DNA from: Comamonadaceae bacterium
GTDB taxonomy: Bacteria > Pseudomonadota > Gammaproteobacteria > Burkholderiales > Burkholderiaceae_C
NCBI GenBank assembly: GCA_947475685.1
Contig: CANJNC010000013.1
Location: 1-64,000, forward strand
Length of the DNA: 64,000 bases
Direction: 5' to 3'
Shown: positions 1 through 64,000 of the stretch, piece after piece
How positions within the stretch are numbered: the first letter of the stretch is position 1
How the letters are laid out: the number at the start of each line of letters is the position of its first letter
The notes under the pieces: model-generated
Seen by the model: the letters and a program-made list of their open reading frames with translations, nothing else
What the model was told of the DNA's origin: nothing
Databases searched by the model: none
Program-made: the position numbers and the translations under genes

Positions 1-164
1 CCCTGGCTGCGCACGACTTGTGTTCCTGTATTCCCATGTACATGAAAACACATCACTTGCAAGCCGGTGTGGGTCATTACGGGGTATTCAGTGGTCGAAA
101 ATGGGCTGGTCAAATTTACCCTGTGATTCGATCGATCATTCAAAGCACTTATCTCAAAGCCTGA
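1..164 (+). CDS. phaZ: Polyhydroxyalkanoate depolymerase, C-terminal end (5' cut by window edge)
   Basis: An open frame enters from the left edge (first full codon at base 3) and ends at TGA 162-164, giving about 53 residues. The motifs AHDLC and then GVGHYGVFSGRKW...IYPVIRSII match, from family knowledge, the end of intracellular poly(3-hydroxybutyrate) depolymerases of beta- and alphaproteobacteria. In those enzymes the GVGHYGVF stretch carries the catalytic histidine near the C-terminus. The enzyme would mobilise cytoplasmic PHB granules. The nucleophile serine and the rest of the protein lie outside the window. The identification rests on this short tail only, but the match is distinctive. 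Confidence 0.8.
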   Translation, partial: LAAHDLCSCIPMYMKTHHLQAGVGHYGVFSGRKWAGQIYPVIRSIIQSTYLKA

Positions 165-516
165 GCGCAAGTTTCATCGATTTACATTCAACATATCCCA
201 CTCACCTGTGCTGATGAGCGGCTTGGTTTCTTGTCCCTGTGTGGATGTCTCTTTATCAAACACTTTTTTTCGCAACACTTTTTCTCACGCTTGCCGTGAC
301 AATTGATTTGATATTCGGGTTTGTCTCTAGGGTTTACGCCATTTACGCTTGAGCGACTAGTCGTTACATTTGTTGCACATTCATTCAAATGAATGCATTT
401 CAAACACGGATGGATTCCATGTGTGTTTGTGCAGTTTTTCGAAATCCAAGAAAGCTTCAGGCTTATGGATTTTTTGGGTAATTTCAAGAATTGAAGTTAC
501 CGGGTTGTGAATTTCA
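165..516. other. Intergenic region without a supported gene
   Basis: About 350 bases between the depolymerase stop and the first Bug gene. Short open frames exist on both strands, but none has a recognisable motif, codon pattern or ribosome binding site. It presumably holds the promoter of the downstream catabolic operon. I could not pick out a convincing -35/-10 pair or a hairpin terminator. Confidence 0.5.
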
Positions 517-1506
517 ATGAAAATCAATACGAGAGTTCTATTTTATAGCATCCTTTTCTTATGGAACATGGGTGTTTTGTTTTGTAAGCCATCTGAGGCT
601 CAAACATATCCTTCTAAGACCATCAAAATCATCGTGAGCACCGCCGCAGGGGGTGCGCCAGATGTGATTGCAAGACGCATCGCAGACAAACTCAAGAACA
701 TTTTGCACCAAAGCGTCGTGGTGGAGAATAAGCCTGGGGCGACTGGCAACATCTCTGCCGTCATGGTTGCCAATGCCCCTCCTGATGGCTACACATTGCT
801 TTACTACGACAGTCCCATTTGGGCCATCAATCCACATTTGTATCAAAAGCTTCCCTACGATCCATTCAAGGATTTGATGCCTGTGGCTCAAACCCATTTG
901 GCGCCTTTGTTTTTGGTGGTACCAACGGGTTTGCAAATCAATACGGTGGCGCAATTGATCGAGTATGCGCGTAAAAATCCAGGCAAGGTCTCCTATGCAT
1001 CGGCAGGGATTGGTTCATCGCATCACCTCACAGCTGAACAATTTCGCTCATTGGCCAACATCCAAATTGTTCACGTTCCTTATAAAGGAGGTGCTCCAGC
1101 GTCAGTGGCCTTGTCAGCCGGTGAGGTGGAGATGGGATTTTTGAGCTATCCCTTGGCCGTGGCAGGTGTGCAGTCAGGTAAAACCAAAATTTTAGGCATC
1201 GGGACTGCCCAGCGAGCGTCCTCGTTTCCTGACATCCCGTCCATTGCGGAAAGTGGTTTGCCTGGATTTGACATCTACACCACCCTTGGTTTTTTGGCCC
1301 CTGCGGGTACGCCTTCGGATGTGGTCTTTAAATTGAGTGAAGCTATTTCAGTGGCCATCAATGAGCCGGATATAAAAGAGCTTGTCACATCATACGGCAT
1401 CAGTTTGGCTCCGAAAATCACATCCGCACAGTTTGGTGTAGTGATGAGAGCGGAGTACGAGAAGTTTGGCCAGATTGTGAAATCTTCTGGCGCAAGAATG
1501 GATTGA
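517..1506 (+). CDS. Bug-family (TctC) tripartite tricarboxylate transporter receptor 1
   Basis: 329-residue periplasmic substrate-binding protein. The signal peptide (about residues 1-28) ends near PSEAQ, followed by the family start TYPSKTIKIIVSTAAGG. The GGAPDVIARRIADKL helix, the VVVENKPGATGN strand, PDGYTLLY and the VPYKGGAPA loop are all present; these form the two-lobed Bug fold that binds carboxylated or aromatic ligands. It is the first gene of the catabolic run and lies 28 bases before a UbiD decarboxylase, so its ligand is probably the substrate of that pathway. No TctA/TctB membrane genes are near. Family assignment is firm; the ligand is unknown. Confidence 0.92.
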   Translation: MKINTRVLFYSILFLWNMGVLFCKPSEAQTYPSKTIKIIVSTAAGGAPDVIARRIADKLKNILHQSVVVENKPGATGNISAVMVANAPPDGYTLLYYDSPIWAINPHLYQKLPYDPFKDLMPVAQTHLAPLFLVVPTGLQINTVAQLIEYARKNPGKVSYASAGIGSSHHLTAEQFRSLANIQIVHVPYKGGAPASVALSAGEVEMGFLSYPLAVAGVQSGKTKILGIGTAQRASSFPDIPSIAESGLPGFDIYTTLGFLAPAGTPSDVVFKLSEAISVAINEPDIKELVTSYGISLAPKITSAQFGVVMRAEYEKFGQIVKSSGARMD

Positions 1507-1534
1507 GGATTGATTTTTTTATTAAAGATATTGA

Positions 1535-3010
1535 ATGACCATGGACTATAAATACGATGATCTCAGGCAGTGGATTGACATCGTCCAAGAAATGGGTGAG
1601 TTGGCTCACCCCATAGGCGCTGATTGGAATTTAGAAATAGGTGCTGTCTCAGAGGTCGATTACAAAAAGCGCGGTCCTGCACTTTTGTTCGATGAAATCA
1701 AAGGGTACCCCAAAGGCTTTAGGGTGTTGACCTCTTCGACCAACAGCGCCAAGCGCTTGGGCCTCACCCTCAGAATGGGCATCGAGCACACCGATGCAAG
1801 TTTGGTGTCGGATTTGAGGGGTTTGCCCAATCGATGGACCCAAGAGGCTAAGAATTTTGATCCAATCTATGTAGAGACCTCGGCTGTTTTTGAAAACGTG
1901 ATGGAGGGCGAAGAGGTTGACTTGCTGAAGTTTCCAACTCCCTTTTGGCATGAAATGGATGGTGGGCGCTACATTGGAACTGGCGTGTCTGTGGCCACTG
2001 TAGACCCTGAGGAGAATTGGGTCAACCTTGGCGCTTACCGGTCCATGTTGATTGATAAGAACCATGTCGCTGTGGCTGCAGTGTCGGGCAAGCACGGTTA
2101 CATGCACATTCAAAAATGGATGGCCAAAGAGGGGCGTGCTCCCGTGGTGATCCACATTGGGATGGACCCCTTGTTCATGGTCATCAGTGGGGTAGAGGTG
2201 CCCAATGGCGTGAGCGAGTTGAACTACATTGGCGCCATTCGCGGTGAGCCCGTCAAGGTGATCAAAAGCACGGTCACCGGGTTGCCCATCATCGCGAGCG
2301 CTGAAATCGTCTTGGAGGGGTGGTTGATTGAAGGCGAAAAAACCGACGAGGGTCCATTTGGGGAGTGGCCAGGGTACTACGTGAGCGGAGTCTCTAGGGA
2401 GCCGCTTTTAAAAGTTGAGCGCGTGCTCTATAGGAACAACCCCATCATGCTGGGGTGCCCGCCTGCGAAACCTCCTCATGACTACTCCTATATGCGCACG
2501 ATTTTAAAGTCGGCGATGATTTTTGATGCACTGGTGGCCGCAGGCATTCCGGAGATCAAGGGCGTGTATGCGCCTGAATGTGGAGGCGGACGCATGCTGG
2601 TGGTGGTGTCAATCAAACAGCGTTACCCAGGTCATGCAAGACAAGCGGGCTTCATTGCTTCTCAACTTCCTGCCGCAGCTTACATGGGCAAGTACACCAT
2701 CGTGGTCGACGAAGACATTGATGTGACCAACTTGGAGGAGGTGATTTGGGCGGTGTGCACCCGCACCGATCCAGATACCAGCATCGATTTCATTCGACGT
2801 GCTTGGGCCAGCAAAGCCGAACCCATGCTCAGAAAGGGAGACCCCACCTTCAACTCAAGGGCGGTGATCGATGCGTGTCGGCCGTTTGAGTGGATCGCTG
2901 AGTTTCCCAAGGTCGCGCAAGCCGATCCCGAGTATTTGAAAGCGATCGAGAAGAAATGGGCGCATTTATTTGCGCCTGAACTCAACAAAGATGAAGGGGC
3001 TGTGAAATGA
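1535..3010 (+). CDS. UbiD-family (de)carboxylase 1
   Basis: 491 residues, the usual UbiD length. UbiD enzymes use prenylated FMN and a divalent metal to decarboxylate, reversibly, aromatic or alpha,beta-unsaturated acids. The expected active-site set is visible: N164 and R169 in NLGAYR, then E272 and E277 in EGPFGE, matching the N..R...E....E pattern of fungal Fdc1. PPAKPPHDYSY, later in the chain, is unlike the other two UbiD proteins in this window, so this one belongs to a separate subfamily. Start ATG 1535 or the in-frame ATG two codons later. It overlaps the next gene by ATGA, so the two are translationally coupled. The substrate is not known. Confidence 0.9.
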   Translation: MTMDYKYDDLRQWIDIVQEMGELAHPIGADWNLEIGAVSEVDYKKRGPALLFDEIKGYPKGFRVLTSSTNSAKRLGLTLRMGIEHTDASLVSDLRGLPNRWTQEAKNFDPIYVETSAVFENVMEGEEVDLLKFPTPFWHEMDGGRYIGTGVSVATVDPEENWVNLGAYRSMLIDKNHVAVAAVSGKHGYMHIQKWMAKEGRAPVVIHIGMDPLFMVISGVEVPNGVSELNYIGAIRGEPVKVIKSTVTGLPIIASAEIVLEGWLIEGEKTDEGPFGEWPGYYVSGVSREPLLKVERVLYRNNPIMLGCPPAKPPHDYSYMRTILKSAMIFDALVAAGIPEIKGVYAPECGGGRMLVVVSIKQRYPGHARQAGFIASQLPAAAYMGKYTIVVDEDIDVTNLEEVIWAVCTRTDPDTSIDFIRRAWASKAEPMLRKGDPTFNSRAVIDACRPFEWIAEFPKVAQADPEYLKAIEKKWAHLFAPELNKDEGAVK

Positions 3011-3972
3011 TCCATCGATGCAATCGTCTGTTGCTCGGACTGCTCTTTTGGGTGCTGAGCGCTGTGGCCTTTTCGGCGGATTTTCCCAGTCGGCCAGTTC
3101 GCATTGTGGTGCCCTTTACGGCGGGCGGGACCTTGGATGTGACGGCCCGTGTCATTGCTGCCAAACTCCATGACCTATGGGGACAATCGGTGGTGGTTGA
3201 TAACCGTGTGGGTGGCAATGGCGCCATTGGTGCAGACAATGTGGTGAGAAGTCCTGCAGATGGGCACACACTTTTGTACAACGGCTCATTGATCGTGGTG
3301 ACCCAACAGTTGCAAAAAACGACCTTTGACATAGCCAAGGATTTGCTGCCTGTGGTGCAGCCCGTGGTGTATTGGCACGTGTTGAGTGTAAGCGCCAAGT
3401 TGCCTGTAAACAGCTTTGCAGAGTTGGTGGAACTTGCAAAAAAACAACCGGGAAAATTGAATTACGGCAGTGGCGGACTGGGCTCGAGCTTGCACCTTTA
3501 TATGGAAAGACTCAAGAGCAATTTGAAAATCGACATTGCACATATTCCTTACAAGGGGAGCGCTCCTGCCACCCAAGCTTTATTGGCCGGTGAGGTCGAT
3601 ATTGTGTTTGACACGACCTCCGCCATGCTGCCCTTGATCAAAGCGGGCAAAGTCAAGCCCTTGGTGGTGACAGGAGAGAAGAGATTGGAGGTTTTAAGTA
3701 CGGTGCCGACTTTGAGCAGTTTCATCCCAGGCATGGCCGAGGAGCCTGGATGGCATGGTATCTTTGCGCCGGCTGGAACACCCAAGGCCGTGATTGACAA
3801 GATTGCCACAGACGTGAGGAGCGCCGTGTTGTCTGCCGAGTTGTCGAGCAAATTTAAAGACATGGAGTTTTTGCCCTCTGGTCTTTCAAATGAAGCATTT
3901 GCTGATGTTGTCAAAAAAGACTTTGACAAGTGGAGCAAGTTGATTCGTGAAAACAATATTCGCGGTGAGTAG
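3007..3972 (+). CDS. Bug-family (TctC) receptor 2
   Basis: 321 residues. The signal peptide is about residues 1-23 (hydrophobic LLLGLLFWVLSAVAFSA), then DFPSRPVRIVVPFTAGG. The Bug signatures GGTLDVTARVIAAKL, VVVDNRVGG and IPYKGSAPATQALL are present. The ATG lies inside the stop of the upstream UbiD gene (ATGA), preceded by GAAGGGG as ribosome binding site, so decarboxylase and receptor are made together. This coupling suggests that the bound ligand is the UbiD substrate or product. A receptor role is firm; the ligand is unknown. Confidence 0.92.
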   Translation: MIHRCNRLLLGLLFWVLSAVAFSADFPSRPVRIVVPFTAGGTLDVTARVIAAKLHDLWGQSVVVDNRVGGNGAIGADNVVRSPADGHTLLYNGSLIVVTQQLQKTTFDIAKDLLPVVQPVVYWHVLSVSAKLPVNSFAELVELAKKQPGKLNYGSGGLGSSLHLYMERLKSNLKIDIAHIPYKGSAPATQALLAGEVDIVFDTTSAMLPLIKAGKVKPLVVTGEKRLEVLSTVPTLSSFIPGMAEEPGWHGIFAPAGTPKAVIDKIATDVRSAVLSAELSSKFKDMEFLPSGLSNEAFADVVKKDFDKWSKLIRENNIRGE

Positions 3973-4008
3973 CCCCCTTTTTTTAACCTTTGATCAATAG
4001 AGAATCAC

Positions 4009-5073
4009 ATGACCGATGATTATGTAACACACGCCAGAGAGCACATGTTGGCTCGCTACACCATCAATGGCGTCAATGCGAGTGACTTCAAAGACGTGAC
4101 CCATTCCATTGATGATTGGGCGCATTGGTGTGAGGCATGGTCCAAGCGTGCGCTGGTGCACGAGTTGATGGGCAAAGAAGCCTTGGCAAAGGGTCAATTC
4201 ATCTCAGCCGCTGAGCATCTCACGCGGGCAGCCGTGACCTATCATTTTGGTAAATACTTGTTTGTGAACGACATGGCTCAACACAAAGTGGCCCATCAAA
4301 AGGCGGTTGAATGCCACACCTTGGCCTTGCCCCATATGAATCCACCGGGAAATAGAGTGTCTATTCCTTATGAAAACACCCATTTGGTGGGGATCTTAAG
4401 AAGACCCCAAAATGCATCTGGACCCAGTCCGGTGGTCATCATGACCATGGGGCTGGACTCTACAAAGGAGGAGTTGATTTTATTTGAACAGTATTTCTTG
4501 GACCGAGGCATGGCGACTTTGGCGGTGGACGGTCCTGGACAAGGAGAGGCGGAGTACGATTTGCCCATTCGATATGATTATGAAAACGTTGTGGGTCCAG
4601 TGATCGACTGGATAGAGCAAAACAAAGACTTGGATGCCAAGAGAATTGGTCTTTGGGGCATCAGCTTGGGGGGCTATTACGGACCCAGGACCGTGGCTTT
4701 TGAGAAAAGAGTAAAAGCTTGCATCTCCAACTGTGGACCCTACCACTGGGGCAAACTGTGGGACAAGTTGCCAGAGCTTACCAAAAAAGCGTTCACGGCC
4801 CGAAGCCACTCCAAAACAGATCAAGAGGCCAAAGAGAAGGCCAATTTATTGAGCTTAGAGGGCATCACGCACCAAATCACTTGCCCGATCTACATTGTCG
4901 CGGGTGGCTTGGATCGCTTGTGCCCTCCAGAAGACGCCAAGAAACTCGCCTCCGAGGTGAGCGGCCCCGTGGAGCTCGTGGTCATTGAAGATGGCAACCA
5001 CGTGGCGCACAACAGAGGGTACCGCTACAGGCCACAATCTGCCGATTGGATGGCTGAGCAACTCGGTGTTTGA
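4009..5073 (+). CDS. Alpha/beta hydrolase resembling 2,6-dihydroxypseudooxynicotine hydrolase
   Basis: 354 residues: a helical N-terminal region (about 1-115) followed by an alpha/beta-hydrolase core. The nucleophile is S219 in GISLGG, the acid D302 in GGLDRLCP, and the base H331 in EDGNHVAH. Length, architecture and triad spacing resemble, from memory, the C-C bond hydrolase of nicotine catabolism in Arthrobacter (triad S217, D300, H329) and the FrsA/DUF1100-like group. That enzyme cleaves a ring-hydroxylated pyridyl ketone. Here it lies between a UbiD/Bug pair and a molybdenum hydroxylase, a context that also fits cleavage of a hydroxylated ring product. There is no signal peptide, so it is cytoplasmic. 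The exact substrate is inference. Confidence 0.8.
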   Translation: MTDDYVTHAREHMLARYTINGVNASDFKDVTHSIDDWAHWCEAWSKRALVHELMGKEALAKGQFISAAEHLTRAAVTYHFGKYLFVNDMAQHKVAHQKAVECHTLALPHMNPPGNRVSIPYENTHLVGILRRPQNASGPSPVVIMTMGLDSTKEELILFEQYFLDRGMATLAVDGPGQGEAEYDLPIRYDYENVVGPVIDWIEQNKDLDAKRIGLWGISLGGYYGPRTVAFEKRVKACISNCGPYHWGKLWDKLPELTKKAFTARSHSKTDQEAKEKANLLSLEGITHQITCPIYIVAGGLDRLCPPEDAKKLASEVSGPVELVVIEDGNHVAHNRGYRYRPQSADWMAEQLGV

Positions 5074-5094
5074 TGCCAATCGAGTCTTGAGCTT

Positions 5095-7437
5095 ATGAAA
5101 AATGCGAGTTCTGTTGCACGCGTAGAGGACGAATTGCTCTTAAAAGGGCAAGGGCGTTTTGTGGACGATATTGAGCTGCCTGGCATGCTGCATGCGTGCT
5201 TTGTCAGAAGTGCTGTGGCACATGCAAAAATCGTCTCCATTCAAAAGGACGACGCCTTGTCTTTGCCTGGTGTGCATGCGATTTACCAGCACAAAGACTT
5301 GTGTTCGGTGATCAAGAAAGAGCGCATCCCCCAAGCGATTCAATCGGCCATGATCAAATTCGATGTGGATCCCTTTTGGTTGGCAAAGGAGGAGGTCTGT
5401 TATGTGGGCGAGCCTGTGGTGGTGGTCTTGGCCGATTCGCGTCGAGCGGCAGAAGATGCGGCGGAGTTGGTCTACATTGAGTACGACAGTTTGCCAGTGG
5501 TGGTGGACCCCAGACGAGGACTTCAAGCGAATTCTCCCCAAGCACGTTTGGACTGTGAGAGCAATTTGGTTGCGCAAACGCGTGTCAATTACGGTGAAGT
5601 TGAACACGCGTTTGATCACGCGCCGCATCAAATTTCGCAGCTCTTCACCCTCAACAAAGGCGGTGGACACTCCATTGAGCCAAGAGGTGTTGTGGCGGTT
5701 TTTGATCGATTTGAAAAAAAATTGAAAGTCTGGGACAGCACCCAAATGCCGCACCGTGCTCGAGACTTGTTGGTGCAGTCCTTGGCCTTGGGCGAGCATC
5801 AGGTGAGGGTGATTGCGCCCGATGTGGGTGGGGGTTTTGGTCCCAAGGCGGTGATCCATCCAGAAGAAATCGTGATTCCCGCTCTAGCCATGTTGTGTGG
5901 TCATCCAGTGAAATGGATCGAGGACCGATTGGAGTCCTTTAGTGCAACCGTCTTGGAGCGTTTGCAGTACTGGGACATGCACGTGGCCTTTGACCATGAG
6001 GGACGCCTCTTAGGGATCAAAGGTCATTTGTACCATGACCACGGTGCGTGTACACCCTATGGCGTGGCACTGCCTTACAACGCGGTGACCAACTTGGTGG
6101 GGCCCTATGTCTTGCCGGCCTTGGATATTGAAATTTCTTTGTGCTTGACCAATATGGTCCCTGCAACGCCCACTCGGGGTGCGGGCAGGCCTCAAGGCAC
6201 ATTTGTGATGGAGAGATTTTTAGACAAAATTGCCTGTGCCTTGAATTTGGACCGTGCGGAGGTGAGAAGAAGAAACTTGATCCAAGCATCGGCCATGCCT
6301 TACACCGTTCCCATTTTGCAAAGAGATGGCTCGCCCATGTGCTACGACACGGGGGATTATCTGGAGTCGCAAAAAAGGGCCCTTGAGGCCTTTGATTGGG
6401 TGGGATTCAAAGAGAAACAACGCTGCGCGCGCGATTTGGGCAAGTACATCGGTCTGGGTTTGGCCAATTATGTGGAGGCCACAGGACGAGGGCCTTTTGA
6501 GAGCGGCAGCGTTCGCATTGGCCCTTCTGGGCAAATCGTGGTGACCACTGGAGCGACTGCTCAAGGGCAAGGTGTGAAGACCATGCTCTCTCAAATTGTG
6601 GCTGAGCAACTGGGTGTGCAAGCCCATGAGATTGAAGTTCAAGATGGGGACACCGATGCGAGCGCTTTGGGTTTTGGAGCTTTCGCTTCTAGGCAAGCGG
6701 TGACAGCGGGCAATGCGGTATTTCTGGCGGCTGGCTTGGTGGCAGAAAAAATCAAATGGGCCGCCAGCGAGTTTTTAGAAGTATCCAAAGATGACTTGGT
6801 GCTTGAGCAGGGCTTTGTCAAGATCAAGGGGGCTGCAGAGATCAACATGTCCTTTGCTCAAATCGCCAGGAAGCTTGCCGGTGTGCCAGGTTTTGCGTTG
6901 CCAAAGGGCTTAAAGCCCGGTTTGGCCGAGTTTGTGGACTTTGAGCCTGCGGGACTTACCTACACCAACGGCACGCATTTGGCCGAGGTTGAAGTGGATG
7001 TGCAAACGGGTGGCGTCGTGATCAATCGGTATTTGGTGATGCACGACTGTGGCCGCATCATCAACCAAATGATGGTGGATGGACAGGTGTACGGTGGCGT
7101 GGTTCATGGGATTGGTGCGACGCTTTTTGAGTGGATGCGCTATGACGAAGAGGGCCAGCCTTTGACGGCCACATATGCCGATTACTTGTTGCCCACCGCA
7201 GATGTGGTGCCCAGAATTGAAATCATGCACATGGAGTCCCCAACGCCCCTGAACCCCATGGGTGTCAAAGGTGCGGCAGAGAGTGGCACGATTGGAGCAC
7301 CCTCAGCGATCGTATCGGCCATTGACGATGCCTTGTCCCCCTTTAAGCTTGAGTTGTGTGACTTGCCCATCACCCCAGCCAAATTACAAGCCATGATCTC
7401 CCGTGCCCAAGAGCGAGATCACAGTCATGGTGGTTGA
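5095..7437 (+). CDS. Xanthine-dehydrogenase-family molybdopterin-binding (large) subunit, set 1
   Basis: 780 residues, standard for the large subunit of three-subunit molybdenum hydroxylases. It binds Mo-molybdopterin cytosine dinucleotide and hydroxylates the substrate with water. The N-terminal hammerhead domain begins at RVEDELLLKGQGRFVDDI. GGGFGPKA, TRGAGRPQG, GQGVKTMLSQIVAEQLG and the C-terminal GAAESGTIGAPSA (catalytic glutamate) follow. TRGAGR resembles the form II (AYRGAGR) motif; the AYxCSFR loop of true CO dehydrogenase is absent, so this is a hydroxylase, not a CO oxidiser. The FAD and 2Fe-2S subunits follow directly. The substrate is probably an N-heteroaromatic or related ring compound (inference from context). 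Confidence 0.92.
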   Translation: MKNASSVARVEDELLLKGQGRFVDDIELPGMLHACFVRSAVAHAKIVSIQKDDALSLPGVHAIYQHKDLCSVIKKERIPQAIQSAMIKFDVDPFWLAKEEVCYVGEPVVVVLADSRRAAEDAAELVYIEYDSLPVVVDPRRGLQANSPQARLDCESNLVAQTRVNYGEVEHAFDHAPHQISQLFTLNKGGGHSIEPRGVVAVFDRFEKKLKVWDSTQMPHRARDLLVQSLALGEHQVRVIAPDVGGGFGPKAVIHPEEIVIPALAMLCGHPVKWIEDRLESFSATVLERLQYWDMHVAFDHEGRLLGIKGHLYHDHGACTPYGVALPYNAVTNLVGPYVLPALDIEISLCLTNMVPATPTRGAGRPQGTFVMERFLDKIACALNLDRAEVRRRNLIQASAMPYTVPILQRDGSPMCYDTGDYLESQKRALEAFDWVGFKEKQRCARDLGKYIGLGLANYVEATGRGPFESGSVRIGPSGQIVVTTGATAQGQGVKTMLSQIVAEQLGVQAHEIEVQDGDTDASALGFGAFASRQAVTAGNAVFLAAGLVAEKIKWAASEFLEVSKDDLVLEQGFVKIKGAAEINMSFAQIARKLAGVPGFALPKGLKPGLAEFVDFEPAGLTYTNGTHLAEVEVDVQTGGVVINRYLVMHDCGRIINQMMVDGQVYGGVVHGIGATLFEWMRYDEEGQPLTATYADYLLPTADVVPRIEIMHMESPTPLNPMGVKGAAESGTIGAPSAIVSAIDDALSPFKLELCDLPITPAKLQAMISRAQERDHSHGG

Positions 7438-7464
7438 GCCAACCAACGAATCAAAGAGAACACA

Positions 7465-8340
7465 TTGAAAGCTGCTCATTTTGACTACCATGCGCCTCGC
7501 ACGCTCGTCGAGGCTTTGGACTTGTTGTCCACGCTTGAGAATGCCAGAGTGCTCGCTGGCGGTCAATCCTTGATGCCCATGCTGAATTTAAGGTTGGGTG
7601 GCTTTGATCACTTGATTGATTTAGGCCACGTTGCTGAATTGAGTGTCATCGAAAAAGTGTCTGGGGCCTACAAAATTGGTGCCATGGTCAGGCAAAGAGA
7701 AATTGAAAAATTTGAGGGTTTTGAAAAGAACGTGCCTCTTTTGTACCAAGCCATTCGGTATGTGGGGCACCAACAAACGAGAAACCGAGGCACCATTGGT
7801 GGAAGCATTTGTCATTTGGACCCCTCTGCCGAGCTGCCTTTGGTGGCGTTGACGATGGATGCCAGGCTAGAGGTGGCAAGCACCAGGGGCATGCGTCAAA
7901 TTGAATTCAAGGATTTCTTCTCCAGTTTGTTAAGTTCAGTGTTAAGCCCTGATGAAATTTTGACCCGCATTTACATGCCTGTCTCTCATGAGAGTGACTG
8001 TTGTGTATTTTTAGAGTTTTCAAGAAGACCTGCAGATTTTGCGATAGCTTCAGTTGCGGTTGTGCTGCGACTTGATGAACAAGAAAAAATACAACACTTG
8101 AAAATCGGTATCGGTGGCTTGGGTCCAAGTGCAGTTCGTTTGTATGAGTTTGAACAAAAATTCAAAGGTCAATTCTGGTCTGAGACCATGCTAAGCGAGC
8201 TGCAGTCGCACATCAAAACATTGCCCGGTGAGGGCGACTTGGACAACACGCCCGAGTACCGCAACACCTTGGCGCAAGTGTTGGTCAAACGCGCATTGAC
8301 AAAGGCTTTTCAAATGAACAAGAATCCCCTTCATGGCTAA
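7465..8340 (+). CDS. FAD-binding (medium) subunit of molybdenum hydroxylase, set 1
   Basis: 291 residues, CoxM-type. The FAD-binding motifs are LAGGQSLMPMLNLRL (about 31-45) and TRNRGTIGGSICHLDP (about 108-123). The subunit passes electrons from the Fe-S subunit to an acceptor. The start is TTG at 7465, weakly preceded by AAAGAGA; the protein begins with the typical MKAAHFDYHAP. The 3' end overlaps the 2Fe-2S subunit by 8 bases, which points to coupled translation. Confidence 0.92.
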   Translation: MKAAHFDYHAPRTLVEALDLLSTLENARVLAGGQSLMPMLNLRLGGFDHLIDLGHVAELSVIEKVSGAYKIGAMVRQREIEKFEGFEKNVPLLYQAIRYVGHQQTRNRGTIGGSICHLDPSAELPLVALTMDARLEVASTRGMRQIEFKDFFSSLLSSVLSPDEILTRIYMPVSHESDCCVFLEFSRRPADFAIASVAVVLRLDEQEKIQHLKIGIGGLGPSAVRLYEFEQKFKGQFWSETMLSELQSHIKTLPGEGDLDNTPEYRNTLAQVLVKRALTKAFQMNKNPLHG

Positions 8341-8818
8341 ACATCAAATCGAACTAAGGGTCAACGAAAATACCTATTCAAGAACAGTCGATAGCGCCTT
8401 GAATTTGGTGGATTTTTTGAGAAATGAACTCGGCTTAAAAGGCACGCACATTGGTTGCGAGCATGGTGTGTGCGGTGCATGCACGGTGTTGGTGGATCAA
8501 AAGACGGTGCGGGCTTGTTTGATGCTGGCCGTTCAAGCCCAAGGCATGCATGTCCAAACCATAGAGTCCATTGCCAACGCAGATGGATCTTTGTCAGAGA
8601 TTCAGCTCAAGATGAAAGAACACCATGGTTTGCAGTGTGGGTTTTGCACGCCTGGGGTTGTGATGACCATCAAGGAGTTGATGGCCGAGAACAAGGGGCT
8701 TGCGTTGAGTGAGGCGCAAGTCAGAACCGCATTGTCTGGAAACTTGTGCCGATGCACGGGGTATCAAGGCATGGTCGATGCGGCCTTGGATTTGATCAAT
8801 CCCTCTTTAGCTCAATGA
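8333..8818 (+). CDS. 2Fe-2S (small) subunit of molybdenum hydroxylase, set 1
   Basis: 161 residues, the usual length. The plant-type 2Fe-2S cluster ligands are C42, C47, C50 and C62 (GCEHGVCGACTV). The C-terminal cluster ligands are C101, C104, C138 and C140 (CGFCTPG and CRCTGYQG). All eight cysteines are present, so the electron path is complete. It is the third gene of the large-medium-small order; it overlaps the FAD gene by 8 bases, and its stop overlaps an ATG at 8815 in the next gene's frame. Confidence 0.93.
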   Translation: MAKHQIELRVNENTYSRTVDSALNLVDFLRNELGLKGTHIGCEHGVCGACTVLVDQKTVRACLMLAVQAQGMHVQTIESIANADGSLSEIQLKMKEHHGLQCGFCTPGVVMTIKELMAENKGLALSEAQVRTALSGNLCRCTGYQGMVDAALDLINPSLAQ

Positions 8819-8853
8819 GCACAGACGAACCTTTAAAGAAAGCACGCCCCTTC

Positions 8854-9819
8854 ATGAAAAGTATTTCTACGCTTTGCTTATTCTGCATGGCCCTGGTATT
8901 TTCAGCCTGTGCTCAGGACTATCCCATGCGTCCTGTCAAAGTGATCGTGACCTATCCCCCAGGTGGGGGTGCAGATGTGACTGCACGTATCGTGGGTCAA
9001 AGACTTTCAGAGCTATGGAAGCAGCCCGTGCTCATTGAAAACAAGCCTGGAGGGGGTGGCAATGTAGGCGCGGACTTTGTCTATCACGCTCAAGCCGATG
9101 GGTACACCTTGCTCTTGGTCTCTGCCTCGCAGGTGGGCAACGCCGCTCTTTTGGAGAAGACCACTTTTGATCTGGTGAGTGACTTTGCACCGATTGGTTT
9201 GGTCAGTTCATCACCAATCGTGATCGCCGTGAACAATCGCGTCAAAGCCACGACCTTTAAAGAGTTCGTAGCTCTCTTAAAAGCCGAGGCAGGCAAGATG
9301 GATTACGCCAGTTGCGGGATCGCAACGACGCATCACTTTGCCATGGAGTTGCTTAAATATCAAACCGCGACCAAAGCGCAGCACATTCCCTATAAGTGCG
9401 CCTCCGCGGTCAATGATTTACTGGGCAATCAACTCGATGTCATTGCGGTGACCCTGCCCCCTGCATTGCCTTTTATACAGCAAGGAAAAATGCGCGCTTT
9501 GGCGGTCACCAGCGCCAAGAGATCCCCCAATGCCTTGAATATTCCCACCGTCAGTGAGTCGGGTATTGCCGAGCTTAAGGATTACGCGGTTGAAAATTAC
9601 TATGGATTTGTAGCGCAAGCAAGCACGCCCAAATTTGTTTTAAAAAAACTCGAGGCAGATATCAAAGCGGTCACACTCGATGCTGCGATTCAAAGCAAAC
9701 TGGCGGGTGCCGGCTTGGATACTTTTTACAAGACGCCCGAGCAGACCCTGTCCTTGTTGTCTAGCGACATTGAGTTTTATAAAAAAATGTCCAAAATTGC
9801 CAATATCAAGCAAGAATAA
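8854..9819 (+). CDS. Bug-family (TctC) receptor 3
   Basis: About 321 residues from ATG 8854, which opens a signal peptide (KSISTLCLFCMALVFSAC, then AQDYPMRPVKV). An in-frame ATG at 8815 overlaps the preceding stop (ATGA) and would add 13 hydrophilic residues before the signal, so 8854 is preferred. GGGADVTARIVGQRL and PGGGGNVGADFV are standard. The usual PYKG loop reads HIPYKCASAV, with cysteine in place of the near-invariant glycine at the ligand-facing loop; this could alter specificity. It sits behind the Mo hydroxylase and directly ahead of another Bug gene. Confidence 0.9.
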   Translation: MKSISTLCLFCMALVFSACAQDYPMRPVKVIVTYPPGGGADVTARIVGQRLSELWKQPVLIENKPGGGGNVGADFVYHAQADGYTLLLVSASQVGNAALLEKTTFDLVSDFAPIGLVSSSPIVIAVNNRVKATTFKEFVALLKAEAGKMDYASCGIATTHHFAMELLKYQTATKAQHIPYKCASAVNDLLGNQLDVIAVTLPPALPFIQQGKMRALAVTSAKRSPNALNIPTVSESGIAELKDYAVENYYGFVAQASTPKFVLKKLEADIKAVTLDAAIQSKLAGAGLDTFYKTPEQTLSLLSSDIEFYKKMSKIANIKQE

Positions 9820-9872
9820 GATCCCATCTCCGTTCCCCGTCTTCACACCTTCACACCTTTAAAAATAATCCC

Positions 9873-10868
9873 ATGCTCAAACGTTCAATGCCAGTCACAA
9901 TAGGTTCTTGGTGCGCGCTTCTGATGCTGTCTGGCGCATGGATGTGCAGTGCGCATGCACAGACCCTTGGCTCGTCTTATCCAAACAAAGCCATCAAATT
10001 GATCATCCCAAGCCCACCAGGAGGTGGCACGGATGTGCTCGCCCGTTTGCTGGCCACCAAGCTCAGCGAAAAATGGTCCCAGCCTGTGGTGGTTGAAAGC
10101 CGAGCAGGGGCTGGGGGCAACATAGCCGCAGAGTTTGTCTTTAAATCCCCCGCAGATGGCTACACCTTGATGTTGGCTCACCCAGCGCCTTTGGTCATCA
10201 ACAAGACCCTCTACTCCAAAATCACCTACGAGCCCGATCAATTCACGCCCATCACGGTGGTTGCCTCTGTGCCCAATGTTTTGGTGACAAGAATGGGTGG
10301 ATCGATCCAAAATTTACAGCAACTCATCAGTTCGGCGAAAGCCGCGCCCGATAAATTGAACTATGCATCAGGTGCCATTGGTTCTCCCTCTTCACTGACG
10401 CCAGATTTGTTCAAGTACATGACTGGTGTCAAGATTGTTGGGATTCCTTTTCAGGGGAGTGCGCCGGCTTTGATGGCCCTTTTGGGCGCCCAAGTTGACA
10501 TGTTGTTTGTCGAGTTGAGCACCGCTTTGCCGCACATTCGCTCCGGGAAACTGAGAGCCATTGCCGTGGCCAGTGAGAAAAGAAGTTCATTGTTGCCAGA
10601 AACGCCAAGCCTTGCTGAAACATTGCCGGGCTTTAGTGCGGCCGTTTGGTTTGGCATTGTCGGCCCTCCCAAACTACCGCTTGCAGTCGCTGAGCTGTGG
10701 GCGCATGCTGTGGCGGAGACTTTGAAAATGCCAGATGTTGCCAAACAGCTCGCTGAGATGAGCATGGAGCCGGTAGCAAGTTCTCCCATGGAGCTTGCCC
10801 AATACATGCAAGAGGAGAGTAAGCGCTGGAGCGCGGTGATCAAAATGAGTGGTTCAAAAGTTGATTGA
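9873..10868 (+). CDS. Bug-family (TctC) receptor 4
   Basis: 331 residues. The signal peptide is about 1-30 (CSAHAQT cleavage region), then SYPNKAIKLIIPSPPGGGTD. GGGTDVLARLLATKL, VVVESRAGAGGNIAAEFV, PADGYTLM and GIPFQGSAPALMALLG are present. Together with the previous gene it makes a tandem pair of receptors, but the two differ enough to be old paralogues rather than a fresh duplication. A nitrilase gene follows 30 bases later. Confidence 0.92.
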   Translation: MLKRSMPVTIGSWCALLMLSGAWMCSAHAQTLGSSYPNKAIKLIIPSPPGGGTDVLARLLATKLSEKWSQPVVVESRAGAGGNIAAEFVFKSPADGYTLMLAHPAPLVINKTLYSKITYEPDQFTPITVVASVPNVLVTRMGGSIQNLQQLISSAKAAPDKLNYASGAIGSPSSLTPDLFKYMTGVKIVGIPFQGSAPALMALLGAQVDMLFVELSTALPHIRSGKLRAIAVASEKRSSLLPETPSLAETLPGFSAAVWFGIVGPPKLPLAVAELWAHAVAETLKMPDVAKQLAEMSMEPVASSPMELAQYMQEESKRWSAVIKMSGSKVD

Positions 10869-10898
10869 TTCAAAGCACTGCAAACAAAGACTTCAACC

Positions 10899-12590
10899 AT
10901 GACCTTTGCAAAACCACACCACAAGACTCGGATTGCTTGTTGCCAAATTTCACTGGTCCCTGATGAAGCTTTGAATTTGGCCAAGTGTTTGAACTTGATT
11001 GATCAAGCAAGCAGTGTGAAACCCGATTTGGTGATTTTGCCTGAGATGTCCAATTGGTCTGCCGGTCTGGTCAAGTCAAAGTCAGATGCACTCGCACACA
11101 GTGTCACTGTGCAAGGACCTTTCTTATCGGCCATCGCAAAAAAAGCCCATCAGTACGGCTGTTTCATTGCCATTGGGGTGATTGAGCAATGGGATGAAGA
11201 GACCTTCATCACCAGTGTGATCCTCTCGCCAGATGAAAAGATTGTTCTCAAGTACCAAAAACAAATCCCCTTTGGCCCACAGATTGCCTGGGCCAGTCCG
11301 GGGCGCACCGGTAACCCCGTGGTTCAATTGCCTTTTGCCCGGGTGGGTCTGTATATTTGTGCAGATGGATTGATTCCAGAGACGACTCGAGTGCTAGCAT
11401 TGAAAGGCGCTCAATTGTTGATCAACACCTTGCATTCAGGTGGAGCAGATGAAACCTATTTGCATGTCCCCGTTCGAGCTTATGAGAACCAGGTTTGGGT
11501 TGCGAGTGCCAACAAAGTCGGCCAACGGGATCTGGGCGCTTTAGATCGTTTCAGTGGAGGCAGTCAAATTGTCTCTCCCAAAGGAGATGTGGTGGCCAGA
11601 GCCGACGCTTTGAATGACGCTTTTATATGGGCGGATGTGGATTTCAATGACCTGGAAATGCTGCCAGCAACAAAGGGCAAACTCCATGAGCTCAGACGAC
11701 CTGAGTGCTATGGCCAATTGATCAAAAAACCAGCCTATCCTTTTGAGAACCACGAGTTCAAAGGGCCCGCCTCTCTCGGTGTAGCCGTGCTGCAACCCAT
11801 CGGGCATGGCATTGAGGCTCTCCATGCGGCCCTTAAAGCATGCAGTCAAGTGGTACAGTCTGGTGGTGCTCGACTCTTGGTGTTGCCGCACCTGCTGATG
11901 CATGACTTAAAGGCCCAAGACTTCGATCCAGCGCAAGCGGCCGTTTTGGATGTCCAAGCCCTTGAAGCGGTCAAAGAGGCGGCAAGAAAAACCTCCAGTT
12001 GGTTGGTGTTCTCTTTGATCAAAGTCAATGCGCACATGCCTGCAGCGTACCATCTGTGCACGGATTTGATCGACCCCACGGGTGCTGTTTTTGGCTCACA
12101 AATCCAAATTCATGTGCCTGCACATTTGCGCACTTGGGTGAGTGGGGGGTCTGAATTTAAAGTCTTTCAAACACCCATTGGTCGCATCGGGCTCTTGGGA
12201 GGGACAGACGCGCAGGTCTTGGAGTCGTACAGAGTATTGACCTATTTGGGTGTGCAAGTGGTGTGTGTGAGTGGTGCCCTGGAAGAAGACAAGGAAGTGG
12301 ACTTGGGGCTAAGAGAGCGTGTGGCAGAAAACAGAATCCACATCGTCTTTGCAAGTCGAAGTGATGCACCTTGTGCAAGGGGTTCGGTCATTGTGCAAGC
12401 AAGCGCATACCCGAGTGAGCCTCATTGGCGAGTGCGTTTTCCCGATGTGCAAACGATTGAGCCCGCTCAGACGCAGTTGTCTGCAAGCCTAGACTTATGG
12501 GCCACCAATGACAAAACCGTCGCTCCTCTGGGCTGTGATTTGCTCTTAAGTCCTCGATACGATCAGTATCAGCGACTGATTGAACCCTAA
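10899..12590 (+). CDS. Carbon-nitrogen hydrolase with a second, degenerate nitrilase domain
   Basis: 563 residues, about twice the usual 270-300. The N-terminal half (about 8-275) is a complete nitrilase-superfamily domain with the E49 (LPEMSNW), K121 (KYQKQIPFGP) and C154 (YICADGLIPE) triad, as in amidases and nitrilases that release ammonia. The C-terminal half (about 291-560) repeats the fold: LGVAVLQP mirrors RIACCQI, and GGARLLVLPH mirrors VILPE. There, however, the glutamate is H331, the lysine position is not conserved, and the cysteine position in GRIGLLGGTDA is glycine (G435). The second half therefore looks catalytically dead and may be structural or regulatory. By context it would deaminate an amide or nitrile formed by ring opening. 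Confidence 0.85.
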   Translation: MTFAKPHHKTRIACCQISLVPDEALNLAKCLNLIDQASSVKPDLVILPEMSNWSAGLVKSKSDALAHSVTVQGPFLSAIAKKAHQYGCFIAIGVIEQWDEETFITSVILSPDEKIVLKYQKQIPFGPQIAWASPGRTGNPVVQLPFARVGLYICADGLIPETTRVLALKGAQLLINTLHSGGADETYLHVPVRAYENQVWVASANKVGQRDLGALDRFSGGSQIVSPKGDVVARADALNDAFIWADVDFNDLEMLPATKGKLHELRRPECYGQLIKKPAYPFENHEFKGPASLGVAVLQPIGHGIEALHAALKACSQVVQSGGARLLVLPHLLMHDLKAQDFDPAQAAVLDVQALEAVKEAARKTSSWLVFSLIKVNAHMPAAYHLCTDLIDPTGAVFGSQIQIHVPAHLRTWVSGGSEFKVFQTPIGRIGLLGGTDAQVLESYRVLTYLGVQVVCVSGALEEDKEVDLGLRERVAENRIHIVFASRSDAPCARGSVIVQASAYPSEPHWRVRFPDVQTIEPAQTQLSASLDLWATNDKTVAPLGCDLLLSPRYDQYQRLIEP

Positions 12591-12658
12591 AGAGGCCTTG
12601 GTCTGCGCTTTGAGGCTTTGCGCTGAATGTATGGATCCGTTTTGACTGGAGGTTGGGT

Positions 12659-13357
12659 TTGATTGATAAAGAAGTAGACAGTTGTGATCGTGCGGTAGAG
12701 GGCGTCTTTGAGGGTGCCAGCATCATGCTGGGCGGATTTGGCAATGCAGGCATGCCAGGTCAATTGATCGATGCTCTTCGTCGAAAAGGGGTGAAGAATT
12801 TGACCATCATCAGCAATGGCGCAGGCACGGGGCCTTTTGCGTTGGGTGCACTGTTTGCTGAAGGTCTGGCAAGCAAACTCATCGCCTCCTACCCCGCACC
12901 AACGGCGGTTGGATTTAGAGACCGCTATTTGAAAGGCGAAGTGGAGTTGGAGTTGGTGCCCCAAGGCAGTTTGGTTGAGCGCATTCGCTGTGGGGGCAAT
13001 GGTTTGGGTGGTTTTTATACGCCAACTGGGGCGGGAACGGAGCTGGCCCATGGGAAAGAGACGAGGAGCATGAATGGCCGTGAATATGTGCTTGAGCTTG
13101 CATTAAGAGCGGATTTTGTTTTCTTAAAGGCGCACTTGGGAGACCGCTTTGGTAACCTCTCCTACAGAGGAACGATGCGCAACTTCAATATGGTCATGGC
13201 CAGTGCAGGGGATGTGGTCATCGCTGAGGTTGACCAATTGGTCCCCGCAGGAGGGATCAAGCCAGACGATGTTCACACCCCTGGTATTTTTGTGGATCAA
13301 GTCATTGAGATCGCTCGGTTACCGAAATTGTTAGAGCTTCCTAAGGAGGGATCGTGA
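12659..13357 (+). CDS. CoA transferase, subunit A (3-oxoacid/glutaconate CoA-transferase family I)
   Basis: About 232 residues. Start chosen at TTG 12659 because GGAGG lies 6 bases upstream; an in-frame TTG at 12653 is too close to that site. The glycine-rich GGFGNAGMPGQLIDAL loop and ISNGAGTG near the N-terminus, and NFNMVMASAGDVVIAEVD towards the C-terminus, are typical of the alpha chain (ScoA/PcaI/CatI type). It moves CoA from a donor such as succinyl-CoA to a carboxylic acid. It is followed with overlap by subunit B, and probably activates the acid produced by the preceding hydrolase and nitrilase steps. Confidence 0.9.
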   Translation: MIDKEVDSCDRAVEGVFEGASIMLGGFGNAGMPGQLIDALRRKGVKNLTIISNGAGTGPFALGALFAEGLASKLIASYPAPTAVGFRDRYLKGEVELELVPQGSLVERIRCGGNGLGGFYTPTGAGTELAHGKETRSMNGREYVLELALRADFVFLKAHLGDRFGNLSYRGTMRNFNMVMASAGDVVIAEVDQLVPAGGIKPDDVHTPGIFVDQVIEIARLPKLLELPKEGS

Positions 13358-14055
13358 TGACAAATTTGTCCAGAGATGGAATTGCTTGGCGAATTGCAAG
13401 AGACTTGCACGAGGGCAATTATGTCAATTTGGGGGTCGGCATCCCGGTTTTGGTATCGAATTACTTAGACCCCGATCAAGAAATCTTTTTGCACAGTGAA
13501 AACGGCATTTTAGGCGTGGGCCCCAAACCTGAGAAAGATCAACTTGATTTGGACTTGATCAGCGCGGGCAAGGGTTTTTGTACCCTCGCATTGGGGGCCA
13601 GTTTGTTTGATCAACAAATATCCTTCACCATGATGCGAGGAGGGCACTTGACGCATGCCATTTTGGGAGCCCTTGAGGTGGCCGAGAATGGAGACTTTGC
13701 CAATTGGAAAGTCCCTGGCGAGGCGGTACCTGGTGTAGGGGGTGCGATGGATTTGGCCATCGGGTCTCCCAATATCTATGTGGCCATGACCCATGTGAGC
13801 AACAAGGGCAAACCCAAAATCGTTCACCGCTGTTCGGCCCCTTTAACGGCTAGAAGCTGTGTCAAGAGAATTTACAGCGACATCGCCGTGATGGACTTGA
13901 CGCCACAAGGCTTGATTCTCAAGGAGTACATGCCTGGTTTTGATCCCATCAAAGTTCAATCTATGACGGAGGTAAAGTTGTTGGTCTCAGAGCATTGCCA
14001 TGAAATGCTCGTTCCTCCAATCGCCTCCAACGGGGTGAAGTTGTATCAATCTTAA
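13357..14055 (+). CDS. CoA transferase, subunit B
   Basis: About 232 residues. ATG 13357 sits 6 bases after AAGGAGGG; the GTG at 13354 is the alternative. It overlaps the stop of subunit A, so the pair is translationally coupled. VNLGVGIPVLV and HSENGILGVGP carry the beta-chain signature; the glutamate of SENG is the residue that forms the gamma-glutamyl-CoA thioester in this family. GGAMDLAIGSPNIYVAMTH follows. With subunit A it makes a complete family I CoA transferase. The acceptor acid is unknown; succinyl- or acetyl-CoA donors are usual. Confidence 0.92.
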   Translation: MTNLSRDGIAWRIARDLHEGNYVNLGVGIPVLVSNYLDPDQEIFLHSENGILGVGPKPEKDQLDLDLISAGKGFCTLALGASLFDQQISFTMMRGGHLTHAILGALEVAENGDFANWKVPGEAVPGVGGAMDLAIGSPNIYVAMTHVSNKGKPKIVHRCSAPLTARSCVKRIYSDIAVMDLTPQGLILKEYMPGFDPIKVQSMTEVKLLVSEHCHEMLVPPIASNGVKLYQS

Positions 14056-14071
14056 CTTTCGAGGTTAAAAA

Positions 14072-14590
14072 GTGAGTAAATCTGACATTCCCTTGAGCGA
14101 TGCTGAAGTTCAAAACATCAAAAAAATCATCTCGACTTTCAACGATTCGAGCCTGAATTATTTGGACCTTGAATTGGGTGACTTGAAAATTAAAATTGGC
14201 AAAGGCAGCTTGCCCGCTCAATATCCGGCGCTTGCACCCCATGCCAGTGCCCCTCAATCTTCGTTGTCGCACCCTGCCCTGCATGCTGCAAACGAATCGA
14301 TGGCCCCACCAAAATCGGCAGCGTCGGATACGCTAATTTTGGGTCCTGATGAGGTCCAAATCAAATCGCCCTTGGTTGGCAGGTATTACTCCCAGGCTGA
14401 ACCAGGCGCAAAAAAATATGTGGATCTAGGCAGTCCTGTGCAAGCCGATACCACGGTGGCATTGATTGAGGCCATGAAAATGTTCAATGCAGTCCCCTCA
14501 GGGGTGAAGGGCCAGATCTCTAAAATATTGGTGCAAGATGGGGAGTTGGTGGAGTACGGCCAAATTTTATTCCATGTCAAAGTGATGTAG
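14072..14590 (+). CDS. accB: Biotin carboxyl carrier protein
   Basis: 172 residues. GTG start at 14072 with GAGG about 7 bases upstream. The N-terminal helix region (VQNIKKIISTFNDSSLNYLD) is AccB-like. A Pro/Ala/Ser-rich linker (about 48-85) leads to the biotinyl domain with the EAMKM motif; K136 is the biotinylation site. It lies 16 bases after the CoA transferase and before the biotin carboxylase. It is AccB-like by sequence, but here it serves a dedicated catabolic carboxylase rather than, or as well as, fatty acid synthesis, because the partner transferase is of the pyruvate/oxaloacetate type. The symbol therefore reflects similarity only. Confidence 0.88.
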   Translation: MSKSDIPLSDAEVQNIKKIISTFNDSSLNYLDLELGDLKIKIGKGSLPAQYPALAPHASAPQSSLSHPALHAANESMAPPKSAASDTLILGPDEVQIKSPLVGRYYSQAEPGAKKYVDLGSPVQADTTVALIEAMKMFNAVPSGVKGQISKILVQDGELVEYGQILFHVKVM

Positions 14591-14645
14591 ATTTTCCCCC
14601 AAATGAATTCCTCGCTTTTTAACCTGCGAACTTTAATGTCTTGCC

Positions 14646-16043
14646 ATGGCTCAAGCTATTGATTCTGTCACGTTCAAACGAATTTTGATTGCCAATCGAG
14701 GTGAAATTGCAGTGCGCATTATTCACGCTTGTCGCGCCCTTGGGGTCGAATCTGTATTGGCGGTCTCTGAGGTGGACAAACACACATTGGGGGCTCAAAT
14801 GGCAGACAAGGTGGTGTGCATTGGTCCTGCAAGTTCGAGTGAGAGTTATTTGAAGATATCAGCGCTGATGGCGGTTGCAAGTGCTACGCAATGCCAGGCC
14901 TTGCATCCAGGGTATGGCTTCTTGGCCGAGTCTGAAGACTTGGCCCTGGCCTGTGAGAAGGCGGGCATCGTATTCATTGGTCCCACATCAAGCCAAATTT
15001 TAAGCATGGGCAATAAATTGCAAGCCAGAGCATTGGCCAAACTGGCCCAAGTGCCCATGCTCAGTGGCTCGGAAAAAGTGAGGGACGCGGATCATGCCTT
15101 GGATTTGGCTGAAAAAATTGGGTACCCCGTCATGCTCAAAGCGGCTGCAGGTGGGGGCGGCAAGGGCATGAAAATAGTGCGCTCTGGCAATCAGATGCAA
15201 AGCCTATTTGGCTCAGCGAGTGCCGAGTCCAGGTCTGCATTTGGGGATGACACCCTATACTTGGAAAAATACATCTCTAACGCAAGACACGTGGAGGTTC
15301 AAGTTTTGGGGGATCACCATGGCCACTTGATTCATTTAGGGGAGCGAGACTGCTCACTGCAAAGGCGCCACCAAAAGGTGGTTGAAGAGTCACCCGCTCC
15401 AGTCTTGGCGCAATCTGTACGGACTCACATTCGAGACGCAGCCTTGAAGTTGGCCAAGGCGATTGAATACAGAAATGCGGGCACTGTTGAATTCATTTTG
15501 GATGGCAATACATCGGAGTTTTATTTCCTTGAGATGAATACGCGCATTCAAGTCGAGCACCCCGTGTCTGAAACCGTCTCCGGCATCGATTTGGTGGAGG
15601 AGCAAATTCGCATCGCCAGTGGTCAAGCCTTGAGGTTTTCTCAAGAGGACGTGGTCTTCAGAGGTCATGCCATTGAGTGCCGCATCAATGCGGAAGTGCC
15701 CTCAGAGGGTTTTCGACCCAGTCCTGGCTTGATCACCAAATGGATCCCCCCAACAGGGCCCAATATTCGCTTGGACACCCATTGTTTTGAAGGATACCGA
15801 GTGCCCATCGATTACGACTCCATGTTGGCCAAATTGATTGTGTATGGTGTTGATCGAATGGATGCCATCAGACGACTCAGGCACGCACTGGATTATTTTG
15901 AAATCGAGGGGATTGGTACGACCTTGCCATTCATCAAATATGCCATCGCGCATCCAAGTTTCATCAGTGGGGAGGTCAACACGGTTTTGGTTGACAAGAT
16001 GATTGCTGAGATGGCGTTGAAGGATCGCAAGGAAGTGACTTGA
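14646..16043 (+). CDS. accC: Biotin carboxylase subunit
   Basis: 465 residues, full length for AccC-type biotin carboxylase, which uses ATP and bicarbonate to carboxylate biotin on the carrier protein. IANRGEIAVRIIHACRALG begins the N-domain. The ATP-grasp glycine-rich loop is AAAGGGGKGMKIV, and the carboxylase signatures HLGERDCSLQRRHQKVVEES and NTRIQVEHPVSE are intact. It is second in a carrier-carboxylase-transferase operon. The chromosomal fatty-acid accBC pair probably lies elsewhere; this copy is linked to catabolic genes and a HMGL-type transferase. Confidence 0.9.
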   Translation: MAQAIDSVTFKRILIANRGEIAVRIIHACRALGVESVLAVSEVDKHTLGAQMADKVVCIGPASSSESYLKISALMAVASATQCQALHPGYGFLAESEDLALACEKAGIVFIGPTSSQILSMGNKLQARALAKLAQVPMLSGSEKVRDADHALDLAEKIGYPVMLKAAAGGGGKGMKIVRSGNQMQSLFGSASAESRSAFGDDTLYLEKYISNARHVEVQVLGDHHGHLIHLGERDCSLQRRHQKVVEESPAPVLAQSVRTHIRDAALKLAKAIEYRNAGTVEFILDGNTSEFYFLEMNTRIQVEHPVSETVSGIDLVEEQIRIASGQALRFSQEDVVFRGHAIECRINAEVPSEGFRPSPGLITKWIPPTGPNIRLDTHCFEGYRVPIDYDSMLAKLIVYGVDRMDAIRRLRHALDYFEIEGIGTTLPFIKYAIAHPSFISGEVNTVLVDKMIAEMALKDRKEVT

Positions 16044-16064
16044 ACATGCATGGAGGTTTATTGA

Positions 16065-17516
16065 ATGAATAAAATCGAACTCGTTGATGTGACCCTCAGA
16101 GATGGTCATCAAAGTCTTTGGGCCGAGAGGATGACCACGGGCATGATGATGCCGATCATCGAGGGCTTGGATCGAGCAGGTTTTAACGCAGTAGAGGTGT
16201 TGTCGCCCTCCTTCATTGGCAAATGCGTGAGAGATTTGACTGAAGATCCATTTCAAAGAATGCGCTTGTTGCGCCAAAAGGGTGGCAAGACCCCTTTGCG
16301 TGTCAATGCGGGTGGATTGAATGTGTTTGGCACCGATCAACCAGCGATGCTGGATTTGTTTTGGCGCATCATGGCCGAGACCGGCATTCAAGAGGTGAGG
16401 GTGTCGGATTCTTGGAACGACCCGAAAGTTTGGAAGTTAAGAGCGGGCTCTGCGAGCAAAGCGGGTGTCAAACCGATCATCAACATCACCTACTCCATCT
16501 CTCCCAAGCACACGACCCAATACTATGTGCAAAAAACCAAAGAGGCGCTTGAATTAAAGCCTTATCGAATTTGTTTGAAAGATCCGGGTGGCCTTTTGAC
16601 GCCAGAGCGCACGCGTGAATTGGTGCCCTTGATGCTTAAGATTGCCCAAGACACGCCTCTTGAGTTGCATACCCATTGCTCCACAGGTCTGGCTCCCATG
16701 TGTGTGATTGAAGCGGTGAAGTTGGGTGTGACCATCATCAACACCTCCATCCCACCTTTGGCCGACGATGCTTCACTGCCCTCAGTCTTTAACGTGATCT
16801 CCAATTTAAGGGGTTTGGGTTACCAAGTGGATGTGGATGAGACGCTCTTGTACCCCATTCGTGCGCATTTTGAATGCATCGCGCAAAGGGAAAATTTCCC
16901 TGTGGGTCGACCCGTGGAATTTGATTGTGCTCAATACATTCACCAAGTTCCTGGGGGCATGATCTCTAACCTTAGAAATCAACTCAAGGAAGTGGGAGCG
17001 GAGGACAAATTGCCCATGGCGCTTGAAGAGGCGGTCCAAGTCAGGGCGGACTTTGGTTACCCCATTATGGTGACGCCTTTGTCTCAATTTGTGGGCAGTC
17101 AAGCGGCGGTGAATGTGATGACTGGTAAACGCTATGAGCAAGTCACGGATCAGTCGATTCGATTTGCTTTGGGGCATTTTGGGGGAAATGTAGCCGTTGA
17201 CATGAACCCACAGGTGAGAGAGAAAATTTTAAACAGTCCCAGAGCAAAAGAGCTGTCCAAGATGAACTTTACTGAGTTGTCCTTGAATGAATTGAGAAAA
17301 AATTTGGATGCACAATCGTTGTCAGATGAGGATTTTTTACTCAGTTACTTGATGAGAAAAGAAGACATTCAAAAGATGCGCTCCAAAGGTACGCAAGTTG
17401 AACTCTATCAAACACAGGATCTGAATTTATCTGACTTGATCAAGGATCTCTCAAGCGTGGCCAAGGGCAACATGGTTCAGATCTCAAAGGGCGGTTTTAA
17501 TTTAAGCATTGGTTGA
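16065..17516 (+). CDS. Carboxyltransferase subunit of pyruvate/oxaloacetate carboxylase type (HMGL-like)
   Basis: 483 residues; ATG 16065 follows GGAGG by 9 bases. The TIM-barrel HMGL-like domain starts at LVDVTLRDGHQS (D13 metal/substrate site), with K172 in LKDPGG as the carbamylated-lysine position and H202/H204 in HTH for the metal; the conserved PYC_OADA domain follows (YIHQVPGGMISNLRNQL). Pyruvate carboxylase usually reads KDMAG where this protein has KDPGG, so the substrate may not be pyruvate. There is no biotinyl domain of its own; the carrier is the separate gene at 14072. Together they make a three-gene biotin-dependent carboxylase or transcarboxylase of unknown acid substrate. Confidence 0.85.
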   Translation: MNKIELVDVTLRDGHQSLWAERMTTGMMMPIIEGLDRAGFNAVEVLSPSFIGKCVRDLTEDPFQRMRLLRQKGGKTPLRVNAGGLNVFGTDQPAMLDLFWRIMAETGIQEVRVSDSWNDPKVWKLRAGSASKAGVKPIINITYSISPKHTTQYYVQKTKEALELKPYRICLKDPGGLLTPERTRELVPLMLKIAQDTPLELHTHCSTGLAPMCVIEAVKLGVTIINTSIPPLADDASLPSVFNVISNLRGLGYQVDVDETLLYPIRAHFECIAQRENFPVGRPVEFDCAQYIHQVPGGMISNLRNQLKEVGAEDKLPMALEEAVQVRADFGYPIMVTPLSQFVGSQAAVNVMTGKRYEQVTDQSIRFALGHFGGNVAVDMNPQVREKILNSPRAKELSKMNFTELSLNELRKNLDAQSLSDEDFLLSYLMRKEDIQKMRSKGTQVELYQTQDLNLSDLIKDLSSVAKGNMVQISKGGFNLSIG

Positions 17517-17689
17517 TGCGTTAAAGATGAGCGGGGTGGACTTCATGGCGGTTAACATTTATTCTTCTTGGGCCAATGCAGGCATCGATCAGAGCATGTG
17601 AAATGCTTCAATTTAAAGGGTTTGAGGATTGTAAATTTTACAAAAGAGCTTCCAGCAGGGTGATCTATAAAACATAGAAAGGCTTCCAA

Positions 17690-18685
17690 ATGAGACATGT
17701 ATTCAAAACACTATTGAGCGCTAAAAACTTCCAAGTTTTGCTCCTCTTTGCATTTTGTTTTTGTGGGTTTTTGCACGCGCAAACGGGCCCCTATCCCAAT
17801 CGTCCCGTGACCATGGTCTTGCCCTATGCACCGGGTGGAACGGTGGATATTCAAGCGCGTTTGCTGGCCTCAGGGTTGACGCAAAAGTTGGGTCAAGCGG
17901 TGATTGTTCGCAATATGCCAGGTGCAACAGGCGCAATTGCAACGGATTTTGTGGCGCATGCCGTGCCAGATGGATACACCTTGCTTTTTGCGTCTTCCGC
18001 GCAAACGACCAGCGTGCCTTTGACCGAAAAAGTCAACTACAAGCTAGAGGATTTGGCCCCAGTGAGCGCATCGGGCCGAGGCACCATGATTTTGGCAATC
18101 AACTCTCAAGTGCCTGCCAAAAACTTGATCGAGTTCATCGCCTACGGCAAAGCCAATCAAGGAAAAATCAGTTATGGCTCCTCGGGAACGGGCTCAGTCG
18201 GTCACTTGGTGGGGGCTTTGTTTGGTGCGCGGGCTGGGCTAGAGATTGTGCACATCCCATATAAAGGCGGTGGCCCGGTGATGTCGGATTTGCTTGGGGG
18301 ACAAATCCCCATGCTCTTTGGCAATTCTGCAGAGGTCATGGGCAGCTCCAAGAACCCCAAACTGAGAATCTTGGCCGTGTCCAGCAAGGAGCGCATGAAG
18401 CAGTTGCCAGATATTCCCACGGTGTCTGAATTTTTACCCAACTTTGAGATGACGGCTTGGCAAGGCACTTTGGCGCCGGTGAAGACCCCCAGGGCCATCA
18501 TCGACATCGTCTCTAACGCCATTCAAGAACTCTCCAAAGATCCCAAAGTCATAGAGACGCTTGGGGGGTACGGGGTGGACGCTTTGACAACCACGCCCGA
18601 ACAAATGGCAGCGATGATCAAAGGGGAGCTTCCCGTTTACATAGAGGCGGTGAAGGCCGCTGGATTGACAAAACCGATCAATTGA
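17690..18685 (+). CDS. Bug-family (TctC) receptor 5
   Basis: 331 residues. The signal peptide is about 1-30 (FCFCGFLHAQT), then GPYPNRPVTMVLPYAPGG. GGTVDIQARLLASGL, VIVRNMPGATGAIATDFV, PDGYTLLFASS and HIPYKGGGPVMSDLLGGQ are standard. It is separated from the carboxylase genes by 173 bases and preceded by AGAAAGG, so it may have its own promoter. It ends the forward-strand catabolic run. Confidence 0.92.
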   Translation: MRHVFKTLLSAKNFQVLLLFAFCFCGFLHAQTGPYPNRPVTMVLPYAPGGTVDIQARLLASGLTQKLGQAVIVRNMPGATGAIATDFVAHAVPDGYTLLFASSAQTTSVPLTEKVNYKLEDLAPVSASGRGTMILAINSQVPAKNLIEFIAYGKANQGKISYGSSGTGSVGHLVGALFGARAGLEIVHIPYKGGGPVMSDLLGGQIPMLFGNSAEVMGSSKNPKLRILAVSSKERMKQLPDIPTVSEFLPNFEMTAWQGTLAPVKTPRAIIDIVSNAIQELSKDPKVIETLGGYGVDALTTTPEQMAAMIKGELPVYIEAVKAAGLTKPIN

Positions 18686-18823
18686 CATTCTCCTCGCTTT
18701 GAAGAGGTGAGCGTTTGGGGTGAGCGGTCCTTGGCAGAAGATGGGGACTGTTCTGGTGTGACTCGATCCCTTGGAGCAGCGTGTGTTGGCACACCAAAGC
18801 TTCGTTTCACACGCCCCGTGAAG

Positions 18824-19324
18824 TTATCTTGGCGCTGCCAGGTCCTTGGCGTATTTCAAATGACAAGATTCGCAGGCGTGGTCCAAATCACCGCCGATTT
18901 CAAACAGTTTGTCGACATTTTTTTCTTCGATGGCCTTTAAGTTTTTCCTGGCTTGAAGACCAAAGTTGCGCGTTTGTTGCATCCAAACCCCTTGGTCTTT
19001 TGCGCGTCCTTCAAGCATCAACAAATTGGCCGATTCCACAAGAATACCAGCTTGAATTCTCAACGCGTTCCAGTCCTCTTGAGTTTTGGGCGCATTGGCT
19101 TTGGTGCCTTTTTCATTGCTGACCCAAGACACCGAGTCCCATATGGCGTCTGCTGCTGGATCAATCACCCACTTCATCAACTCGGCAATGCTTTGCTGTG
19201 TGTCAAAGGACGCGCTCGTTTGAACGGGCGCAGGGGTGCTTTGCTCTTTGGATGTGCAAGCGAGCAAGCTCAGGACCAAAACCAGTCCAAGAAAGAGTGT
19301 CTTCCAATGTCTTCGTGTAGTCAT
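18824..19324 (-). CDS. Cytochrome c'-like lipoprotein
   Basis: 166 residues. The N-terminal signal ends in LSLLAC, a good lipobox, so it is probably a lipid-anchored periplasmic protein. A mostly helical region follows, and a single haem-binding CESCH (CxxCH) lies near the C-terminus (HACESCHLKYAKD). A C-terminal CxxCH on the last helix of a four-helix bundle is the cytochrome c' layout. Cytochrome c' proteins bind NO or act in electron transfer; membrane anchoring is less usual. It could also be an electron acceptor for nearby oxidoreductases, but no direct evidence links them. Confidence 0.75.
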   Translation of the reverse strand: MTTRRHWKTLFLGLVLVLSLLACTSKEQSTPAPVQTSASFDTQQSIAELMKWVIDPAADAIWDSVSWVSNEKGTKANAPKTQEDWNALRIQAGILVESANLLMLEGRAKDQGVWMQQTRNFGLQARKNLKAIEEKNVDKLFEIGGDLDHACESCHLKYAKDLAAPR

Positions 19325-19328
19325 GTGA

Positions 19329-19360
19329 TGCAGTGTGTTGCAGTGTGTTGCAGTGTGTTG
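19329..19360. repeat. 10-bp tandem repeat, three copies
   Basis: The unit TGCAGTGTGT occurs three times in a row, followed by TG, just upstream of the cytochrome c'-like gene (its start is at 19324 on the minus strand). It therefore sits in that gene's 5' leader or ribosome binding region. It is too short for a satellite, but copy number could vary by slippage. Confidence 0.8.
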
Positions 19361-19425
19361 ATGGGGGGTACATCAATTGAAAAAAAGGCCTGGACCAAGA
19401 AGCAAGACTTTAAACGGTTTATGTC

Positions 19426-20667
19426 TTAAGTGAAACTGTTGTTTCTACGGGTTTTCATGTAAATGAAGGCCACCACAACCAACAAGATGAGACACGCCAA
19501 GGCCAAAGAGGCGTGAATCCCCACAAGACCTCCGGTGAGTCCCACCACCAAACCTGATCCCGCACGCATTCCAAGAGAAGACATGTTGTAGAGCCCAATG
19601 ACCCGTCCGCGCATGTCCGGTGGAGCGTTCATCTGCACAATCGCTTGTGTCATGGTGCTGAAGGCGAGCTCCAAGAAGCCTGCACCGACCAACAGGACCA
19701 ACGCCAAAACGTAATTGGTGCTGAGAGCAAACGCGCCCAAGAACACACACCAAAGAGCGGCCAAGCTGAGCACGGCTTTGGGTGTGTTGGGGATCCAGTT
19801 GTATCTCTCAAGCATCAAGCCAGCAAGCAAGGCACCCAAAGCATCCGCTGCCAAGAGCATGCTGTAGACAAAGCCTTGGTCGGTGTGCGCCAAGTCATGC
19901 ACGTAGCCTGGCATTTGCGCTTGGTAACTGTTGCCTACAAAAAAGGAGGCGGCCCCTGCCAAGAGCAACATGCTCATCAGGGTGGGGTTAAAGGAGACGT
20001 CTTTGAAGGTGGCTTGAATATCTGCCAAGCCTTTGATGGCTCGCCTGGAGGTGACGGTGACTTGGTTATAGACATGGCCATAAGGCGCTTTCCAAAGCCA
20101 AAGGATGGTTGGAATGTAGAAAAAGGCATTGAGGATCATCCCCTCAATGGGGCCGACTTGCAAGAGAATCAAGCCACCCACTGCCGGTCCAACCAAGAGA
20201 CTTAAATACCGCCCCGTGGCCAAGAGTCGAATGGCGCTTGGTAAGAGGGGGGCTTCAACCACGTCGTACAAAAGCATTTGACTCGATGTATGCCACAACA
20301 CACCCGAGCATCCATGAAGGATGAGTAAAACCATGGCGGCCCATTGTGTCAAGGAGTCTGTCACAAAGAAGTAAGCCCATCCAAGGGAGGCAGCGATGAA
20401 CATGAGCATGCCCAACTGAATGAGGCGCCTGGGATCAAAGCGCTCGGCCAAGGCGCCTGCGGGGACAGAGAACAGTAAAAAAGGCAGCCAGTGCGACACC
20501 ACCGCAAAGCCACCCAAGACGGGTGAGTGAAACTTCTCAAACATGATCCAGTAACTGATCACGTGTTCAATGTTGTCGGCCATCATGGCCAACACAAAGG
20601 TGGCCAATTGCTTTTGAAAGCCTGGGTTCTTAAGCGCTGCAAAGGACGGGGTCGATGAAGGGGTCAT
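19426..20667 (-). CDS. MFS transporter (DHA3/EntS-like)
   Basis: 413 residues with about 12 hydrophobic segments. The motif between helices 2 and 3 reads AGALAERFDPRRLIQ, and PPDMRGRVIGLYNMSSLGMRAG between helices 10 and 11 is typical of the MFS DHA3 group that includes the enterobactin exporter EntS. It is an inner-membrane, probably proton-coupled exporter. It lies downstream of a UbiD gene on the same strand. The substrate is unknown; efflux of an aromatic intermediate or siderophore would fit the family. Confidence 0.85.
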   Translation of the reverse strand: MTPSSTPSFAALKNPGFQKQLATFVLAMMADNIEHVISYWIMFEKFHSPVLGGFAVVSHWLPFLLFSVPAGALAERFDPRRLIQLGMLMFIAASLGWAYFFVTDSLTQWAAMVLLILHGCSGVLWHTSSQMLLYDVVEAPLLPSAIRLLATGRYLSLLVGPAVGGLILLQVGPIEGMILNAFFYIPTILWLWKAPYGHVYNQVTVTSRRAIKGLADIQATFKDVSFNPTLMSMLLLAGAASFFVGNSYQAQMPGYVHDLAHTDQGFVYSMLLAADALGALLAGLMLERYNWIPNTPKAVLSLAALWCVFLGAFALSTNYVLALVLLVGAGFLELAFSTMTQAIVQMNAPPDMRGRVIGLYNMSSLGMRAGSGLVVGLTGGLVGIHASLALACLILLVVVAFIYMKTRRNNSFT

Positions 20668-20820
20668 GGTTGAGCGTTCAAGGTGAGGATGTGCTCCCGT
20701 GCTTTCTTGAGACAGGAACTGATGGGCAAAGCTTAGGCTGTGTGGAGTCTATCACCCAACGTCAAGAGGGATCGGTTGAACGTTTGGCACAGGCAAGACG
20801 TTTGCAAAGAGCAAGAGTTT

Positions 20821-22632
20821 TCACTTCTTTGACTTGCCGCTTTTGCTTGGAGACGTCTTTTTAACAGCGCTTGGGGCTGCTGACTTTTTCGCCGCTGTCT
20901 TCTTATTCAAAGCTTTGTTGGATTTGGCCGCTTTTTCAAAATAAGCGCTGTCCATGTGGTGCTTGATCTCTGTGTTCATGGGCAAATCGGATCTGCGCTG
21001 TTTGGCGATCTCCTCTCCCGTGAGAAAATAGTCGCTCTTGACCGCACGCTTGGCCATGACTTCGTTTCTCTCTGTCCAGTCACCCAAAGAGTAGCCAAAC
21101 CAAGGCGCCTCAGGACGCAAGGGGGGCAACTTCAATTCATCCCAAATCTTTTTGGCGTTTTCCATGAACTCGCGTTTGGGCAAAGCGATGGGGGGGAAGT
21201 TGTCCTTCAAAGTCGCATCGACCAAAAGGGAGGCATCCTCGCCGTTGTTTCTCGCACTTCGAGGTCCGTGGCCTGGGTCTCGATGATTGAGGATTTGTAA
21301 ATCAAGCGAATAATTGGCGCGATAGCTCATGGCCCATAAGAGTGCGTCGGCATTGTCTGGATCGATGTCATCATTGATGGCAATCACAAATTTGCCACCC
21401 GACCTGAGTAGGGAGGAGGCGCCGTACAAGGCTCTCCAAACTTCAGTGGGGGGCGTCTTTCTATCGAGCACAACTGCAATGACTTTTCTAAGGTTCGTGA
21501 GGGGTTCGTGCATGGACACTCGAATCACGCCCTTGATGCCTAAATTGCGTTTCAAATGGTTCGTAAAAACGGGCTCCAAGGCCACGCGTTTGATCAGTGA
21601 GGACTCGGAAGGAGTGACTTGAGAGATGATGGAGGTGAGAATCGCTTTTTTGCGTCTGGTGATGGCAGTGACCTCCATGTAAGCGTTGTACTCTTGCAAG
21701 TTCACGTGCCCATGGGACTCACCAAAGGGCGCCTCAGGCTCCAAATCCTTGGTGATGATGTAGCCCTCGATCACAATCTCAGCCTCTGCGGGGACCAAGA
21801 GATCAACCGTTTTGCACTTGACCACATTGATGGGTGAACCGGCCAGGCCACCGGCCACATCCATCTCATCGGTGTCTTCAGACAGCTTTTGTGCAGAGGT
21901 GAACGCCACACAAGGAGGGCAGCCCAAAATCACGGCTGCAGGCAATTTTTCACCTCTGGCTTTGGCTTTTTCCCAGTGTGTATAGATACCAGGTTGATTC
22001 TCTAAAGACGGGTTCATCCCAAGTCGAGTGGGAGACTTGATTTGACCGCGGTAGATGCCCATGTTTTGGATCCCTGTCTCAGGATCTTTGGTGATGTATT
22101 GAGACAAGGTGGTGTAGGGCGCATTGTCCCATCCGGGAGATGATATGGGCACAGGAATGCCATCCAAGCCTTGACCCGGTTTCAACAGATCTTTGCCCAT
22201 GATGACAATTTCTTGGCAGGGTGCCTCTTTTAAAACACGCGGCTTGATGGGGTTGGCAATCGCTTTGTTCCAAGTCTTGCCGATGTCTTCAATTTTACAA
22301 CCCATGCCGGTGCTGTAAATCTCACGGTTGGCTGCCAAGGCGCCCACGACCACAGGGATGTCATATTTGTGCCCCTTGCTGTCGGTGACGTTGGTGAACA
22401 AGAAGGCTTTGCGATCGGGCTCAGCAATGCCTCCCCTGAATTGCCATCTCACCAAGGGGTGCATCTCCGTGTCTTTGTTGATTTCACGATCGATGGTGAT
22501 CAACAGGCCTGCGCGCTCTAGCGAGGCCAAATGTTCATGCAAGTCTGGATAGTCGCGCGCGGGCCCGTGCAAAGCCTTGGAGGTTTTTGGGGTGGGGGGG
22601 GCTGCGGGTTTGGCACGCGATGCTTTGGTCAT
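20821..22632 (-). CDS. UbiD-family (de)carboxylase 2 with lysine-rich C-terminal tail
   Basis: 603 residues, roughly 100 longer than usual. The core has the prFMN site NMGIYR (N...R) and EAPFGES (E....E), plus SLIKRVALEPVF and DDIDPDNADALLWAMSYR, shared with the UbiD at 32732; the two form one subfamily apart from the UbiD at 1535. The N-terminus carries a Pro/Ala/Lys leader (about 1-22). The last roughly 40 residues are a Lys/Ala/Ser repeat-like tail (KKTAAKKSAAPSAVKK), unlike the ordinary UbiD end. There is no UbiX next to it; the nearest is at 34389. The substrate is unknown, presumably an aromatic acid. Confidence 0.9.
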   Translation of the reverse strand: MTKASRAKPAAPPTPKTSKALHGPARDYPDLHEHLASLERAGLLITIDREINKDTEMHPLVRWQFRGGIAEPDRKAFLFTNVTDSKGHKYDIPVVVGALAANREIYSTGMGCKIEDIGKTWNKAIANPIKPRVLKEAPCQEIVIMGKDLLKPGQGLDGIPVPISSPGWDNAPYTTLSQYITKDPETGIQNMGIYRGQIKSPTRLGMNPSLENQPGIYTHWEKAKARGEKLPAAVILGCPPCVAFTSAQKLSEDTDEMDVAGGLAGSPINVVKCKTVDLLVPAEAEIVIEGYIITKDLEPEAPFGESHGHVNLQEYNAYMEVTAITRRKKAILTSIISQVTPSESSLIKRVALEPVFTNHLKRNLGIKGVIRVSMHEPLTNLRKVIAVVLDRKTPPTEVWRALYGASSLLRSGGKFVIAINDDIDPDNADALLWAMSYRANYSLDLQILNHRDPGHGPRSARNNGEDASLLVDATLKDNFPPIALPKREFMENAKKIWDELKLPPLRPEAPWFGYSLGDWTERNEVMAKRAVKSDYFLTGEEIAKQRRSDLPMNTEIKHHMDSAYFEKAAKSNKALNKKTAAKKSAAPSAVKKTSPSKSGKSKK

Positions 22633-22643
22633 TGTAAAAATCC

Positions 22644-22676
22644 AGAGATATAAAAGAGATATAAAGGAGAGATAAA
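22644..22676. repeat. 11-bp tandem repeat upstream of UbiD 2
   Basis: AGAGATATAAA occurs twice, followed by a third, imperfect copy GGAGAGATAAA. It lies between the iron-type binding protein and the start of UbiD 2 (22632), read on the minus strand, so it is in the translation initiation region of UbiD 2. Slippage would change leader length but not the reading frame. Confidence 0.75.
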
Positions 22677-22693
22677 AGAAAAAAAGGCGAGCC

Positions 22694-23752
22694 TTAGTTT
22701 TTGGGAATCTTGGTCACGTTTTGCTCAAAGAGCTTGGTCCATTTGGCATAGTTGTCAATGATGTAGTTGGGGTCTATGACATTGATTTTAAGCTCAGGGT
22801 AAGGATTGCTCACTTTGGTGCTCGTTGGGTAGTAGCCCAAAGTGGTGAGCAACTTTTGGGTATCGGCAGAGAGCAAATAGTCGTAAAAAAGCAATGCACT
22901 GTAGGGGTGAGGCGCCTTGGCCGCCACGCCCACATTAAATCCTTGAGCCACCACGGGATCCAATGCAAACCAATCCACGGGTTTGCCGGCTTTTTTATCT
23001 TTTTCCGGCAAATCAATGTAAACCGTCAGGGCCAAGGGCACCTCTCCTGCAACCACCAAGTTGTGCAGCAAGGACACCCCAAGTCGGGTGGAGAAGCCAT
23101 TTTTTTGTCCAATCTCTTTAAATAGAGCAATGCCTTTTTCTTCACCCATGGACTGAGTGACTTTGGCAAACCATTCCTCCGCCTTGGACTCAATGCCCAG
23201 ATTGCTTTTGAAGCGTGGGTCTAGCAAGTCGTTGAAACTTTTGGGCAAGTTTTCTTTTTTGATCGCCTGCGTGTTGTAGGACTGAACAACCACATTCATA
23301 AAAAGACTGGACCACAATTGGTGAGGGACAACGGCACTTGCAATCAAGTCTTTGGTGTGGGGCGAGTAAACAGGCTGCAGCAAATGCTCTCGGGACATGG
23401 CAAGCATCTCTCCTGCAGGGGTCATGATCACATCCACTTCGGCGCGCTTGGAGTTGGACTCGCGAATCACGCGTTGAAGCACGTTGTCACTGCCAGAGCG
23501 CCAAGCTTTGACTTTGATACCTGTCTTGGCTTCAAAGGGCGCCAAAAGGGCGGCGAGGTCTTGTGGCCTTGAGGCCGTGTAAACAGTCAAGCCCCCTTCA
23601 GATTTGGCCAAAGAGGTGATTTTCTCGACCCGGTCTGCTTTGTCATAGGTCAGCGGCAAGGCCAAATTGGTTTGTCCAAATGCGAGCGCACTCCAAAGGC
23701 CGAGAAGGCTCAGAGCCAGAAGAAAGTGCCATCGCTGAAGGGTTGATTTCAT
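22694..23752 (-). CDS. Orphan extracellular solute-binding protein, iron(III) ABC type
   Basis: 352 residues. The signal peptide is about 1-26 (LSLLGLWSALAFGQ). The sequence then resembles the FbpA/AfuA-like bacterial extracellular solute-binding family: GGLTVYTASRPQDLAALLAP, FEAKTGIKVKAWRSGSDNV and later LLFYDYLLSADTQKLL. In a full transporter it would deliver ligand to an ABC permease and ATPase, but neither gene is in this window. Members of this family linked to aromatic catabolism may bind organic acids instead of iron. It is co-directional with UbiD 2 and Bug 6. Confidence 0.82.
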   Translation of the reverse strand: MKSTLQRWHFLLALSLLGLWSALAFGQTNLALPLTYDKADRVEKITSLAKSEGGLTVYTASRPQDLAALLAPFEAKTGIKVKAWRSGSDNVLQRVIRESNSKRAEVDVIMTPAGEMLAMSREHLLQPVYSPHTKDLIASAVVPHQLWSSLFMNVVVQSYNTQAIKKENLPKSFNDLLDPRFKSNLGIESKAEEWFAKVTQSMGEEKGIALFKEIGQKNGFSTRLGVSLLHNLVVAGEVPLALTVYIDLPEKDKKAGKPVDWFALDPVVAQGFNVGVAAKAPHPYSALLFYDYLLSADTQKLLTTLGYYPTSTKVSNPYPELKINVIDPNYIIDNYAKWTKLFEQNVTKIPKN

Positions 23753-23794
23753 ATTCGCTCTTTCGTGTGTTCAAAGTGCAAGGCTTAGCACCGG

Positions 23795-23844
23795 TATTGC
23801 GCCCCTAATGCGCCCCTAATGCGCCCCTATTGCGCCCCTATTGC
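23795..23844. repeat. 11-bp tandem repeat, about 4.5 copies
   Basis: Unit TATTGCGCCCC / TAATGCGCCCC repeated with one alternating base (A or T at position 3), between Bug 6 and the iron-type binding protein. It contains no gene. The GC-rich units could form a transcriptional pause or simply mark replication slippage. Confidence 0.85.
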
Positions 23845-23861
23845 AAGCATCAAGAGGATCT

Positions 23862-24875
23862 TTATTCTTTTTCAATATTGCTTTGCTTGACCACCTCACC
23901 CCAATAGGCAAATTCGCTTCTCATGTACTGAGCCGCCTCCTCAGGCGAGCTGCTAAAGCGCGGCTGCAAACCCAATGAATTGAGTTTTTGCTCCATCTCT
24001 GCAGTAGAGAGCACACTCATCAAAGAGGTGTAGGTCGACTGAACAAGCGCTTTGGGACTGCCTTGGGGCAACAAGAGCATGAGCCAAGTGACCGCTGTAA
24101 AGTCTGTCATGCCCTGCTCTTTAAAGGTGGGTACTTGGGAGAAGATGCCTCCTAAGCGCTTGCTGCTGCCGGTGGCGATTGCTCTTAAGCGACCCGACTC
24201 CACGTGAGCCCGCACTGCAGACGCAGTTTCCAGCGCCATAGAGACGTTGCCCGCCACCACATCGGTCAAACCCGCCACACTGCCCTTGTAGGGAATGTGG
24301 GTGATTTTCAAGCCAGCACGGCGCTTTAATTCTTCCATGGCCAAATGTGACACGGTACCATTGCCAGAGGAGGCATTGGTCAATTTGTCTGGATTGCTCT
24401 TGGCATAAGAGAGGAGTTCTTTGAGATTGAGTGCTGGCAAGTTGGGGTTGCAAACCAGCACAAAGGGCAAGTCGCCCACGAGTCCCACAGACTCAAAGTC
24501 CTTTAACGTGTCATAGCCAACCGATTTGTAGATGTGCGGATTGGTGTCCAATGCGGACATGTGCGCCATCATCATCACGCTGCCATTGGCTGGGGACTTG
24601 GCCAATTGAGACAAGGCCATGCTGCCTCCTTGACCGGGTCGGTTGTCCACGATGAAGTTGTCACCCGTTAGGGTGTTGAGTTTTTCAGCGATGACACGCG
24701 TCACCATATCGGTGGCCTGTCCGGGGGGAAAGCCTACAAACACTTTCACCACTTTGCCCCCAGTCGTTTGCGCAAAGCTGCTGTCCAAGCAAACGGCACC
24801 CAGGCCAGCCCATAGAGTTTGAAGGGCCGATCGGCGAGCGCTTTCAAGTGCGTTCATGGGGGGGGAATTCTTCAT
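23862..24875 (-). CDS. Bug-family (TctC) receptor 6
   Basis: 337 residues. The export signal carries an RR pair followed by a hydrophobic stretch (ARRSALQTLWAGLGAVC...FAQ), so a Tat-like route is possible. The mature part starts GGKVVKVFVGFPPGQATDMV; the usual PGG is PGQ here. FIVDNRPGQGGSMALSQL and HIPYKGSVAGLTDVVAGNV follow. It is the only Bug within the minus-strand Mo-hydroxylase/CoxG/UbiD 2 run and is the candidate receptor for that pathway. Confidence 0.9.
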   Translation of the reverse strand: MKNSPPMNALESARRSALQTLWAGLGAVCLDSSFAQTTGGKVVKVFVGFPPGQATDMVTRVIAEKLNTLTGDNFIVDNRPGQGGSMALSQLAKSPANGSVMMMAHMSALDTNPHIYKSVGYDTLKDFESVGLVGDLPFVLVCNPNLPALNLKELLSYAKSNPDKLTNASSGNGTVSHLAMEELKRRAGLKITHIPYKGSVAGLTDVVAGNVSMALETASAVRAHVESGRLRAIATGSSKRLGGIFSQVPTFKEQGMTDFTAVTWLMLLLPQGSPKALVQSTYTSLMSVLSTAEMEQKLNSLGLQPRFSSSPEEAAQYMRSEFAYWGEVVKQSNIEKE

Positions 24876-24935
24876 GCGTGTGTCTCCAAGTCAATGGCGT
24901 GTCGGTTTTTTTTGAAAAAATTCAAAGGCCCACAT

Positions 24936-25610
24936 TCAATGCATAAATTTGGCGCCAGCTATCGCTAAAGAGGCACCCAAGATGGCAGCGGGTGCAAGCC
25001 ACCAAGCGGGGACCATGGGTTCGGTGGACTGAGCGCGTTCCAGGCCATGGGTGGAGACCGCGCTTGCAGGGGCCACAGCATGGTCTTGGGTTGCCAAGAC
25101 GCCACTGCTTTGGGGGGCGTTTGGCGATGGGTTGACCACGGCCGTGCTGGGCGTGCTGGGCGTGCTTGGAGGTGGATGGAGTTGATCTTGAAAGGCCTTG
25201 AAAAAGTCATCGGTCATTTTCTTGGCCACGCTGTCAATCAAGCGAGAACCGACCTGTGCCAATTTGCCACCCACTTGTGCTTTGGCTTCGTAGGACAACT
25301 CCGTGCCGCCATCCACCGCGCGCAAAATCACGCTGGAGGAGCCTTTGCCAAAACCCACTGCACCGCCTTGTCCTTCAAAGAGCATCACGCAAGATTCTGG
25401 GGCATTGACCTCGGTCATTTTCAATGAGCCTTGAAAGCGAGCTCTTAAGGGACCGATGGCTGTTTTGATGACCACCTTGAATTCATCGGTGCCGATTTTC
25501 TCAACCGACTCGCACCCAGGCAAACACAATTTCAAGATCACGGGGTCGTTCAATGCATGCCAAACGGTTTCGCGCTTGGAGGGGAGGATTTTTTTTCCGA
25601 TGATTTCCAT
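24936..25610 (-). CDS. coxG: CoxG-like SRPBCC protein with C-terminal membrane anchor
   Basis: 224 residues. The first 150 form the CoxG/SRPBCC domain (VWHALNDPVILKLCLPGCESV, then GPLRARFQGSL and ELSYEAKAQVGGKLAQVGSRL). A Pro/Ser/Thr-rich linker (about 145-200) leads to one transmembrane helix near the end (WWLAPAAILGASLAIAGAKF). In carboxydotrophs CoxG anchors the molybdenum CO dehydrogenase to the membrane. Here it would do the same for the Mo hydroxylase encoded upstream at 27372-31243. The CoxL loop of true CO dehydrogenase is absent, so CO oxidation is not implied. Confidence 0.85.
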   Translation of the reverse strand: MEIIGKKILPSKRETVWHALNDPVILKLCLPGCESVEKIGTDEFKVVIKTAIGPLRARFQGSLKMTEVNAPESCVMLFEGQGGAVGFGKGSSSVILRAVDGGTELSYEAKAQVGGKLAQVGSRLIDSVAKKMTDDFFKAFQDQLHPPPSTPSTPSTAVVNPSPNAPQSSGVLATQDHAVAPASAVSTHGLERAQSTEPMVPAWWLAPAAILGASLAIAGAKFMH

Positions 25611-25761
25611 GTGAATTGATTTCTTTTTAAAAACTATAAAAATAACAAAGGATTTTTTTCAATGGACATGAGAGCAAAGCGTCTCTCATTCAAAGGGGTT
25701 TGAGGGCCACTGTAGCGGCAATCCTTTTTTTTCCAGAAAGCATCTTACATCGACGGCTTGC

Positions 25762-26493
25762 TCAATGGGCTTTTTTCTTCATCTCTTGGGCCGTATTGAC
25801 CATGGAGTGCAAGCTTCTGGCGTAGTCAATGGCGCCTTGCTCATCCATGCGAGGCGCAACTCTTAAATATTCCTTTAAGCCCAAAATTGCTGGCCTGGGT
25901 CTTGAGAGCAGCAAGTCGCAAAACCTTTGCACTTCTGCGTCAAGTGAGTCTTCGCTCACCACGTTGCTCACAAGACCGTAAGAGAGCGCTTTGTGCGCAT
26001 CGATGAAGTCGGCTGAGTAAGCCATCCACAAAATCGCATTGCGGTTCATGCGATCATAGATGGCAGACATCACCATCGTGGGCATCACATTGTGTGCGAT
26101 TTCAGGAATGTTAAAGGTGCTGGTGTCGCTGGCAAAGCTCACATCGCAGAGTGACGCAATGGCCGTTCCAAAGCCCATCACCCGTCCTCTTAAGACGCCA
26201 ACGACAGGGACCAAGCAAGAGCGCAAGGCCTTGTAGCTGTTGAAAATAGAGTCGTACTCAGCGCGACGCGAGTAGGCCTCGGGGGAAGGTGGGTGAGCCG
26301 CATCGCGAATGCGACCGGTACAAAAGTCTGGGCCCACGCTGTCCAAGAGCACCATATCTGATGTTTCATGCGCACTTAAAACCGCTTTGGACAAAGCAGC
26401 GGCCATGCTGTCCGAGACGCCATTGTCTTCAGTACGATTGAAGGTGATTTTGAGAATTCGCCCGACTTGTTGGACGATGAGGTGTTCACTCAT
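25762..26493 (-). CDS. Enoyl-CoA hydratase/isomerase family protein
   Basis: 243 residues, crotonase fold. The oxyanion-hole regions GPDFCTGRIRD and VLRGRVMGFGTAIASLCDVSFASD are present, and the glutamate-bearing PEIAHNVMP follows. AAGGAG lies upstream of the ATG. Crotonases hydrate enoyl-CoA, isomerise it or cleave rings. It is coupled with the adjacent alpha/beta hydrolase downstream of the Mo-hydroxylase genes. The substitution pattern does not decide which reaction it performs. Confidence 0.85.
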   Translation of the reverse strand: MSEHLIVQQVGRILKITFNRTEDNGVSDSMAAALSKAVLSAHETSDMVLLDSVGPDFCTGRIRDAAHPPSPEAYSRRAEYDSIFNSYKALRSCLVPVVGVLRGRVMGFGTAIASLCDVSFASDTSTFNIPEIAHNVMPTMVMSAIYDRMNRNAILWMAYSADFIDAHKALSYGLVSNVVSEDSLDAEVQRFCDLLLSRPRPAILGLKEYLRVAPRMDEQGAIDYARSLHSMVNTAQEMKKKAH

Positions 26494-26503
26494 GATTGGC
26501 TCC

Positions 26504-27322
26504 TTAGGGTTTTTGAAAGAAATGACGCATCATGGCTGCGTTAAAGAGTGTGCTTTGATCGATGTTGGGCAAGTGGCCCGCGTTGGCAATGATTTCCAAC
26601 TTGCTCTTGGGCACTAGACTTGCGATGTGGCTCATGGCCTGTGGCAAGGGGCCGTCTTTGTCACCAACCAGCAAGGTCATGGGCACTTGGATGCGTGGCA
26701 CTTGGTCCAAGTAATCAAGGGATTGGATGGCTTTGGCGCAGCCGATGAAACCTTCTAGAGTCGTGGCGCTGGCCGCTTGAATGAAGCGTTGTGAGACGAG
26801 GGGATTGTTTTTGACAAACTCTGCTCCAAACCATCTCTCCACGGTTGGGGCTGCAAGGGCTTGAACGCCATGGTCTTGGGCGATTTTGATGCGCTCATCC
26901 CAAGGCTTGGCAAAGTCAGGGGTCATGTCCGCACGGCCGTCGCACAAAAGCACACTCAAAAGTCTATGCGCATGGGCCAAGGCCAGGCCAAATCCACTCA
27001 TGGCACCCAAAGACAGGCCAACGTAATGGGCTTTGGCAATACCGAGTGCATCCAAAATGCGAATGCTGTCTTCAGCCAAATCGTTCATGTGATAGGGGGC
27101 TTGGGGCGCTTTGGACAAACCGTGACCACGGCTGTCCATGCAGAGCACTTGAAAGCCACAAGCGCTCAGTAAGTGCGACTGCTCTTGCCACATCATGGCG
27201 CTTGATAAAATGGAGTGGCTCATCAAAACCACTGGGCCGTGCTCAGCCCCTTGGATGTGCACAGCCAATTCGCCGCCAGGAATGGGGATCATTTTTGTAA
27301 GAATGGGAAATGTCATGTTCAT
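26504..27322 (-). CDS. Alpha/beta hydrolase (3-oxoadipate enol-lactonase-like)
   Basis: About 272 residues from ATG 27322 (or 27316). A longer frame reaching 27412 would run into the preceding Mo-subunit gene and is unlikely. The nucleophile is in VGLSLGAMSG, the acid is in LLVGDKDGPLP, and the histidine is in ANAGHLPNID. The organisation matches PcaD/BioH-type hydrolases, which open lactones or hydrolyse esters and thioesters of small acids. It lies between the Mo hydroxylase and an enoyl-CoA hydratase in one operon. Confidence 0.85.
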   Translation of the reverse strand: MNMTFPILTKMIPIPGGELAVHIQGAEHGPVVLMSHSILSSAMMWQEQSHLLSACGFQVLCMDSRGHGLSKAPQAPYHMNDLAEDSIRILDALGIAKAHYVGLSLGAMSGFGLALAHAHRLLSVLLCDGRADMTPDFAKPWDERIKIAQDHGVQALAAPTVERWFGAEFVKNNPLVSQRFIQAASATTLEGFIGCAKAIQSLDYLDQVPRIQVPMTLLVGDKDGPLPQAMSHIASLVPKSKLEIIANAGHLPNIDQSTLFNAAMMRHFFQKP

Positions 27323-27371
27323 TCGATCAAAGAGGGTTGGAGGGCCATAGTATCGCCTAAGCGTTTGGGGC

Positions 27372-29780
27372 TCAGGCCGGGGCCTTTGAGAGTTTTGATT
27401 TTTCCACAGCACTCCAAATCGCTTGGGGCGTCATGGGCAAGTAATCAATGCTGGCACCCATGGGCGCCAAAGCGTCATTGACTGCGCTGGCAATGGCTGC
27501 TGGGGCACCCAAATAGCCCGCCTCGCCTGAGCCTTTTTGTCCAAACTCGGTAAGGGGCGAGGGTGTGCAGTGGTCCACAATGCTGATCGAGGGCACCTCA
27601 TGCGCAGTGGGCAAGAGGTAATCCATGAAGGTGCCCGCCAAGAGTTGACCCTCTTCAGAAAAAGCAAACTTCTCCATCAAAGCCGCTCCCAAGCCATGGG
27701 CAATTCCACCATAGGTCATGCCATGCACCACATCGGGAGAGATCATCACGCCGCAGTCGTGTCCGCAGACATAGCGGTGTATTTGAACCTTGAAGGTGCC
27801 CGGGTCAATGCTTGCCAAAATCACATGGGCCTCAAAAGAGTGGCAGGGGTACATTTGAACGCGGCCATCGGCCGTGGGCAATTGCCCCCCTGTTGGCACT
27901 TCCCAGACAAATTTCTCTTGCAGTCCTGGCTCCATGCCGCTTGGCAAGCAGTGGTATTTGCGGTGCGCAATTTCAATCAAAGCGTCCCAAGACAGTTTGT
28001 GTTGAGGGGCGGCTTTTTCAAAAACACCCCCACCTTCAAAACTCAACTCTTGCACGTCGCGTTGCATGTTGTGTGCCGCTATCAGGAGCAGTTTGGTTCG
28101 AATTTTTTTGGCCGCTCCTGCCGCAGCGCCTCCAAGCATGATGGCCATGCGAGAGCCCACCGGGCTGTTGGAGGGTAGGGCGTTCAAGGAGTCCGCATGA
28201 AGAACACGAATGCTGTCGGGTTCACGCTCCAAGATTTCAGCAACCACCGTGGAGACCAAGGTCTCGTGGGCCTGGCCCGAGGAGGAGGTGCCCATCAAGG
28301 CGGTGATGCTGCCAGACAAATCGACCCGCACCAAACAAGAATCCATCCAGGTGGTGGTTTCGTTTTTGGGATTAAAGAGAGGCTCAAAGGAGGAGTTGCC
28401 GCCTGACGGCTCTAGGCAAGTGGAGATGCCAACGCCAGCGTGAATGCCTTTGGCTCTGAGGGCGTCACGCTGTTGCAGCAAACTCTCTAACCCCGCCTCT
28501 TTGAGCGCTTTGTCTAAAACGACCGAATAATTGCCCGAGTCATAGGTGGTGCCACTGGGAATCAAATAGGGAAACTCTTCATGGGAGATCATGTTGAGTT
28601 TTCTAAGTGCAATGCGGTCCATTTTGAGAAAGCGTGCGACTTTGTCAATGCCGGTTTCAAGGGCGTAGTTGGTGGGAGATTGCCCAAAACCTCGAACCGC
28701 CTCTTGAGGGGTTTTGTTGGTGAGCACGGCTTTGGCGTCGTACTCCACACTTTTGATCTTGTAGGGCCCCACGATGGCGCCCACGGGTTTGCCCAATTGG
28801 AGGGGCGAGCGGCCTGAATAGGCACCGATGTCTTCAAGCGCATGCATCCTCATGCTCAGGATCTCGCCATTGCTGTTGAATCCAAGGCACACATCAAAGA
28901 TGCGGTCTGGCCCTTGCATGTCACCTCCTCGCATATTCTCCAAACGGTCTTCAACCAAGCGCACGGGACGACCTAATTTTTTGGCCAAATAGGCCACCAA
29001 AATGGTGTGTTTTAAACCGCGTTTGACACCATAACTGCCTCCCACGTCGACATCAAAGTGCACGCGCACAGCGTTTCCGGGGAGCCTGAGCGCTTTGGCC
29101 ACTTGGTCTGGGAACTTGGGCATTTGGATGGAGGCCCAAACATCCAAGACCGATGTGGCGTCATGCCACTCGCAGGCCACGGCGAAGGTTTCAATAGGTA
29201 CAGTGGAGTTTCTCGCCCAATGCACGCGGTAGCTCAATTGGTGCTCACATCTGCTGAAGTCTTCTTCAACCGGGCCCCAGACGAATTTTCTGTGAAAGAT
29301 GACATTGGAGCCGTGCTTGGGGTGGACCAAGGGGGCATTGTCCAAAAGGGCAAGTTCTGGGTTGACGATGTGATCGAGCACCTCGTACTCAATGTCCACC
29401 ATCTCGGCCGCATCTTCGGCCAAAGCTCGGGTTTGAGCAACGACAGCGGCGACCCACTCTCCCGCGTAGCGTGCTGTTGCGATGGCCAAAGGATAGCGGG
29501 TGACTTGAGGGGCATCCACGCCAGGCAAAATGGGATCGATGGCTTCAAAGAGTTCCTCACCCGTCAAGACTGCATGAACGCCAGGCATGGCCAAAGCTTG
29601 GGAGGATTCGATCTTGAGGATCTTGGCGCAAGCATAGGGACTTGAGATCAGGGCCACGTGCAGCATGCCAGGGCGTTGGATGTCGGCTGCGTAATGACCT
29701 TGGCCAAGCACAAAGCGCTTGTGCTCCACCGCGCGGCGGTGTCGTCCAATGTATTTGAACGTGCTGCTCTCAGTTGACAT
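27372..29780 (-). CDS. Xanthine-dehydrogenase-family molybdopterin-binding (large) subunit, set 2
   Basis: About 802 residues from ATG 29780 (MSTESSTFKYIGRHRRAVEH), which overlaps the 2Fe-2S gene by 11 bases; an upstream extension is less likely. Motifs are VGGSYGVKRGLKHT, AVRGFGQSPTNYALE, TSSSGQAHETLVSTVVAE and the C-terminal GQKGSGEAGYLGAPAA with the catalytic glutamate. It lacks AYxCSFR, so it is not form I CO dehydrogenase. Gene order here is FAD-FeS-Mo, different from set 1 (Mo-FAD-FeS). The linked coxG suggests membrane attachment. The substrate is unknown. Confidence 0.92.
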   Translation of the reverse strand: MSTESSTFKYIGRHRRAVEHKRFVLGQGHYAADIQRPGMLHVALISSPYACAKILKIESSQALAMPGVHAVLTGEELFEAIDPILPGVDAPQVTRYPLAIATARYAGEWVAAVVAQTRALAEDAAEMVDIEYEVLDHIVNPELALLDNAPLVHPKHGSNVIFHRKFVWGPVEEDFSRCEHQLSYRVHWARNSTVPIETFAVACEWHDATSVLDVWASIQMPKFPDQVAKALRLPGNAVRVHFDVDVGGSYGVKRGLKHTILVAYLAKKLGRPVRLVEDRLENMRGGDMQGPDRIFDVCLGFNSNGEILSMRMHALEDIGAYSGRSPLQLGKPVGAIVGPYKIKSVEYDAKAVLTNKTPQEAVRGFGQSPTNYALETGIDKVARFLKMDRIALRKLNMISHEEFPYLIPSGTTYDSGNYSVVLDKALKEAGLESLLQQRDALRAKGIHAGVGISTCLEPSGGNSSFEPLFNPKNETTTWMDSCLVRVDLSGSITALMGTSSSGQAHETLVSTVVAEILEREPDSIRVLHADSLNALPSNSPVGSRMAIMLGGAAAGAAKKIRTKLLLIAAHNMQRDVQELSFEGGGVFEKAAPQHKLSWDALIEIAHRKYHCLPSGMEPGLQEKFVWEVPTGGQLPTADGRVQMYPCHSFEAHVILASIDPGTFKVQIHRYVCGHDCGVMISPDVVHGMTYGGIAHGLGAALMEKFAFSEEGQLLAGTFMDYLLPTAHEVPSISIVDHCTPSPLTEFGQKGSGEAGYLGAPAAIASAVNDALAPMGASIDYLPMTPQAIWSAVEKSKLSKAPA

Positions 29781-30285
29781 GGTGGCTCGCTTTCTTGGCA
29801 TCGCTCTCAGCCGAGTGTGCAGTGCTTGCATAGATCACGGCATCGACAATTTGTTGGTAGCCTGTGCAGCGACACAAGTTGCCACTGATGGCCTCGCGCA
29901 CCTCCTCAGGGCTTGGTTTGGGGTTTTCCTTCAAAAGTGCATGGCATGACACCAACATGCCGGGGGTGCAGTAGCCACATTGAAGGGCGTGCTTTTCACA
30001 AAAGGCGTCTTGCAAAGTGCTCATCTGTCCCCTTTGCGTGCTCAGACCTTCAACGGTGGTGATGTTCATGCCATCGGCTTGGATGGCAAACATGCAGCAC
30101 GAGCGCACAGGTTCGTCATTTAAAAGCACTGAACACGCGCCACAAACACCATGCTCACAACCCACATGGGTGCCAGTGAGTGCCAAGCTGTCTCTTAAAA
30201 AATCAACCAATGTCGTGCGGGGTTCTACCTCGCGCTCGTAATGCACACCGTTGACGGTCATGGCAAGGGGCAATGTGTGGTTCAT
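29770..30285 (-). CDS. 2Fe-2S (small) subunit of molybdenum hydroxylase, set 2
   Basis: About 171 residues from ATG 30285 (MNHTLPLAMTVNGVHYERE); a longer in-frame extension would overlap the FAD gene and lacks family similarity. Both cluster motifs are complete: GCEHGVCGACSVLLNDEPVRSC, then CGYCTPGML and CRCTGYQQ. It transfers electrons from the Mo centre to FAD. Confidence 0.92.
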   Translation of the reverse strand: MNHTLPLAMTVNGVHYEREVEPRTTLVDFLRDSLALTGTHVGCEHGVCGACSVLLNDEPVRSCCMFAIQADGMNITTVEGLSTQRGQMSTLQDAFCEKHALQCGYCTPGMLVSCHALLKENPKPSPEEVREAISGNLCRCTGYQQIVDAVIYASTAHSAESDAKKASHHVN

Positions 30286-30346
30286 GCGGGGGCTTTCCAG
30301 TAAAAAAAAGTTTGGGGTCTTGTTGCGCTGTGGGTTGGACCTGAGG

Positions 30347-31243
30347 TCAATGTGGGCTGGTGCTTGCGTGACCCTGGGCCATTTGAGCCGCTTGGTGCGT
30401 GGCTCGACACAAAAGCGTTTGAGCCAAATGTTTGCGATAAGCGCTGCTGGCATGCATGTCACTGCTAGGGTCGCACTCCTGAATGGCCGCTTGGGCGATG
30501 TCTTGCATCGACAAATCGGAGATCTTTTGGCCCATCATTTGGGTGGCCAAATGAGGAAACGCGCGAGGCGTTCCGTCGACGCCGCCCAATCCAAAACTCA
30601 CGCGTTTGATCACGCCAGAGGGGTCGAGTTGGATTTGACACGCTGCCGAGGCCATTGCAAAGTCCCCTTTGCGAATGGCGGTTTCTTCAAACGCCACCCC
30701 AATGTGTGGACCGCTCCAAATGGGCCATTCAATCGCACTCAAGCATTCATTGTCAGCAATGGCTGTGAACATCGGTCCCAAAAAGAAGTCTTCTGCCAAA
30801 ACCTCACGTGCACCAGCGTTTTTGCTTTGAAGATGGATCTTGGCGTTCAAGATCAACGCACTCAATGGCAATTCTGCCGAGGGGTCTGCATAGACCAAGC
30901 TGCCCCCAAGGGTGCCGCGGTTGCGGGTTTGGATGTGTCCGACCCAAGATAGGGCGTGCTTCAATAAGGGCACGTGTTGGTACAGTTGGGTGTTGAATTC
31001 AAGGTCTCTTTGCCTGACGCCTGCACCGATCAAGACGTGTTTTGCATGCATATCGAGTTGTTTGAGTTCACTCAAACGGTTGATGTCCACCAACCATTGC
31101 GGGCGGGCCAAGCGCATGGCCATCATGGGAACCAAACTTTGGCCTCCTGCGATCAATTTGGCCTCAGGGCCATGTTGGTCGATCAAGCTCAAAGCTTCAT
31201 CCATGTCTTGCGCCAAGACGTAATCAAAGGGTGCTGCTTTCAT
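30347..31243 (-). CDS. FAD-binding (medium) subunit of molybdenum hydroxylase, set 2
   Basis: About 298 residues from ATG 31243 (MKAAPFDYVLAQDMDEAL), which aligns with the usual start of CoxM proteins. IAGGQSLVPMMAMRLARP and TRNRGTLGGSLVYADPSAE are the FAD-binding motifs. It is the first gene of the minus-strand operon, divergent from the LysR gene, so its promoter lies in 31244-31629. Confidence 0.92.
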   Translation of the reverse strand: MKAAPFDYVLAQDMDEALSLIDQHGPEAKLIAGGQSLVPMMAMRLARPQWLVDINRLSELKQLDMHAKHVLIGAGVRQRDLEFNTQLYQHVPLLKHALSWVGHIQTRNRGTLGGSLVYADPSAELPLSALILNAKIHLQSKNAGAREVLAEDFFLGPMFTAIADNECLSAIEWPIWSGPHIGVAFEETAIRKGDFAMASAACQIQLDPSGVIKRVSFGLGGVDGTPRAFPHLATQMMGQKISDLSMQDIAQAAIQECDPSSDMHASSAYRKHLAQTLLCRATHQAAQMAQGHASTSPH

Positions 31244-31629
31244 GAAGGGGTGTCCCGTTGTATCTTTAAGCCACAGTCCAAAGCTTCGTGGCCTGGGCTT
31301 TTCTGTCAAGAAGTGAGTGAGGAGGCGTTCAAGTCCGCATTGGATGACCGCCAAAAGAAAACTTGTTAAATTCTATTTTAATGCCTGTAAAAGACGAAAA
31401 CTCACAGTTGTGGTGCTTGGTATTTTTTGATACGCATTGAAATTTGTATCGATGTGAGTGGAAAAGTCTGGAATATATTTTCATTGGCCAAGAGAAAAAC
31501 TCACAGCCTGAGTCATAATTGCAAAAGTTTGGGTGCGAAGGCCAAGTGTCTGGGCGAAAGAGCTCTGGGTCTAGCGAGAGTTTGATGCAGTAAGAGCTCA
31601 ACCCATGGGTCCAATCGGAGTTGACGGTT
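31244..31629. other. Divergent regulatory region between Mo-hydroxylase operon and LysR gene
   Basis: About 385 bases without a supported gene. The part from 31360 to 31520 is AT-rich and would hold both divergent promoters. It contains the inverted repeat listed at 31429-31450. The layout (regulator divergent from catabolic operon) is the classic LysR arrangement. Confidence 0.6.
31429..31450. promoter_or_regulatory. Candidate LysR operator (GATAC-N12-GTATC inverted repeat)
   Basis: GATAC at 31429-31433 and its inverse GTATC at 31446-31450 with a 12-base AT-rich spacer, placed between the divergent start codons. LysR regulators bind dyads near the T-N11-A type; the spacer here is longer than the classic ATAC-N7-GTAT, so this is only a candidate. 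Confidence 0.35.
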
Positions 31630-32574
31630 TTGAGAAAATTACCCCCTTTGAATGCGGTGCGGGCCTTTGAGGCGGCAGCCAGGCATGTGAGTTTTAGCAA
31701 AGCGGCCAAGGAGCTTTTTGTCACCCACGGCGCCATCAGCAAACAGGTCTCTTTGCTGGAAACTTGGCTTGGGGTGTCTTTGTTCAAACGCAATCAATCG
31801 CACTTGCTTTTGACCGAGGAAGGCAAGACCTTCTTGTCATCGGTGACCCCTGCTTTGGACCGCATCTCTGTGTCAGCAATGCAGGTGATGGATCAGACCC
31901 AGCCCATGCTGCTTCGCATCAATGCGCCTCCCACGTTCACGATGCGGTGGTTGATTCCTCGCATCTCCGCCTTTCAAAGGCGAACAGAGGGCTTGGAGGT
32001 GAAGTTGACCACCTCCACAGAAAGCATTGATTTTGAAGCGCAGCATTGCGATTTGGCCATTCGCGCGGCCTTGCAACCCTTTGCAAATATGCAAAGTGTG
32101 CCGTTCATGACCGAAACCATTGTTCCCATTTGTCACCCCGATTTGCTTGATGCAGGTGCACTCAAAACGCCCAAGGGGCTTGATCACCAGACCTTGATCA
32201 GTTATGACACGGAGCCGGTGAGTTGGCAGCAGTGGCGAGGAGGGGTAGGCGTGCTCAACAACTGGAGCGACTTGACGCAACACAGTACGTTGCAATTTGA
32301 GCAAATGTATTTTGCCCTCCAAGCGGCCATTGAGGGCTTGGGTGTCGTGTTGGTGCCTTTGTTCTTGGTGGCCGATGACATCCTTGCAGGCCGCTTGTGC
32401 GCGCCGTTTGGTTTGACAGGCAGCAGGCCGCGGATGTACTACGCCAATTTCCCAAGCAATTTGATGACGATGAGCAGCATAGAGAACTTTTGCGATTGGT
32501 TACTTAAAGAGGGAAAAGACACGGAGCACTCAATTGAGCAACTCTCCATCAGCATGGGTTGGGAAAAAAGCTGA
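31630..32574 (+). CDS. LysR-family transcriptional regulator (GcvA-like)
   Basis: About 314 residues. TTG 31630 is chosen because GGAG lies 9 bases upstream; the in-frame TTG at 31621 abuts it. The winged helix-turn-helix is LPPLNAVRAFEAAARHVSFS, then KAAKELFVTHGAISKQV and LGVSLFKRN. The rest is a substrate-binding effector domain. The sequence is closest to the GcvA/AmpR branch. It is divergent from the Mo-hydroxylase/CoxG operon and upstream of UbiD 3/UbiX, so it could control both. The effector is probably the pathway substrate. Confidence 0.88.
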   Translation: MRKLPPLNAVRAFEAAARHVSFSKAAKELFVTHGAISKQVSLLETWLGVSLFKRNQSHLLLTEEGKTFLSSVTPALDRISVSAMQVMDQTQPMLLRINAPPTFTMRWLIPRISAFQRRTEGLEVKLTTSTESIDFEAQHCDLAIRAALQPFANMQSVPFMTETIVPICHPDLLDAGALKTPKGLDHQTLISYDTEPVSWQQWRGGVGVLNNWSDLTQHSTLQFEQMYFALQAAIEGLGVVLVPLFLVADDILAGRLCAPFGLTGSRPRMYYANFPSNLMTMSSIENFCDWLLKEGKDTEHSIEQLSISMGWEKS

Positions 32575-32731
32575 TTCAAGGGCGTTCTCATACCCCATGC
32601 TTGGGTGTCGATTGCCTTAGGGTAAAGGAGCGCGCATCTGTGTGAGTTTTTCTCAACAGAGCACCTGGCATTTAAGCGACAATACAGTCAACGCATTTGC
32701 TGCCCATCACGCCATTCATTTTATAAAGTCT

Positions 32732-34363
32732 ATGAGTCAAGAAAACACCGGATACCCAGATTTACAAGATCATTTAAAGTCACTGCAGCAGCACGGGTTG
32801 TTACAAGTTGTAGATCGCGCCATTGACAAGGACTCGGAGTTGCATCCCTTGGTCAGATGGCAATTTGTTGGTGGCATGGATGAGGCGGAGAGAAAGGCCT
32901 TCTTGTTCACCAACATCGTCAATGCACAGGGCAGAAAGTATGACATCCCCGTGGTGGTTGGCGCTTTGGCCGCCAACCGTGCCATTTATGGCGTGGGCAT
33001 GGGATGCAGCGTTGAAGATATCCAAAAGAAATGGGATCAAGCCATTCAGCACCCCATTGCACCTGTTTTGGTCCATCAAGCGGTTTGTCAAGAAGTCATC
33101 CATGAAGGACAAGATTTGATCGGTGAAGGCAAGGGTCTTGATTTGTTGCCCATTCCGATTTCTACACCTGGTTTTGACAGTGCGCCCACCTTGACCGCAA
33201 CCAACGTCATCACCAAACACCCTGTCACGGGTGTCCAAAATATGGGCACCTATCGCTGCGCGCTCAAAGCCTCCGATCGCATGGTTGTCAGAATGGCCAC
33301 CCGTGTGGGTGGTGCGGGGGGTTATTTGCATTACCAAGAGTGGAAAAAAGCTGGTCACAAAACCATGCCATGTGCCGTGGTGCTCGGTTGCCCCCCTTTG
33401 GTGGCCTTCATGGGCCCACAAAAGCTTCCCATTGGTGTCGACGAGTTTGATGTGGCCGGGGGCTTGGCCGGTGTGCCCATTGAGGTCATCCTAGCGCACA
33501 GCGTCCCCCTCAGAGTGCCCGCCCAAGCTGAAATTGTGATTGAAGGTGAAATTGACTTGGAGTTCTTGGAGCCTGAGGCACCCTTTGGTGAGTCCCATGG
33601 ACACGTGGCTTTAGAGGAATTCAATTTGCCCATGAAGATCACTGCCATCACGCATCGCTTCAAGCCCGTGATCCCGTCTTACATCAGCCAAGTGGCACCT
33701 TCCGAGTCCAGTGTCATCAAGCGCGTGGCCTATGAGCCTTTATTCTTGTCTTACCTTAAAAACACACTTGGCATTCGCGGCGTTCAAAAAGTCTCCTTGC
33801 ATGAGCCTTTGACGGGTTTACTCAGAGTGACGGTGATCACGGTGGACCGAAAAATGCCCAAAACCGAAGTCTGGCGTGCCCTGTATGGTGCAGCCTTCTT
33901 CAAGGGAGATTGTGGCAAGATCTGCATCGCTGTGAATGACGACATCGATCCAGACAATGCAGACGCTATTTTATGGGCCATGGCTTATCGAATGAACCCG
34001 ACAGTGGATGTGCAAACGTTGGATCACCGTGGGCAAGGTCATGGGCCCAAGAGAGAAAACGACGGCGAAGAGGATTCGACCTTGCTCATGGACGCCACCA
34101 TGAAGTCGGACATGCCACCCTTGGCGCTGCCCACGCGTGAGTACATGGAGCGGTCCAAAGAGATTTGGCAAGAACTGGGTTTGCCCAAATTGCGCCCCCA
34201 AGCACCTTGGTTCGGTTACTCTTTGGGTGACTGGTTGCCCCAATGGGATGAGGCGGCCAAGCGGGCGGCGAGCGGTCGATATTTGGAAAACGGTTTGATC
34301 AGTTTAAAGCAGCAAAGAAACGACGTCAAAGCCGAAAGCAAGTTCAGACCCGATGAGCAATAA
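32732..34363 (+). CDS. UbiD-family (de)carboxylase 3
   Basis: About 543 residues from ATG 32732 (MSQENTGYPDLQDHL), the usual start of this subfamily. An upstream GTG at 32642 has a good AAAGGAG about 10 bases before it and would add 30 residues of unrelated sequence; it cannot be excluded. N170 and R175 (NMGTYR) and EAPFGES supply the prFMN/acid-base set. It is closely related to UbiD 2 (shared HPLVRWQF, AANRAIYGVGMGC, ESSVIKRVAYEP) but lacks the lysine-rich tail. The UbiX gene that would make its cofactor follows 26 bases later. Confidence 0.9.
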   Translation: MSQENTGYPDLQDHLKSLQQHGLLQVVDRAIDKDSELHPLVRWQFVGGMDEAERKAFLFTNIVNAQGRKYDIPVVVGALAANRAIYGVGMGCSVEDIQKKWDQAIQHPIAPVLVHQAVCQEVIHEGQDLIGEGKGLDLLPIPISTPGFDSAPTLTATNVITKHPVTGVQNMGTYRCALKASDRMVVRMATRVGGAGGYLHYQEWKKAGHKTMPCAVVLGCPPLVAFMGPQKLPIGVDEFDVAGGLAGVPIEVILAHSVPLRVPAQAEIVIEGEIDLEFLEPEAPFGESHGHVALEEFNLPMKITAITHRFKPVIPSYISQVAPSESSVIKRVAYEPLFLSYLKNTLGIRGVQKVSLHEPLTGLLRVTVITVDRKMPKTEVWRALYGAAFFKGDCGKICIAVNDDIDPDNADAILWAMAYRMNPTVDVQTLDHRGQGHGPKRENDGEEDSTLLMDATMKSDMPPLALPTREYMERSKEIWQELGLPKLRPQAPWFGYSLGDWLPQWDEAAKRAASGRYLENGLISLKQQRNDVKAESKFRPDEQ

Positions 34364-34388
34364 AGTCTAAGAACCCTTGGAGCATCTC

Positions 34389-35072
34389 TTGAAAAGTCTG
34401 ACCCCCAAGCCCAAAGTTGTCTCCTCAGGCACCAAGGGCAAGAAAAGCCTCTCGACCCAGGTCAAGACGGCGCCCCTCGCGTCTAAACACTCGTCCCAAG
34501 AGCCAAGGCGCTTGATTGTGGGCATCAGCGGTGCGTCTGGCATTGTCTATGGCGTGAGGATCTTGCAAGTCCTTCAGCACTCGGGCATTGAGACCCATTT
34601 GGTCATGAGCGACTCGGCCAAAATGACCTTGGCCACCGAGCTTGACATGAGCATCGAGGACGTTCAAAGCTTGGCCACTCAGGTTCACAATGCCAAAAAC
34701 ATTGGTGCAACGATTTCGTCGGGCTCTTTCAAGACCATGGGCATGATTGTGGCCCCGTGTTCAATTCGCTCTTTGTCAGAGATTGCCTATGGCATGACCA
34801 CGTCTCTTTTGTCCAGAGCGGCCGATGTGGTCCTTAAAGAAAGACGCCGTTTGGTCTTGATGGTGCGAGAAACACCCTTGCATGCGGGACATTTGAAAGC
34901 CATGATGCAAGCCACTGAAAACGGAGCCATATTGATGCCGCCCATGCCCGCCTTTTATGCCAGACCCCAAACGCTGGATGACATGGTCAACCACAGCGTG
35001 GGCCGAGCGCTTGATCTTTTTGAGATTGAGACGTCCATGGTCGCGAGGTGGGCTGGCATGGGCAAGAAATAA
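34389..35072 (+). CDS. ubiX: UbiX-family flavin prenyltransferase
   Basis: About 227 residues from TTG 34389, which has GGAG 6 bases upstream; an in-frame TTG at 34377 overlaps that site. The core begins RRLIVGISGASGIVYGVRIL and includes CSIRSLSEIAYGM, LLSRAADVVLKERRRLVLMVRETP and NHSVGRALDLF, all diagnostic of UbiX/Pad1. The enzyme prenylates FMN with dimethylallyl phosphate to make the UbiD cofactor. Odd point: about 40 extra residues rich in Lys, Ser and Thr precede the core. Typical UbiX is about 190-200 residues. It could supply all three UbiD enzymes of the window. Confidence 0.92.
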   Translation: MKSLTPKPKVVSSGTKGKKSLSTQVKTAPLASKHSSQEPRRLIVGISGASGIVYGVRILQVLQHSGIETHLVMSDSAKMTLATELDMSIEDVQSLATQVHNAKNIGATISSGSFKTMGMIVAPCSIRSLSEIAYGMTTSLLSRAADVVLKERRRLVLMVRETPLHAGHLKAMMQATENGAILMPPMPAFYARPQTLDDMVNHSVGRALDLFEIETSMVARWAGMGKK

Positions 35073-35106
35073 ATACTTCGATCACACCACAAACCAACGA
35101 ACTGCC

Positions 35107-36102
35107 ATGAAACATAAATTGATGACACCAGATGCTTTAAAGTCCATGCTCACGATTTGCTTGGGCCTCTTTTTGGGTTTAAATGCCTTTGCGCAAAATA
35201 CACCGCTTTATCCCAATAAGCCCATTCGATTGGTCTTGGGGTATGGGGCGGGTGGGGTGGCCGATATCACGGCCAGGCTTGTCGCTCAAAAACTCTCTGA
35301 CGCTTTGGGGCAGCAAGTGGTGGTGGACAACCGCCCAAGTGCTGGGGGCATTGTGGCCGGTGAAATGGTGGCCAAAGCAGATCCGGATGGCTACACGCTT
35401 TTGCACATGAACTATGGCAATGCGGTGAGTCAAGCGCTCTTTAAAAAACTGCCCTATGACATCAAAAAAGATTTTGTACCCATTTCTGCCATGGGCTTTT
35501 TTGATGTGTTGATGTTGGTCGATAAAGGCTCAGACATCCAAAGTGTTCAAGACTTTATCAACAAAGCAAAAGCCAATCCCGAAAAGTACAACATCGGCTC
35601 TGTGAGCATTGGCAGTGGACAACACATGTCGGCCAATTTGTTTGTGAGCATGTCGGGGCTTCAGTCTACGTTGGTGCCTTTTAAAACCACCCCTTCTTTG
35701 ATGATGGCTCTAAAGAGCAAAGATGTGGCCGTTGCGTTTGAGATCATCTCTCCTGCCATGTCGCTCATCAAGAGCGGAGAAATCAAAGCCATTGCGGTGT
35801 CCTCTTCCAACCGATTCAAGGGCTTGTCCGATGTGCCGACCATCAACGAAAGCGGTGTCAAGGGCTATGACGTCATGGCCTGGAACGGCATTGCCGCTCC
35901 CGCCAAAACACCCAAGGCCATCATTGAGCGTTTAAACCGCGAAGTCAATTTGATTTTGAACTCGCCTGAGGTCAAACAAAAGTTTCTAGACGTGGGCATC
36001 GACTCGAGAGGAGGCTCTCCTGAGGATTTAAGGGATCTGTTGTCCAATGAAATCGACAAGTGGAACAATTTGGTCAACACACTCAAAATGGAGAGAATGT
36101 GA
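35107..36102 (+). CDS. Bug-family (TctC) receptor 7
   Basis: 331 residues from ATG 35107; a longer frame would overlap UbiX. The signal peptide is about 1-32 (ICLGLFLGLNAFAQ), then LYPNKPIRLVLGYGAGG. GGVADITARLVAQKL, VVVDNRPSAGG and DPDGYTLL are standard. The usual PYKG loop is replaced by VPFKTTPSLMMALKSKDV, which suggests a different ligand contact. It lies 34 bases after ubiX, so it is probably in the UbiD 3 operon. Confidence 0.91.
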   Translation: MKHKLMTPDALKSMLTICLGLFLGLNAFAQNTPLYPNKPIRLVLGYGAGGVADITARLVAQKLSDALGQQVVVDNRPSAGGIVAGEMVAKADPDGYTLLHMNYGNAVSQALFKKLPYDIKKDFVPISAMGFFDVLMLVDKGSDIQSVQDFINKAKANPEKYNIGSVSIGSGQHMSANLFVSMSGLQSTLVPFKTTPSLMMALKSKDVAVAFEIISPAMSLIKSGEIKAIAVSSSNRFKGLSDVPTINESGVKGYDVMAWNGIAAPAKTPKAIIERLNREVNLILNSPEVKQKFLDVGIDSRGGSPEDLRDLLSNEIDKWNNLVNTLKMERM

Positions 36103-36127
36103 TTTCAACGCATTTTTTGGAAGTCAC

Positions 36128-36424
36128 ATGAATCAACAAACGCTATTTGTTTACTACAAGGTCCCACAAACGCAACACGCTCAGTGGATCCCTATCGTTG
36201 AGCGCATGCAGCAGTCGCTTCTTCAAAAAACTCCAATGGGTTTGAAGTGCTCTTTGCTTAAACGCCCAGAGGTCTCTGCCGAGGGTCAAGAGACTTGGAT
36301 GGAAGTCTACGAGCATGCCAAGGGTGTCGATCAAACCATGGTGGAGTTGATCAATGAAGAGGTCAAATTGGCTGGCTTGCCTTTTAAGCGTGCCAGTGAG
36401 TTTTTCATTCCCCTGGGTCGCTGA
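36128..36424 (+). CDS. DUF4936 family protein
   Basis: 98 residues from ATG 36128. The sequence (MNQQTLFVYYKVPQ, then WMEVYEHAKG and KRASEFFIPLG) fits the small betaproteobacterial DUF4936 group from memory, a ferredoxin-like alpha-beta fold of unknown function. It lies 25 bases after Bug 7 but is probably independent, since DUF4936 genes usually sit among housekeeping genes. No catalytic residues can be named. Confidence 0.6.
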   Translation: MNQQTLFVYYKVPQTQHAQWIPIVERMQQSLLQKTPMGLKCSLLKRPEVSAEGQETWMEVYEHAKGVDQTMVELINEEVKLAGLPFKRASEFFIPLGR

Positions 36425-36450
36425 AAAGGGCTTCATGCGCCCATATTGAA

Positions 36451-36466
36451 GGCTTGGGGTACAAGC
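36451..36466. terminator. Hairpin between convergent genes
   Basis: GGCTTG-GGGTA-CAAGCC, a 6-bp stem with a 5-base loop, lies between the stop of the DUF4936 gene and the stop of the convergent secreted-protein gene. Neither side is followed by a strong U-run, so terminator function is tentative. Confidence 0.35.
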
Positions 36467-36474
36467 CGCCCTCA

Positions 36475-37248
36475 CTACTCCTCTTTGCGTGAGGTGCGTC
36501 TTCTTTTGGGTTTCTCCTCGGGCTCTTCTTCCTTGCCATTCTCGGCCTCTAGCAGCCTCTTGAAGGCCAGGTCTTGGAAATATCGCCAGCAAGCTTTTTC
36601 TGCAATGATGTCGCTTTTGTTGTCCAGGCAATACTGTTTGTGAACACGCTTGCGAGAGTCGGTGATGATGAAGCTGCGATAAAGGGTTTTATCCTTGATG
36701 TACATGATGACGGTGCGCACTTGGCTGCACTCGTCAGTCAAAATGCACTCTCGCATCACGTCAGAGTTGGCATAAAACTCAAGCAAAAGGTAGGGGAGTT
36801 TTTTGCCCTTTTTAGAGGGCACCAGGTGCAATGCACAGGTTGAACCGGAAATTTTATTGAGTCCATTTTTTTCAGCCAACATATTGAAATCGTTGGCATT
36901 CATCTCGCGGTACCATTCACCCACGTTGGCTCGACAAAGGAAGAACTCTTCGCCATTCTTCTTCTCAAAAGGCTGGGCATAGGGTCTGCGTTTATCGTCC
37001 AAATAAAAAAGCGGCTCTATGCCTTCAAAGGTGCGTTTTGGACGCTCGGACTTCTTCTCATCCTTGCCGTGTCCGCCCTCCGCTTTTTTAGGCTCTTCTT
37101 TCTTGGGCGCCTCGGCTCCGGAGTTGGCCCAAGCCTTGGGTGAAAGCGTGCACAGGCTCATCGACAACACACAAAGACACACCCACCACACAAAAGAGGT
37201 CAATGCGGGCTTTGGGCGTCTAAGCAAGGAAAGAGTGTGAGCGTTCAT
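36475..37248 (-). CDS. Secreted six-cysteine protein of unknown function, paralogue A
   Basis: 257 residues. The signal peptide is about 1-41 (cleavage near AWA). Then come a Lys/Glu-rich stretch (45-72), a conserved globular part (about 100-222) and a highly charged tail. I do not recognise the family. The globular part has six cysteines at 105, 138, 168, 174, 207 and 220, spaced 33-30-6-33-13. The neighbouring protein at 37382 has the same six cysteines spaced 33-29-6-33-13, with shared W, MxxCIxxDxC and YRS positions, so they are paralogues. Even cysteine number and export suggest three disulfides in the periplasm or outside the cell. Confidence 0.7.
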   Translation of the reverse strand: MNAHTLSLLRRPKPALTSFVWWVCLCVLSMSLCTLSPKAWANSGAEAPKKEEPKKAEGGHGKDEKKSERPKRTFEGIEPLFYLDDKRRPYAQPFEKKNGEEFFLCRANVGEWYREMNANDFNMLAEKNGLNKISGSTCALHLVPSKKGKKLPYLLLEFYANSDVMRECILTDECSQVRTVIMYIKDKTLYRSFIITDSRKRVHKQYCLDNKSDIIAEKACWRYFQDLAFKRLLEAENGKEEEPEEKPKRRRTSRKEE

Positions 37249-37381
37249 TTAAAACAATTCGATTCACAATGATTCGACCACAACGCAAAAGTCTTGAGTC
37301 GCACGCTTACGGAGATGTTTCATAGGACGCGGCACATTCAAAGAGGCCAAGCGAGAAAAGCATAGCCTTCGGGGCGGGGCT

Positions 37382-38080
37382 TTAATTCACCGTATAGCAT
37401 GTGGTATCGGGGTGAAGTTTACCTTTGGACGTGACGCATTGCTGGGAGATGAGTTTGCGGTTCAAGTCGGATAGAAAGTAGCTTCGATAAACGTTGTCAT
37501 TTTTGGCAATGAGGCTGACAGATCGAAAGATCGGACAGCGGTCATCTCGGATACAGTCGTTCATTTGCCGCGTGCTTGCATAAAGTTGAACGTTGATGCG
37601 ACCAGCGGTCAAACTTTTGAGTGTTCCAATGCCCACCACACAGGCTTGGCCATTGACCATGGGCAGCTCAACCAATTCGTTGAAATAATTCATCTCAGCC
37701 GTGAGCAATTCTTGAAACCAAGGCCCAAGCACACCTTGACACTCGTAGAAGGTCAATCGGTCGTTTTCATACACGGGCTCTGTCAAGGGTTTGAGCTTGG
37801 AGTCCAGTCTGAGCATGGGCTCTTTGCCAGAGCTTGGCGGGCGGTGCTTCAATGACAAGGTGGGCTCTACACCAAAGGGCTTGTTTGAGAGCATCGAGGA
37901 AGTGCTCGAGGAGTTGCCAAGGGCCGTAGACTTGGTGCTTGAGGTCTTGGCACTTGAGTCGTCTTCCGAGCTCTTTTTGGTGGGATACGGCTTGAATTTG
38001 GGCTCGGGTTTGTCTTCAGACCAAACCTGAGTGCTTTGAAGCAGCCCTAAAAAGGCCAAAAGGAAAATAAACGTTCTCAT
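37382..38080 (-). CDS. Secreted six-cysteine protein of unknown function, paralogue B
   Basis: 232 residues. The signal peptide is about 1-21 (FIFLLAFLGLLQSTQVWS), followed by a Ser/Thr/Lys-rich low-complexity linker (22-65) and the same globular domain as paralogue A: FYECQGVLGPWFQEL, QLYASTRQMNDCIRDDRCP, NVYRSYFLSDLNRKLISQQC. Cysteines are at 114, 147, 176, 182, 215 and 228. It lacks the charged tail of A and ends at TCYTVN. The gene is divergent from the FG-GAP lipoprotein. Function unknown. Confidence 0.7.
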   Translation of the reverse strand: MRTFIFLLAFLGLLQSTQVWSEDKPEPKFKPYPTKKSSEDDSSAKTSSTKSTALGNSSSTSSMLSNKPFGVEPTLSLKHRPPSSGKEPMLRLDSKLKPLTEPVYENDRLTFYECQGVLGPWFQELLTAEMNYFNELVELPMVNGQACVVGIGTLKSLTAGRINVQLYASTRQMNDCIRDDRCPIFRSVSLIAKNDNVYRSYFLSDLNRKLISQQCVTSKGKLHPDTTCYTVN

Positions 38081-38247
38081 GGTCTAATGTTTAGGGTCTT
38101 GGCAGTCGATACAATGTCTAGATGCGAAATGTGCGTGGCATGCTCTTGGGCCCTACTTTATCAGTAAGGCGTTGCGGTGGTCAAAGCTTTTTGCTTTTCG
38201 TACAACAGTTCTTGTTTTTAGCTGGTGCTTGTCACATCCTCATTGTA

Positions 38248-39546
38248 ATGATTAAGAAGCCCATGACTCGTCGATTTTTGTTAAACATTTTGCCTTTCGC
38301 CCTTTTGGGGTGCTGCACTTGCTTGTTCATCTCCTGTGGCTCGGGCAAGGGCACGCCAGAAGCGGATGTGTTGGTCTCAGACCCCTCTTTGGTGAGTGGC
38401 AGTGGCTCTTTGCCACTCGCAGTGAACGCACCCCCGTCCTCTGTTTTTTCCACCTCCTATGAGTACAAACAAGATGCCAGGAAATTGTTGGTTCCCTCCT
38501 TAAATGTGGCGAGCATTTTGGGCGTGCCGGTCACTGACTTGGACACCCGAAATGCCATCACCTTTGGGGACTTTTTTAGAGAAGGTGTGGGGCAATTTTC
38601 TGCTTTTGTCATGGTCAACTCCAGCGCAGGTCTTGCCAGCGCGCGCTTTTTGCGTTTGGAGTCTGGAAAGTGGGTCGATCGAACGCCTCTTGTTTTGACG
38701 GACACCGTGGGTTGCCAGCAGGCCACTTTTGCCATCACGGCTGATTTCAATGGAGATCAACGCCATGACGTGATGGTCACTTGTAAGGGCAGTGTGGTCA
38801 ATGGGAAAGAGGCTCAGTTGTTGTATTTGAGTGATGCCAAAACGGGTATCTATCAAAAAATAGCACTTCACGATCGGAACATGACGCCCTATCAATTCAA
38901 GGCTTACCAAGCCGCGGCTGCGGACATCAATGCAGATGGTTTAATGGACTTGGTGTTGGTCGATCCCACGCAAGCGCCCATTGTGCTCTTGGCCAACAAA
39001 AGCTTGCTGTCCAGCGACAGAAGCTTTGATCTGGTCCCAAGTCGGGTCATCGACAACGCGCAAAACGCCATGATTCCAACTCAACTTCACAGTGTTCAAC
39101 TGATCCCTTCAGCAGCAAAGCGACTCGATTTGTTTTTGATGGGCAGTTTAGGCAATGGAAGGCCCTCGGTGTGGATCAAAGGATCCCCCGACACCGTCAT
39201 CTCCAACGCGCAAGCAGGCACGTTCTTTTATGCCAACAGCAATTACGCCATGTTGTTTCCCATCACCTCCATGGAGAGCTATGATGTGTTTTACGAAGCC
39301 GGATTTTTTTACTTGAACTTGCAAGACCCCACGCAGACGATGATGCGGGTAGCGAAAATTTCCGAGGCCACTTGGGGTGAGGTGTTCCCCTCCATGATGC
39401 TGGCAGTTAAAAACAGCGATGGCGTGAGCGCCCAGTTCTTAAAGAACAGCGCAGGCAATATTGTCGTGATGGATGCCAATTGCGACCCCCAAAGCGCAGC
39501 AGTGATTAAAAACAGTTTCAGTCGCTGCGCACTTTTGGTCAAGTGA
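38248..39546 (+). CDS. FG-GAP/VCBS-repeat lipoprotein of unknown function
   Basis: About 432 residues from ATG 38248 (ATG 38263 also possible). A hydrophobic signal ends in LFISCGSGKG, a probable lipoprotein cleavage site. The body carries beta-propeller-type repeats with calcium-binding loops DFNGDQRHD and DINADGLMD, typical of FG-GAP/VCBS proteins such as integrin-like blades. Such proteins are usually surface or periplasmic binding or adhesion proteins. It is divergent from the six-cysteine proteins and may belong to the same envelope function, but that is inference. Confidence 0.7.
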   Translation: MIKKPMTRRFLLNILPFALLGCCTCLFISCGSGKGTPEADVLVSDPSLVSGSGSLPLAVNAPPSSVFSTSYEYKQDARKLLVPSLNVASILGVPVTDLDTRNAITFGDFFREGVGQFSAFVMVNSSAGLASARFLRLESGKWVDRTPLVLTDTVGCQQATFAITADFNGDQRHDVMVTCKGSVVNGKEAQLLYLSDAKTGIYQKIALHDRNMTPYQFKAYQAAAADINADGLMDLVLVDPTQAPIVLLANKSLLSSDRSFDLVPSRVIDNAQNAMIPTQLHSVQLIPSAAKRLDLFLMGSLGNGRPSVWIKGSPDTVISNAQAGTFFYANSNYAMLFPITSMESYDVFYEAGFFYLNLQDPTQTMMRVAKISEATWGEVFPSMMLAVKNSDGVSAQFLKNSAGNIVVMDANCDPQSAAVIKNSFSRCALLVK

Positions 39547-39564
39547 GGGTCGGCATATCAAGGG

Positions 39565-39592
39565 GCATCAAGCCTTAACAAAGCGTTGATGC
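39565..39592. terminator. Inverted repeat between convergent genes
   Basis: GCATCAA and its inverse TTGATGC, separated by 14 bases, lie between the stop of the lipoprotein gene and the stop of the GST gene. There is no T-run, so it may be a bidirectional hairpin that protects the mRNA ends rather than a full intrinsic terminator. Confidence 0.3.
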
Positions 39593-39598
39593 GCTGGC

Positions 39599-40303
39599 CT
39601 AACGCTTTTGGTATTGTGTTTTTCCAAAAAGCATTTCTTTGGACTTGTCATCGTGAATGGGCTTTCTCAGACTGGCCAAGACCGTGACGCCTCTTTGAAC
39701 AGCGGGTCGTTTTTCGATCAAATCAAACCAAGCTTTTAGGGTTGGATAGTCGGCCCAATCAATGCCTTGGTTTTGCCAACTTCTAAGCCATGGATAAACA
39801 GCCATGTCCGCAATGGAGTACTTGGCGCCTGCTAAGAAAGCACTCGACAGCAATCTCTTGTCCATCACGTTATAGATGCGCTTGGCCTCTTGAGTGTAGC
39901 GGTTGATTGCGTAATCAATTTTTTCAGGCGCGTATATTCTGAAGTGGTGTGCTTGTCCAAGCATGGGGCCGACCCCTCCCATTTGAAACATCAACCATTG
40001 CAAGACCTCAAATTTGGCACGATCGGATTTGGGCATGAATTTACCAAACTTGGAGGCCAAGTAAATCATGATGGCACCCGACTCAAAGAGGTGGATGGGT
40101 TTGCCATCAGGGCCGTGGGGGTCAACCATGGCGGGAATTTTATTGTTGGGACTGATTTTTAAAAACTCAGGAGTGAACTGATCGCCTGTGCCAATATTGA
40201 TGGGGATGGCTTGCCAATCGCGACCCAGTTTCATGCCGCATTCTTCAAGCATGATGTGAACCTTGTGGCCATTTGGCGTGGGCCAAGAGTAGACGTCTAT
40301 CAT
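39599..40303 (-). CDS. yfcG: Nu-class glutathione S-transferase (YfcG/YghU-like)
   Basis: 234 residues from ATG 40303 (MIDVYSWPTPNGHKV); an 18-residue upstream extension is unlikely. The TPNGHK, FTPEFLKISPNNKIPAMVD and LFESGAIMIYLA motifs are those of E. coli YfcG, a GSH-dependent disulfide oxidoreductase that uses backbone and Asn/Thr contacts instead of a catalytic Tyr or Cys. Cytoplasmic. The neighbours are a CoA-thioester catabolism set, but the gene ends 119 bases from them. Confidence 0.9.
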   Translation of the reverse strand: MIDVYSWPTPNGHKVHIMLEECGMKLGRDWQAIPINIGTGDQFTPEFLKISPNNKIPAMVDPHGPDGKPIHLFESGAIMIYLASKFGKFMPKSDRAKFEVLQWLMFQMGGVGPMLGQAHHFRIYAPEKIDYAINRYTQEAKRIYNVMDKRLLSSAFLAGAKYSIADMAVYPWLRSWQNQGIDWADYPTLKAWFDLIEKRPAVQRGVTVLASLRKPIHDDKSKEMLFGKTQYQKR

Positions 40304-40422
40304 GGGGGGTCCTTCTGTGAAAGTGATTGTTGAGAATTGAGCACCGTGGCTTGGCACTCAGGTGTGGGCTTAAGCGTCTTGATCAAGTCAATCGGTCTGG
40401 GCGTTAAAGCTTGGTGCTCTAT

Positions 40423-41508
40423 TCAACACATTTGAGCATACGTCCATGCCAATTGGGCCATGGGTCTAGCGCGCGCGCCTGCCGTTTGGGCTTGTAAGCT
40501 GGAAGCGGTACCCACCTGAGCTCGTTTGGCAATGCCTTGCAAAATAGCTGCCATGCGAAACATATTGTAAGACAGAAAAAATGACCAATCGGCCCTCAGT
40601 TGCTCAGGGCTTGTGAGGCCTGTGTTCTCGCAATACCAGCGGATGTATTCTTCTTCCAATGGGATCCCCAGGGCTTTCAAGTCATAGCCCAAAATGCCTC
40701 TAAAGTGCTCAGGCGTCACATGCCAAGACATGCAGTGGTAGCTAAAGTCAGCCAAGGGGTGTCCCAGAGTGGACAACTCCCAGTCAAGGACGGCCAAAAT
40801 GTCCTCTCCTTGGGTGTCAAAGATCAAGTTATCGAGCCGAAAGTCACCGTGCACCAAGCAGAGCTTGCCGTCTTTGGAGGAGCCGGGCATGTTGTGAGGA
40901 AGCCATTCGATGAGTTTTTGCATCTCTTGAATGGGCTCTGTCTCTGAGGCCAAGTATTGTTGGCTCCAGCGTGCAATTTGCCGCTCAAAATAATTGCCCG
41001 CTTTGCCAAAATCGCTCAGGCCCGTTGAGCTCAAATCAACCGCGTGCAAGTTGGATATCACTTGGTTCATCTGCTGGTACACACGGCGGCGTTTTTGGGG
41101 ATCTAGCTCAGGCAAGGATTGATCCCAAAACACACGACCTTGTACCATCTCCATGATAAAGAAAGCACGTCCAGTGATGCTTTCATCGGTGCACAAAGCC
41201 AGCATCCGAGCGACAGGGACTTGGCTTTTTTCAAGGGCTTTCATGACCCTGAATTCGCGCTCGATGGCGTGTGCCGATGGCAGCAGTTGAGCCACAGGTG
41301 CGGGTTTGGAGCGCATCACATATTGACATGAAGGCGTCATCAGTAAAAAAGTGGGGTTGGACTGACCCCCTTTGAACATTCGAGCGCTTAAAGGGCCCCT
41401 AAAGCCCTGCACATGATCCGTCATCCAAAGGCTCAGCTGGGCCAGATTGAACAAATGACTTGAAGGCACCTCTTGTGTGCCTGAGAAGTTTTGATCCATT
41501 TGACTCAT
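40423..41508 (-). CDS. APH-like phosphotransferase family protein (ACAD10/11 N-domain type)
   Basis: 361 residues, protein-kinase-like fold. The catalytic loop LVHGDFRLDNLIFD and the metal motif LDWELSTLGHPLADFSYH are intact. This branch is fused to acyl-CoA dehydrogenases in animals (ACAD10/11), where it phosphorylates hydroxy fatty acyl-CoA, and is often next to acyl-CoA enzymes in bacteria. Here an enoyl-CoA hydratase and a 3-hydroxyacyl-CoA dehydrogenase are directly upstream, which suits action on hydroxyacyl-CoA. It is not an antibiotic kinase by context. Confidence 0.85.
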   Translation of the reverse strand: MSQMDQNFSGTQEVPSSHLFNLAQLSLWMTDHVQGFRGPLSARMFKGGQSNPTFLLMTPSCQYVMRSKPAPVAQLLPSAHAIEREFRVMKALEKSQVPVARMLALCTDESITGRAFFIMEMVQGRVFWDQSLPELDPQKRRRVYQQMNQVISNLHAVDLSSTGLSDFGKAGNYFERQIARWSQQYLASETEPIQEMQKLIEWLPHNMPGSSKDGKLCLVHGDFRLDNLIFDTQGEDILAVLDWELSTLGHPLADFSYHCMSWHVTPEHFRGILGYDLKALGIPLEEEYIRWYCENTGLTSPEQLRADWSFFLSYNMFRMAAILQGIAKRAQVGTASSLQAQTAGARARPMAQLAWTYAQMC

Positions 41509-41546
41509 GTTGAGGGTAGGGTGGTTTTAAAAGAAGTCAAAGCCCA

Positions 41547-42332
41547 TCACATTGGGTATTGGGCCTGTATTTTTTGAACAAAGGCATCCAAACCCATTTG
41601 CGCGTTGGGGTGGTAGAGGTTTTCAACAAAGCAAGCTTTCTCCAGTTGCATGTGCTCACCTAAACTTTTTTCGGGGACTTGGTTCAAGAGTTGTTTGATG
41701 CTGCACACTGCATTGGGCGCTTTTTGGTTGATGCGTTCGCAAAGCGCTAAGCTTTTGGTGAAGGATTGACCCACCGTTGCCAACTCATTGACCAGACCCA
41801 ATTGATGAAGTCTGGGTGCGTCGATGCGTCCACCCAGCATCAAGATTTCAGAGCACAGTGCTCTTGGCAACTGTTTGGCCAAGTTCCAGCTGCCACCTCC
41901 ATCGGGCGACAAAGCAATGTTGACATAGGCCATGACAAAGAAGCTGTTTTGGGCCGCCACTAAAAAGTCGCATGCCAAAGCAATCGAAAACCCCGCGCCT
42001 GCTGCGGCACCCTCGACACAAGCAACGACGGGTTTGGAGCAGGTTCGAATGCTCTCCACCCAGGAGGCCAATACATCCAAATGGGCCTCTTGGGTGTGTG
42101 CTGGCAAGGAGCGTTGTTCGAGCAAGCGGTTGACGTTGCCTCCAGCACAAAAATGCTCCCCCTCTCCTTGAATGAGGATGCTTCGGATGCTGTGATTGGC
42201 ATCGGCTTGGTTGAACGCCTCTACACCAGCAGCATAAATCTCAGGTGTCATGGCGTTTCTGGCCAAGGGGTTGGACAAGGTGAGCACCATGGTTTGACCA
42301 ATGGTGGTGCTTTTGAGTTGTGCGCTGCTCAT
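41547..42332 (-). CDS. Enoyl-CoA hydratase/isomerase, PaaG-like
   Basis: 261 residues, crotonase family. EGEHFCAGGNVNRL forms the first oxyanion loop, and CVEGAAAGAGFSIALACDFLVA the second. The catalytic region reads LSPDGGGSW, with aspartate where hydratases have glutamate; this is the pattern of PaaG and other isomerases. It lies next to the 3-hydroxyacyl-CoA dehydrogenase with 4 bases between stop and start, so they are coupled. A role in phenylacetate-type or fatty-acid oxidation is likely. Confidence 0.85.
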   Translation of the reverse strand: MSSAQLKSTTIGQTMVLTLSNPLARNAMTPEIYAAGVEAFNQADANHSIRSILIQGEGEHFCAGGNVNRLLEQRSLPAHTQEAHLDVLASWVESIRTCSKPVVACVEGAAAGAGFSIALACDFLVAAQNSFFVMAYVNIALSPDGGGSWNLAKQLPRALCSEILMLGGRIDAPRLHQLGLVNELATVGQSFTKSLALCERINQKAPNAVCSIKQLLNQVPEKSLGEHMQLEKACFVENLYHPNAQMGLDAFVQKIQAQYPM

Positions 42333-42336
42333 AAGT

Positions 42337-43872
42337 TCATGCCTCTTCGTGCAACAAGCTCAAGCCCAATGCGCCTCGCCTTCTGAGCCAAGGGCTGGGC
42401 CGGTACCTGGGGTCTGCGTAAACGGTTTGAAGATTAAAGAGGACCTCTAGGATGTTTTCAGCACCCAAGTGGTTTCCCAAAGCCAGTGGCCCTTTGGGAT
42501 AGCCCAACCCCAATTTTACAGCCAGGTCCAAGTCATCAGGAGAGCAAATTTGTTGCTGACAGATGTCGCTGGCAATGTTGACAATGCAAGCCACCACACG
42601 TTGGGTGACAAAGCCACCGGAATCACGGATGACGCTAAGAGGCTTTTTGTCCAAGGTGAAGATCACTTGTGCGGCTTGCTTGATGTCTTGTCGCAATGCA
42701 GGGTTGGTTGCAATGACGCGGCGTTGAGTCTCTTGGTCATCAAAGAGCATGTCAATGCCGATGGTTCTGGCTGGGTCCAGTCTCTCCAAGACGCAGGCGG
42801 TGGTGATGTCAAAGCCCAAGGGTGCAACCACGCAAAGCGCGTTGGGGCTGGGTTGTGTGGAGGTTTCAATTTTGACACCCAGGTCTTTGAGCAACTGGTA
42901 CAAAGAGGCGCGCCTGGCCGCTCTGGCTGAGACCCAAACTGGGGGCAGGCTATCAAGCGCAATCATGCTCGTGTCAGGGTGAGCCTCCTCTGATGGGACT
43001 TGGCACACACCATCTTTGTATTTGTAAAAGCCCTCACCCACCTTTTTGCCAATCACGCCAGCAGCCAAGCGTTGTGCCGTGATGTAGCTTGGGCGGTACC
43101 TGGGTTCTTGGTAGTACTGGTTGTAGATGGACTCCATGACGGGGTGAGAGACGTCCAAAGCAGTCAGGTCCAAGAGCTCAAAGGGGCCCAATTTAAAGCC
43201 CACTTGGTCCTTTAAAATTCGATCAATGCTTGCAAAGTCGCCCACCCCTTCGGAGATGACTCTCAAGGCTTCCGTTCCATAGGCGCGTCCAGCGTGGTTC
43301 ACCACAAAGCCAGGTGTGTCTTGGGTCATGACAGGGGTGTGGCCAAATGTTTTGGTAAAGGCGCAGAGTTTTTCTAATGCAGGGGTGGCACTTTTTAAAC
43401 CACGCACAACTTCGACCACCTTCATGAGTGGTACAGGATTGAAGAAATGAAAGCCTGCAAAGCGCTCAGGGTATTGAAGCACTTTGGCAATGGACGTGAT
43501 GCTCAAGGAGGAGGTGTTGCTGGTCAAAATGCAATCTTGATTGACCATGCTCTCCAATTGCATGAAGAGTTCTTGCTTGGCACTTAAGAGCTCCACAACG
43601 GCCTCAACAATCAGATCACAGCCCTTGAGCTCACCGAGCTCAGTCACCGTTTGAAGGGCATCACAATACTGCTTGAATTGCAAAGCGTTGATTTTATCTT
43701 TGACCAATAACTTTTGCCATTGAGTCTCAATGCTTTGTTTGGCATCCAAAGCCGCCTGAGCCTTCACATCAAAGAGCAGGACCTGAGCGCCCGCTTGCGC
43801 GGCGAGTTGAGCAATACCTCGTCCCATGGCACCTGTGCCAACGAGTCCAACGGTCTTAAAAATGGTGTTCAT
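42337..43872 (-). CDS. 3-hydroxyacyl-CoA dehydrogenase, PaaH/PaaC-like
   Basis: 511 residues. The Rossmann motif GLVGTGAMGRGIAQLAAQAG is at the N-terminus, with ILTSNTSSLSITSIA and FHFFNPVPLMKVVEVV. A second, C-terminal HCDH domain ends in LGYPKGPLALGNHLGAENIL. The length and double C-domain match PaaH, the NAD-dependent 3-hydroxyadipyl-CoA dehydrogenase of phenylacetate breakdown. The ring-oxygenase genes (paaABCDE) are not in the window, so the substrate could be another 3-hydroxyacyl-CoA. Confidence 0.88.
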   Translation of the reverse strand: MNTIFKTVGLVGTGAMGRGIAQLAAQAGAQVLLFDVKAQAALDAKQSIETQWQKLLVKDKINALQFKQYCDALQTVTELGELKGCDLIVEAVVELLSAKQELFMQLESMVNQDCILTSNTSSLSITSIAKVLQYPERFAGFHFFNPVPLMKVVEVVRGLKSATPALEKLCAFTKTFGHTPVMTQDTPGFVVNHAGRAYGTEALRVISEGVGDFASIDRILKDQVGFKLGPFELLDLTALDVSHPVMESIYNQYYQEPRYRPSYITAQRLAAGVIGKKVGEGFYKYKDGVCQVPSEEAHPDTSMIALDSLPPVWVSARAARRASLYQLLKDLGVKIETSTQPSPNALCVVAPLGFDITTACVLERLDPARTIGIDMLFDDQETQRRVIATNPALRQDIKQAAQVIFTLDKKPLSVIRDSGGFVTQRVVACIVNIASDICQQQICSPDDLDLAVKLGLGYPKGPLALGNHLGAENILEVLFNLQTVYADPRYRPSPWLRRRGALGLSLLHEEA

Positions 43873-44392
43873 GTCTTCACAATTGTCATCAAATAGACGA
43901 TCATTCTAAGACTTTCTGAGATCGTTTCTGCAAAGCGCTATTCAAAGCCTCAAGCGCGGCTTAAAAGCATCCGTGATGGAGGGTTTTGGGTCAAGAACGG
44001 CAAGTACGCTTTTGCCTACTCGGCTTTGATCTTGGTGTCTTCAATGGCCCTGCCTATTTTATCGCACATGGTTTTGAAGTGTTGCGGGAACTCTTGGGAG
44101 GTGTTGCCTCCTGGATCGAGCATCAGTTCATCGAGTTTATTTTTGAATTTGGGGCTTTTGATGGCCTTGACCCATTCGAAGTGCAAGTGTTAAAACACAT
44201 CTTGAGGAGCGTCTCAATGTAAAAATCAAAGCAACTCGATTTGAAAATTTCAGACTTGGGATAGTGAACTTTAAAGAGGATTTCTCGGGCCATTGTCTCG
44301 CACCCTCAGTTTATTCAAGCTAGGGTTAACCGTTGCAGGCCGATCAAAGTCGCCATCGATTGGCGATAAAAGGCCAACATTGACGGGCCTAA
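43873..44392. other. Intergenic region holding a Bug gene remnant
   Basis: About 520 bases between the 3-hydroxyacyl-CoA dehydrogenase and Bug 8. Apart from the remnant at 44016-44189 I see no gene. A 6-bp-stem hairpin (TCGCCA...TGGCGA, 44350-44366) lies downstream of Bug 8 on its coding strand; it lacks a clear T-run. Confidence 0.5.
44016..44189 (-). pseudogene. Decayed Bug-family receptor, C-terminal fragment
   Basis: Read on the minus strand, the frame between a TAA (44190-44192) and TAG (44016-44018) encodes about 57 residues with the hallmark Bug C-terminus: WVKAIKSPKFKNKLDELML, then DPGGNTSQEF and finally IEDTKIKAE. There is no start codon, signal peptide or first lobe, and upstream sequence is interrupted by stops. 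It is a truncated relic of a receptor gene, not an expressed protein. Confidence 0.75.
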
Positions 44393-45391
44393 TTACTGTT
44401 TTTCAATGCCGGCGTCACTGATGACTTTCGCCCACTTGGCAATATCAGATTTCATCCTGTGGCTCAACTCCTCTTGTGACAGCGGGCGTGTTTCTACGCC
44501 AAGATCGTTGAGTTTTTTAACCAACTCTTGGTCTTTTAGAGTTTCCAAAATTTCGATGCCAAGTAGGGATACAATTTCTCTAGGTGTACTTTTAGGCGCA
44601 AACAGGCCATTCCAAGAGACAACCTCAAAGCTTTCAATGCCAAGTTCTTGTAGGGTGGGAATTTGCGGGGCTGAAGGATTTCGTTTTGCAGAAGTGATGC
44701 CCAAGGCCAGTATTTGTTTATTCAATAGGGCTTCTTTAATGGCGCCATAAGATTGGATGATCAGGTCGACATCATTGCGTTGAATTGCAATCAATAAATC
44801 TGAAGGACTTCTGTAAGGGATGACGGTAAAGTTCAATCCTGTTATGGATTTGAACAAAGCGGCTGTAAGGTGATTGCTCGACCCAATGGCGGTTGTGCCT
44901 ATGTTCAGATCTCCTGGTTTTGATTTTGCGCGCTCCATGAGAGTTTTGAGGGATTGATTCTTTGAATAGTTGGATGCGAACACGTTGGTAAAGTCACTGA
45001 TGCCAATGACTGGGGTAAAGTCTTGGATGGGATCAAAGCTTAGGTTTTTAAATAAACTCACGCTGATAGCCGTTGAGTTTGATAATAAAGCCAAGGTATA
45101 GCCGTCATGCGCAGACGACAAAACAGATTTTGCTGCATTGATTCCACCAGCACCAGTTTGGTTTTCAATGACAATTTGAGTATTGAGTCGCAGACCTAGC
45201 TTTTGACCCACCGTTCGCAGCGTGATATCAGAGATGGTGCCAGCTGCGAAAGGGGAGACGATCTTAATGGGGCGAGCAGGGTACTTTGCCTGACTAAAGC
45301 TTTCTTGGGTTGCGAGGACGCAAATCAAAATCAGTAGAAAGTGCAAAATGAATAGCTTGGTTTTTCCTCGCATTTTCAAAGTGTTGAGCAT
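44393..45391 (-). CDS. Bug-family (TctC) receptor 8
   Basis: 332 residues. The signal peptide is about 1-34 (FLLILICVLATQESFSQ), then KYPARPIKIVSPFAAGTISD. It differs from the main Bug form by AGTISDITLRTVGQKL (no GG) and by LIIQSYGAIKE in the second lobe. Both features are shared with the next gene, Bug 9, so the pair is a tandem duplication within a distinct subfamily. VIPYRSPSDLLIAI replaces the usual PYKG loop. More AT-rich than genes before 43 kb. Confidence 0.9.
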   Translation of the reverse strand: MLNTLKMRGKTKLFILHFLLILICVLATQESFSQAKYPARPIKIVSPFAAGTISDITLRTVGQKLGLRLNTQIVIENQTGAGGINAAKSVLSSAHDGYTLALLSNSTAISVSLFKNLSFDPIQDFTPVIGISDFTNVFASNYSKNQSLKTLMERAKSKPGDLNIGTTAIGSSNHLTAALFKSITGLNFTVIPYRSPSDLLIAIQRNDVDLIIQSYGAIKEALLNKQILALGITSAKRNPSAPQIPTLQELGIESFEVVSWNGLFAPKSTPREIVSLLGIEILETLKDQELVKKLNDLGVETRPLSQEELSHRMKSDIAKWAKVISDAGIEKQ

Positions 45392-45404
45392 AAATATCCA
45401 GACA

Positions 45405-46397
45405 TCAAATGGGTTCCATTGCGCGCACTACTTTATTCCACTTCTCGATTTCTGACTTCATTCGATCACCTAACTCTTGAGGTGTACTGATCCTGGGCTC
45501 TATGCCCAAGTCTGAAAATCTCTTTATCGTATCTGCTTCTTTTAAGATGGCATTGACTTCATTGTTTAAAAAAGCAATGATTTTTTCAGGTGTTGATTGG
45601 GCAGCAAAAAACCCATTCCAAGTTGATACCTCAAAGTTTTTAAACCCATACTCTTCAATGGTTTGGGTGTTTGGCAAAGTTGGGACTCTTTTGGATGAGC
45701 TCACACCAATTGGATTGATCTGTTGATTGTCAATATGGTCCTTAAGTGCCCCATACGATTGAATGATCAAATCGACATCCCCACGCATCAAAGCAATGAA
45801 CAACTCGGAGGGTCCTTTATAGGGGACAATTAGAAAATTCAATCCACTGACAGACTTTAAAAGATTGGCCGTCATGTGCGTGCTATTGCCAATGACCGTT
45901 GTGCCGATGTTCATTTTTCCAGGATGCGCTTGAGCTTCCCTGATGAATTTTGCCAAGTCTGTGAATTTTGAAGTTGGGTTTGAAGCAATGACATTTGCGA
46001 AATCACTGATGCTGGCAATCGCAACGAAATCCGTGTTGGGATGAATTGGATAATTTTTAATCAATGAAACGCTCAGGGCGGTGGCGCTGGACAAAAGCGC
46101 AATTGAATAGCCATCATTTGGCGCAGACAGCACAACTTTGGCAGCTGAAACACCCCCAGCGCCTGTCATGTTTTCTATGAGAATTTGAGTCTTCATTTTT
46201 TGACTCAACCGATTTCCAATGTAGCGGATTGAAATGTCTGATACAGAGCCAACAGCAAATGGAGTTACGATTTTGATGGGCTTGGAAGGGTATTGACTTT
46301 GTGCGGTAACAGTTGAATAAATAAATCCTAAACAGAGCAATACCCACTTTATAGGGAATTGAAAAAATAGCTGATTTGCTACTTTGAAATTCAACAT
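45405..46397 (-). CDS. Bug-family (TctC) receptor 9
   Basis: 330 residues from ATG 46397; a TTG at 46418 is an alternative. The signal peptide is about 1-32 (LLCLGFIYSTVTAQ), then QYPSKPIKIVTPFAVGSVSD. Shares SDISIRYIGNRL, GAGGVSAAKVVLSA and LIIQSYGALKD with Bug 8, which follows 14 bases later. The loop is VPYKGPSELFIAL. It is downstream of an amidohydrolase in the same orientation and probably in the same transcript. Confidence 0.9.
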   Translation of the reverse strand: MLNFKVANQLFFQFPIKWVLLCLGFIYSTVTAQSQYPSKPIKIVTPFAVGSVSDISIRYIGNRLSQKMKTQILIENMTGAGGVSAAKVVLSAPNDGYSIALLSSATALSVSLIKNYPIHPNTDFVAIASISDFANVIASNPTSKFTDLAKFIREAQAHPGKMNIGTTVIGNSTHMTANLLKSVSGLNFLIVPYKGPSELFIALMRGDVDLIIQSYGALKDHIDNQQINPIGVSSSKRVPTLPNTQTIEEYGFKNFEVSTWNGFFAAQSTPEKIIAFLNNEVNAILKEADTIKRFSDLGIEPRISTPQELGDRMKSEIEKWNKVVRAMEPI

Positions 46398-46421
46398 GGG
46401 ATAAATTTTCAAGGTCAAAGG

Positions 46422-47255
46422 TTACTCTGTGATTTTCCAATTCAAGCACTGCATCAACGCCTTTCCCATCAACAGTTCCTTTTCTATTGATGGTATCTTT
46501 TCAAAAAAATCCAAAATCATATGGACCGCTTGCTGGTAGGACGCCGAGGATGGCATTCGGGTTATATCCGTGCCCCAAAAGCATCGATCGGCTCCAAAAG
46601 CACTCAAAACCTGCAAAATGGGGTCATGCAAGTTGGCGTAAGGGTAGGGCTGTGTTGAATAGCATGCAAGGGCGGAAATCTTGATGAATATATTCTTGTG
46701 GCTTGCCAAAGGCAAAATGCGCTTGACGCCATCCAGTGCGTGTTCATCCACATTGGATCTTGCAAAGCCCATGTGGTCGATGATAATTTTTAGATTGGGA
46801 TATTGAGTGGCCAATTGAGCAATTTTCTCAAGTCGCTCAGGCGCATGAACCATCACTGGAATGTTGAGCTCTTGGGCTTTGGGCCAAAACCAGTCTGCGC
46901 TGCCATCCGTTAGCCATGGTCGGTCCTTGTCTCTGTGAAAGGTGAGCCTCACACCAAGCATTCCTTTTTGACTGAGCCATCCTTCTAAGTGTTTTGGGGA
47001 TTGCAAGTCGTGCAGAGAAAGTCTTCCCATGACCGCAAAACGATTGGGAAATAATCGTGCCGCCTCTAAAGCATAGTCATTTCTAAATCCTTCAAAAGAG
47101 GGTGGAACCAAAATAGCACCTTGAACGCCACTTTGGTTCATATGGCTTAGCGCGTCTTGGTATGTAAATGGCTCTCGAGGCTCGGAGCCCTCTGGCCATG
47201 GTCGAGTTGGACCACCAGGCAGCCAGATGTGAATTTGTGAATCAACGATGTGCAT
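46422..47255 (-). CDS. Amidohydrolase-2 family metal-dependent hydrolase A
   Basis: 277 residues from ATG 47255 (MHIVDSQIHIWLPGG); TTG 47261 is two codons upstream. TIM-barrel hydrolase of the PF04909 type: VMVHAPERLEKI, IIIDHMGFAR and FWGTDITRMP supply later metal/active-site positions. The first HxH is reduced to QIH, as seen in lactonase-like members of the family. Members hydrolyse lactones or decarboxylate ring-fission acids. It is adjacent to an FAH-family enzyme; both would act on a ring-opened or lactone product. Confidence 0.82.
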   Translation of the reverse strand: MHIVDSQIHIWLPGGPTRPWPEGSEPREPFTYQDALSHMNQSGVQGAILVPPSFEGFRNDYALEAARLFPNRFAVMGRLSLHDLQSPKHLEGWLSQKGMLGVRLTFHRDKDRPWLTDGSADWFWPKAQELNIPVMVHAPERLEKIAQLATQYPNLKIIIDHMGFARSNVDEHALDGVKRILPLASHKNIFIKISALACYSTQPYPYANLHDPILQVLSAFGADRCFWGTDITRMPSSASYQQAVHMILDFFEKIPSIEKELLMGKALMQCLNWKITE

Positions 47256-47269
47256 GTTCAATCTTGAGT

Positions 47270-48052
47270 TTATTTCTCTAGAACAACCGAGTTCTTCAGT
47301 GATCCGATGCCAGATATCTCAATCTCTAAAGAGTCCCCCTCTTTCAAGTTAAGCGGCAGTTCGTCTGTTCCAAGCCAAATCACATCTCCAGGAGACAAGG
47401 TGTTGTACTGGGAGATGGAGGCGATCACTTCATAGGGGCTAAAAAGCATATTTCCTGTTGCAAAGTCGTGAACGACTTTGTCATTGAGTCGAACAGTTGT
47501 CCTCATGCTGTCGAGGTCAATATCGGTTGAAATCCAAGGGCCCATGGGTTTAAAGGTGTCGGCATTCTTGCCTCTTAAATTGGTAGGATCTTGTTTTTGC
47601 CAAGTCCTCTCAGATACGTCATTGCCAATGGTCCATCCAAATACACAATCTTTGGCTTGTTGAGGTGTGAGATTTTTCCCCCTTTTTCCAATGACAACCA
47701 CCAACTCTCCTTCGTACTGAAACTCCGAACCTGCGTCCTTGGGTTTAATGATGTTTTCATTCGTCGCAATCAATGCGCTGTTGGCTCTATAGCCTACTCT
47801 TGGTTGGTCATAGAACTTGGGTGAGGTGCCTTTGACGACGGATCTCTTTAGGATGTGGTCCTTGTAATTGGAGCCAATTGCATAAAAAGTATTTGGAATG
47901 ACCGGAACCAATAATTGAACATCTGATAGATCGTAGTGAGTATCGCTTGCTTCATAGAAATCGAAGGGGGACCCATCAATTCGTGTGACTTTTGATCCAT
48001 TGACAATGCCATATGAACTCTTGTTGTCTTTGTTAAATCTGCACCAATACAT
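47270..48052 (-). CDS. Fumarylacetoacetate hydrolase (FAH) family protein
   Basis: 260 residues. An N-terminal beta-rich domain (about 1-60) precedes the FAH core: YAIGSNYKDHI, then YEGELVVVIGKRG with metal-binding glutamates, GWTIGNDVSERTWQ, FKPMGPW and LWLGT-like DVIWLGTDE. This fold covers 2-hydroxyhepta-2,4-diene-1,7-dioate isomerases, hydratases and acylpyruvate hydrolases of aromatic catabolism. Its place between two amidohydrolases and Bug receptors supports a ring-fission-product role; the exact reaction is unknown. Confidence 0.87.
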   Translation of the reverse strand: MYWCRFNKDNKSSYGIVNGSKVTRIDGSPFDFYEASDTHYDLSDVQLLVPVIPNTFYAIGSNYKDHILKRSVVKGTSPKFYDQPRVGYRANSALIATNENIIKPKDAGSEFQYEGELVVVIGKRGKNLTPQQAKDCVFGWTIGNDVSERTWQKQDPTNLRGKNADTFKPMGPWISTDIDLDSMRTTVRLNDKVVHDFATGNMLFSPYEVIASISQYNTLSPGDVIWLGTDELPLNLKEGDSLEIEISGIGSLKNSVVLEK

Positions 48053-48082
48053 TCTTTGTTCTTTCTTGGATAAAGAGCTGAA

Positions 48083-49054
48083 TTAATCTAATTTTAGACC
48101 GGCCGATTGAACTAAATTTTTCCAGCGATCCATGTCTTTTTTGATAAAACTTGAAAATTGATCAGGTTGATTGCCGGTTGATACTGCACCCATGGTGCGA
48201 AATTTTTGAACAATGGCAGTTTGTTTCAATGCCAATTGAGAATCGGTGGATATTTTTTGAACAATCTGTGTAGGCGTTCCACTTGGCGCAAAGAGGCCAA
48301 CCCATGTGTTGGCCTCAAAGCCAGGAATGGATTCGGAAATGGATGGGATTTCAGGCGCCATGGGAGACCGCTCTAAGCTTGAAACTCCAAGGGCCCTTAA
48401 TTTTCCAGTTTGAACGTGAGGCAAGACGGTGGAAATATTGTCAATGGTCAATTGGACTTGGCCACTCAAGAGATCATTGATGGCTTCCCCGCTACCTTTA
48501 TAGGGAATATGTGTCATTTCTGTTTTGGTACTTTGCTTAAAGAGCTCTGCCGCTAAATGAACCGAGCCTCCATTGCCAGTGCTTGAGAAGTTGATTTTTC
48601 CTGGGTTCGCTTTTAGGTAAGTAATCAACTCGGCCACGGTTTTGACCGGCAAAGAAGGGTGAACGACCAAGAGATTAGGGAAAGTAGCGACCAAGGACAC
48701 TGGACTGAAATCTTTGATATTGTTGTAGGGCAAGTTTGGATTGATTGCCGGAGCGACGGAGTGGGTTGTTCCTGTGCCCATCAGCAGTGTGTATCCATCT
48801 GCCGGTGCTTTTGCCACAAATACCGAACCAACCGCTCCGGTGGCCCCTGCCTTGTTTTCAACGACAACGGGTTGATTCCATATTTCAGTTAACTTTTGGG
48901 CTAAAAGCCTGGACATCGCATCGGTTGCACCAGCTGCCGGAAAAGGCACGATGAGTTTGATCGGATGCTGAGGGAAATCATTTGAAGTTTGCGATCTGGC
49001 GTTGACGCAAAAAAAATGAAGGATCAAAATGGCGAATATTTTTAATGAATTCAT
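48083..49054 (-). CDS. Bug-family (TctC) receptor 10
   Basis: 323 residues. The signal peptide is about 1-22 (FAILILHFFCVNARSQ), then DFPQHPIKLIVPFPAAGATD. AGATDAMSRLLAQKL, VVVENKAGATGAVGSVFVA, ADGYTLLMGTGTTH and HIPYKGSGEAINDLL are the ordinary Bug set, unlike the Bug 8/9 pair. It lies between the FAH gene and amidohydrolase B. Confidence 0.92.
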   Translation of the reverse strand: MNSLKIFAILILHFFCVNARSQTSNDFPQHPIKLIVPFPAAGATDAMSRLLAQKLTEIWNQPVVVENKAGATGAVGSVFVAKAPADGYTLLMGTGTTHSVAPAINPNLPYNNIKDFSPVSLVATFPNLLVVHPSLPVKTVAELITYLKANPGKINFSSTGNGGSVHLAAELFKQSTKTEMTHIPYKGSGEAINDLLSGQVQLTIDNISTVLPHVQTGKLRALGVSSLERSPMAPEIPSISESIPGFEANTWVGLFAPSGTPTQIVQKISTDSQLALKQTAIVQKFRTMGAVSTGNQPDQFSSFIKKDMDRWKNLVQSAGLKLD

Positions 49055-49072
49055 TTTAAAGACCGGGTGGTG

Positions 49073-49933
49073 TTAATTGTTGAAATAATTTTCTGCATTT
49101 TGGAACAGAACTTTTGTGACGACTTCCTCAGAGTAACCCTCAGACATCCAGTCCTCAATGACTTTTTCGTAGCGCAAGACTGGAAAATCACAGCCAAACA
49201 TGACGCGGTCTTGCATCCTTTTGCCGATTTCTTTTTTAAGGGTGGGTGTGAATTGTTTAGGTCCCCAGCCATGCAGCTCATAGCTGACGTTGGGCTTGTG
49301 CAATAAAATTGCCAGCATGTCGTCTTGCCAAGGCCAAGCGGGTCGAGCAGCAAGGATCCTTAGCTTTGGAAATTTTGCGGCAACGCGGTCGATATATTTC
49401 GGATGACCGTCGTCCAGTACGATGCCCTTGCCACCCGGCAGTCCTTGCCCAATGCCTGTTAATCCGGTCAAGATCATGACTGGCGAGTTGGCATCGATGC
49501 TGGCTTTATAAAAGGGCTCCCATTCAGGTTCGTTGGCAGGTAAGCCCGTGACTTGGCCGTTCACACAAAGCCCGACAAAACCAACATTTTTTTCAATGCA
49601 TCGTTGAAATTCTTTAACCGCCTCTTTACCGTGAGTTTTAGGGTTGAATTGAAGCCATTGACCAAACATGACATCTCGGTGTTTGCTTTGCACATCGAAT
49701 ACATAGTCGTGGTATTGCTTCATCTGATCAATGTTGAGCTCTTTGATCCATGAGATATCAAGAATTGTTTTGACTTTGTTTTTTCTGAAATATTCAGCCT
49801 GGGAGTCTTCGGTAAAGAGCTCAAACTTGGTTTTCCATATTTTATTTTGCTGTTCACGCTCGGCATCGGTTCTAAATAAGTAGCCCTTATCGGTGGCCCA
49901 GTGAGAGTGGCAATCAAAGTATTTCATATCCAT
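49073..49933 (-). CDS. Amidohydrolase-2 family metal-dependent hydrolase B
   Basis: About 286 residues from ATG 49933 (or the ATG two codons later). The HxH metal motif is intact: YFDCHSHW near the N-terminus. FVGLCVNGQVTGLPANEPEW, DSPV-like DANSPVMILTGLTG, and VMFGCDFPVLRYEKV with the terminal metal aspartate follow. It is related in fold but not close in sequence to hydrolase A. The start sits 2 bases after the stop of the CoA-ligase-like gene, so the two are coupled. Candidate ring-fission decarboxylase or hydrolase. Confidence 0.83.
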   Translation of the reverse strand: MDMKYFDCHSHWATDKGYLFRTDAEREQQNKIWKTKFELFTEDSQAEYFRKNKVKTILDISWIKELNIDQMKQYHDYVFDVQSKHRDVMFGQWLQFNPKTHGKEAVKEFQRCIEKNVGFVGLCVNGQVTGLPANEPEWEPFYKASIDANSPVMILTGLTGIGQGLPGGKGIVLDDGHPKYIDRVAAKFPKLRILAARPAWPWQDDMLAILLHKPNVSYELHGWGPKQFTPTLKKEIGKRMQDRVMFGCDFPVLRYEKVIEDWMSEGYSEEVVTKVLFQNAENYFNN

Positions 49934-49934
49934 A

Positions 49935-51338
49935 TCAATTTCTTTTGTCAATTAATCTGCGAATTTTGGATTGTGAGGACAATCCGGTGAGGTGATCTAA
50001 ATCGCCTAAATTTTTTGCGATGGTTTGAATTTTAACGCCAAGAGATTCTTTCAATTGATTGGCCATGTTGAGTTCTATTTCTTTTTTATCAAGCTTTTCA
50101 TCAAGGACTTCAAATTCAACCGTCATTTTTTCTTCATGATTGGCGCCCTGATTTTCAACGATGCAGATAAACTCCCCGTTGCAAAGTTTATTCAATCCAA
50201 TGATGGATCCTATGGCCTCAGGAAACACATTGGTTCCCCTGAGTTTTATCATGTTGTCGCTCCTGCCAAATATTCTGTTTAATCTTTTATGTTTGCTCCC
50301 ACAAGGGCACTCACCAGTCGCAAATGCTGAAATATCATTGGAGTTAAATCGAATCAATGGGGCTAGGTGCTTGAAAAGAGTTGTTTGGTAGACAACACCT
50401 TTCTCGCCATGGGCAACGGGTTGCTCTGTGTCTGAATTTAATATTTCTAAAAAAAATGAATCTTCAAATATATGCGATCCATTTTGGTATTCACATTCTG
50501 CACTCAATGACCCGCATTCATTGGTGCCATAGGTGTCGTAAACTTTGGCCCCCCATAGTTCTTCCAAACTTGCTCGATCATCAACGCCTAAATGCAGAAT
50601 CAGGCTTTTGATCTTGAGCTCTTTGGGGTCCATCCCAAGTTGGTCTTGAATGACTTGGCCAACTTTTCGAATGTAGGCGGGAAAGCCGATTAAATGTTTT
50701 GATTTCCATGCTCTCATGATTTCTATCTGACGATTTGTTGGGGTTTGTGCGCCTGAGCCCGTCATGACTGGGATTGCACCAGAATATTTCCAAATGCCTT
50801 CGCGCACCAAAAAACCACCGTTGGACAAGCCCAAGGACAGCATGACTTGTATCACGTCAAAAGGCCTGACACCTTGCATATAAAGACGTCGACCCGTATT
50901 GATGTTCATGATCTCGCGGTCAATTGGCGAGTAAATCATCGGCCTTGGTAAACCCGTCGTCCCGCCACTTGTTTGGAGCACCATTGGCATGGGTTGATCT
51001 GAGTTGGGGTCAATGTTTATCAAATCTCCCCAAGGAGGATTCCTTTCTATCGAGTCTCTTAAGTCATGGACTGAAAACGAGGGCAAGAGCGTTAAGTCAT
51101 CCAAGCTTCGAATGTCATTGGCTTCAATGCCCTTGGTTTTCCACAACCTTTGGTAAAAGGGGATTTGCCATGCCCTTTGCATTTGGTGCAAAAATCGACT
51201 GTTTTGCATGTCGTGGATTTCATCTGCAGACAACAAAAAAGCAGAACCGAGATAATCTTTGCCGGGAGGATAATCAAGCCAAAGTTTTTGAAAGTCAAGT
51301 GACTGATAGTAGTAGGGGGCCTTGGATAAATCATTCAT
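49935..51338 (-). CDS. Phenylacetate-CoA-ligase-like adenylating enzyme
   Basis: 467 residues, adenylate-forming fold. The phosphate loop is QTSGGTTGLPRPMIYS, the adenine motif is VYDTYGTNECGS, and the hinge region runs NRIFGRSDNMIKLRGTNVFP into a C-terminal domain typical of PaaK rather than of long acyl-CoA synthetases. It would convert a carboxylic acid to its CoA thioester with ATP. First gene of the AT-rich operon (hydrolases, FAH, Bugs). Strictly PaaK is about 430 residues and prefers phenylacetate; the acid here is unknown. Confidence 0.87.
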   Translation of the reverse strand: MNDLSKAPYYYQSLDFQKLWLDYPPGKDYLGSAFLLSADEIHDMQNSRFLHQMQRAWQIPFYQRLWKTKGIEANDIRSLDDLTLLPSFSVHDLRDSIERNPPWGDLINIDPNSDQPMPMVLQTSGGTTGLPRPMIYSPIDREIMNINTGRRLYMQGVRPFDVIQVMLSLGLSNGGFLVREGIWKYSGAIPVMTGSGAQTPTNRQIEIMRAWKSKHLIGFPAYIRKVGQVIQDQLGMDPKELKIKSLILHLGVDDRASLEELWGAKVYDTYGTNECGSLSAECEYQNGSHIFEDSFFLEILNSDTEQPVAHGEKGVVYQTTLFKHLAPLIRFNSNDISAFATGECPCGSKHKRLNRIFGRSDNMIKLRGTNVFPEAIGSIIGLNKLCNGEFICIVENQGANHEEKMTVEFEVLDEKLDKKEIELNMANQLKESLGVKIQTIAKNLGDLDHLTGLSSQSKIRRLIDKRN

Positions 51339-51868
51339 GTTGTCTGAGGTCGTCGCGATTGAATTTCACTTTGAGAACTCATTCTATCAGCGTATGAGTT
51401 GAATCAATTCAATCAAACATCATTTGAAACTTATTGCGCTTGGATGCCTGCAACTTTATCCGCATCTTGGGTTCTCAAGTACTCACTTTGCAGTAAATTC
51501 TTGGCTTCTTCGGGGGTTGTGCCTTTGATCTCTACACCGAGCTCTTTGAGCGTTGATAAGATATTGGGGGACTTCAAAATTGATTTGATTTAAAGGGACA
51601 ATTTATTGATGTTGTTTATGTGTGTATTGGCGGGCGCAAACAAAGACATGGTGATGCAGAGATAAAGGGCATTCATGCAAAAGCGGTGAATGAAAGATGT
51701 GCAACCCTATTGCTTTTGACCACATGATTCAATCAGGTTTACCCTATTGGTTTGCGCTTTTAGAGGTCTACGAGAGGCGTACCCATTCAAGCACAAGATT
51801 GTCTTAGGGCGCCATCAAACGCATGGCGTGTTGGCTTTCACGCAGACCCTATTTTTTTTGCTCTCGTG
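51339..51868. other. Intergenic region holding a Bug gene remnant
   Basis: About 530 bases upstream of the CoA-ligase-like gene. It holds the Bug relic at 51431-51648; the remainder (51650-51868) shows no gene motif. The promoter of the minus-strand AT-rich operon should lie close to 51340-51430. Confidence 0.5.
51431..51648 (-). pseudogene. Decayed Bug-family receptor, C-terminal fragment
   Basis: On the minus strand SLFAPANTHINNINKLSL (the conserved LFAPAGTP...KL segment) is followed after one stop by KSILKSPNILSTLKELGVE, IKGTTPEEAKNLLQSEYL and a terminal KVAGIQAQ before TAA 51431-51433. This is the last third of a Bug receptor with a nonsense codon and a short deletion. No first lobe or signal peptide remains. 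Confidence 0.75.
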
Positions 51869-53305
51869 CTAGGCACAAAGGATGGAGACCGACTTGGTAT
51901 TCAAATACGCCTCCAAGGCCTCCGAGCCTCCTTCAGAGCCATAGCCAGAGTCTTTGACGCCACCAAAGGGCATCTCAGGCCAGGCGACTGCGGGTTGGTT
52001 CACCCAAAGCATCCCCACTTGAAGTCCATGGGACAAGCGATGTGCGTTTTTGAGTGAGGAGGTGAATGCATAACTGGCCAAGCCAAAGGGCAGTCGATTG
52101 GACTCCATGATGGCATCCTCTAGCGTGTTGAAAGTTCGCATGGCTGCAATGGGGCCAAAGGGCTCATCGTTGAAAACTTTGGCGTTTAGAGGGACATTGG
52201 ACAAAATGGTAGGAGAAAAGAAGTTGCCCTTGTTGCCAATTCGCTCCCCGCCCATTTCAACTTTTGCGCCGCTCTCGATGGCATCCTTTGTGAACATGTC
52301 CATGGCGGCCAAGCGCCTTGGATTGGCGAGTGGCCCCATGCTGACACCTTCATCCATGCCGTTTCCAATTTGAAGGGCAGAAGCTTGTGCTTTGATGGCT
52401 TGAAGGAAGCTGTCCTTTAAACTCTCGTGCACCAAAAAGCGCGTTGGGGAGATGCACACTTGTCCCGCATTGCGAAACTTCGCAGCGCCTGCTGCTTTGG
52501 CAGCGAGCTCAACATCCGCGTCTTCGCACACGATCACCGGTGCATGACCGCCAAGCTCCATGGTCACACGCTTCATGTGAAGACCGGCCAAAGAGGTCAG
52601 TTGCTTGCCCACCGGTGTGGAGCCGGTGAAGGTGATTTTTTTGATGATGGGGTGCGGTATCAAGTATGAGGAGATATCGGCTGGGTTGCCGTAGACAAGA
52701 CCGATCACGCCGGCGGGCACCCCCGCGTCCATGAAGGCTTGCAAAAGGCCTGCTGGTGAGGCGGGCGTTTCTTCGGGTGCTTTGATGATGATGGAGCAAC
52801 CCGCGCTCAGTGCAGCGCTTAATTTGCGCACCACTTGATTGATCGGAAAATTCCACGGCGTGAAAGCCGCAACGGGCCCCACGGGTTCTTTTAAAACCAT
52901 TTGTTGGGCCGCTAGATTTCTGGACGGCACAACCCGTCCATAGACTCGCCTGGCCTCTTCGGCAAACCAATCAATGACCTCAGCGGCCATCGTGATTTCA
53001 GCGTTCGCTTCAGCAACAGGTTTACCTTGCTCTTGGGTCATGAGCGTTGCAATGGCAAGAGAGCGCTCTCTGAGTAAAACAGCTGCTTGACGCATGATTT
53101 TACAGCGATCAATGGCTGGGGTTTTTCTCCAAATGTCAAAGCCCTTTTGAGCGGCATCCAGTGCAAGATCGAGATCGGCTTTTTCTGCAAATGCCACTCG
53201 GCCGATTTCTTGCTCAGTGGCTGGGTTGATCACGGCCAGTGTTTTGCCATTGATGGCATCTCTCCATTGCCCATGGATCAGCAGTTGTGTGTTTGGATAG
53301 CCCAT
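51869..53305 (-). CDS. NAD(P)-dependent aldehyde dehydrogenase (succinate-semialdehyde type)
   Basis: 478 residues, standard ALDH length. [40 protein letters not shown] (catalytic Glu) and [14 protein letters not shown] (catalytic Cys) are intact, and [11 protein letters not shown] and [16 protein letters not shown] follow. The closest group is GabD/succinate- or glutarate-semialdehyde dehydrogenase. It oxidises a small aldehyde acid in the cytoplasm, the last step of many ring-fission routes. Confidence 0.9.
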
Positions 53306-53354
53306 CTCATTGCTCCTTCGTTACATGGATGTTATGACAAATCAGCACAGAAAT

Positions 53355-54359
53355 CTATTTGTACAAACCATAGGTTCGGGCTTGAAGTCTGGCCAATCCA
53401 AAAAGCGCATCCATATATGGGGTCTTGTGATTGAGCCATGAGCCCATTTCATGCACCGCCCCGATCAAGGCGTCAAGCTCCAAGGGGCGCTTGGCTTCAA
53501 AGTCTTGAAGCATGGAAGATTTGAAGGCCCCCAGTTTTGCCGTGACCAGGTGTCGGTCTTGGGGAGTTTGTTCGATCGGCAAGCCAATGGCCCCTCCAAT
53601 GGACTTGGCCTCTATCATGACATTCGTCACCAAGGCTTTGACCAATTCGTCGCCCAAAATTTTGTCTGTGGTGGCCCCCGTTAACGCACTCAAGGGGTTG
53701 ATGGTCATGTTGCCCCAAAGCTTGTACCAAATGTCTTTTTGAATACATGTCGAAAGCGAGCTCTCAAAACCTGTGCGGCTGAGCAAGTCGCTGATCTCTT
53801 GTGCGCTTGAGCTTGGGGCGCCACTTGGTTCGCCCACGATCAAGGCGTTGCCAAAGTGATGAAGGCATTGACCCGTGCCGGGACTGGAGCAACTGGCGTG
53901 AACCACAGCACCCATCCAGTGTTTGAGTGGCAAATGCGTTTGGATGTCCCCCAACGGGTCGATGCTTTTCAAGGTACGGCTCTTGAAGGGGGCATTTTCG
54001 TAAGTGAAAAACCACCAAGGCACACCGTTCATGAGCGACAAAATCTTGGTCTCTGGGCCCAAGAGTGGCACAAGATCCTTGGCACTTTCGGCCAAAGAGG
54101 TGGTTTTAACGCACAAGAGCACCCAATCTTGGACACCCAAATGCTCAGCCTTGTCACTGATGTCTTTGGGCTCGCGTTTGGGCGTGGGTGCGCTTGGTGA
54201 ACTTGACTCTCTCAAATGCAAGCCACTCGCCTTTAACTCTTTGAGAGAAGAGCCACGCACCAAGCATGAAAGCGCTACGCCTTGTTGGTTGGCCAAGCGA
54301 TAGGCCAGCCAAGTGCCAATGGCGCCTAGACCAACCACACATACCTTGAGGGTTTTCAT
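53355..54359 (-). CDS. 2-dehydropantoate 2-reductase family protein
   Basis: 334 residues from ATG 54359 (MKTLKVCVVGLGAIGTWLA); an 11-residue longer start is possible. Rossmann fold with GLGAIG, LCVKTTSLAE, NGVPWW and the C-terminal helical domain containing KLWGNMTINPLSALTG and KRPLELDALIGAV. Family members reduce ketopantoate, but in catabolic contexts many act as 2-hydroxyacid dehydrogenases. It lies 29 bases after the D-2-hydroxyacid dehydrogenase gene, so a keto/hydroxyacid role in catabolism is as likely as pantothenate synthesis. Confidence 0.85.
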   Translation of the reverse strand: MKTLKVCVVGLGAIGTWLAYRLANQQGVALSCLVRGSSLKELKASGLHLRESSSPSAPTPKREPKDISDKAEHLGVQDWVLLCVKTTSLAESAKDLVPLLGPETKILSLMNGVPWWFFTYENAPFKSRTLKSIDPLGDIQTHLPLKHWMGAVVHASCSSPGTGQCLHHFGNALIVGEPSGAPSSSAQEISDLLSRTGFESSLSTCIQKDIWYKLWGNMTINPLSALTGATTDKILGDELVKALVTNVMIEAKSIGGAIGLPIEQTPQDRHLVTAKLGAFKSSMLQDFEAKRPLELDALIGAVHEMGSWLNHKTPYMDALFGLARLQARTYGLYK

Positions 54360-54388
54360 GTTCAAAGGGGCCTTTGTGGATCGGGACT

Positions 54389-55396
54389 TCAAGGCTTGCG
54401 CAGAAGAGCCTCTGGGTTGGCCACAGCGCTTGGTTGACCCTTGATGAAGTTCAAGACATTGTCAAAGGCTGTCCCAAAGTACAGCTCATAGGTCTCTTCT
54501 TCAACATAGCCAATGTGCGGGGTACAAATACAGTTTTCAAGTTTCAAGAGGGTATGGCCTTGAAGGATGGGCTCACTCTCAAAGACGTCAACGGCGCCAA
54601 GTCCAGGCCGTCCTTTTGAGAGCGCTTGAGCCAAGGCATCGTTTTGAACCAACTCGGCTCTGGAGGTGTTGACAAAGAGAGAGGTTTTTTTCATGAGCGC
54701 CAAATCACTGGCCTTGACAATGCCTCGGGTCTCGTCAGTGAGCCTTAAGTGAATGCTCAAGACGTCCACATGTTCAAAGAAAGAGGCTTTGCTGCTCGCG
54801 GCGATGAAACCATCTTCAACGGCTTTTTTCCTAGAGGCATCGCTGCCCCAGACCATCACCTGCATGCCAAATGCTTTTGCGTATTGACTGACCATTTGAC
54901 CGATTTTTCCGTAGCCCCAAATGCCCATGGTTTTGCCATGCATGACGGTACCTAAGCCAAAATGACTGGGGTGACTTGAGGATTTAAGGCCAGACTGTTG
55001 CCAAACACCGTGTTTAAGGTTGCTGATGTACTGGGGCAATCTCCTGCTCGCTGCCAAGACCAAGGCCCAGGTCATTTCTGCCGGCGCAATGGGCGAGCCG
55101 TGGCCTTCTGAGACCACGACGCCGCGATCCGTGCAGGCTTTCAAATCAAGGTGGGAGCTGATCTTGCCGGTTTGGGAGATCATCTTGAGCTTGGGGAGTT
55201 TTTCCAAAAGCGCTTTGGTAATTTGTGTACGCTCTCGAATGAGCACCAAGATTTCAGCGTCTTTGAGACGCACACTCAATTGGCCCAGACCTTTGACCGT
55301 GTTGGTGTAAACCTTGGTCGGATACTTTTCTAATTTTTTGGCGCACTCGAGTTTGCGAACGACATCTTGGTAATCATCAATGACAACGATATTCAT
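54389..55396 (-). CDS. D-2-hydroxyacid dehydrogenase family protein
   Basis: 335 residues from ATG 55396 (MNIVVIDDYQDVVRKL). The NAD-binding motif GIWGYGKIGQMVSQYAKAFG is preceded by the substrate loop, and RGIVKASDLALMKKTSLFVNTSRAELV and CTPHIGYVEEETYELYF provide the Arg, Glu and His of the relay. It interconverts 2-keto and D-2-hydroxy acids. It is co-transcribed with the reductase and aldehyde dehydrogenase on the minus strand. Confidence 0.9.
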   Translation of the reverse strand: MNIVVIDDYQDVVRKLECAKKLEKYPTKVYTNTVKGLGQLSVRLKDAEILVLIRERTQITKALLEKLPKLKMISQTGKISSHLDLKACTDRGVVVSEGHGSPIAPAEMTWALVLAASRRLPQYISNLKHGVWQQSGLKSSSHPSHFGLGTVMHGKTMGIWGYGKIGQMVSQYAKAFGMQVMVWGSDASRKKAVEDGFIAASSKASFFEHVDVLSIHLRLTDETRGIVKASDLALMKKTSLFVNTSRAELVQNDALAQALSKGRPGLGAVDVFESEPILQGHTLLKLENCICTPHIGYVEEETYELYFGTAFDNVLNFIKGQPSAVANPEALLRKP

Positions 55397-55622
55397 TTCT
55401 AGCCTTTGGACACGTCTATCTGAACGATGGATAAAGCGCGTCCTTGAAGGCATGGTGTGCGGCAAGGCGATCACGCTGTTTGATGGGTTCAAGGAGAAGT
55501 CCAATGATCGAATCCAGTGTGAAGGCCTTAGAAAAAAAAGATTTTTAAGACTTCACTCAAGGCCCTAGGCTTCTCCAAGCAGGTTTGAGTGGTCTATTTT
55601 GCACGTTTTTTGTGACGGAGAT

Positions 55623-55934
55623 TTAAAAAGATGTTTTATTTTCCAACATCACCAGCCTATCGAGCTCAGCGCAGACGTCTTTCATGGTGCCGGAGATGAG
55701 CATGCGGCCACTGGATTTTTTTGCGCTGGGGTGATCCAAGATCCTTGAAACTCGCAAAGGTTTTTTACGTTCAGTTTTTGGACCCACCAAAATCGGGTCC
55801 CTCGTATGAGCGATGAGCTCGCTTGCGGTGGTGGGCTCACTCCTTAAAAACTCAGGGTCTTTGACGCGCGTGATTTTGGTATCTACTGCAGAGGTGGTGA
55901 ACAATCGAAAGAGGCTTAAAAGAGCGATGGACAT
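55623..55934 (-). CDS. Small conserved protein of unknown function downstream of lexA
   Basis: 103 residues. No signal peptide is certain, although the first 10 residues are hydrophobic. The C-terminal KKSSGRMLISGTMKDVCAELDRLV looks like a segment I have seen in small Burkholderiales proteins encoded next to lexA, but I cannot name a family. It starts 10 bases after the lexA stop with AAGGAG upstream, so it is probably co-transcribed and LexA-controlled. The region after it (55397-55622) shows no gene. Confidence 0.6.
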   Translation of the reverse strand: MSIALLSLFRLFTTSAVDTKITRVKDPEFLRSEPTTASELIAHTRDPILVGPKTERKKPLRVSRILDHPSAKKSSGRMLISGTMKDVCAELDRLVMLENKTSF

Positions 55935-55944
55935 GGTGAACTCC

Positions 55945-56619
55945 TTACATTAACATCGTGTTTCTGATCAAGCCCACAGCCAAGCCTTCTATTTCAAAGG
56001 GCTCGCCGGGTTCAACAATGATCGTTTGAAAGTCTGCGTTTTCAGCATGAAGTTCGATGCAACCATCGACTTTCTTGAACCGTTTCACAGTGACCTCTTC
56101 GCCAATGCGAGCAACCACAATTTGGCCATTTTTTGCATCTTTGGTCGCTTTGACGGCCAATAGGTCACCATCCATGATGCCCACATCTCGCATGGACATG
56201 CCGCGCACCTTGAGCAAATAGTCGGGTTTTTTATTGAACAAACTTTGCTCGACATAGTAGGTTTGATCAATGTGCTCTTGGGCCAAAATGGGAGATCCTG
56301 CAGCCACTCGCCCAATCAATGGAAGACACAACTGCGCCAAGCTCTCAAGGGGCAACATCGCTTGTTCATACCGAGAAGATTGAAGACTTTGCAGGGTGGA
56401 GGACTTTAAGCGTATGCCGCGAGAGGTTCCGCTCACGAGTTCGATCACGCCCTTCTTGGCCAAGGCTTTGAGGTGATCCTCCGCGGCATTGGCGGATTTG
56501 AATCCGAGTTGATCGGCAATTTCTGCTCGGGTTGGGGGAGAACCCGTGGTTGCGATTTTGTTCTTAATCAGATCTAAAATCTCTTGCTGACGATCTGTCA
56601 GTTTGTACGTGTTATCCAT
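55945..56619 (-). CDS. lexA: LexA repressor
   Basis: 224 residues from ATG 56619, with TTGGAGGT 6-7 bases upstream; an in-frame TTG at 56631 lies inside that site and is rejected. The N-terminal winged helix is [16 protein letters not shown] and [23 protein letters not shown]. The self-cleavage site is A107-G108 (VAAGSP), with S142 (GMSMRD) and K179 (EVTVKRF) as the protease dyad. It represses SOS genes until RecA stimulates cleavage. Two boxes upstream (56662-56696) indicate autoregulation. Confidence 0.96.
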
Positions 56620-56661
56620 AAATACCTCCAAGAAGATGTATGATGAAAAAATGGAAAAAAT

Positions 56662-56677
56662 CTGTTTTTATGTACAG
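56662..56677. promoter_or_regulatory. LexA box 1 (CTGT-N8-ACAG)
   Basis: CTGTTTTTATGTACAG matches the proteobacterial SOS consensus CTGT-N8-ACAG exactly. It is 43 bases upstream of the lexA start and 40 upstream of the divergent asparaginase ATG, so LexA could control both genes. Confidence 0.85.
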
Positions 56678-56680
56678 TAA

Positions 56681-56696
56681 CTGTATTTTTAATCAG
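56681..56696. promoter_or_regulatory. LexA box 2, imperfect
   Basis: CTGTATTTTTAATCAG keeps CTGT-N8 but ends in TCAG instead of ACAG. It lies 3 bases from box 1, as tandem boxes do in autoregulated lexA promoters. It is 20 bases from the asparaginase ATG. Confidence 0.6.
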
Positions 56697-56716
56697 TTTA
56701 TTTAAAAAATCAAGCC

Positions 56717-57763
56717 ATGTCTGCGTCTTTTTCTAAAAATGTTGTTGTTTTGGGCACAGGTGGCACCATTGCAGGCCTGATTTCAGATCAAAACAAGGAA
56801 AAAGGCTACGTGGCCGCTCAAGTCAGTGTGAGCACCTTGATGGCGCATACCCACTTGAGTGCGCTCTTGGATCCTCTAAATTGGACTTTTCAAACCGAGC
56901 AGGTCGCTCAAATTGACAGCAAAGACATGGAGAGGTCGATTTGGCATGCCTTGTGTTCAAGGTGTTTGATGCATCTCAATGACCGCCAAGTCTCGGCCTT
57001 GGTGATCACACACGGCACAGACACCTTGGCAGAAACAGCATACTTGCTCTATAGGCTATTTGGGCAAGCCTCTAAGCCCCTGGTGATCACGGGCGCCATG
57101 AGAGCTCAAAATGACCCGCAAACCGATGGTCCAAAGAACTTGAAAGATGCGGTTGACTGCGCTGTTCGTGTGTCGCAGGCGGGTTTGGGGGGCGTCATGG
57201 TTGTATTTGATGGCCTGGTTCACGATCCAGTGAGAGTTAAAAAGCTCAGTGCTCAATCTTTGAATGCCTTTCATTCCTTTGAGGGCGATGCAGTGAGGGA
57301 TCAAATTGCCCCAGTGCGTTTGCTCAGTCACCAACTCAAGCCCGCACCCTTTGAGCCCATGCCGGACCCCATGGCCTGGAACGCCTGGACCTTTGATCCC
57401 AAGGTGTCGCCTCAAACGTGGCCACACATTGAACTATTGACTTGCCATGCCGATATGGGGAGCGATCTTTTTTTGGATTATTTGATTGATCTCAAATCCC
57501 ATCACCCTCCTAGCCCTCAGACTGCTTTTTTAAGGGGCTTGGTTTTATCGGGCTTGGGCAGTGGAACTTGGCCCAAGGTTTTAGAGGCGAAACTCAAGCG
57601 TTTGCTGGACTTAGGCGTTTGGGTGGTCTTGTGTTCACAAGTTCCTTGGGGACAAAATCAGCCTGCAAACGGCGCACTGTTGTCTCATGCGCACTTTGCT
57701 TACACAACATTGGATCCAAGCAAGGCGAGAATTGCTTTGATGCTGCATTTAATGGACCCTTGA
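56717..57763 (+). CDS. L-asparaginase
   Basis: 348 residues without a signal peptide, so cytoplasmic. VLGTGGTIAGLISDQ holds the first catalytic threonine, and ITHGTDTLAETAYLLYRLF the second, with the DNRPxx-like Asp and the GAMR segment. It hydrolyses asparagine to aspartate and ammonia. It is divergent from lexA and begins 20 bases after LexA box 2, an unusual place for a nitrogen enzyme. Confidence 0.9.
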   Translation: MSASFSKNVVVLGTGGTIAGLISDQNKEKGYVAAQVSVSTLMAHTHLSALLDPLNWTFQTEQVAQIDSKDMERSIWHALCSRCLMHLNDRQVSALVITHGTDTLAETAYLLYRLFGQASKPLVITGAMRAQNDPQTDGPKNLKDAVDCAVRVSQAGLGGVMVVFDGLVHDPVRVKKLSAQSLNAFHSFEGDAVRDQIAPVRLLSHQLKPAPFEPMPDPMAWNAWTFDPKVSPQTWPHIELLTCHADMGSDLFLDYLIDLKSHHPPSPQTAFLRGLVLSGLGSGTWPKVLEAKLKRLLDLGVWVVLCSQVPWGQNQPANGALLSHAHFAYTTLDPSKARIALMLHLMDP

Positions 57764-57828
57764 GGAAGTTTCAATCCAGCACCCCCAAGCGTCAAAGGGA
57801 CCTGGCTTTTTGAACGAAAACGAAAAGA

Positions 57829-58492
<664 letters not shown>

Positions 58493-58619
58493 TCATGTCT
58501 TTCATTTATTTTTTGGAGAATGCCGGGACTTTTTAAAGTTCCACAAAACGGTCTCAGTCAGCAAAGAGGGGCGAAGGCATTTTAGAAAGCTCTTAGGTTG
58601 CACAGCCTACTGACATGAT

Positions 58620-59417
58620 TTATTTTAATGGATTTGTAACAAAAAACTGACGAACTCGCTCTAAATCTTCTGGCGTATCCACCCCCGCATGGCAAGCCAA
58701 AGGCGTTACATGCACCGCAATGTCAAAGCCGTGCCACAGGACCCTTAGTTGCTCCAAGGCCTCAATGCGCTCCAAGGGGCTTGCCTGCAGCTTTGGAAAG
58801 CTTTTTAAAAACCCTGCTTTGTAAGAATAAATGCCAATGTGGCGCAAAGCCGAGATGCTCTGAAGGAAGGCTTTGGGGTGAACGATCTGCGCCCAGTTGG
58901 GTGTATCGCGGCTAAAGGGCAGGGCTGAACGAGAAAAGTAATGGGCCAGGTTTTGTTTGTTCAAGACGACTTTGACCACATTGGGGTTTAAAAAATCCTC
59001 CATGCGCTCTATGGGGTGAGCAACTGTGCCCATGGGACAGTGGTCATGGTGCACCAAAAGACGTGCGACTTGGTCAATCAGCTCGGGTTCAATCAAGGGC
59101 TCATCGCCTTGAACATTGACCACAATGTGCTCATCTGGCAAACCAAGCAATTCGCAGCATTGGGCCAATCGATCGCTGCCTGAGGGGTGGTCTTTGTCGG
59201 TCATCAAGACATGGAGGTCATGCGATTGGCAGACTTTGAAGATACGCGCGTCGTCCGTGGCCACCACGACGCGCGAGGCCTTGCTCAGCAGTGCCCTGTG
59301 TGCCACCCGAACAATCATGGGCAAGCCCGCGATGTCGGCCAAGGGCTTTTCAGCTAAGCGGCTAGAGGCAAGCCTAGCTGGGATGAGGACGGTGTAGTCC
59401 GTTGCATGGTCTGTCAT
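58620..59417 (-). CDS. kdsB: 3-deoxy-manno-octulosonate cytidylyltransferase
   Basis: 265 residues. VLIPARLASSRLAEKPL is the CTP-binding start, and VVNVQGDEPLIEPELID and GIYSYKAGFL follow. It activates Kdo with CTP for lipopolysaccharide inner core. Its start lies 13 bases after the Trm112-like stop, so it is in one operon with lpxK. Confidence 0.97.
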   Translation of the reverse strand: MTDHATDYTVLIPARLASSRLAEKPLADIAGLPMIVRVAHRALLSKASRVVVATDDARIFKVCQSHDLHVLMTDKDHPSGSDRLAQCCELLGLPDEHIVVNVQGDEPLIEPELIDQVARLLVHHDHCPMGTVAHPIERMEDFLNPNVVKVVLNKQNLAHYFSRSALPFSRDTPNWAQIVHPKAFLQSISALRHIGIYSYKAGFLKSFPKLQASPLERIEALEQLRVLWHGFDIAVHVTPLACHAGVDTPEDLERVRQFFVTNPLK

Positions 59418-59430
59418 GTTCGCGTCTAGC

Positions 59431-59628
59431 TCAACGCTCGCACTCTTCTTGGCTCAAGACGCGAGCTTGAACCTCCAACATGATGGGCATGCCGTCTTTG
59501 ATCGGGTAAGCGAGTTTGGCAGACTTTGAGATCAGTTCCTGTTTGTTGGCAGACAACTCCAGGGGCCCCTTGGTGACGGGGCACACAAGCAGCTCGAGAA
59601 GTTTGGTGTCGATGGTTTGAGCATTCAT
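59431..59628 (-). CDS. ycaR: Trm112/YcaR-family small protein
   Basis: 65 residues from ATG 59628, which overlaps the lpxK stop (ATGA). [25 protein letters not shown] and [18 protein letters not shown] match the YcaR/Trm112 fold. One CP motif of the usual zinc ribbon remains; the partner cysteines are absent, as in many bacterial copies. Trm112 proteins act as partners of methyltransferases; the bacterial role is unclear. Confidence 0.9.
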
Positions 59629-60800
59629 CTGTTGATCATATCCGTATTCGTCGCATTTGAAAACGCCCGTTTCTTTTGCATGACCCTTGACAAGGCTTGG
59701 TCCAATTCGTCTAAAAACTCTTTGGGTAAACTTATTCGCAAAGCCACCGCGTAAGCCTGTGGGCAGATCGTCCATAATTTCACGGCATCTTTTTCAGTGC
59801 ACAGAATTTTGGTGTTGGGATGACGGGTGATTTGCAATTTTTTTAGCACATCTTGGTACTCCTGCAGCTTGGCGTGGTCAGACAGGGCAACACATTGATC
59901 CAATTCAAGCCCCAAGTCTTTGAGCATCATGAAAAACAAGTCCGGTTGCCCCACGCCCGCCAAGGCAATGAGCTTTTCAGTGGGGTGGGTTTGAAGTTGA
60001 TCAAGTTTGACCCGCAGGCCTATGGCATTGTGGGCTTCTTTGGCCAGGCTTCTTTGGCAAGCGAACCCGCTTATTTGGGGTTGATCACCCGTGTTCATGA
60101 CCCATTGATAAGGCGCCGATTGACTGGGGTGCAAGCCCGCGATTCTGGGCCAAACCTCTCTCAATGGTCCGGCAGGCAGGGTCCATCCATTCCCTAAGCC
60201 ACGGTTGTCAAAGACACAGAGCGTCATCTCAGGCGCCAAGGAGTTGTTTTGCAAGCCATCGTCGCTGATGATCAGTTGCACCTCAGGGTGCAATTGCAGC
60301 AAGTGCTTGGCGGCAAGATGGCGGTTCAAGCCCACGCAAACGGGCACGCCCGTGCGCTGAAAAATCAAAAGAGGCTCGTCACCAACCTCTGAGGCTTGGT
60401 CTTGAGGGCTAAGCAATCGGGGCGTTTGAGAAGGGTTTGGGCCTTGGGTTGCATAAGCTTTGGAGATGACGCCAAGCTGGAGTCCTTGATTTTTAAAGTG
60501 ATCGATGATGGCCATGACCAAGGGTGTTTTGCCAACGCCTCCGACATACACATTGCCCACCACAAGCAAGGCAACGGGCAAGATTTCAATGTGGTGGGGC
60601 CCGCGCCAAAGCGCATTGACTCGCAAGGCAAACCAAACCAGCTTTGACATGGGCCACAAAAGTGGCGCAAACAGCCACGCCAAGCGTGAACCTTTGAGCC
60701 AAGAAAGCTCAAGGGCACGGATCAAGAATTGGGTGAGCTTCTTCACAGCAAGGCGTTGGACCGGGTTGAATTGAATTGACTTGACTTGACTTGGGGCCAC
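59625..60800 (-). CDS. lpxK: Tetraacyldisaccharide 4'-kinase
   Basis: 391 residues if GTG 60800 is used; GTG 60746 would give 373 and fits the usual N-terminus ([18 protein letters not shown]) better. Neither has a clear ribosome binding site. The P-loop is [16 protein letters not shown], and [16 protein letters not shown] holds the Asp pair typical of LpxK. It phosphorylates lipid A at the 4' position on the inner membrane. The 5-bp repeat at 60766-60793 lies between the two candidate starts. Confidence 0.93.
60766..60793. repeat. 5-bp tandem repeat at the lpxK start
   Basis: On the plus strand TTGAA, TTGAA, TTGAC, TTGAC, TTGAC, TTG: period 5, 5.6 copies. If lpxK starts at 60800 the array is inside the first codons and slippage would shift frame; if it starts at 60746 the array lies in the leader. 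Confidence 0.85.
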
Positions 60801-60817
60801 AAAGGGGGCGCCAAGCT

Positions 60818-61300
60818 TTAACGCTTGGCCGAACCCAATTGTGCCGGAGCGTCGGTTGCAAAAGCAATGTTGTTGAGCTGGTTCTTTTGCGCTGCGCTCA
60901 AGGCTTGGATCACAAATTGGTGAGGCGTTTGAGCATCTGCATAGATCACCACCAGGGGCAGCTCAATGCCAGTGGCGGCACTTAAAAGGGCGTCTTCAAG
61001 TTCTTTTGCATTGAGCCCTCTCGCGCCCGCCTCTGAGGCGGTGTTGCCGTTGGATGAAAGCGCCTCGTTGTTGTCGCGCCCTTGCACAAAGAAGCGCCCG
61101 TTTGAAGTGATTTGAATGGAAATTTCTTGGGACTTGCTAGGCGCATTTTGCGTTTGACCCTTGGGCAAGCTGATGTTGAGCTGGGCATTTTTGCTTAAGC
61201 TTGTGGTGAGCATGAGAAAAATCAAGATCACCAAAAGCACATCGATGAAAGGAATCAGATTGATCTCTGGTTCGGGTGTTTTATGGGATTGAAATTTCAT
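60818..61300 (-). CDS. exbD: ExbD/TolR biopolymer transport protein
   Basis: 160 residues: a short cytoplasmic N-terminus, one transmembrane helix with the key aspartate (EINLIPFIDVLLVILIFLM), then a periplasmic domain. It works with ExbB as a proton-driven stator for TonB or Tol. The periplasmic part carries an insertion rich in Gly/Asn/Ser (about 70-95). It is 17 or 71 bases before lpxK, depending on which lpxK start is used, in the usual betaproteobacterial order. Confidence 0.93.
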   Translation of the reverse strand: MKFQSHKTPEPEINLIPFIDVLLVILIFLMLTTSLSKNAQLNISLPKGQTQNAPSKSQEISIQITSNGRFFVQGRDNNEALSSNGNTASEAGARGLNAKELEDALLSAATGIELPLVVIYADAQTPHQFVIQALSAAQKNQLNNIAFATDAPAQLGSAKR

Positions 61301-61372
61301 CTTATGGGTGCTAGCTCGGTTCGGTCCAAGGGGGAGAAAGTGTGCTGCTCAAACATCAAGACAAGGTGGCCC

Positions 61373-61999
61373 TTAGTGCGAGGCCTCGATTTGAAGACGC
61401 GCCAACAACAGCCTCTCGCTTGCCACCTCAAGTTGAACAACGAAGCCGTCCACTTTTGAGCGAAACGCTCTCCAAGCGATCAAGGAAGGAATCGCAATGA
61501 CCAAACCCATCGCGGTATTGTAGAGGGCCATAGAAATCCCAAGGCCCAGATCCGCGGGTAGAGCGGAGGACGTGGACTGGGAGGCAAAAATCTCAATCAT
61601 GCCAATGACTGTCCCAAGAAGACCCAACAAAGGTGAAGCGGAGGCAAGGGTGGCCAAGCTGGAGAGGTGCTTCTCGAGTTGGGCCGCAATCTCTTTGCCT
61701 TTGCTCTCGAGTTGAAAGCCAAGGCTGCGTTCAAAATTCAAATCTTGAGGGTTTTTTTGCAGTGCCAAACCTTCAACAATGAGTTGACCTAAAAAGGATT
61801 GGGTCTTTAAATTTTCAATTTCATTGATGCTCAAGGGGCGATTTTGAATTTGTTCTAAAACGTCATCGAGCAGCTCTGCAGGCGCAATCTTTTTGGCCTG
61901 AAGATTCACGGCCCGCTCTATGATGATGGCCAAAGCCAAAACGGAACACAACAAAAGAGGCCAAATGGGCCAACCGGCCGCTTGAATGATGGACAGCAA
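61373..61999 (-). CDS. exbB: ExbB/TolQ/MotA proton channel family protein
   Basis: About 208 residues from TTG 61999 (MLSIIQAAGWPIWPLLLCS), which has GGAG about 9 bases upstream; an ATG at 62047 would add 16 residues with no such site. Three membrane helices: the first at the N-terminus, two around LATLASASPLLGLLGTVIGMIEIF and ISMALYNTAMGLVIAIPSL, the channel motif. It forms the stator with ExbD. Confidence 0.92.
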   Translation of the reverse strand: MLSIIQAAGWPIWPLLLCSVLALAIIIERAVNLQAKKIAPAELLDDVLEQIQNRPLSINEIENLKTQSFLGQLIVEGLALQKNPQDLNFERSLGFQLESKGKEIAAQLEKHLSSLATLASASPLLGLLGTVIGMIEIFASQSTSSALPADLGLGISMALYNTAMGLVIAIPSLIAWRAFRSKVDGFVVQLEVASERLLLARLQIEASH

Positions 62000-62310
62000 A
62001 GAGACTTCTCCAAAAAAGTGTAGGCAAGCATTGAAATCGGGCCCCAATGAGCCATCAACTCTTGGTATTATCCATCAGCCAAGGATCTTCACAAATACCG
62101 TGGACAACTTTGTGGATAACTTTGCTTTTTATCGAAAAATGTGAGCAAACACGTGGCGTTCCACGCAACGGTTATAATTTGAGCACAAAAAATCCTTTGT
62201 AAATCAAAGACTTACAATGAATCTCCTTGATTTTTGAGGGTTTTGTCTTCAAAACGTGAATGCATACTTTAAGTCGCTTAACAGTTAACAAGATACCATT
62301 GTAAAACCGC
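62000..62310. other. Intergenic region between exbB and xseA
   Basis: About 310 bases between divergent genes. It contains a TGTGGATAA (62111-62119, the complement of the DnaA box TTATCCACA) next to a similar GTGGACAAC, and a TATAAT. No gene is supported. Confidence 0.5.
62173..62178 (+). promoter_or_regulatory. Candidate -10 element upstream of xseA
   Basis: A perfect TATAAT about 130 bases before the xseA ATG. The matching -35 is weak. It points to a transcription start for xseA near 62186. Confidence 0.35.
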
Positions 62311-63660
62311 ATGGATACTCGATCTCAGTTTGAAGACCCAAGAAACACGCCAAGAATTTGGCCAGTTGGTGAGTTATGCGTTCTCATTGCAGACGTTCTT
62401 CACGCCAAATTCAATCCCATTCAGGTCCAGGGCGAGGTTTCAAGCTTTGCACGCGCGAGCAGCGGGCATTGTTACTTCAATCTCAAGGATGAAACAGGTC
62501 AATTGCGCTGCGCCATGTTCAAACGTGCGGCCTCGCAGTTGGAGCGTCCGCTCAAAGATGGGGACTTGATCACAGCCAAAGGCAATTTAGGGGTTTACGC
62601 GGGCAGGGGTGACCTTCAACTCATTGTTGAATCCGTCCAAAGATCTGGACAAGGCAATTTGTTTGAGGAGTTCTTAAAGATCAAGGCCAAGCTCATGGCC
62701 GAGGGGCTTTTCGAGCTTGATCGAAAAAGGCCGATTGCTCTAAGGCCCAAGGGCATTGGGGTGGTCACTTCCCTGGGCGCTGCAGCTTTTCAAGACGTGT
62801 TGACGGCCTTGAGGCGTCGGGTGCCTCACATACCGGTCATCATCGCGCCGTCTTTGGTCCAAGGGCAAGAGGCGCCTAGAAGCATTGCTCAAGCGCTTAG
62901 AAGCTTGTATGTGCGAGACGATATCGATGTCATTTTGCTCGTGCGAGGTGGTGGATCGATGGAGGACCTTTGGTGCTTTAACGACGAACGACTCGCAAGA
63001 CTCGTCTGTGAAAGCCCCATGCCACTGATCAGTGGTGTTGGGCACGAGACGGACTTTACCATTGTCGACTTTTGTGCCGATCTCAGAGCTGCAACCCCCA
63101 CCGCCGCTGCCGAATTGTGCGCAACTCCCAACGAACAGCTAAGAGCAGAGACGAGTGCCTTTGCGCTCCTGATCTCTCGGCTCATGATTGCCAGACTTGA
63201 CAAGGACGCACAGCGCTTGGACGCCCTTCAGTTAAGGCTTGGGCGCCCCTCTTTGTACATGTCCAAAGAGCGCTCCAGACTCGAGCTGCTCGAGCAAAAG
63301 CTCACCCCCAGTTTGACGCGAGCGCATGATCGTGCACAAGCCAAACTCTCCATGTTGGCGCAAAGATTGGTGCCCAGTTTGAATTTGGCCCAAGAGAGAG
63401 CTCAGGTCAGCCTCAAGCGGCTTGAAGTGCGGCTCCTTGGGCTCAAGGACCATCAGCTTAAAAGCCACGACGATGCCCTTCAAAGAGCGCAATTGCGGCT
63501 GCAATTGTTGGATCCTTCATTGGTGCTTCAAAGGGGCTTTGCTTGGCTTTGTGATGAGGCAGGGGTGCCCGTCACGCGTCGCTCAGCGGTGGGTGTTGGA
63601 CAAGAGCTGAGCGCACAGCTCAGTGATGGCACTTTGCAGCTCAAGGTTTTGGGCAAGTAA
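62311..63660 (+). CDS. xseA: Exodeoxyribonuclease VII large subunit
   Basis: 449 residues. The N-terminal OB-fold (VQGEVSSFARASSGHCYFNL) leads to the catalytic domain with GVVTSLGAAAFQDVLTALRRR, DVILLVRGGGSMEDLWCFNDE and SGVGHETDFTIVDFCADLRA, then a coiled-coil of repeated L/R/A heptads (about 300-420). With XseB it degrades single-stranded DNA. The xseB gene is not in the window. Confidence 0.95.
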   Translation: MDTRSQFEDPRNTPRIWPVGELCVLIADVLHAKFNPIQVQGEVSSFARASSGHCYFNLKDETGQLRCAMFKRAASQLERPLKDGDLITAKGNLGVYAGRGDLQLIVESVQRSGQGNLFEEFLKIKAKLMAEGLFELDRKRPIALRPKGIGVVTSLGAAAFQDVLTALRRRVPHIPVIIAPSLVQGQEAPRSIAQALRSLYVRDDIDVILLVRGGGSMEDLWCFNDERLARLVCESPMPLISGVGHETDFTIVDFCADLRAATPTAAAELCATPNEQLRAETSAFALLISRLMIARLDKDAQRLDALQLRLGRPSLYMSKERSRLELLEQKLTPSLTRAHDRAQAKLSMLAQRLVPSLNLAQERAQVSLKRLEVRLLGLKDHQLKSHDDALQRAQLRLQLLDPSLVLQRGFAWLCDEAGVPVTRRSAVGVGQELSAQLSDGTLQLKVLGK

Positions 63661-63703
63661 GGGTTTAGCAGCGGGCAAGTTTTAAGCGGAACTGTTTTTC
63701 GTT

Positions 63704-63709
63704 TAAAAT
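63704..63709 (+). promoter_or_regulatory. Candidate -10 element upstream of sodB
   Basis: TAAAAT within GTTTAAAATCGC, 52 bases before the sodB ATG and after the xseA stop. The -35 region (TTTAAG) is weak. Confidence 0.3.
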
Positions 63710-63760
63710 CGCTTTTTTTTAAAATTCACTCAAATTTTTCAACACGATAAGAAGGAACTT

Positions 63761-64000
63761 ATGGAACATCAGCTGCCCGCTTTGCCCTACGCCATGGATG
63801 CTTTGGCCCCACATTACTCCAAGGAAACGCTAGAGTTTCACCATGGAAAGCACCACAACGCTTATGTGGTCAACTTGAACAATCTTCAAAAAGGCACCGA
63901 ATTTGAGAGCATGTCTCTGGAAGAGATCATTAAAAAATCAAGTGCTGGTGTCTACAACAATGCCGCTCAAATTTGGAACCACACGTTTTTTTGGCACTGC
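63761..64000 (+). CDS. sodB: Superoxide dismutase [Fe], N-terminal part (3' cut by window edge)
   Basis: The first 80 codons from ATG 63761, with GAAGGA upstream. [20 protein letters not shown] and [17 protein letters not shown] are the N-terminal domain of Fe/Mn superoxide dismutase; the histidines of HHGKHH include the first metal ligand, and [10 protein letters not shown] carries the next. It converts superoxide to peroxide and oxygen. The C-terminal metal ligands lie outside the window. The order xseA-sodB is common in Burkholderiales. Confidence 0.95.

Follow-up and report, generated by a model that had tools for sequence, protein, structure and literature searches.

What the long row of genes near the beginning of a Comamonadaceae contig is for, and whether it serves one substrate or several, is the question raised by this locus (analysed here over 64,000 nucleotides, the window). 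The row comprises 15 genes on the forward strand (517-17516), separated by -8 to +62 bp if the start of Bug receptor 3 is taken as 8854, and is followed by a fifth Bug receptor gene (Table 1). Family models recovered every gene that the first-pass annotation had named between 517 and 18685, in its order and on one strand, including all five Bug receptors (PF03401) and a Mo hydroxylase complete with its large, FAD and 2Fe-2S subunits. The gene set is also conserved elsewhere, as that reading would lead one to expect: gene order and strand are identical in three genomes of the same genus (G028, G067 and G037, in the last on two contigs), and this repetition argues against a chance arrangement. 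Family models detected no oxygenase, kinase or phosphatase among the row genes, and a ring-cleaving dioxygenase, as in the 2,5-dihydroxypyridine pathways of nicotinate and picolinate, is absent from the 16 genes in 517-18685. It is likely that the row acts as an operon for the catabolism of a (hetero)aromatic carboxylate, and we see an even chance that two modules were joined in it to degrade a ring carboxylate.

Table 1. Features of the gene row and the UbiX gene, in window coordinates.
Feature	Position	Strand	Evidence
Bug (TctC) substrate-binding receptor 1	517..1506	+	PF03401 (E 8.6e-77)
UbiD-family prFMN decarboxylase	1535..3010	+	PF01977 (E 8.2e-62), PF20696, PF20695
Bug receptor 2	3007..3972	+	PF03401
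DHPON-hydrolase-like alpha/beta C-C hydrolase (ABH)	4009..5073	+	2jbw (E 4.5e-44)
Mo hydroxylase large subunit (MoL)	5095..7437	+	PF20256, PF02738, PF01315
Mo hydroxylase FAD subunit	7465..8340	+	PF00941, PF03450
Mo hydroxylase 2Fe-2S subunit, eight Cys	8333..8818	+	PF01799, PF00111
Bug receptor 3	8815..9819 (ORF 8746-9819; probable start 8815 or 8854)	+	PF03401, sequence reading
Bug receptor 4	9873..10868	+	PF03401
Tandem CN_hydrolase (nitrilase/amidase)	10899..12590	+	PF00795, two stretches
3-Oxoacid CoA-transferase-type subunit A (CoTA)	12653..13357	+	TIGR02429, 285.5 bits (cut-off 128.5)
3-Oxoacid CoA-transferase-type subunit B	13354..14055	+	TIGR02428, 272.7 bits (cut-off 243.55)
Biotin carboxyl carrier protein (BCCP)	14072..14590	+	PF00364; TIGR00531, 107.9 bits (below cut-off 115.2)
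Biotin carboxylase	14646..16043	+	PRK08591 model, 632.9 bits (cut-off 597)
Carboxyltransferase, PYC-B/OadA (pyruvate carboxylase B/oxaloacetate decarboxylase) fold	16065..17516	+	PF02436, PF00682
Deletion scar of thiolase-like gene	17545..17601	+	intact thiolase-DUF35 pair here in relatives
Bug receptor 5	17690..18685	+	PF03401
UbiX flavin prenyltransferase	34377..35072	+	TIGR00421, 241.5 bits (cut-off 108.9)

The row is a composite of two separable modules, each found on its own in other bacteria. Module A, with the Mo hydroxylase, the C-C hydrolase and UbiD, is present in the three same-genus genomes and in five Hyphomicrobiales loci, the latter without module B, which consists of the CoA transferase, the three-subunit biotin carboxylase, a Cys-less thiolase-like protein and DUF35. 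Module B in turn occurs without A in two genomes, G005 (L078) and G101 (L079), each time with its own Bug receptor. Where a full-length hydrolase is at least 65% identical to that of the window, Mo-hydroxylase genes and a UbiD accompany it in 8 of 9 loci, and below 60% identity a MoL or UbiD match is found in none of 13. No Mo or UbiD gene was seen in the 10 kb downstream of L043 (72% identity) or in 10 kb beside the hydrolase fragment L062, the upstream side being cut off in both; this counts against the joined-module reading, as does the existence of B without A. The row proposed by the first-pass annotation as a single pathway is conserved as a row, but it consists of two separable modules, which may or may not form one pathway. 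This separability favours an alternative, namely that two independent neighbouring operons run in the same direction and serve different substrates, A a heteroaromatic acid and B an oxo-acid or ketone. Against it, the same order with the nitrilase between the modules is kept in G000, G028, G067 and G037, and the gap between nitrilase and CoTA is just 62 bp, with no terminator-like site listed there, so that we consider two operons rather unlikely.

A bolder version of the joined-module reading, which we regard as less likely than not, is a CoA-free route in which a heteroaromatic carboxylate would be decarboxylated, hydroxylated and hydrolysed. Around a conserved core of Mo hydroxylase and C-C hydrolase, unrelated UbiDs would have been joined independently in Alpha- and Betaproteobacteria, as one case of a recurring partnership, and in one betaproteobacterial genus a ketone carboxylase that depends on biotin, belongs to a new clade and is partnered by a Cys-less thiolase-like/DUF35 pair would complete the route. 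The scheme that we put forward for the joined modules runs as follows. In the upper module (A plus the nitrilase) the Bug receptors would bind the acid, UbiD, with prFMN from UbiX, would take off the ring carboxylate, and the Mo hydroxylase would add a water-derived hydroxyl group beside the ring heteroatom, allowing a diketo or lactam form of the product. The Ser-Asp-His hydrolase might then cleave a C-C bond hydrolytically via an acyl-enzyme, like the pair of ketone dehydrogenase and DHPON hydrolase of pAO1, and the first nitrilase domain could free ammonia from the resulting amide. In the lower module (B) the three-subunit biotin carboxylase would carboxylate a ketone and the CoA transferase would activate the 3-oxo acid, whose CoA ester might, in relatives only, be split by the thiolase-like/DUF35 pair. 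We infer each of these reactions, their order, the substrate class and the feeding of B by A. No regulator lies inside the row, which counts against the scheme.

The core pair is reminiscent of the pAO1 nicotine pathway (KdhLMS and DHPON hydrolase), which likewise combines a three-subunit Mo hydroxylase with a hydrolase that has the fold and triad of ABH; the two hydrolases are, however, only ∼33% identical (tblastn) and no nicotine oxidase is found among the 16 row genes. To our knowledge the pAO1 pathway includes no UbiD, biotin carboxylase or CoA transferase. The solved chains closest to MoL are quinoline 2-oxidoreductase (1t3q) and 6-hydroxypseudooxynicotine dehydrogenase (7dqx), and Glu729 of MoL is, judging from the motif, presumably the catalytic residue. 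In the MoL tree the window group and an alphaproteobacterial clade containing the module A copies are sisters (99/98). Three observations on these subunits count against the scheme: two MoL paralogues near which neither hydrolase nor UbiD was seen (L147 and, on a 6.4 kb contig, L148) nest in that alphaproteobacterial clade, the FAD subunits of the two classes share just 45-49% identity, and G489 and G491 each have, elsewhere, a paralogue that is a better match to the window FAD subunit than their module A copy.

The resemblance of the hydrolase to the C-C hydrolase of nicotine breakdown, noticed in the first-pass annotation, holds in sequence (Table 1) and in predicted fold: the model (pLDDT 92.0) shares the alpha/beta fold and helical N-terminal domain of 2,6-dihydroxypseudooxynicotine hydrolase (2jbw_B; Foldseek TM 0.91 (query), 0.90 (target)). 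Ser219, Asp302 and His331, invariant in 19 of 19 rows, align with the Ser217-Asp300-His329 triad of DHPON hydrolase given in excerpts of its description (PMC6122326), which also place the pAO1 hydrolase gene beside that for the ketone dehydrogenase large subunit, just as ABH adjoins MoL here. As for the tautomerising Glu248, with the triad numbering offset applied, chain position 248 is Trp, the nearest Glu is 251, and the aligned place has no conserved Glu. This DHPON-hydrolase-like enzyme may act by hydrolytic C-C cleavage. AntI, Wdyg1p and Ayg1p are also among the best fold matches and, according to their PDB titles, shorten polyketides, an action that counts against the scheme, and part of a further account (PMC11069340) places another relative, with 25% identity to DHPON hydrolase, in a Variovorax isoflavone cluster. 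With such relatives, we regard the N-heteroaromatic substrate inferred in the first-pass annotation as no more than plausible.

Compared with solved chains, UbiD of the row is nearest to 7pda (330.8 bits); HudA scores 194.6 bits and PtHmfF (6h6v) 127.7. Its R169, E272 and E277, which we take from their motifs to be the E-R-E residues, stand in columns invariant in 9 of 9 aligned rows. HudA/PA0254, a pyrrole-2-carboxylate decarboxylase, is of the same family and keeps these residues, but its substrate-contact Asn318 (His297 in HmfF) is replaced by Tyr317 in the window UbiD and by Met in alphaproteobacterial rows. An E(D)-R-E triad characterises the UbiD family (PMC8988006). The lack of either Asn or His at the contact position counts against the scheme, as does the finding that the module A UbiDs of Alpha- and Betaproteobacteria belong to different clades and are not orthologous. 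Of the 28 UbiDs that the five Hyphomicrobiales genomes encode, 14 have a gene for a Mo-hydroxylase large or FAD subunit within 5 kb, against ∼1.4 of 28 expected, so the pairing of the two enzymes recurs; outside module A it is seen for 9 of 23. That unrelated UbiDs repeatedly lie near Mo hydroxylases hints that both reactions act on one substrate. UbiX, encoded further downstream, is the likely prFMN source for the UbiDs.

The pairing is not unprecedented: excerpts of two accounts (PMC6604932, PMC12064950) describe for the hmf furan pathway a UbiD/UbiX decarboxylase as well as a hydroxylase of three subunits that takes molybdopterin. Of the novel combination claimed initially, the whole row indeed has no description in the open-access literature searched, but UbiD plus Mo hydroxylase has precedents in hmf and in the Hyphomicrobiales genomes searched, and three-subunit biotin carboxylases are found in aryl-ketone pathways (PMC9618137); single parts resemble known ones and, as far as we searched, it is their combination in a row that is new. 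The hmf systems of Cupriavidus basilensis HMF14 and Pseudomonas umsongensis GO16 have UbiD and UbiX, a three-subunit Mo hydroxylase and a hydrolase in common with the window, and their GMC oxidase has a counterpart in 3 of 5 alphaproteobacterial module A loci; the row differs by its Bug receptors, another hydrolase and a UbiD that is not of the HmfF type. One could imagine a CoA-free relative of this pathway, or a pyrrole counterpart, in which UbiD would decarboxylate a furan- or pyrrole-dicarboxylate, the Mo hydroxylase would act at C5 and ABH would open an enol-lactone or lactam with no C-C cut, the pyrrole form yielding 2-oxoglutaramate for the nitrilase. It would fit the Hyphomicrobiales loci L044, L048 and L061, whose Mo hydroxylase genes, UbiD and GMC oxidoreductase mirror hmfABC, hmfF and hmfH as excerpted there, an MFS gene in L044 and L046, and a row without oxygenase. 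We think it unlikely given the UbiD scores and contact residues above, the C-C hydrolase fold group of ABH and the lack of a CoA synthetase in the row; furoyl-CoA synthetase (hmfD) was found neither among the 16 genes in 517-18685 nor in the Pfam-tested flanking ORFs of L041, L044, L045, L046, L048 and L061.

The two halves of the nitrilase-type protein resemble each other (E 1e-5). By their motifs, E49, K121 and C154 presumably form the triad of the N domain and are kept in 3 of 3 rows, in all of which the C domain lacks both the E and the C at the corresponding positions (in L041 a Cys is one column off). Among 149 genomes, nitrilase and close ABH orthologues occur together in the same 4. 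No nitrilase was seen in the Hyphomicrobiales module A loci, so substrate nitrogen is not implied there, and this counts against the scheme; L045 carries an isochorismatase-type gene that we assume to be a possible alternative amidase.

In module B, BCCP, biotin carboxylase and carboxyltransferase are encoded by separate genes as in the aryl-ketone carboxylases HpeCBA and XccBCA, but the carboxyltransferase forms its own clade (in a tree without HpeB and XccC whose deeper forks are open or weak), a CoA transferase replaces the CoA ligase, and the thiolase-like partner, in relatives, is Cys-less. The Arg of the LLRGxN motif, which helps to bind pyruvate, is replaced by Gly in 5 of 5 module B carboxyltransferases and kept in 2 of 2 OAD rows. 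Its absence and a Cys after HxH are shared with plasmid copies beside HAD hydrolases (L115, L118, L121), the Cys also with Caballeronia and Sulfitobacter carboxyltransferases. The PEP-synthase-like kinase and the phosphatase of Hpe/Xcc type are absent from 517-18685; the annotation of the Rhizobium plasmid cluster L121 includes both, and L115 and L118 have the HAD hydrolase without such a kinase. HpeCBA accepts phosphorylated ketones only, and a row without a kinase therefore counts against the scheme. The thiolase-DUF35 pair that follows the carboxyltransferase in relatives has been deleted in the window down to a scar, so that either a different enzyme would perform the last step or the module is in decay. 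In all five module B copies the thiolase-like protein has QNAGASP or QAAGASP and WGNAH, and lacks what we take from the motifs to be the nucleophilic Cys and the GHP His, both kept in the Rhodococcus copy L112; the missing Cys and the loss from the window both count against the scheme. A carbocyclic aryl-ketone or hydroxybenzoate pathway with no ring nitrogen, its nitrilase acting on an unrelated amide, would suit the polyketide- and isoflavone-type relatives of the hydrolase and the three-subunit biotin carboxylases of acetophenone-type Hpe/Xcc pathways (PMC9618137, in excerpt), but is quite improbable, as MoL is nearest to N-heterocycle hydroxylases among solved chains and the row encodes neither a kinase nor a phosphatase nor an oxygenase.

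If the proposed scheme is right, it would add an oxygenase-free ring-degradation route to some Burkholderiales and Hyphomicrobiales, supply a specific set of genes with which the UbiD-Mo hydroxylase partnership could be examined beyond furans, and draw attention to a clade of biotin-dependent carboxylases that has yet to be characterised.

Bug receptor 5 goes with the carboxylase module, its copies beside module B being 75% (L078), 67, 65 and 42% (L079) identical. Bug receptor 1 is 84-91% identical to its copies in L040-L042; a PHB depolymerase-like gene stops 363 bp upstream of the first Bug gene in L041 and a 414 aa ORF 344 bp upstream in L040. The start of the window coincides with the contig end.

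The contig that carries the window is 75 kb long, of which the window is the first 64 kb, and the genome measures 3.77 Mb. Near its start lie 15 genes on a single strand with intergenic gaps of -8 to +62 bp, followed after a further 173 bp by a sixteenth gene, a Bug (TctC-type) receptor. The gene families that the first-pass annotation had named in this row (UbiD decarboxylase, C-C hydrolase, Mo hydroxylase, nitrilase, CoA transferase, biotin carboxylase and Bug receptors) were borne out by family profile matches, and its observation of the gene row as such is upheld. The same profile matches revealed no oxygenase, CoA ligase or regulator among the 16 genes, and promoter- and terminator-like sites in the window did not exceed the count in shuffled sequences. 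The best reading of the row is that of a catabolic operon. An N-heteroaromatic substrate, as proposed earlier, is plausible from the kinship of the Mo hydroxylase, its pairing with the hydrolase and the presence of a nitrilase; a nicotinate- or picolinate-type pathway was rejected, as the row lacks a ring-cleaving dioxygenase. The novelty lies in the combination, the component parts being already known: no description of it was found in the open-access literature searched, and the related open-access papers among the matches listed deal nearly all with nicotine, one with isoflavones.

Positions of the features discussed (in the window unless a locus is named)
Feature	Position	Strand	Remark
Gene row	517-17516	single strand	15 genes
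UbiD	1535
DHPON-hydrolase-like hydrolase (ABH)	4009-5073
Mo hydroxylase large subunit (MoL)	5095-7437
Deletion scar	17545-17658
Bug receptor, sixteenth gene	17690
Second catabolic cluster	18824-36102
UbiD2	20821	minus
SBP, Bug, CoxG-like, crotonase, alpha/beta hydrolase		minus
Second three-subunit Mo hydroxylase	27372-31354	minus
GcvA-like LysR gene	31621	plus
UbiD3	32642	plus
UbiX	34377	plus
Bug of second cluster		plus
Low-G+C stretch	44001-52000
ABH paralogue and its neighbours	L008 4453-8241		same genome, G000:C22
Second three-subunit carboxylase	L080 4187-7648		same genome, G000:C40

The best solved relative of the hydrolase (ABH) by sequence is 2,6-dihydroxypseudooxynicotine (DHPON) hydrolase (2jbw, E 4.5e-44). 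A structure model built from 19 sequences (mean pLDDT 92) placed four 2jbw chains on top in Foldseek (TM to 0.91), followed by AntI, Wdyg1p and Ayg1p, whose titles describe polyketide-shortening enzymes. The catalytic triad of DHPON hydrolase, named in PMC6122326, corresponds by alignment to S219, D302 and H331, invariant in all 19 rows, and no counterpart of Glu248 of the nicotine enzyme could be placed in the ABH alignment. On pAO1 the DHPON hydrolase gene adjoins that of the large subunit of ketone dehydrogenase, a Mo enzyme (PMC6122326); in the window, too, the hydrolase adjoins MoL, lying 21 bp upstream, and the nearest solved chains of MoL are quinoline 2-oxidoreductase and 6-hydroxypseudooxynicotine dehydrogenase. 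The hydrolase family is not confined to N-heterocycles: in the isoflavone cluster of Variovorax one gene shares 25% identity with DHPON hydrolase (PMC11069340). The window's genome also encodes an ABH paralogue (52% identity, L008) adjoining a Bug gene as well as a thiolase-like/DUF35 pair, with no match to a Mo hydroxylase or UbiD in the 20 kb of that locus.

Mo hydroxylase, C-C hydrolase and UbiD, here called module A, recur together in distant bacteria. A scan of genome contigs found 23 loci encoding an ABH relative, nine of them full-length at 65-94% identity: three of the window's genus (L040-L042), one in Betaproteobacteria (L043) and five in Hyphomicrobiales (L044, L045, L046, L048 and L061). 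Mo-hydroxylase genes and a UbiD adjoin the hydrolase in eight of these nine, MoL itself being visible in seven because the L061 contig starts within the Mo genes. The exception, L043, has only Bug genes nearby on a contig that begins 1.8 kb upstream. A tenth locus, the end fragment L062, showed no Mo or UbiD match in its 10 kb, and the 13 loci below 60% ABH identity, several on short contigs, had no MoL or UbiD match at E <= 1e-8; two of the loci (L056, L057) carry a distant match to the 2Fe-2S subunit (34-35%). Between the two classes, identity is 65-70% for the hydrolase, 60-64% for MoL, 60-63% for the 2Fe-2S subunit, 45-49% for the FAD subunit and 41-44% for UbiD. At E <= 1e-130, ABH was found in one of 397 genomes sampled from the order of the Hyphomicrobiales genome G488, namely G488 itself; a sample of 399 from the order to which the window belongs gave five, its own genome plus four with matches at 55-58%.

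In the MoL tree the window group is sister (branch values 99/98) to an alphaproteobacterial clade (100/99) containing the module A copies together with two paralogues (L140, L142), whose surroundings (L147, 17 kb; L148, a contig of just 6.4 kb) showed neither a hydrolase nor a UbiD. The module A copy is the best match to the window MoL in G490, G489 and G488; in G491 a paralogue slightly outscores the module A copy, which is cut by the contig end, and for the FAD subunit a paralogue outscores it in G489 and G491. Module A hydrolases cluster with moderate support (81/85). In the UbiD tree the window group joins L108 of Paraburkholderia caribensis (100/98), at a point where long branches meet according to a tool warning, and the Hyphomicrobiales module UbiDs fall in a separate clade (100/100) that also holds UbiDs from the same genomes and one from an Aromatoleum plasmid. 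Because the UbiDs of the two classes sit in different clades, UbiD probably joined independently or was replaced, as far as the trees indicate; a single strictly inherited five-gene module was rejected, the UbiDs not being orthologous.

The window UbiD scores 330.8 bits against 7pda, 194.6 against HudA and 127.7 against PtHmfF. The position occupied by N318 in HudA and H297 in HmfF (PMC7976604) is Tyr317 in the window UbiD and Met in the Hyphomicrobiales rows; with contact residue and scores both differing, orthology to HmfF or HudA was rejected. In gene content the Hyphomicrobiales module A loci are close to the hmf furan pathway, for which PMC6604932 and PMC12064950 list a UbiD/UbiX decarboxylase, a three-subunit molybdopterin-taking hydroxylase and a GMC oxidase as well as a hydrolase and transporters: GMC oxidoreductase genes occur in L044, L048 and L061, MFS transporter genes in L044 and L046, and an isochorismatase-type gene with an ABC transporter in L045. 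However, module A lacks a CoA synthetase and its UbiD is of another type.

The five Hyphomicrobiales genomes contain 28 UbiD matches (E <= 1e-40) and 71 MoL matches (E <= 1e-100). For fourteen of these UbiDs (the five of module A and nine of the 23 others) a match to MoL or the FAD subunit is found no more than 5 kb away, against 1.35 expected under a rough uniform placement of MoL genes, a count that is a hint and no survey because the genomes were picked for carrying module A and often consist of many short contigs. Since the pairing recurs without the module A hydrolase in L149-L154 (G492, G488, G489), a UbiD with an adjoining Mo hydroxylase is a widely shared theme, and module A, distinguished by its C-C hydrolase, is one of its many instances. 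A second catabolic cluster in the window again combines UbiD and Mo hydroxylase (20821-36102) and is syntenic in the same-genus genomes G028 (up to the LysR gene) and G067 (up to MoL2), where the stretches compared end; 36 kb of the window thus contain three UbiDs and two Mo hydroxylases.

The second half of the row, module B, comprises the CoA transferase and three-subunit biotin carboxylase. In three same-genus genomes (G028, G067, G037) the order CoTA-CoTB-BCCP-BC-CT (transferase subunits, carrier, biotin carboxylase, carboxyltransferase) is followed by a thiolase-like gene, a DUF35 (ChsH2-type OB) gene and a counterpart of the sixteenth gene. Module B occurs alone in G005 (L078, CT 72%) and G101 (L079, CT 66-67%, no separate BCCP or CoTB called), both with kin of that Bug receptor. 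In the window a scar replaces the thiolase-DUF35 pair that the three genomes keep. At 17545 it reads MAVNIYSSWANAGIDQSM, then a stop. The beginning of the L065 thiolase gene is matched over 47 bp (36 identical) and a site close to the end of the L063 thiolase over 17 bp (16 identical); from 31 bp upstream of the Bug gene the window again follows L065. The missing pair may also be an assembly fault; the best other thiolase match in this genome reaches 38%. As Gly replaces the nucleophilic Cys in all five module B copies, thiolysis is less likely for the thiolase-like protein than an aldolase-like or other cleavage, judging from these residues. Two Rhodococcus plasmids (L112, L119) offer a gene-content parallel, with an annotated pyruvate, phosphate dikinase, BCCP, biotin carboxylase, carboxyltransferase, OB-fold protein and thiolase in one row, although the L112 thiolase keeps Cys and GHP. 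At L008 the thiolase-like and DUF35 proteins share 34% and 29% identity with those of module B.

In the CT tree the orthologues form a (starred) clade outside that of oxaloacetate decarboxylases (OAD) and beside a Sulfitobacter plasmid copy (83/83). Where both OAD rows have the keto-acid-binding Arg of the LLRGxN motif, all five module B rows have Gly, and Thr stands in the three rows whose plasmid clusters include HAD hydrolases (L115, L118, L121); Arg is also present in the Caballeronia and Arthrobacter rows and in the two from Rhodococcus, where the clusters contain a dikinase-like gene. A plain pyruvate carboxylase was rejected on the grounds of this clade and the absent Arg. Since a 3-oxoacid CoA transferase, scoring above model cut-offs, accompanies the carboxylase, the simplest reading is that a ketone would be carboxylated to a 3-oxo acid and converted to a 3-oxoacyl-CoA. 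According to PMC9618137, the three-subunit HpeCBA carboxylates phosphorylated but not free aryl ketones, and the likewise three-subunit XccBCA is implicated in 4-hydroxyacetophenone catabolism; unlike the HpeCBA system, the window row has no kinase gene. On levulinate-type carboxylation the open-access literature gave nothing pertinent among the matches listed. A second three-subunit carboxylase in the window's genome (L080, CT 42-43%) lies with Bug genes, and its CT has Ala in place of Gln in the RDxxQS motif.

The nitrilase (563 aa) is a tandem protein: Pfam CN_hydrolase matches two stretches, and one half aligns with the other at E 1e-5. E49 and C154, positions assigned from motifs like that of K121 beside them, are kept solely in the N domain. 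No nitrilase was seen in the Hyphomicrobiales module A loci, and the gene is present in the same four of 149 genomes as ABH orthologues at least 92% identical. Further along the window, a stretch of 43-45% G+C (around 50% on either side) carries Bug genes, a PaaK-like ligase and, by eye, putative amidohydrolase-like ORFs; it is possibly a later acquisition.
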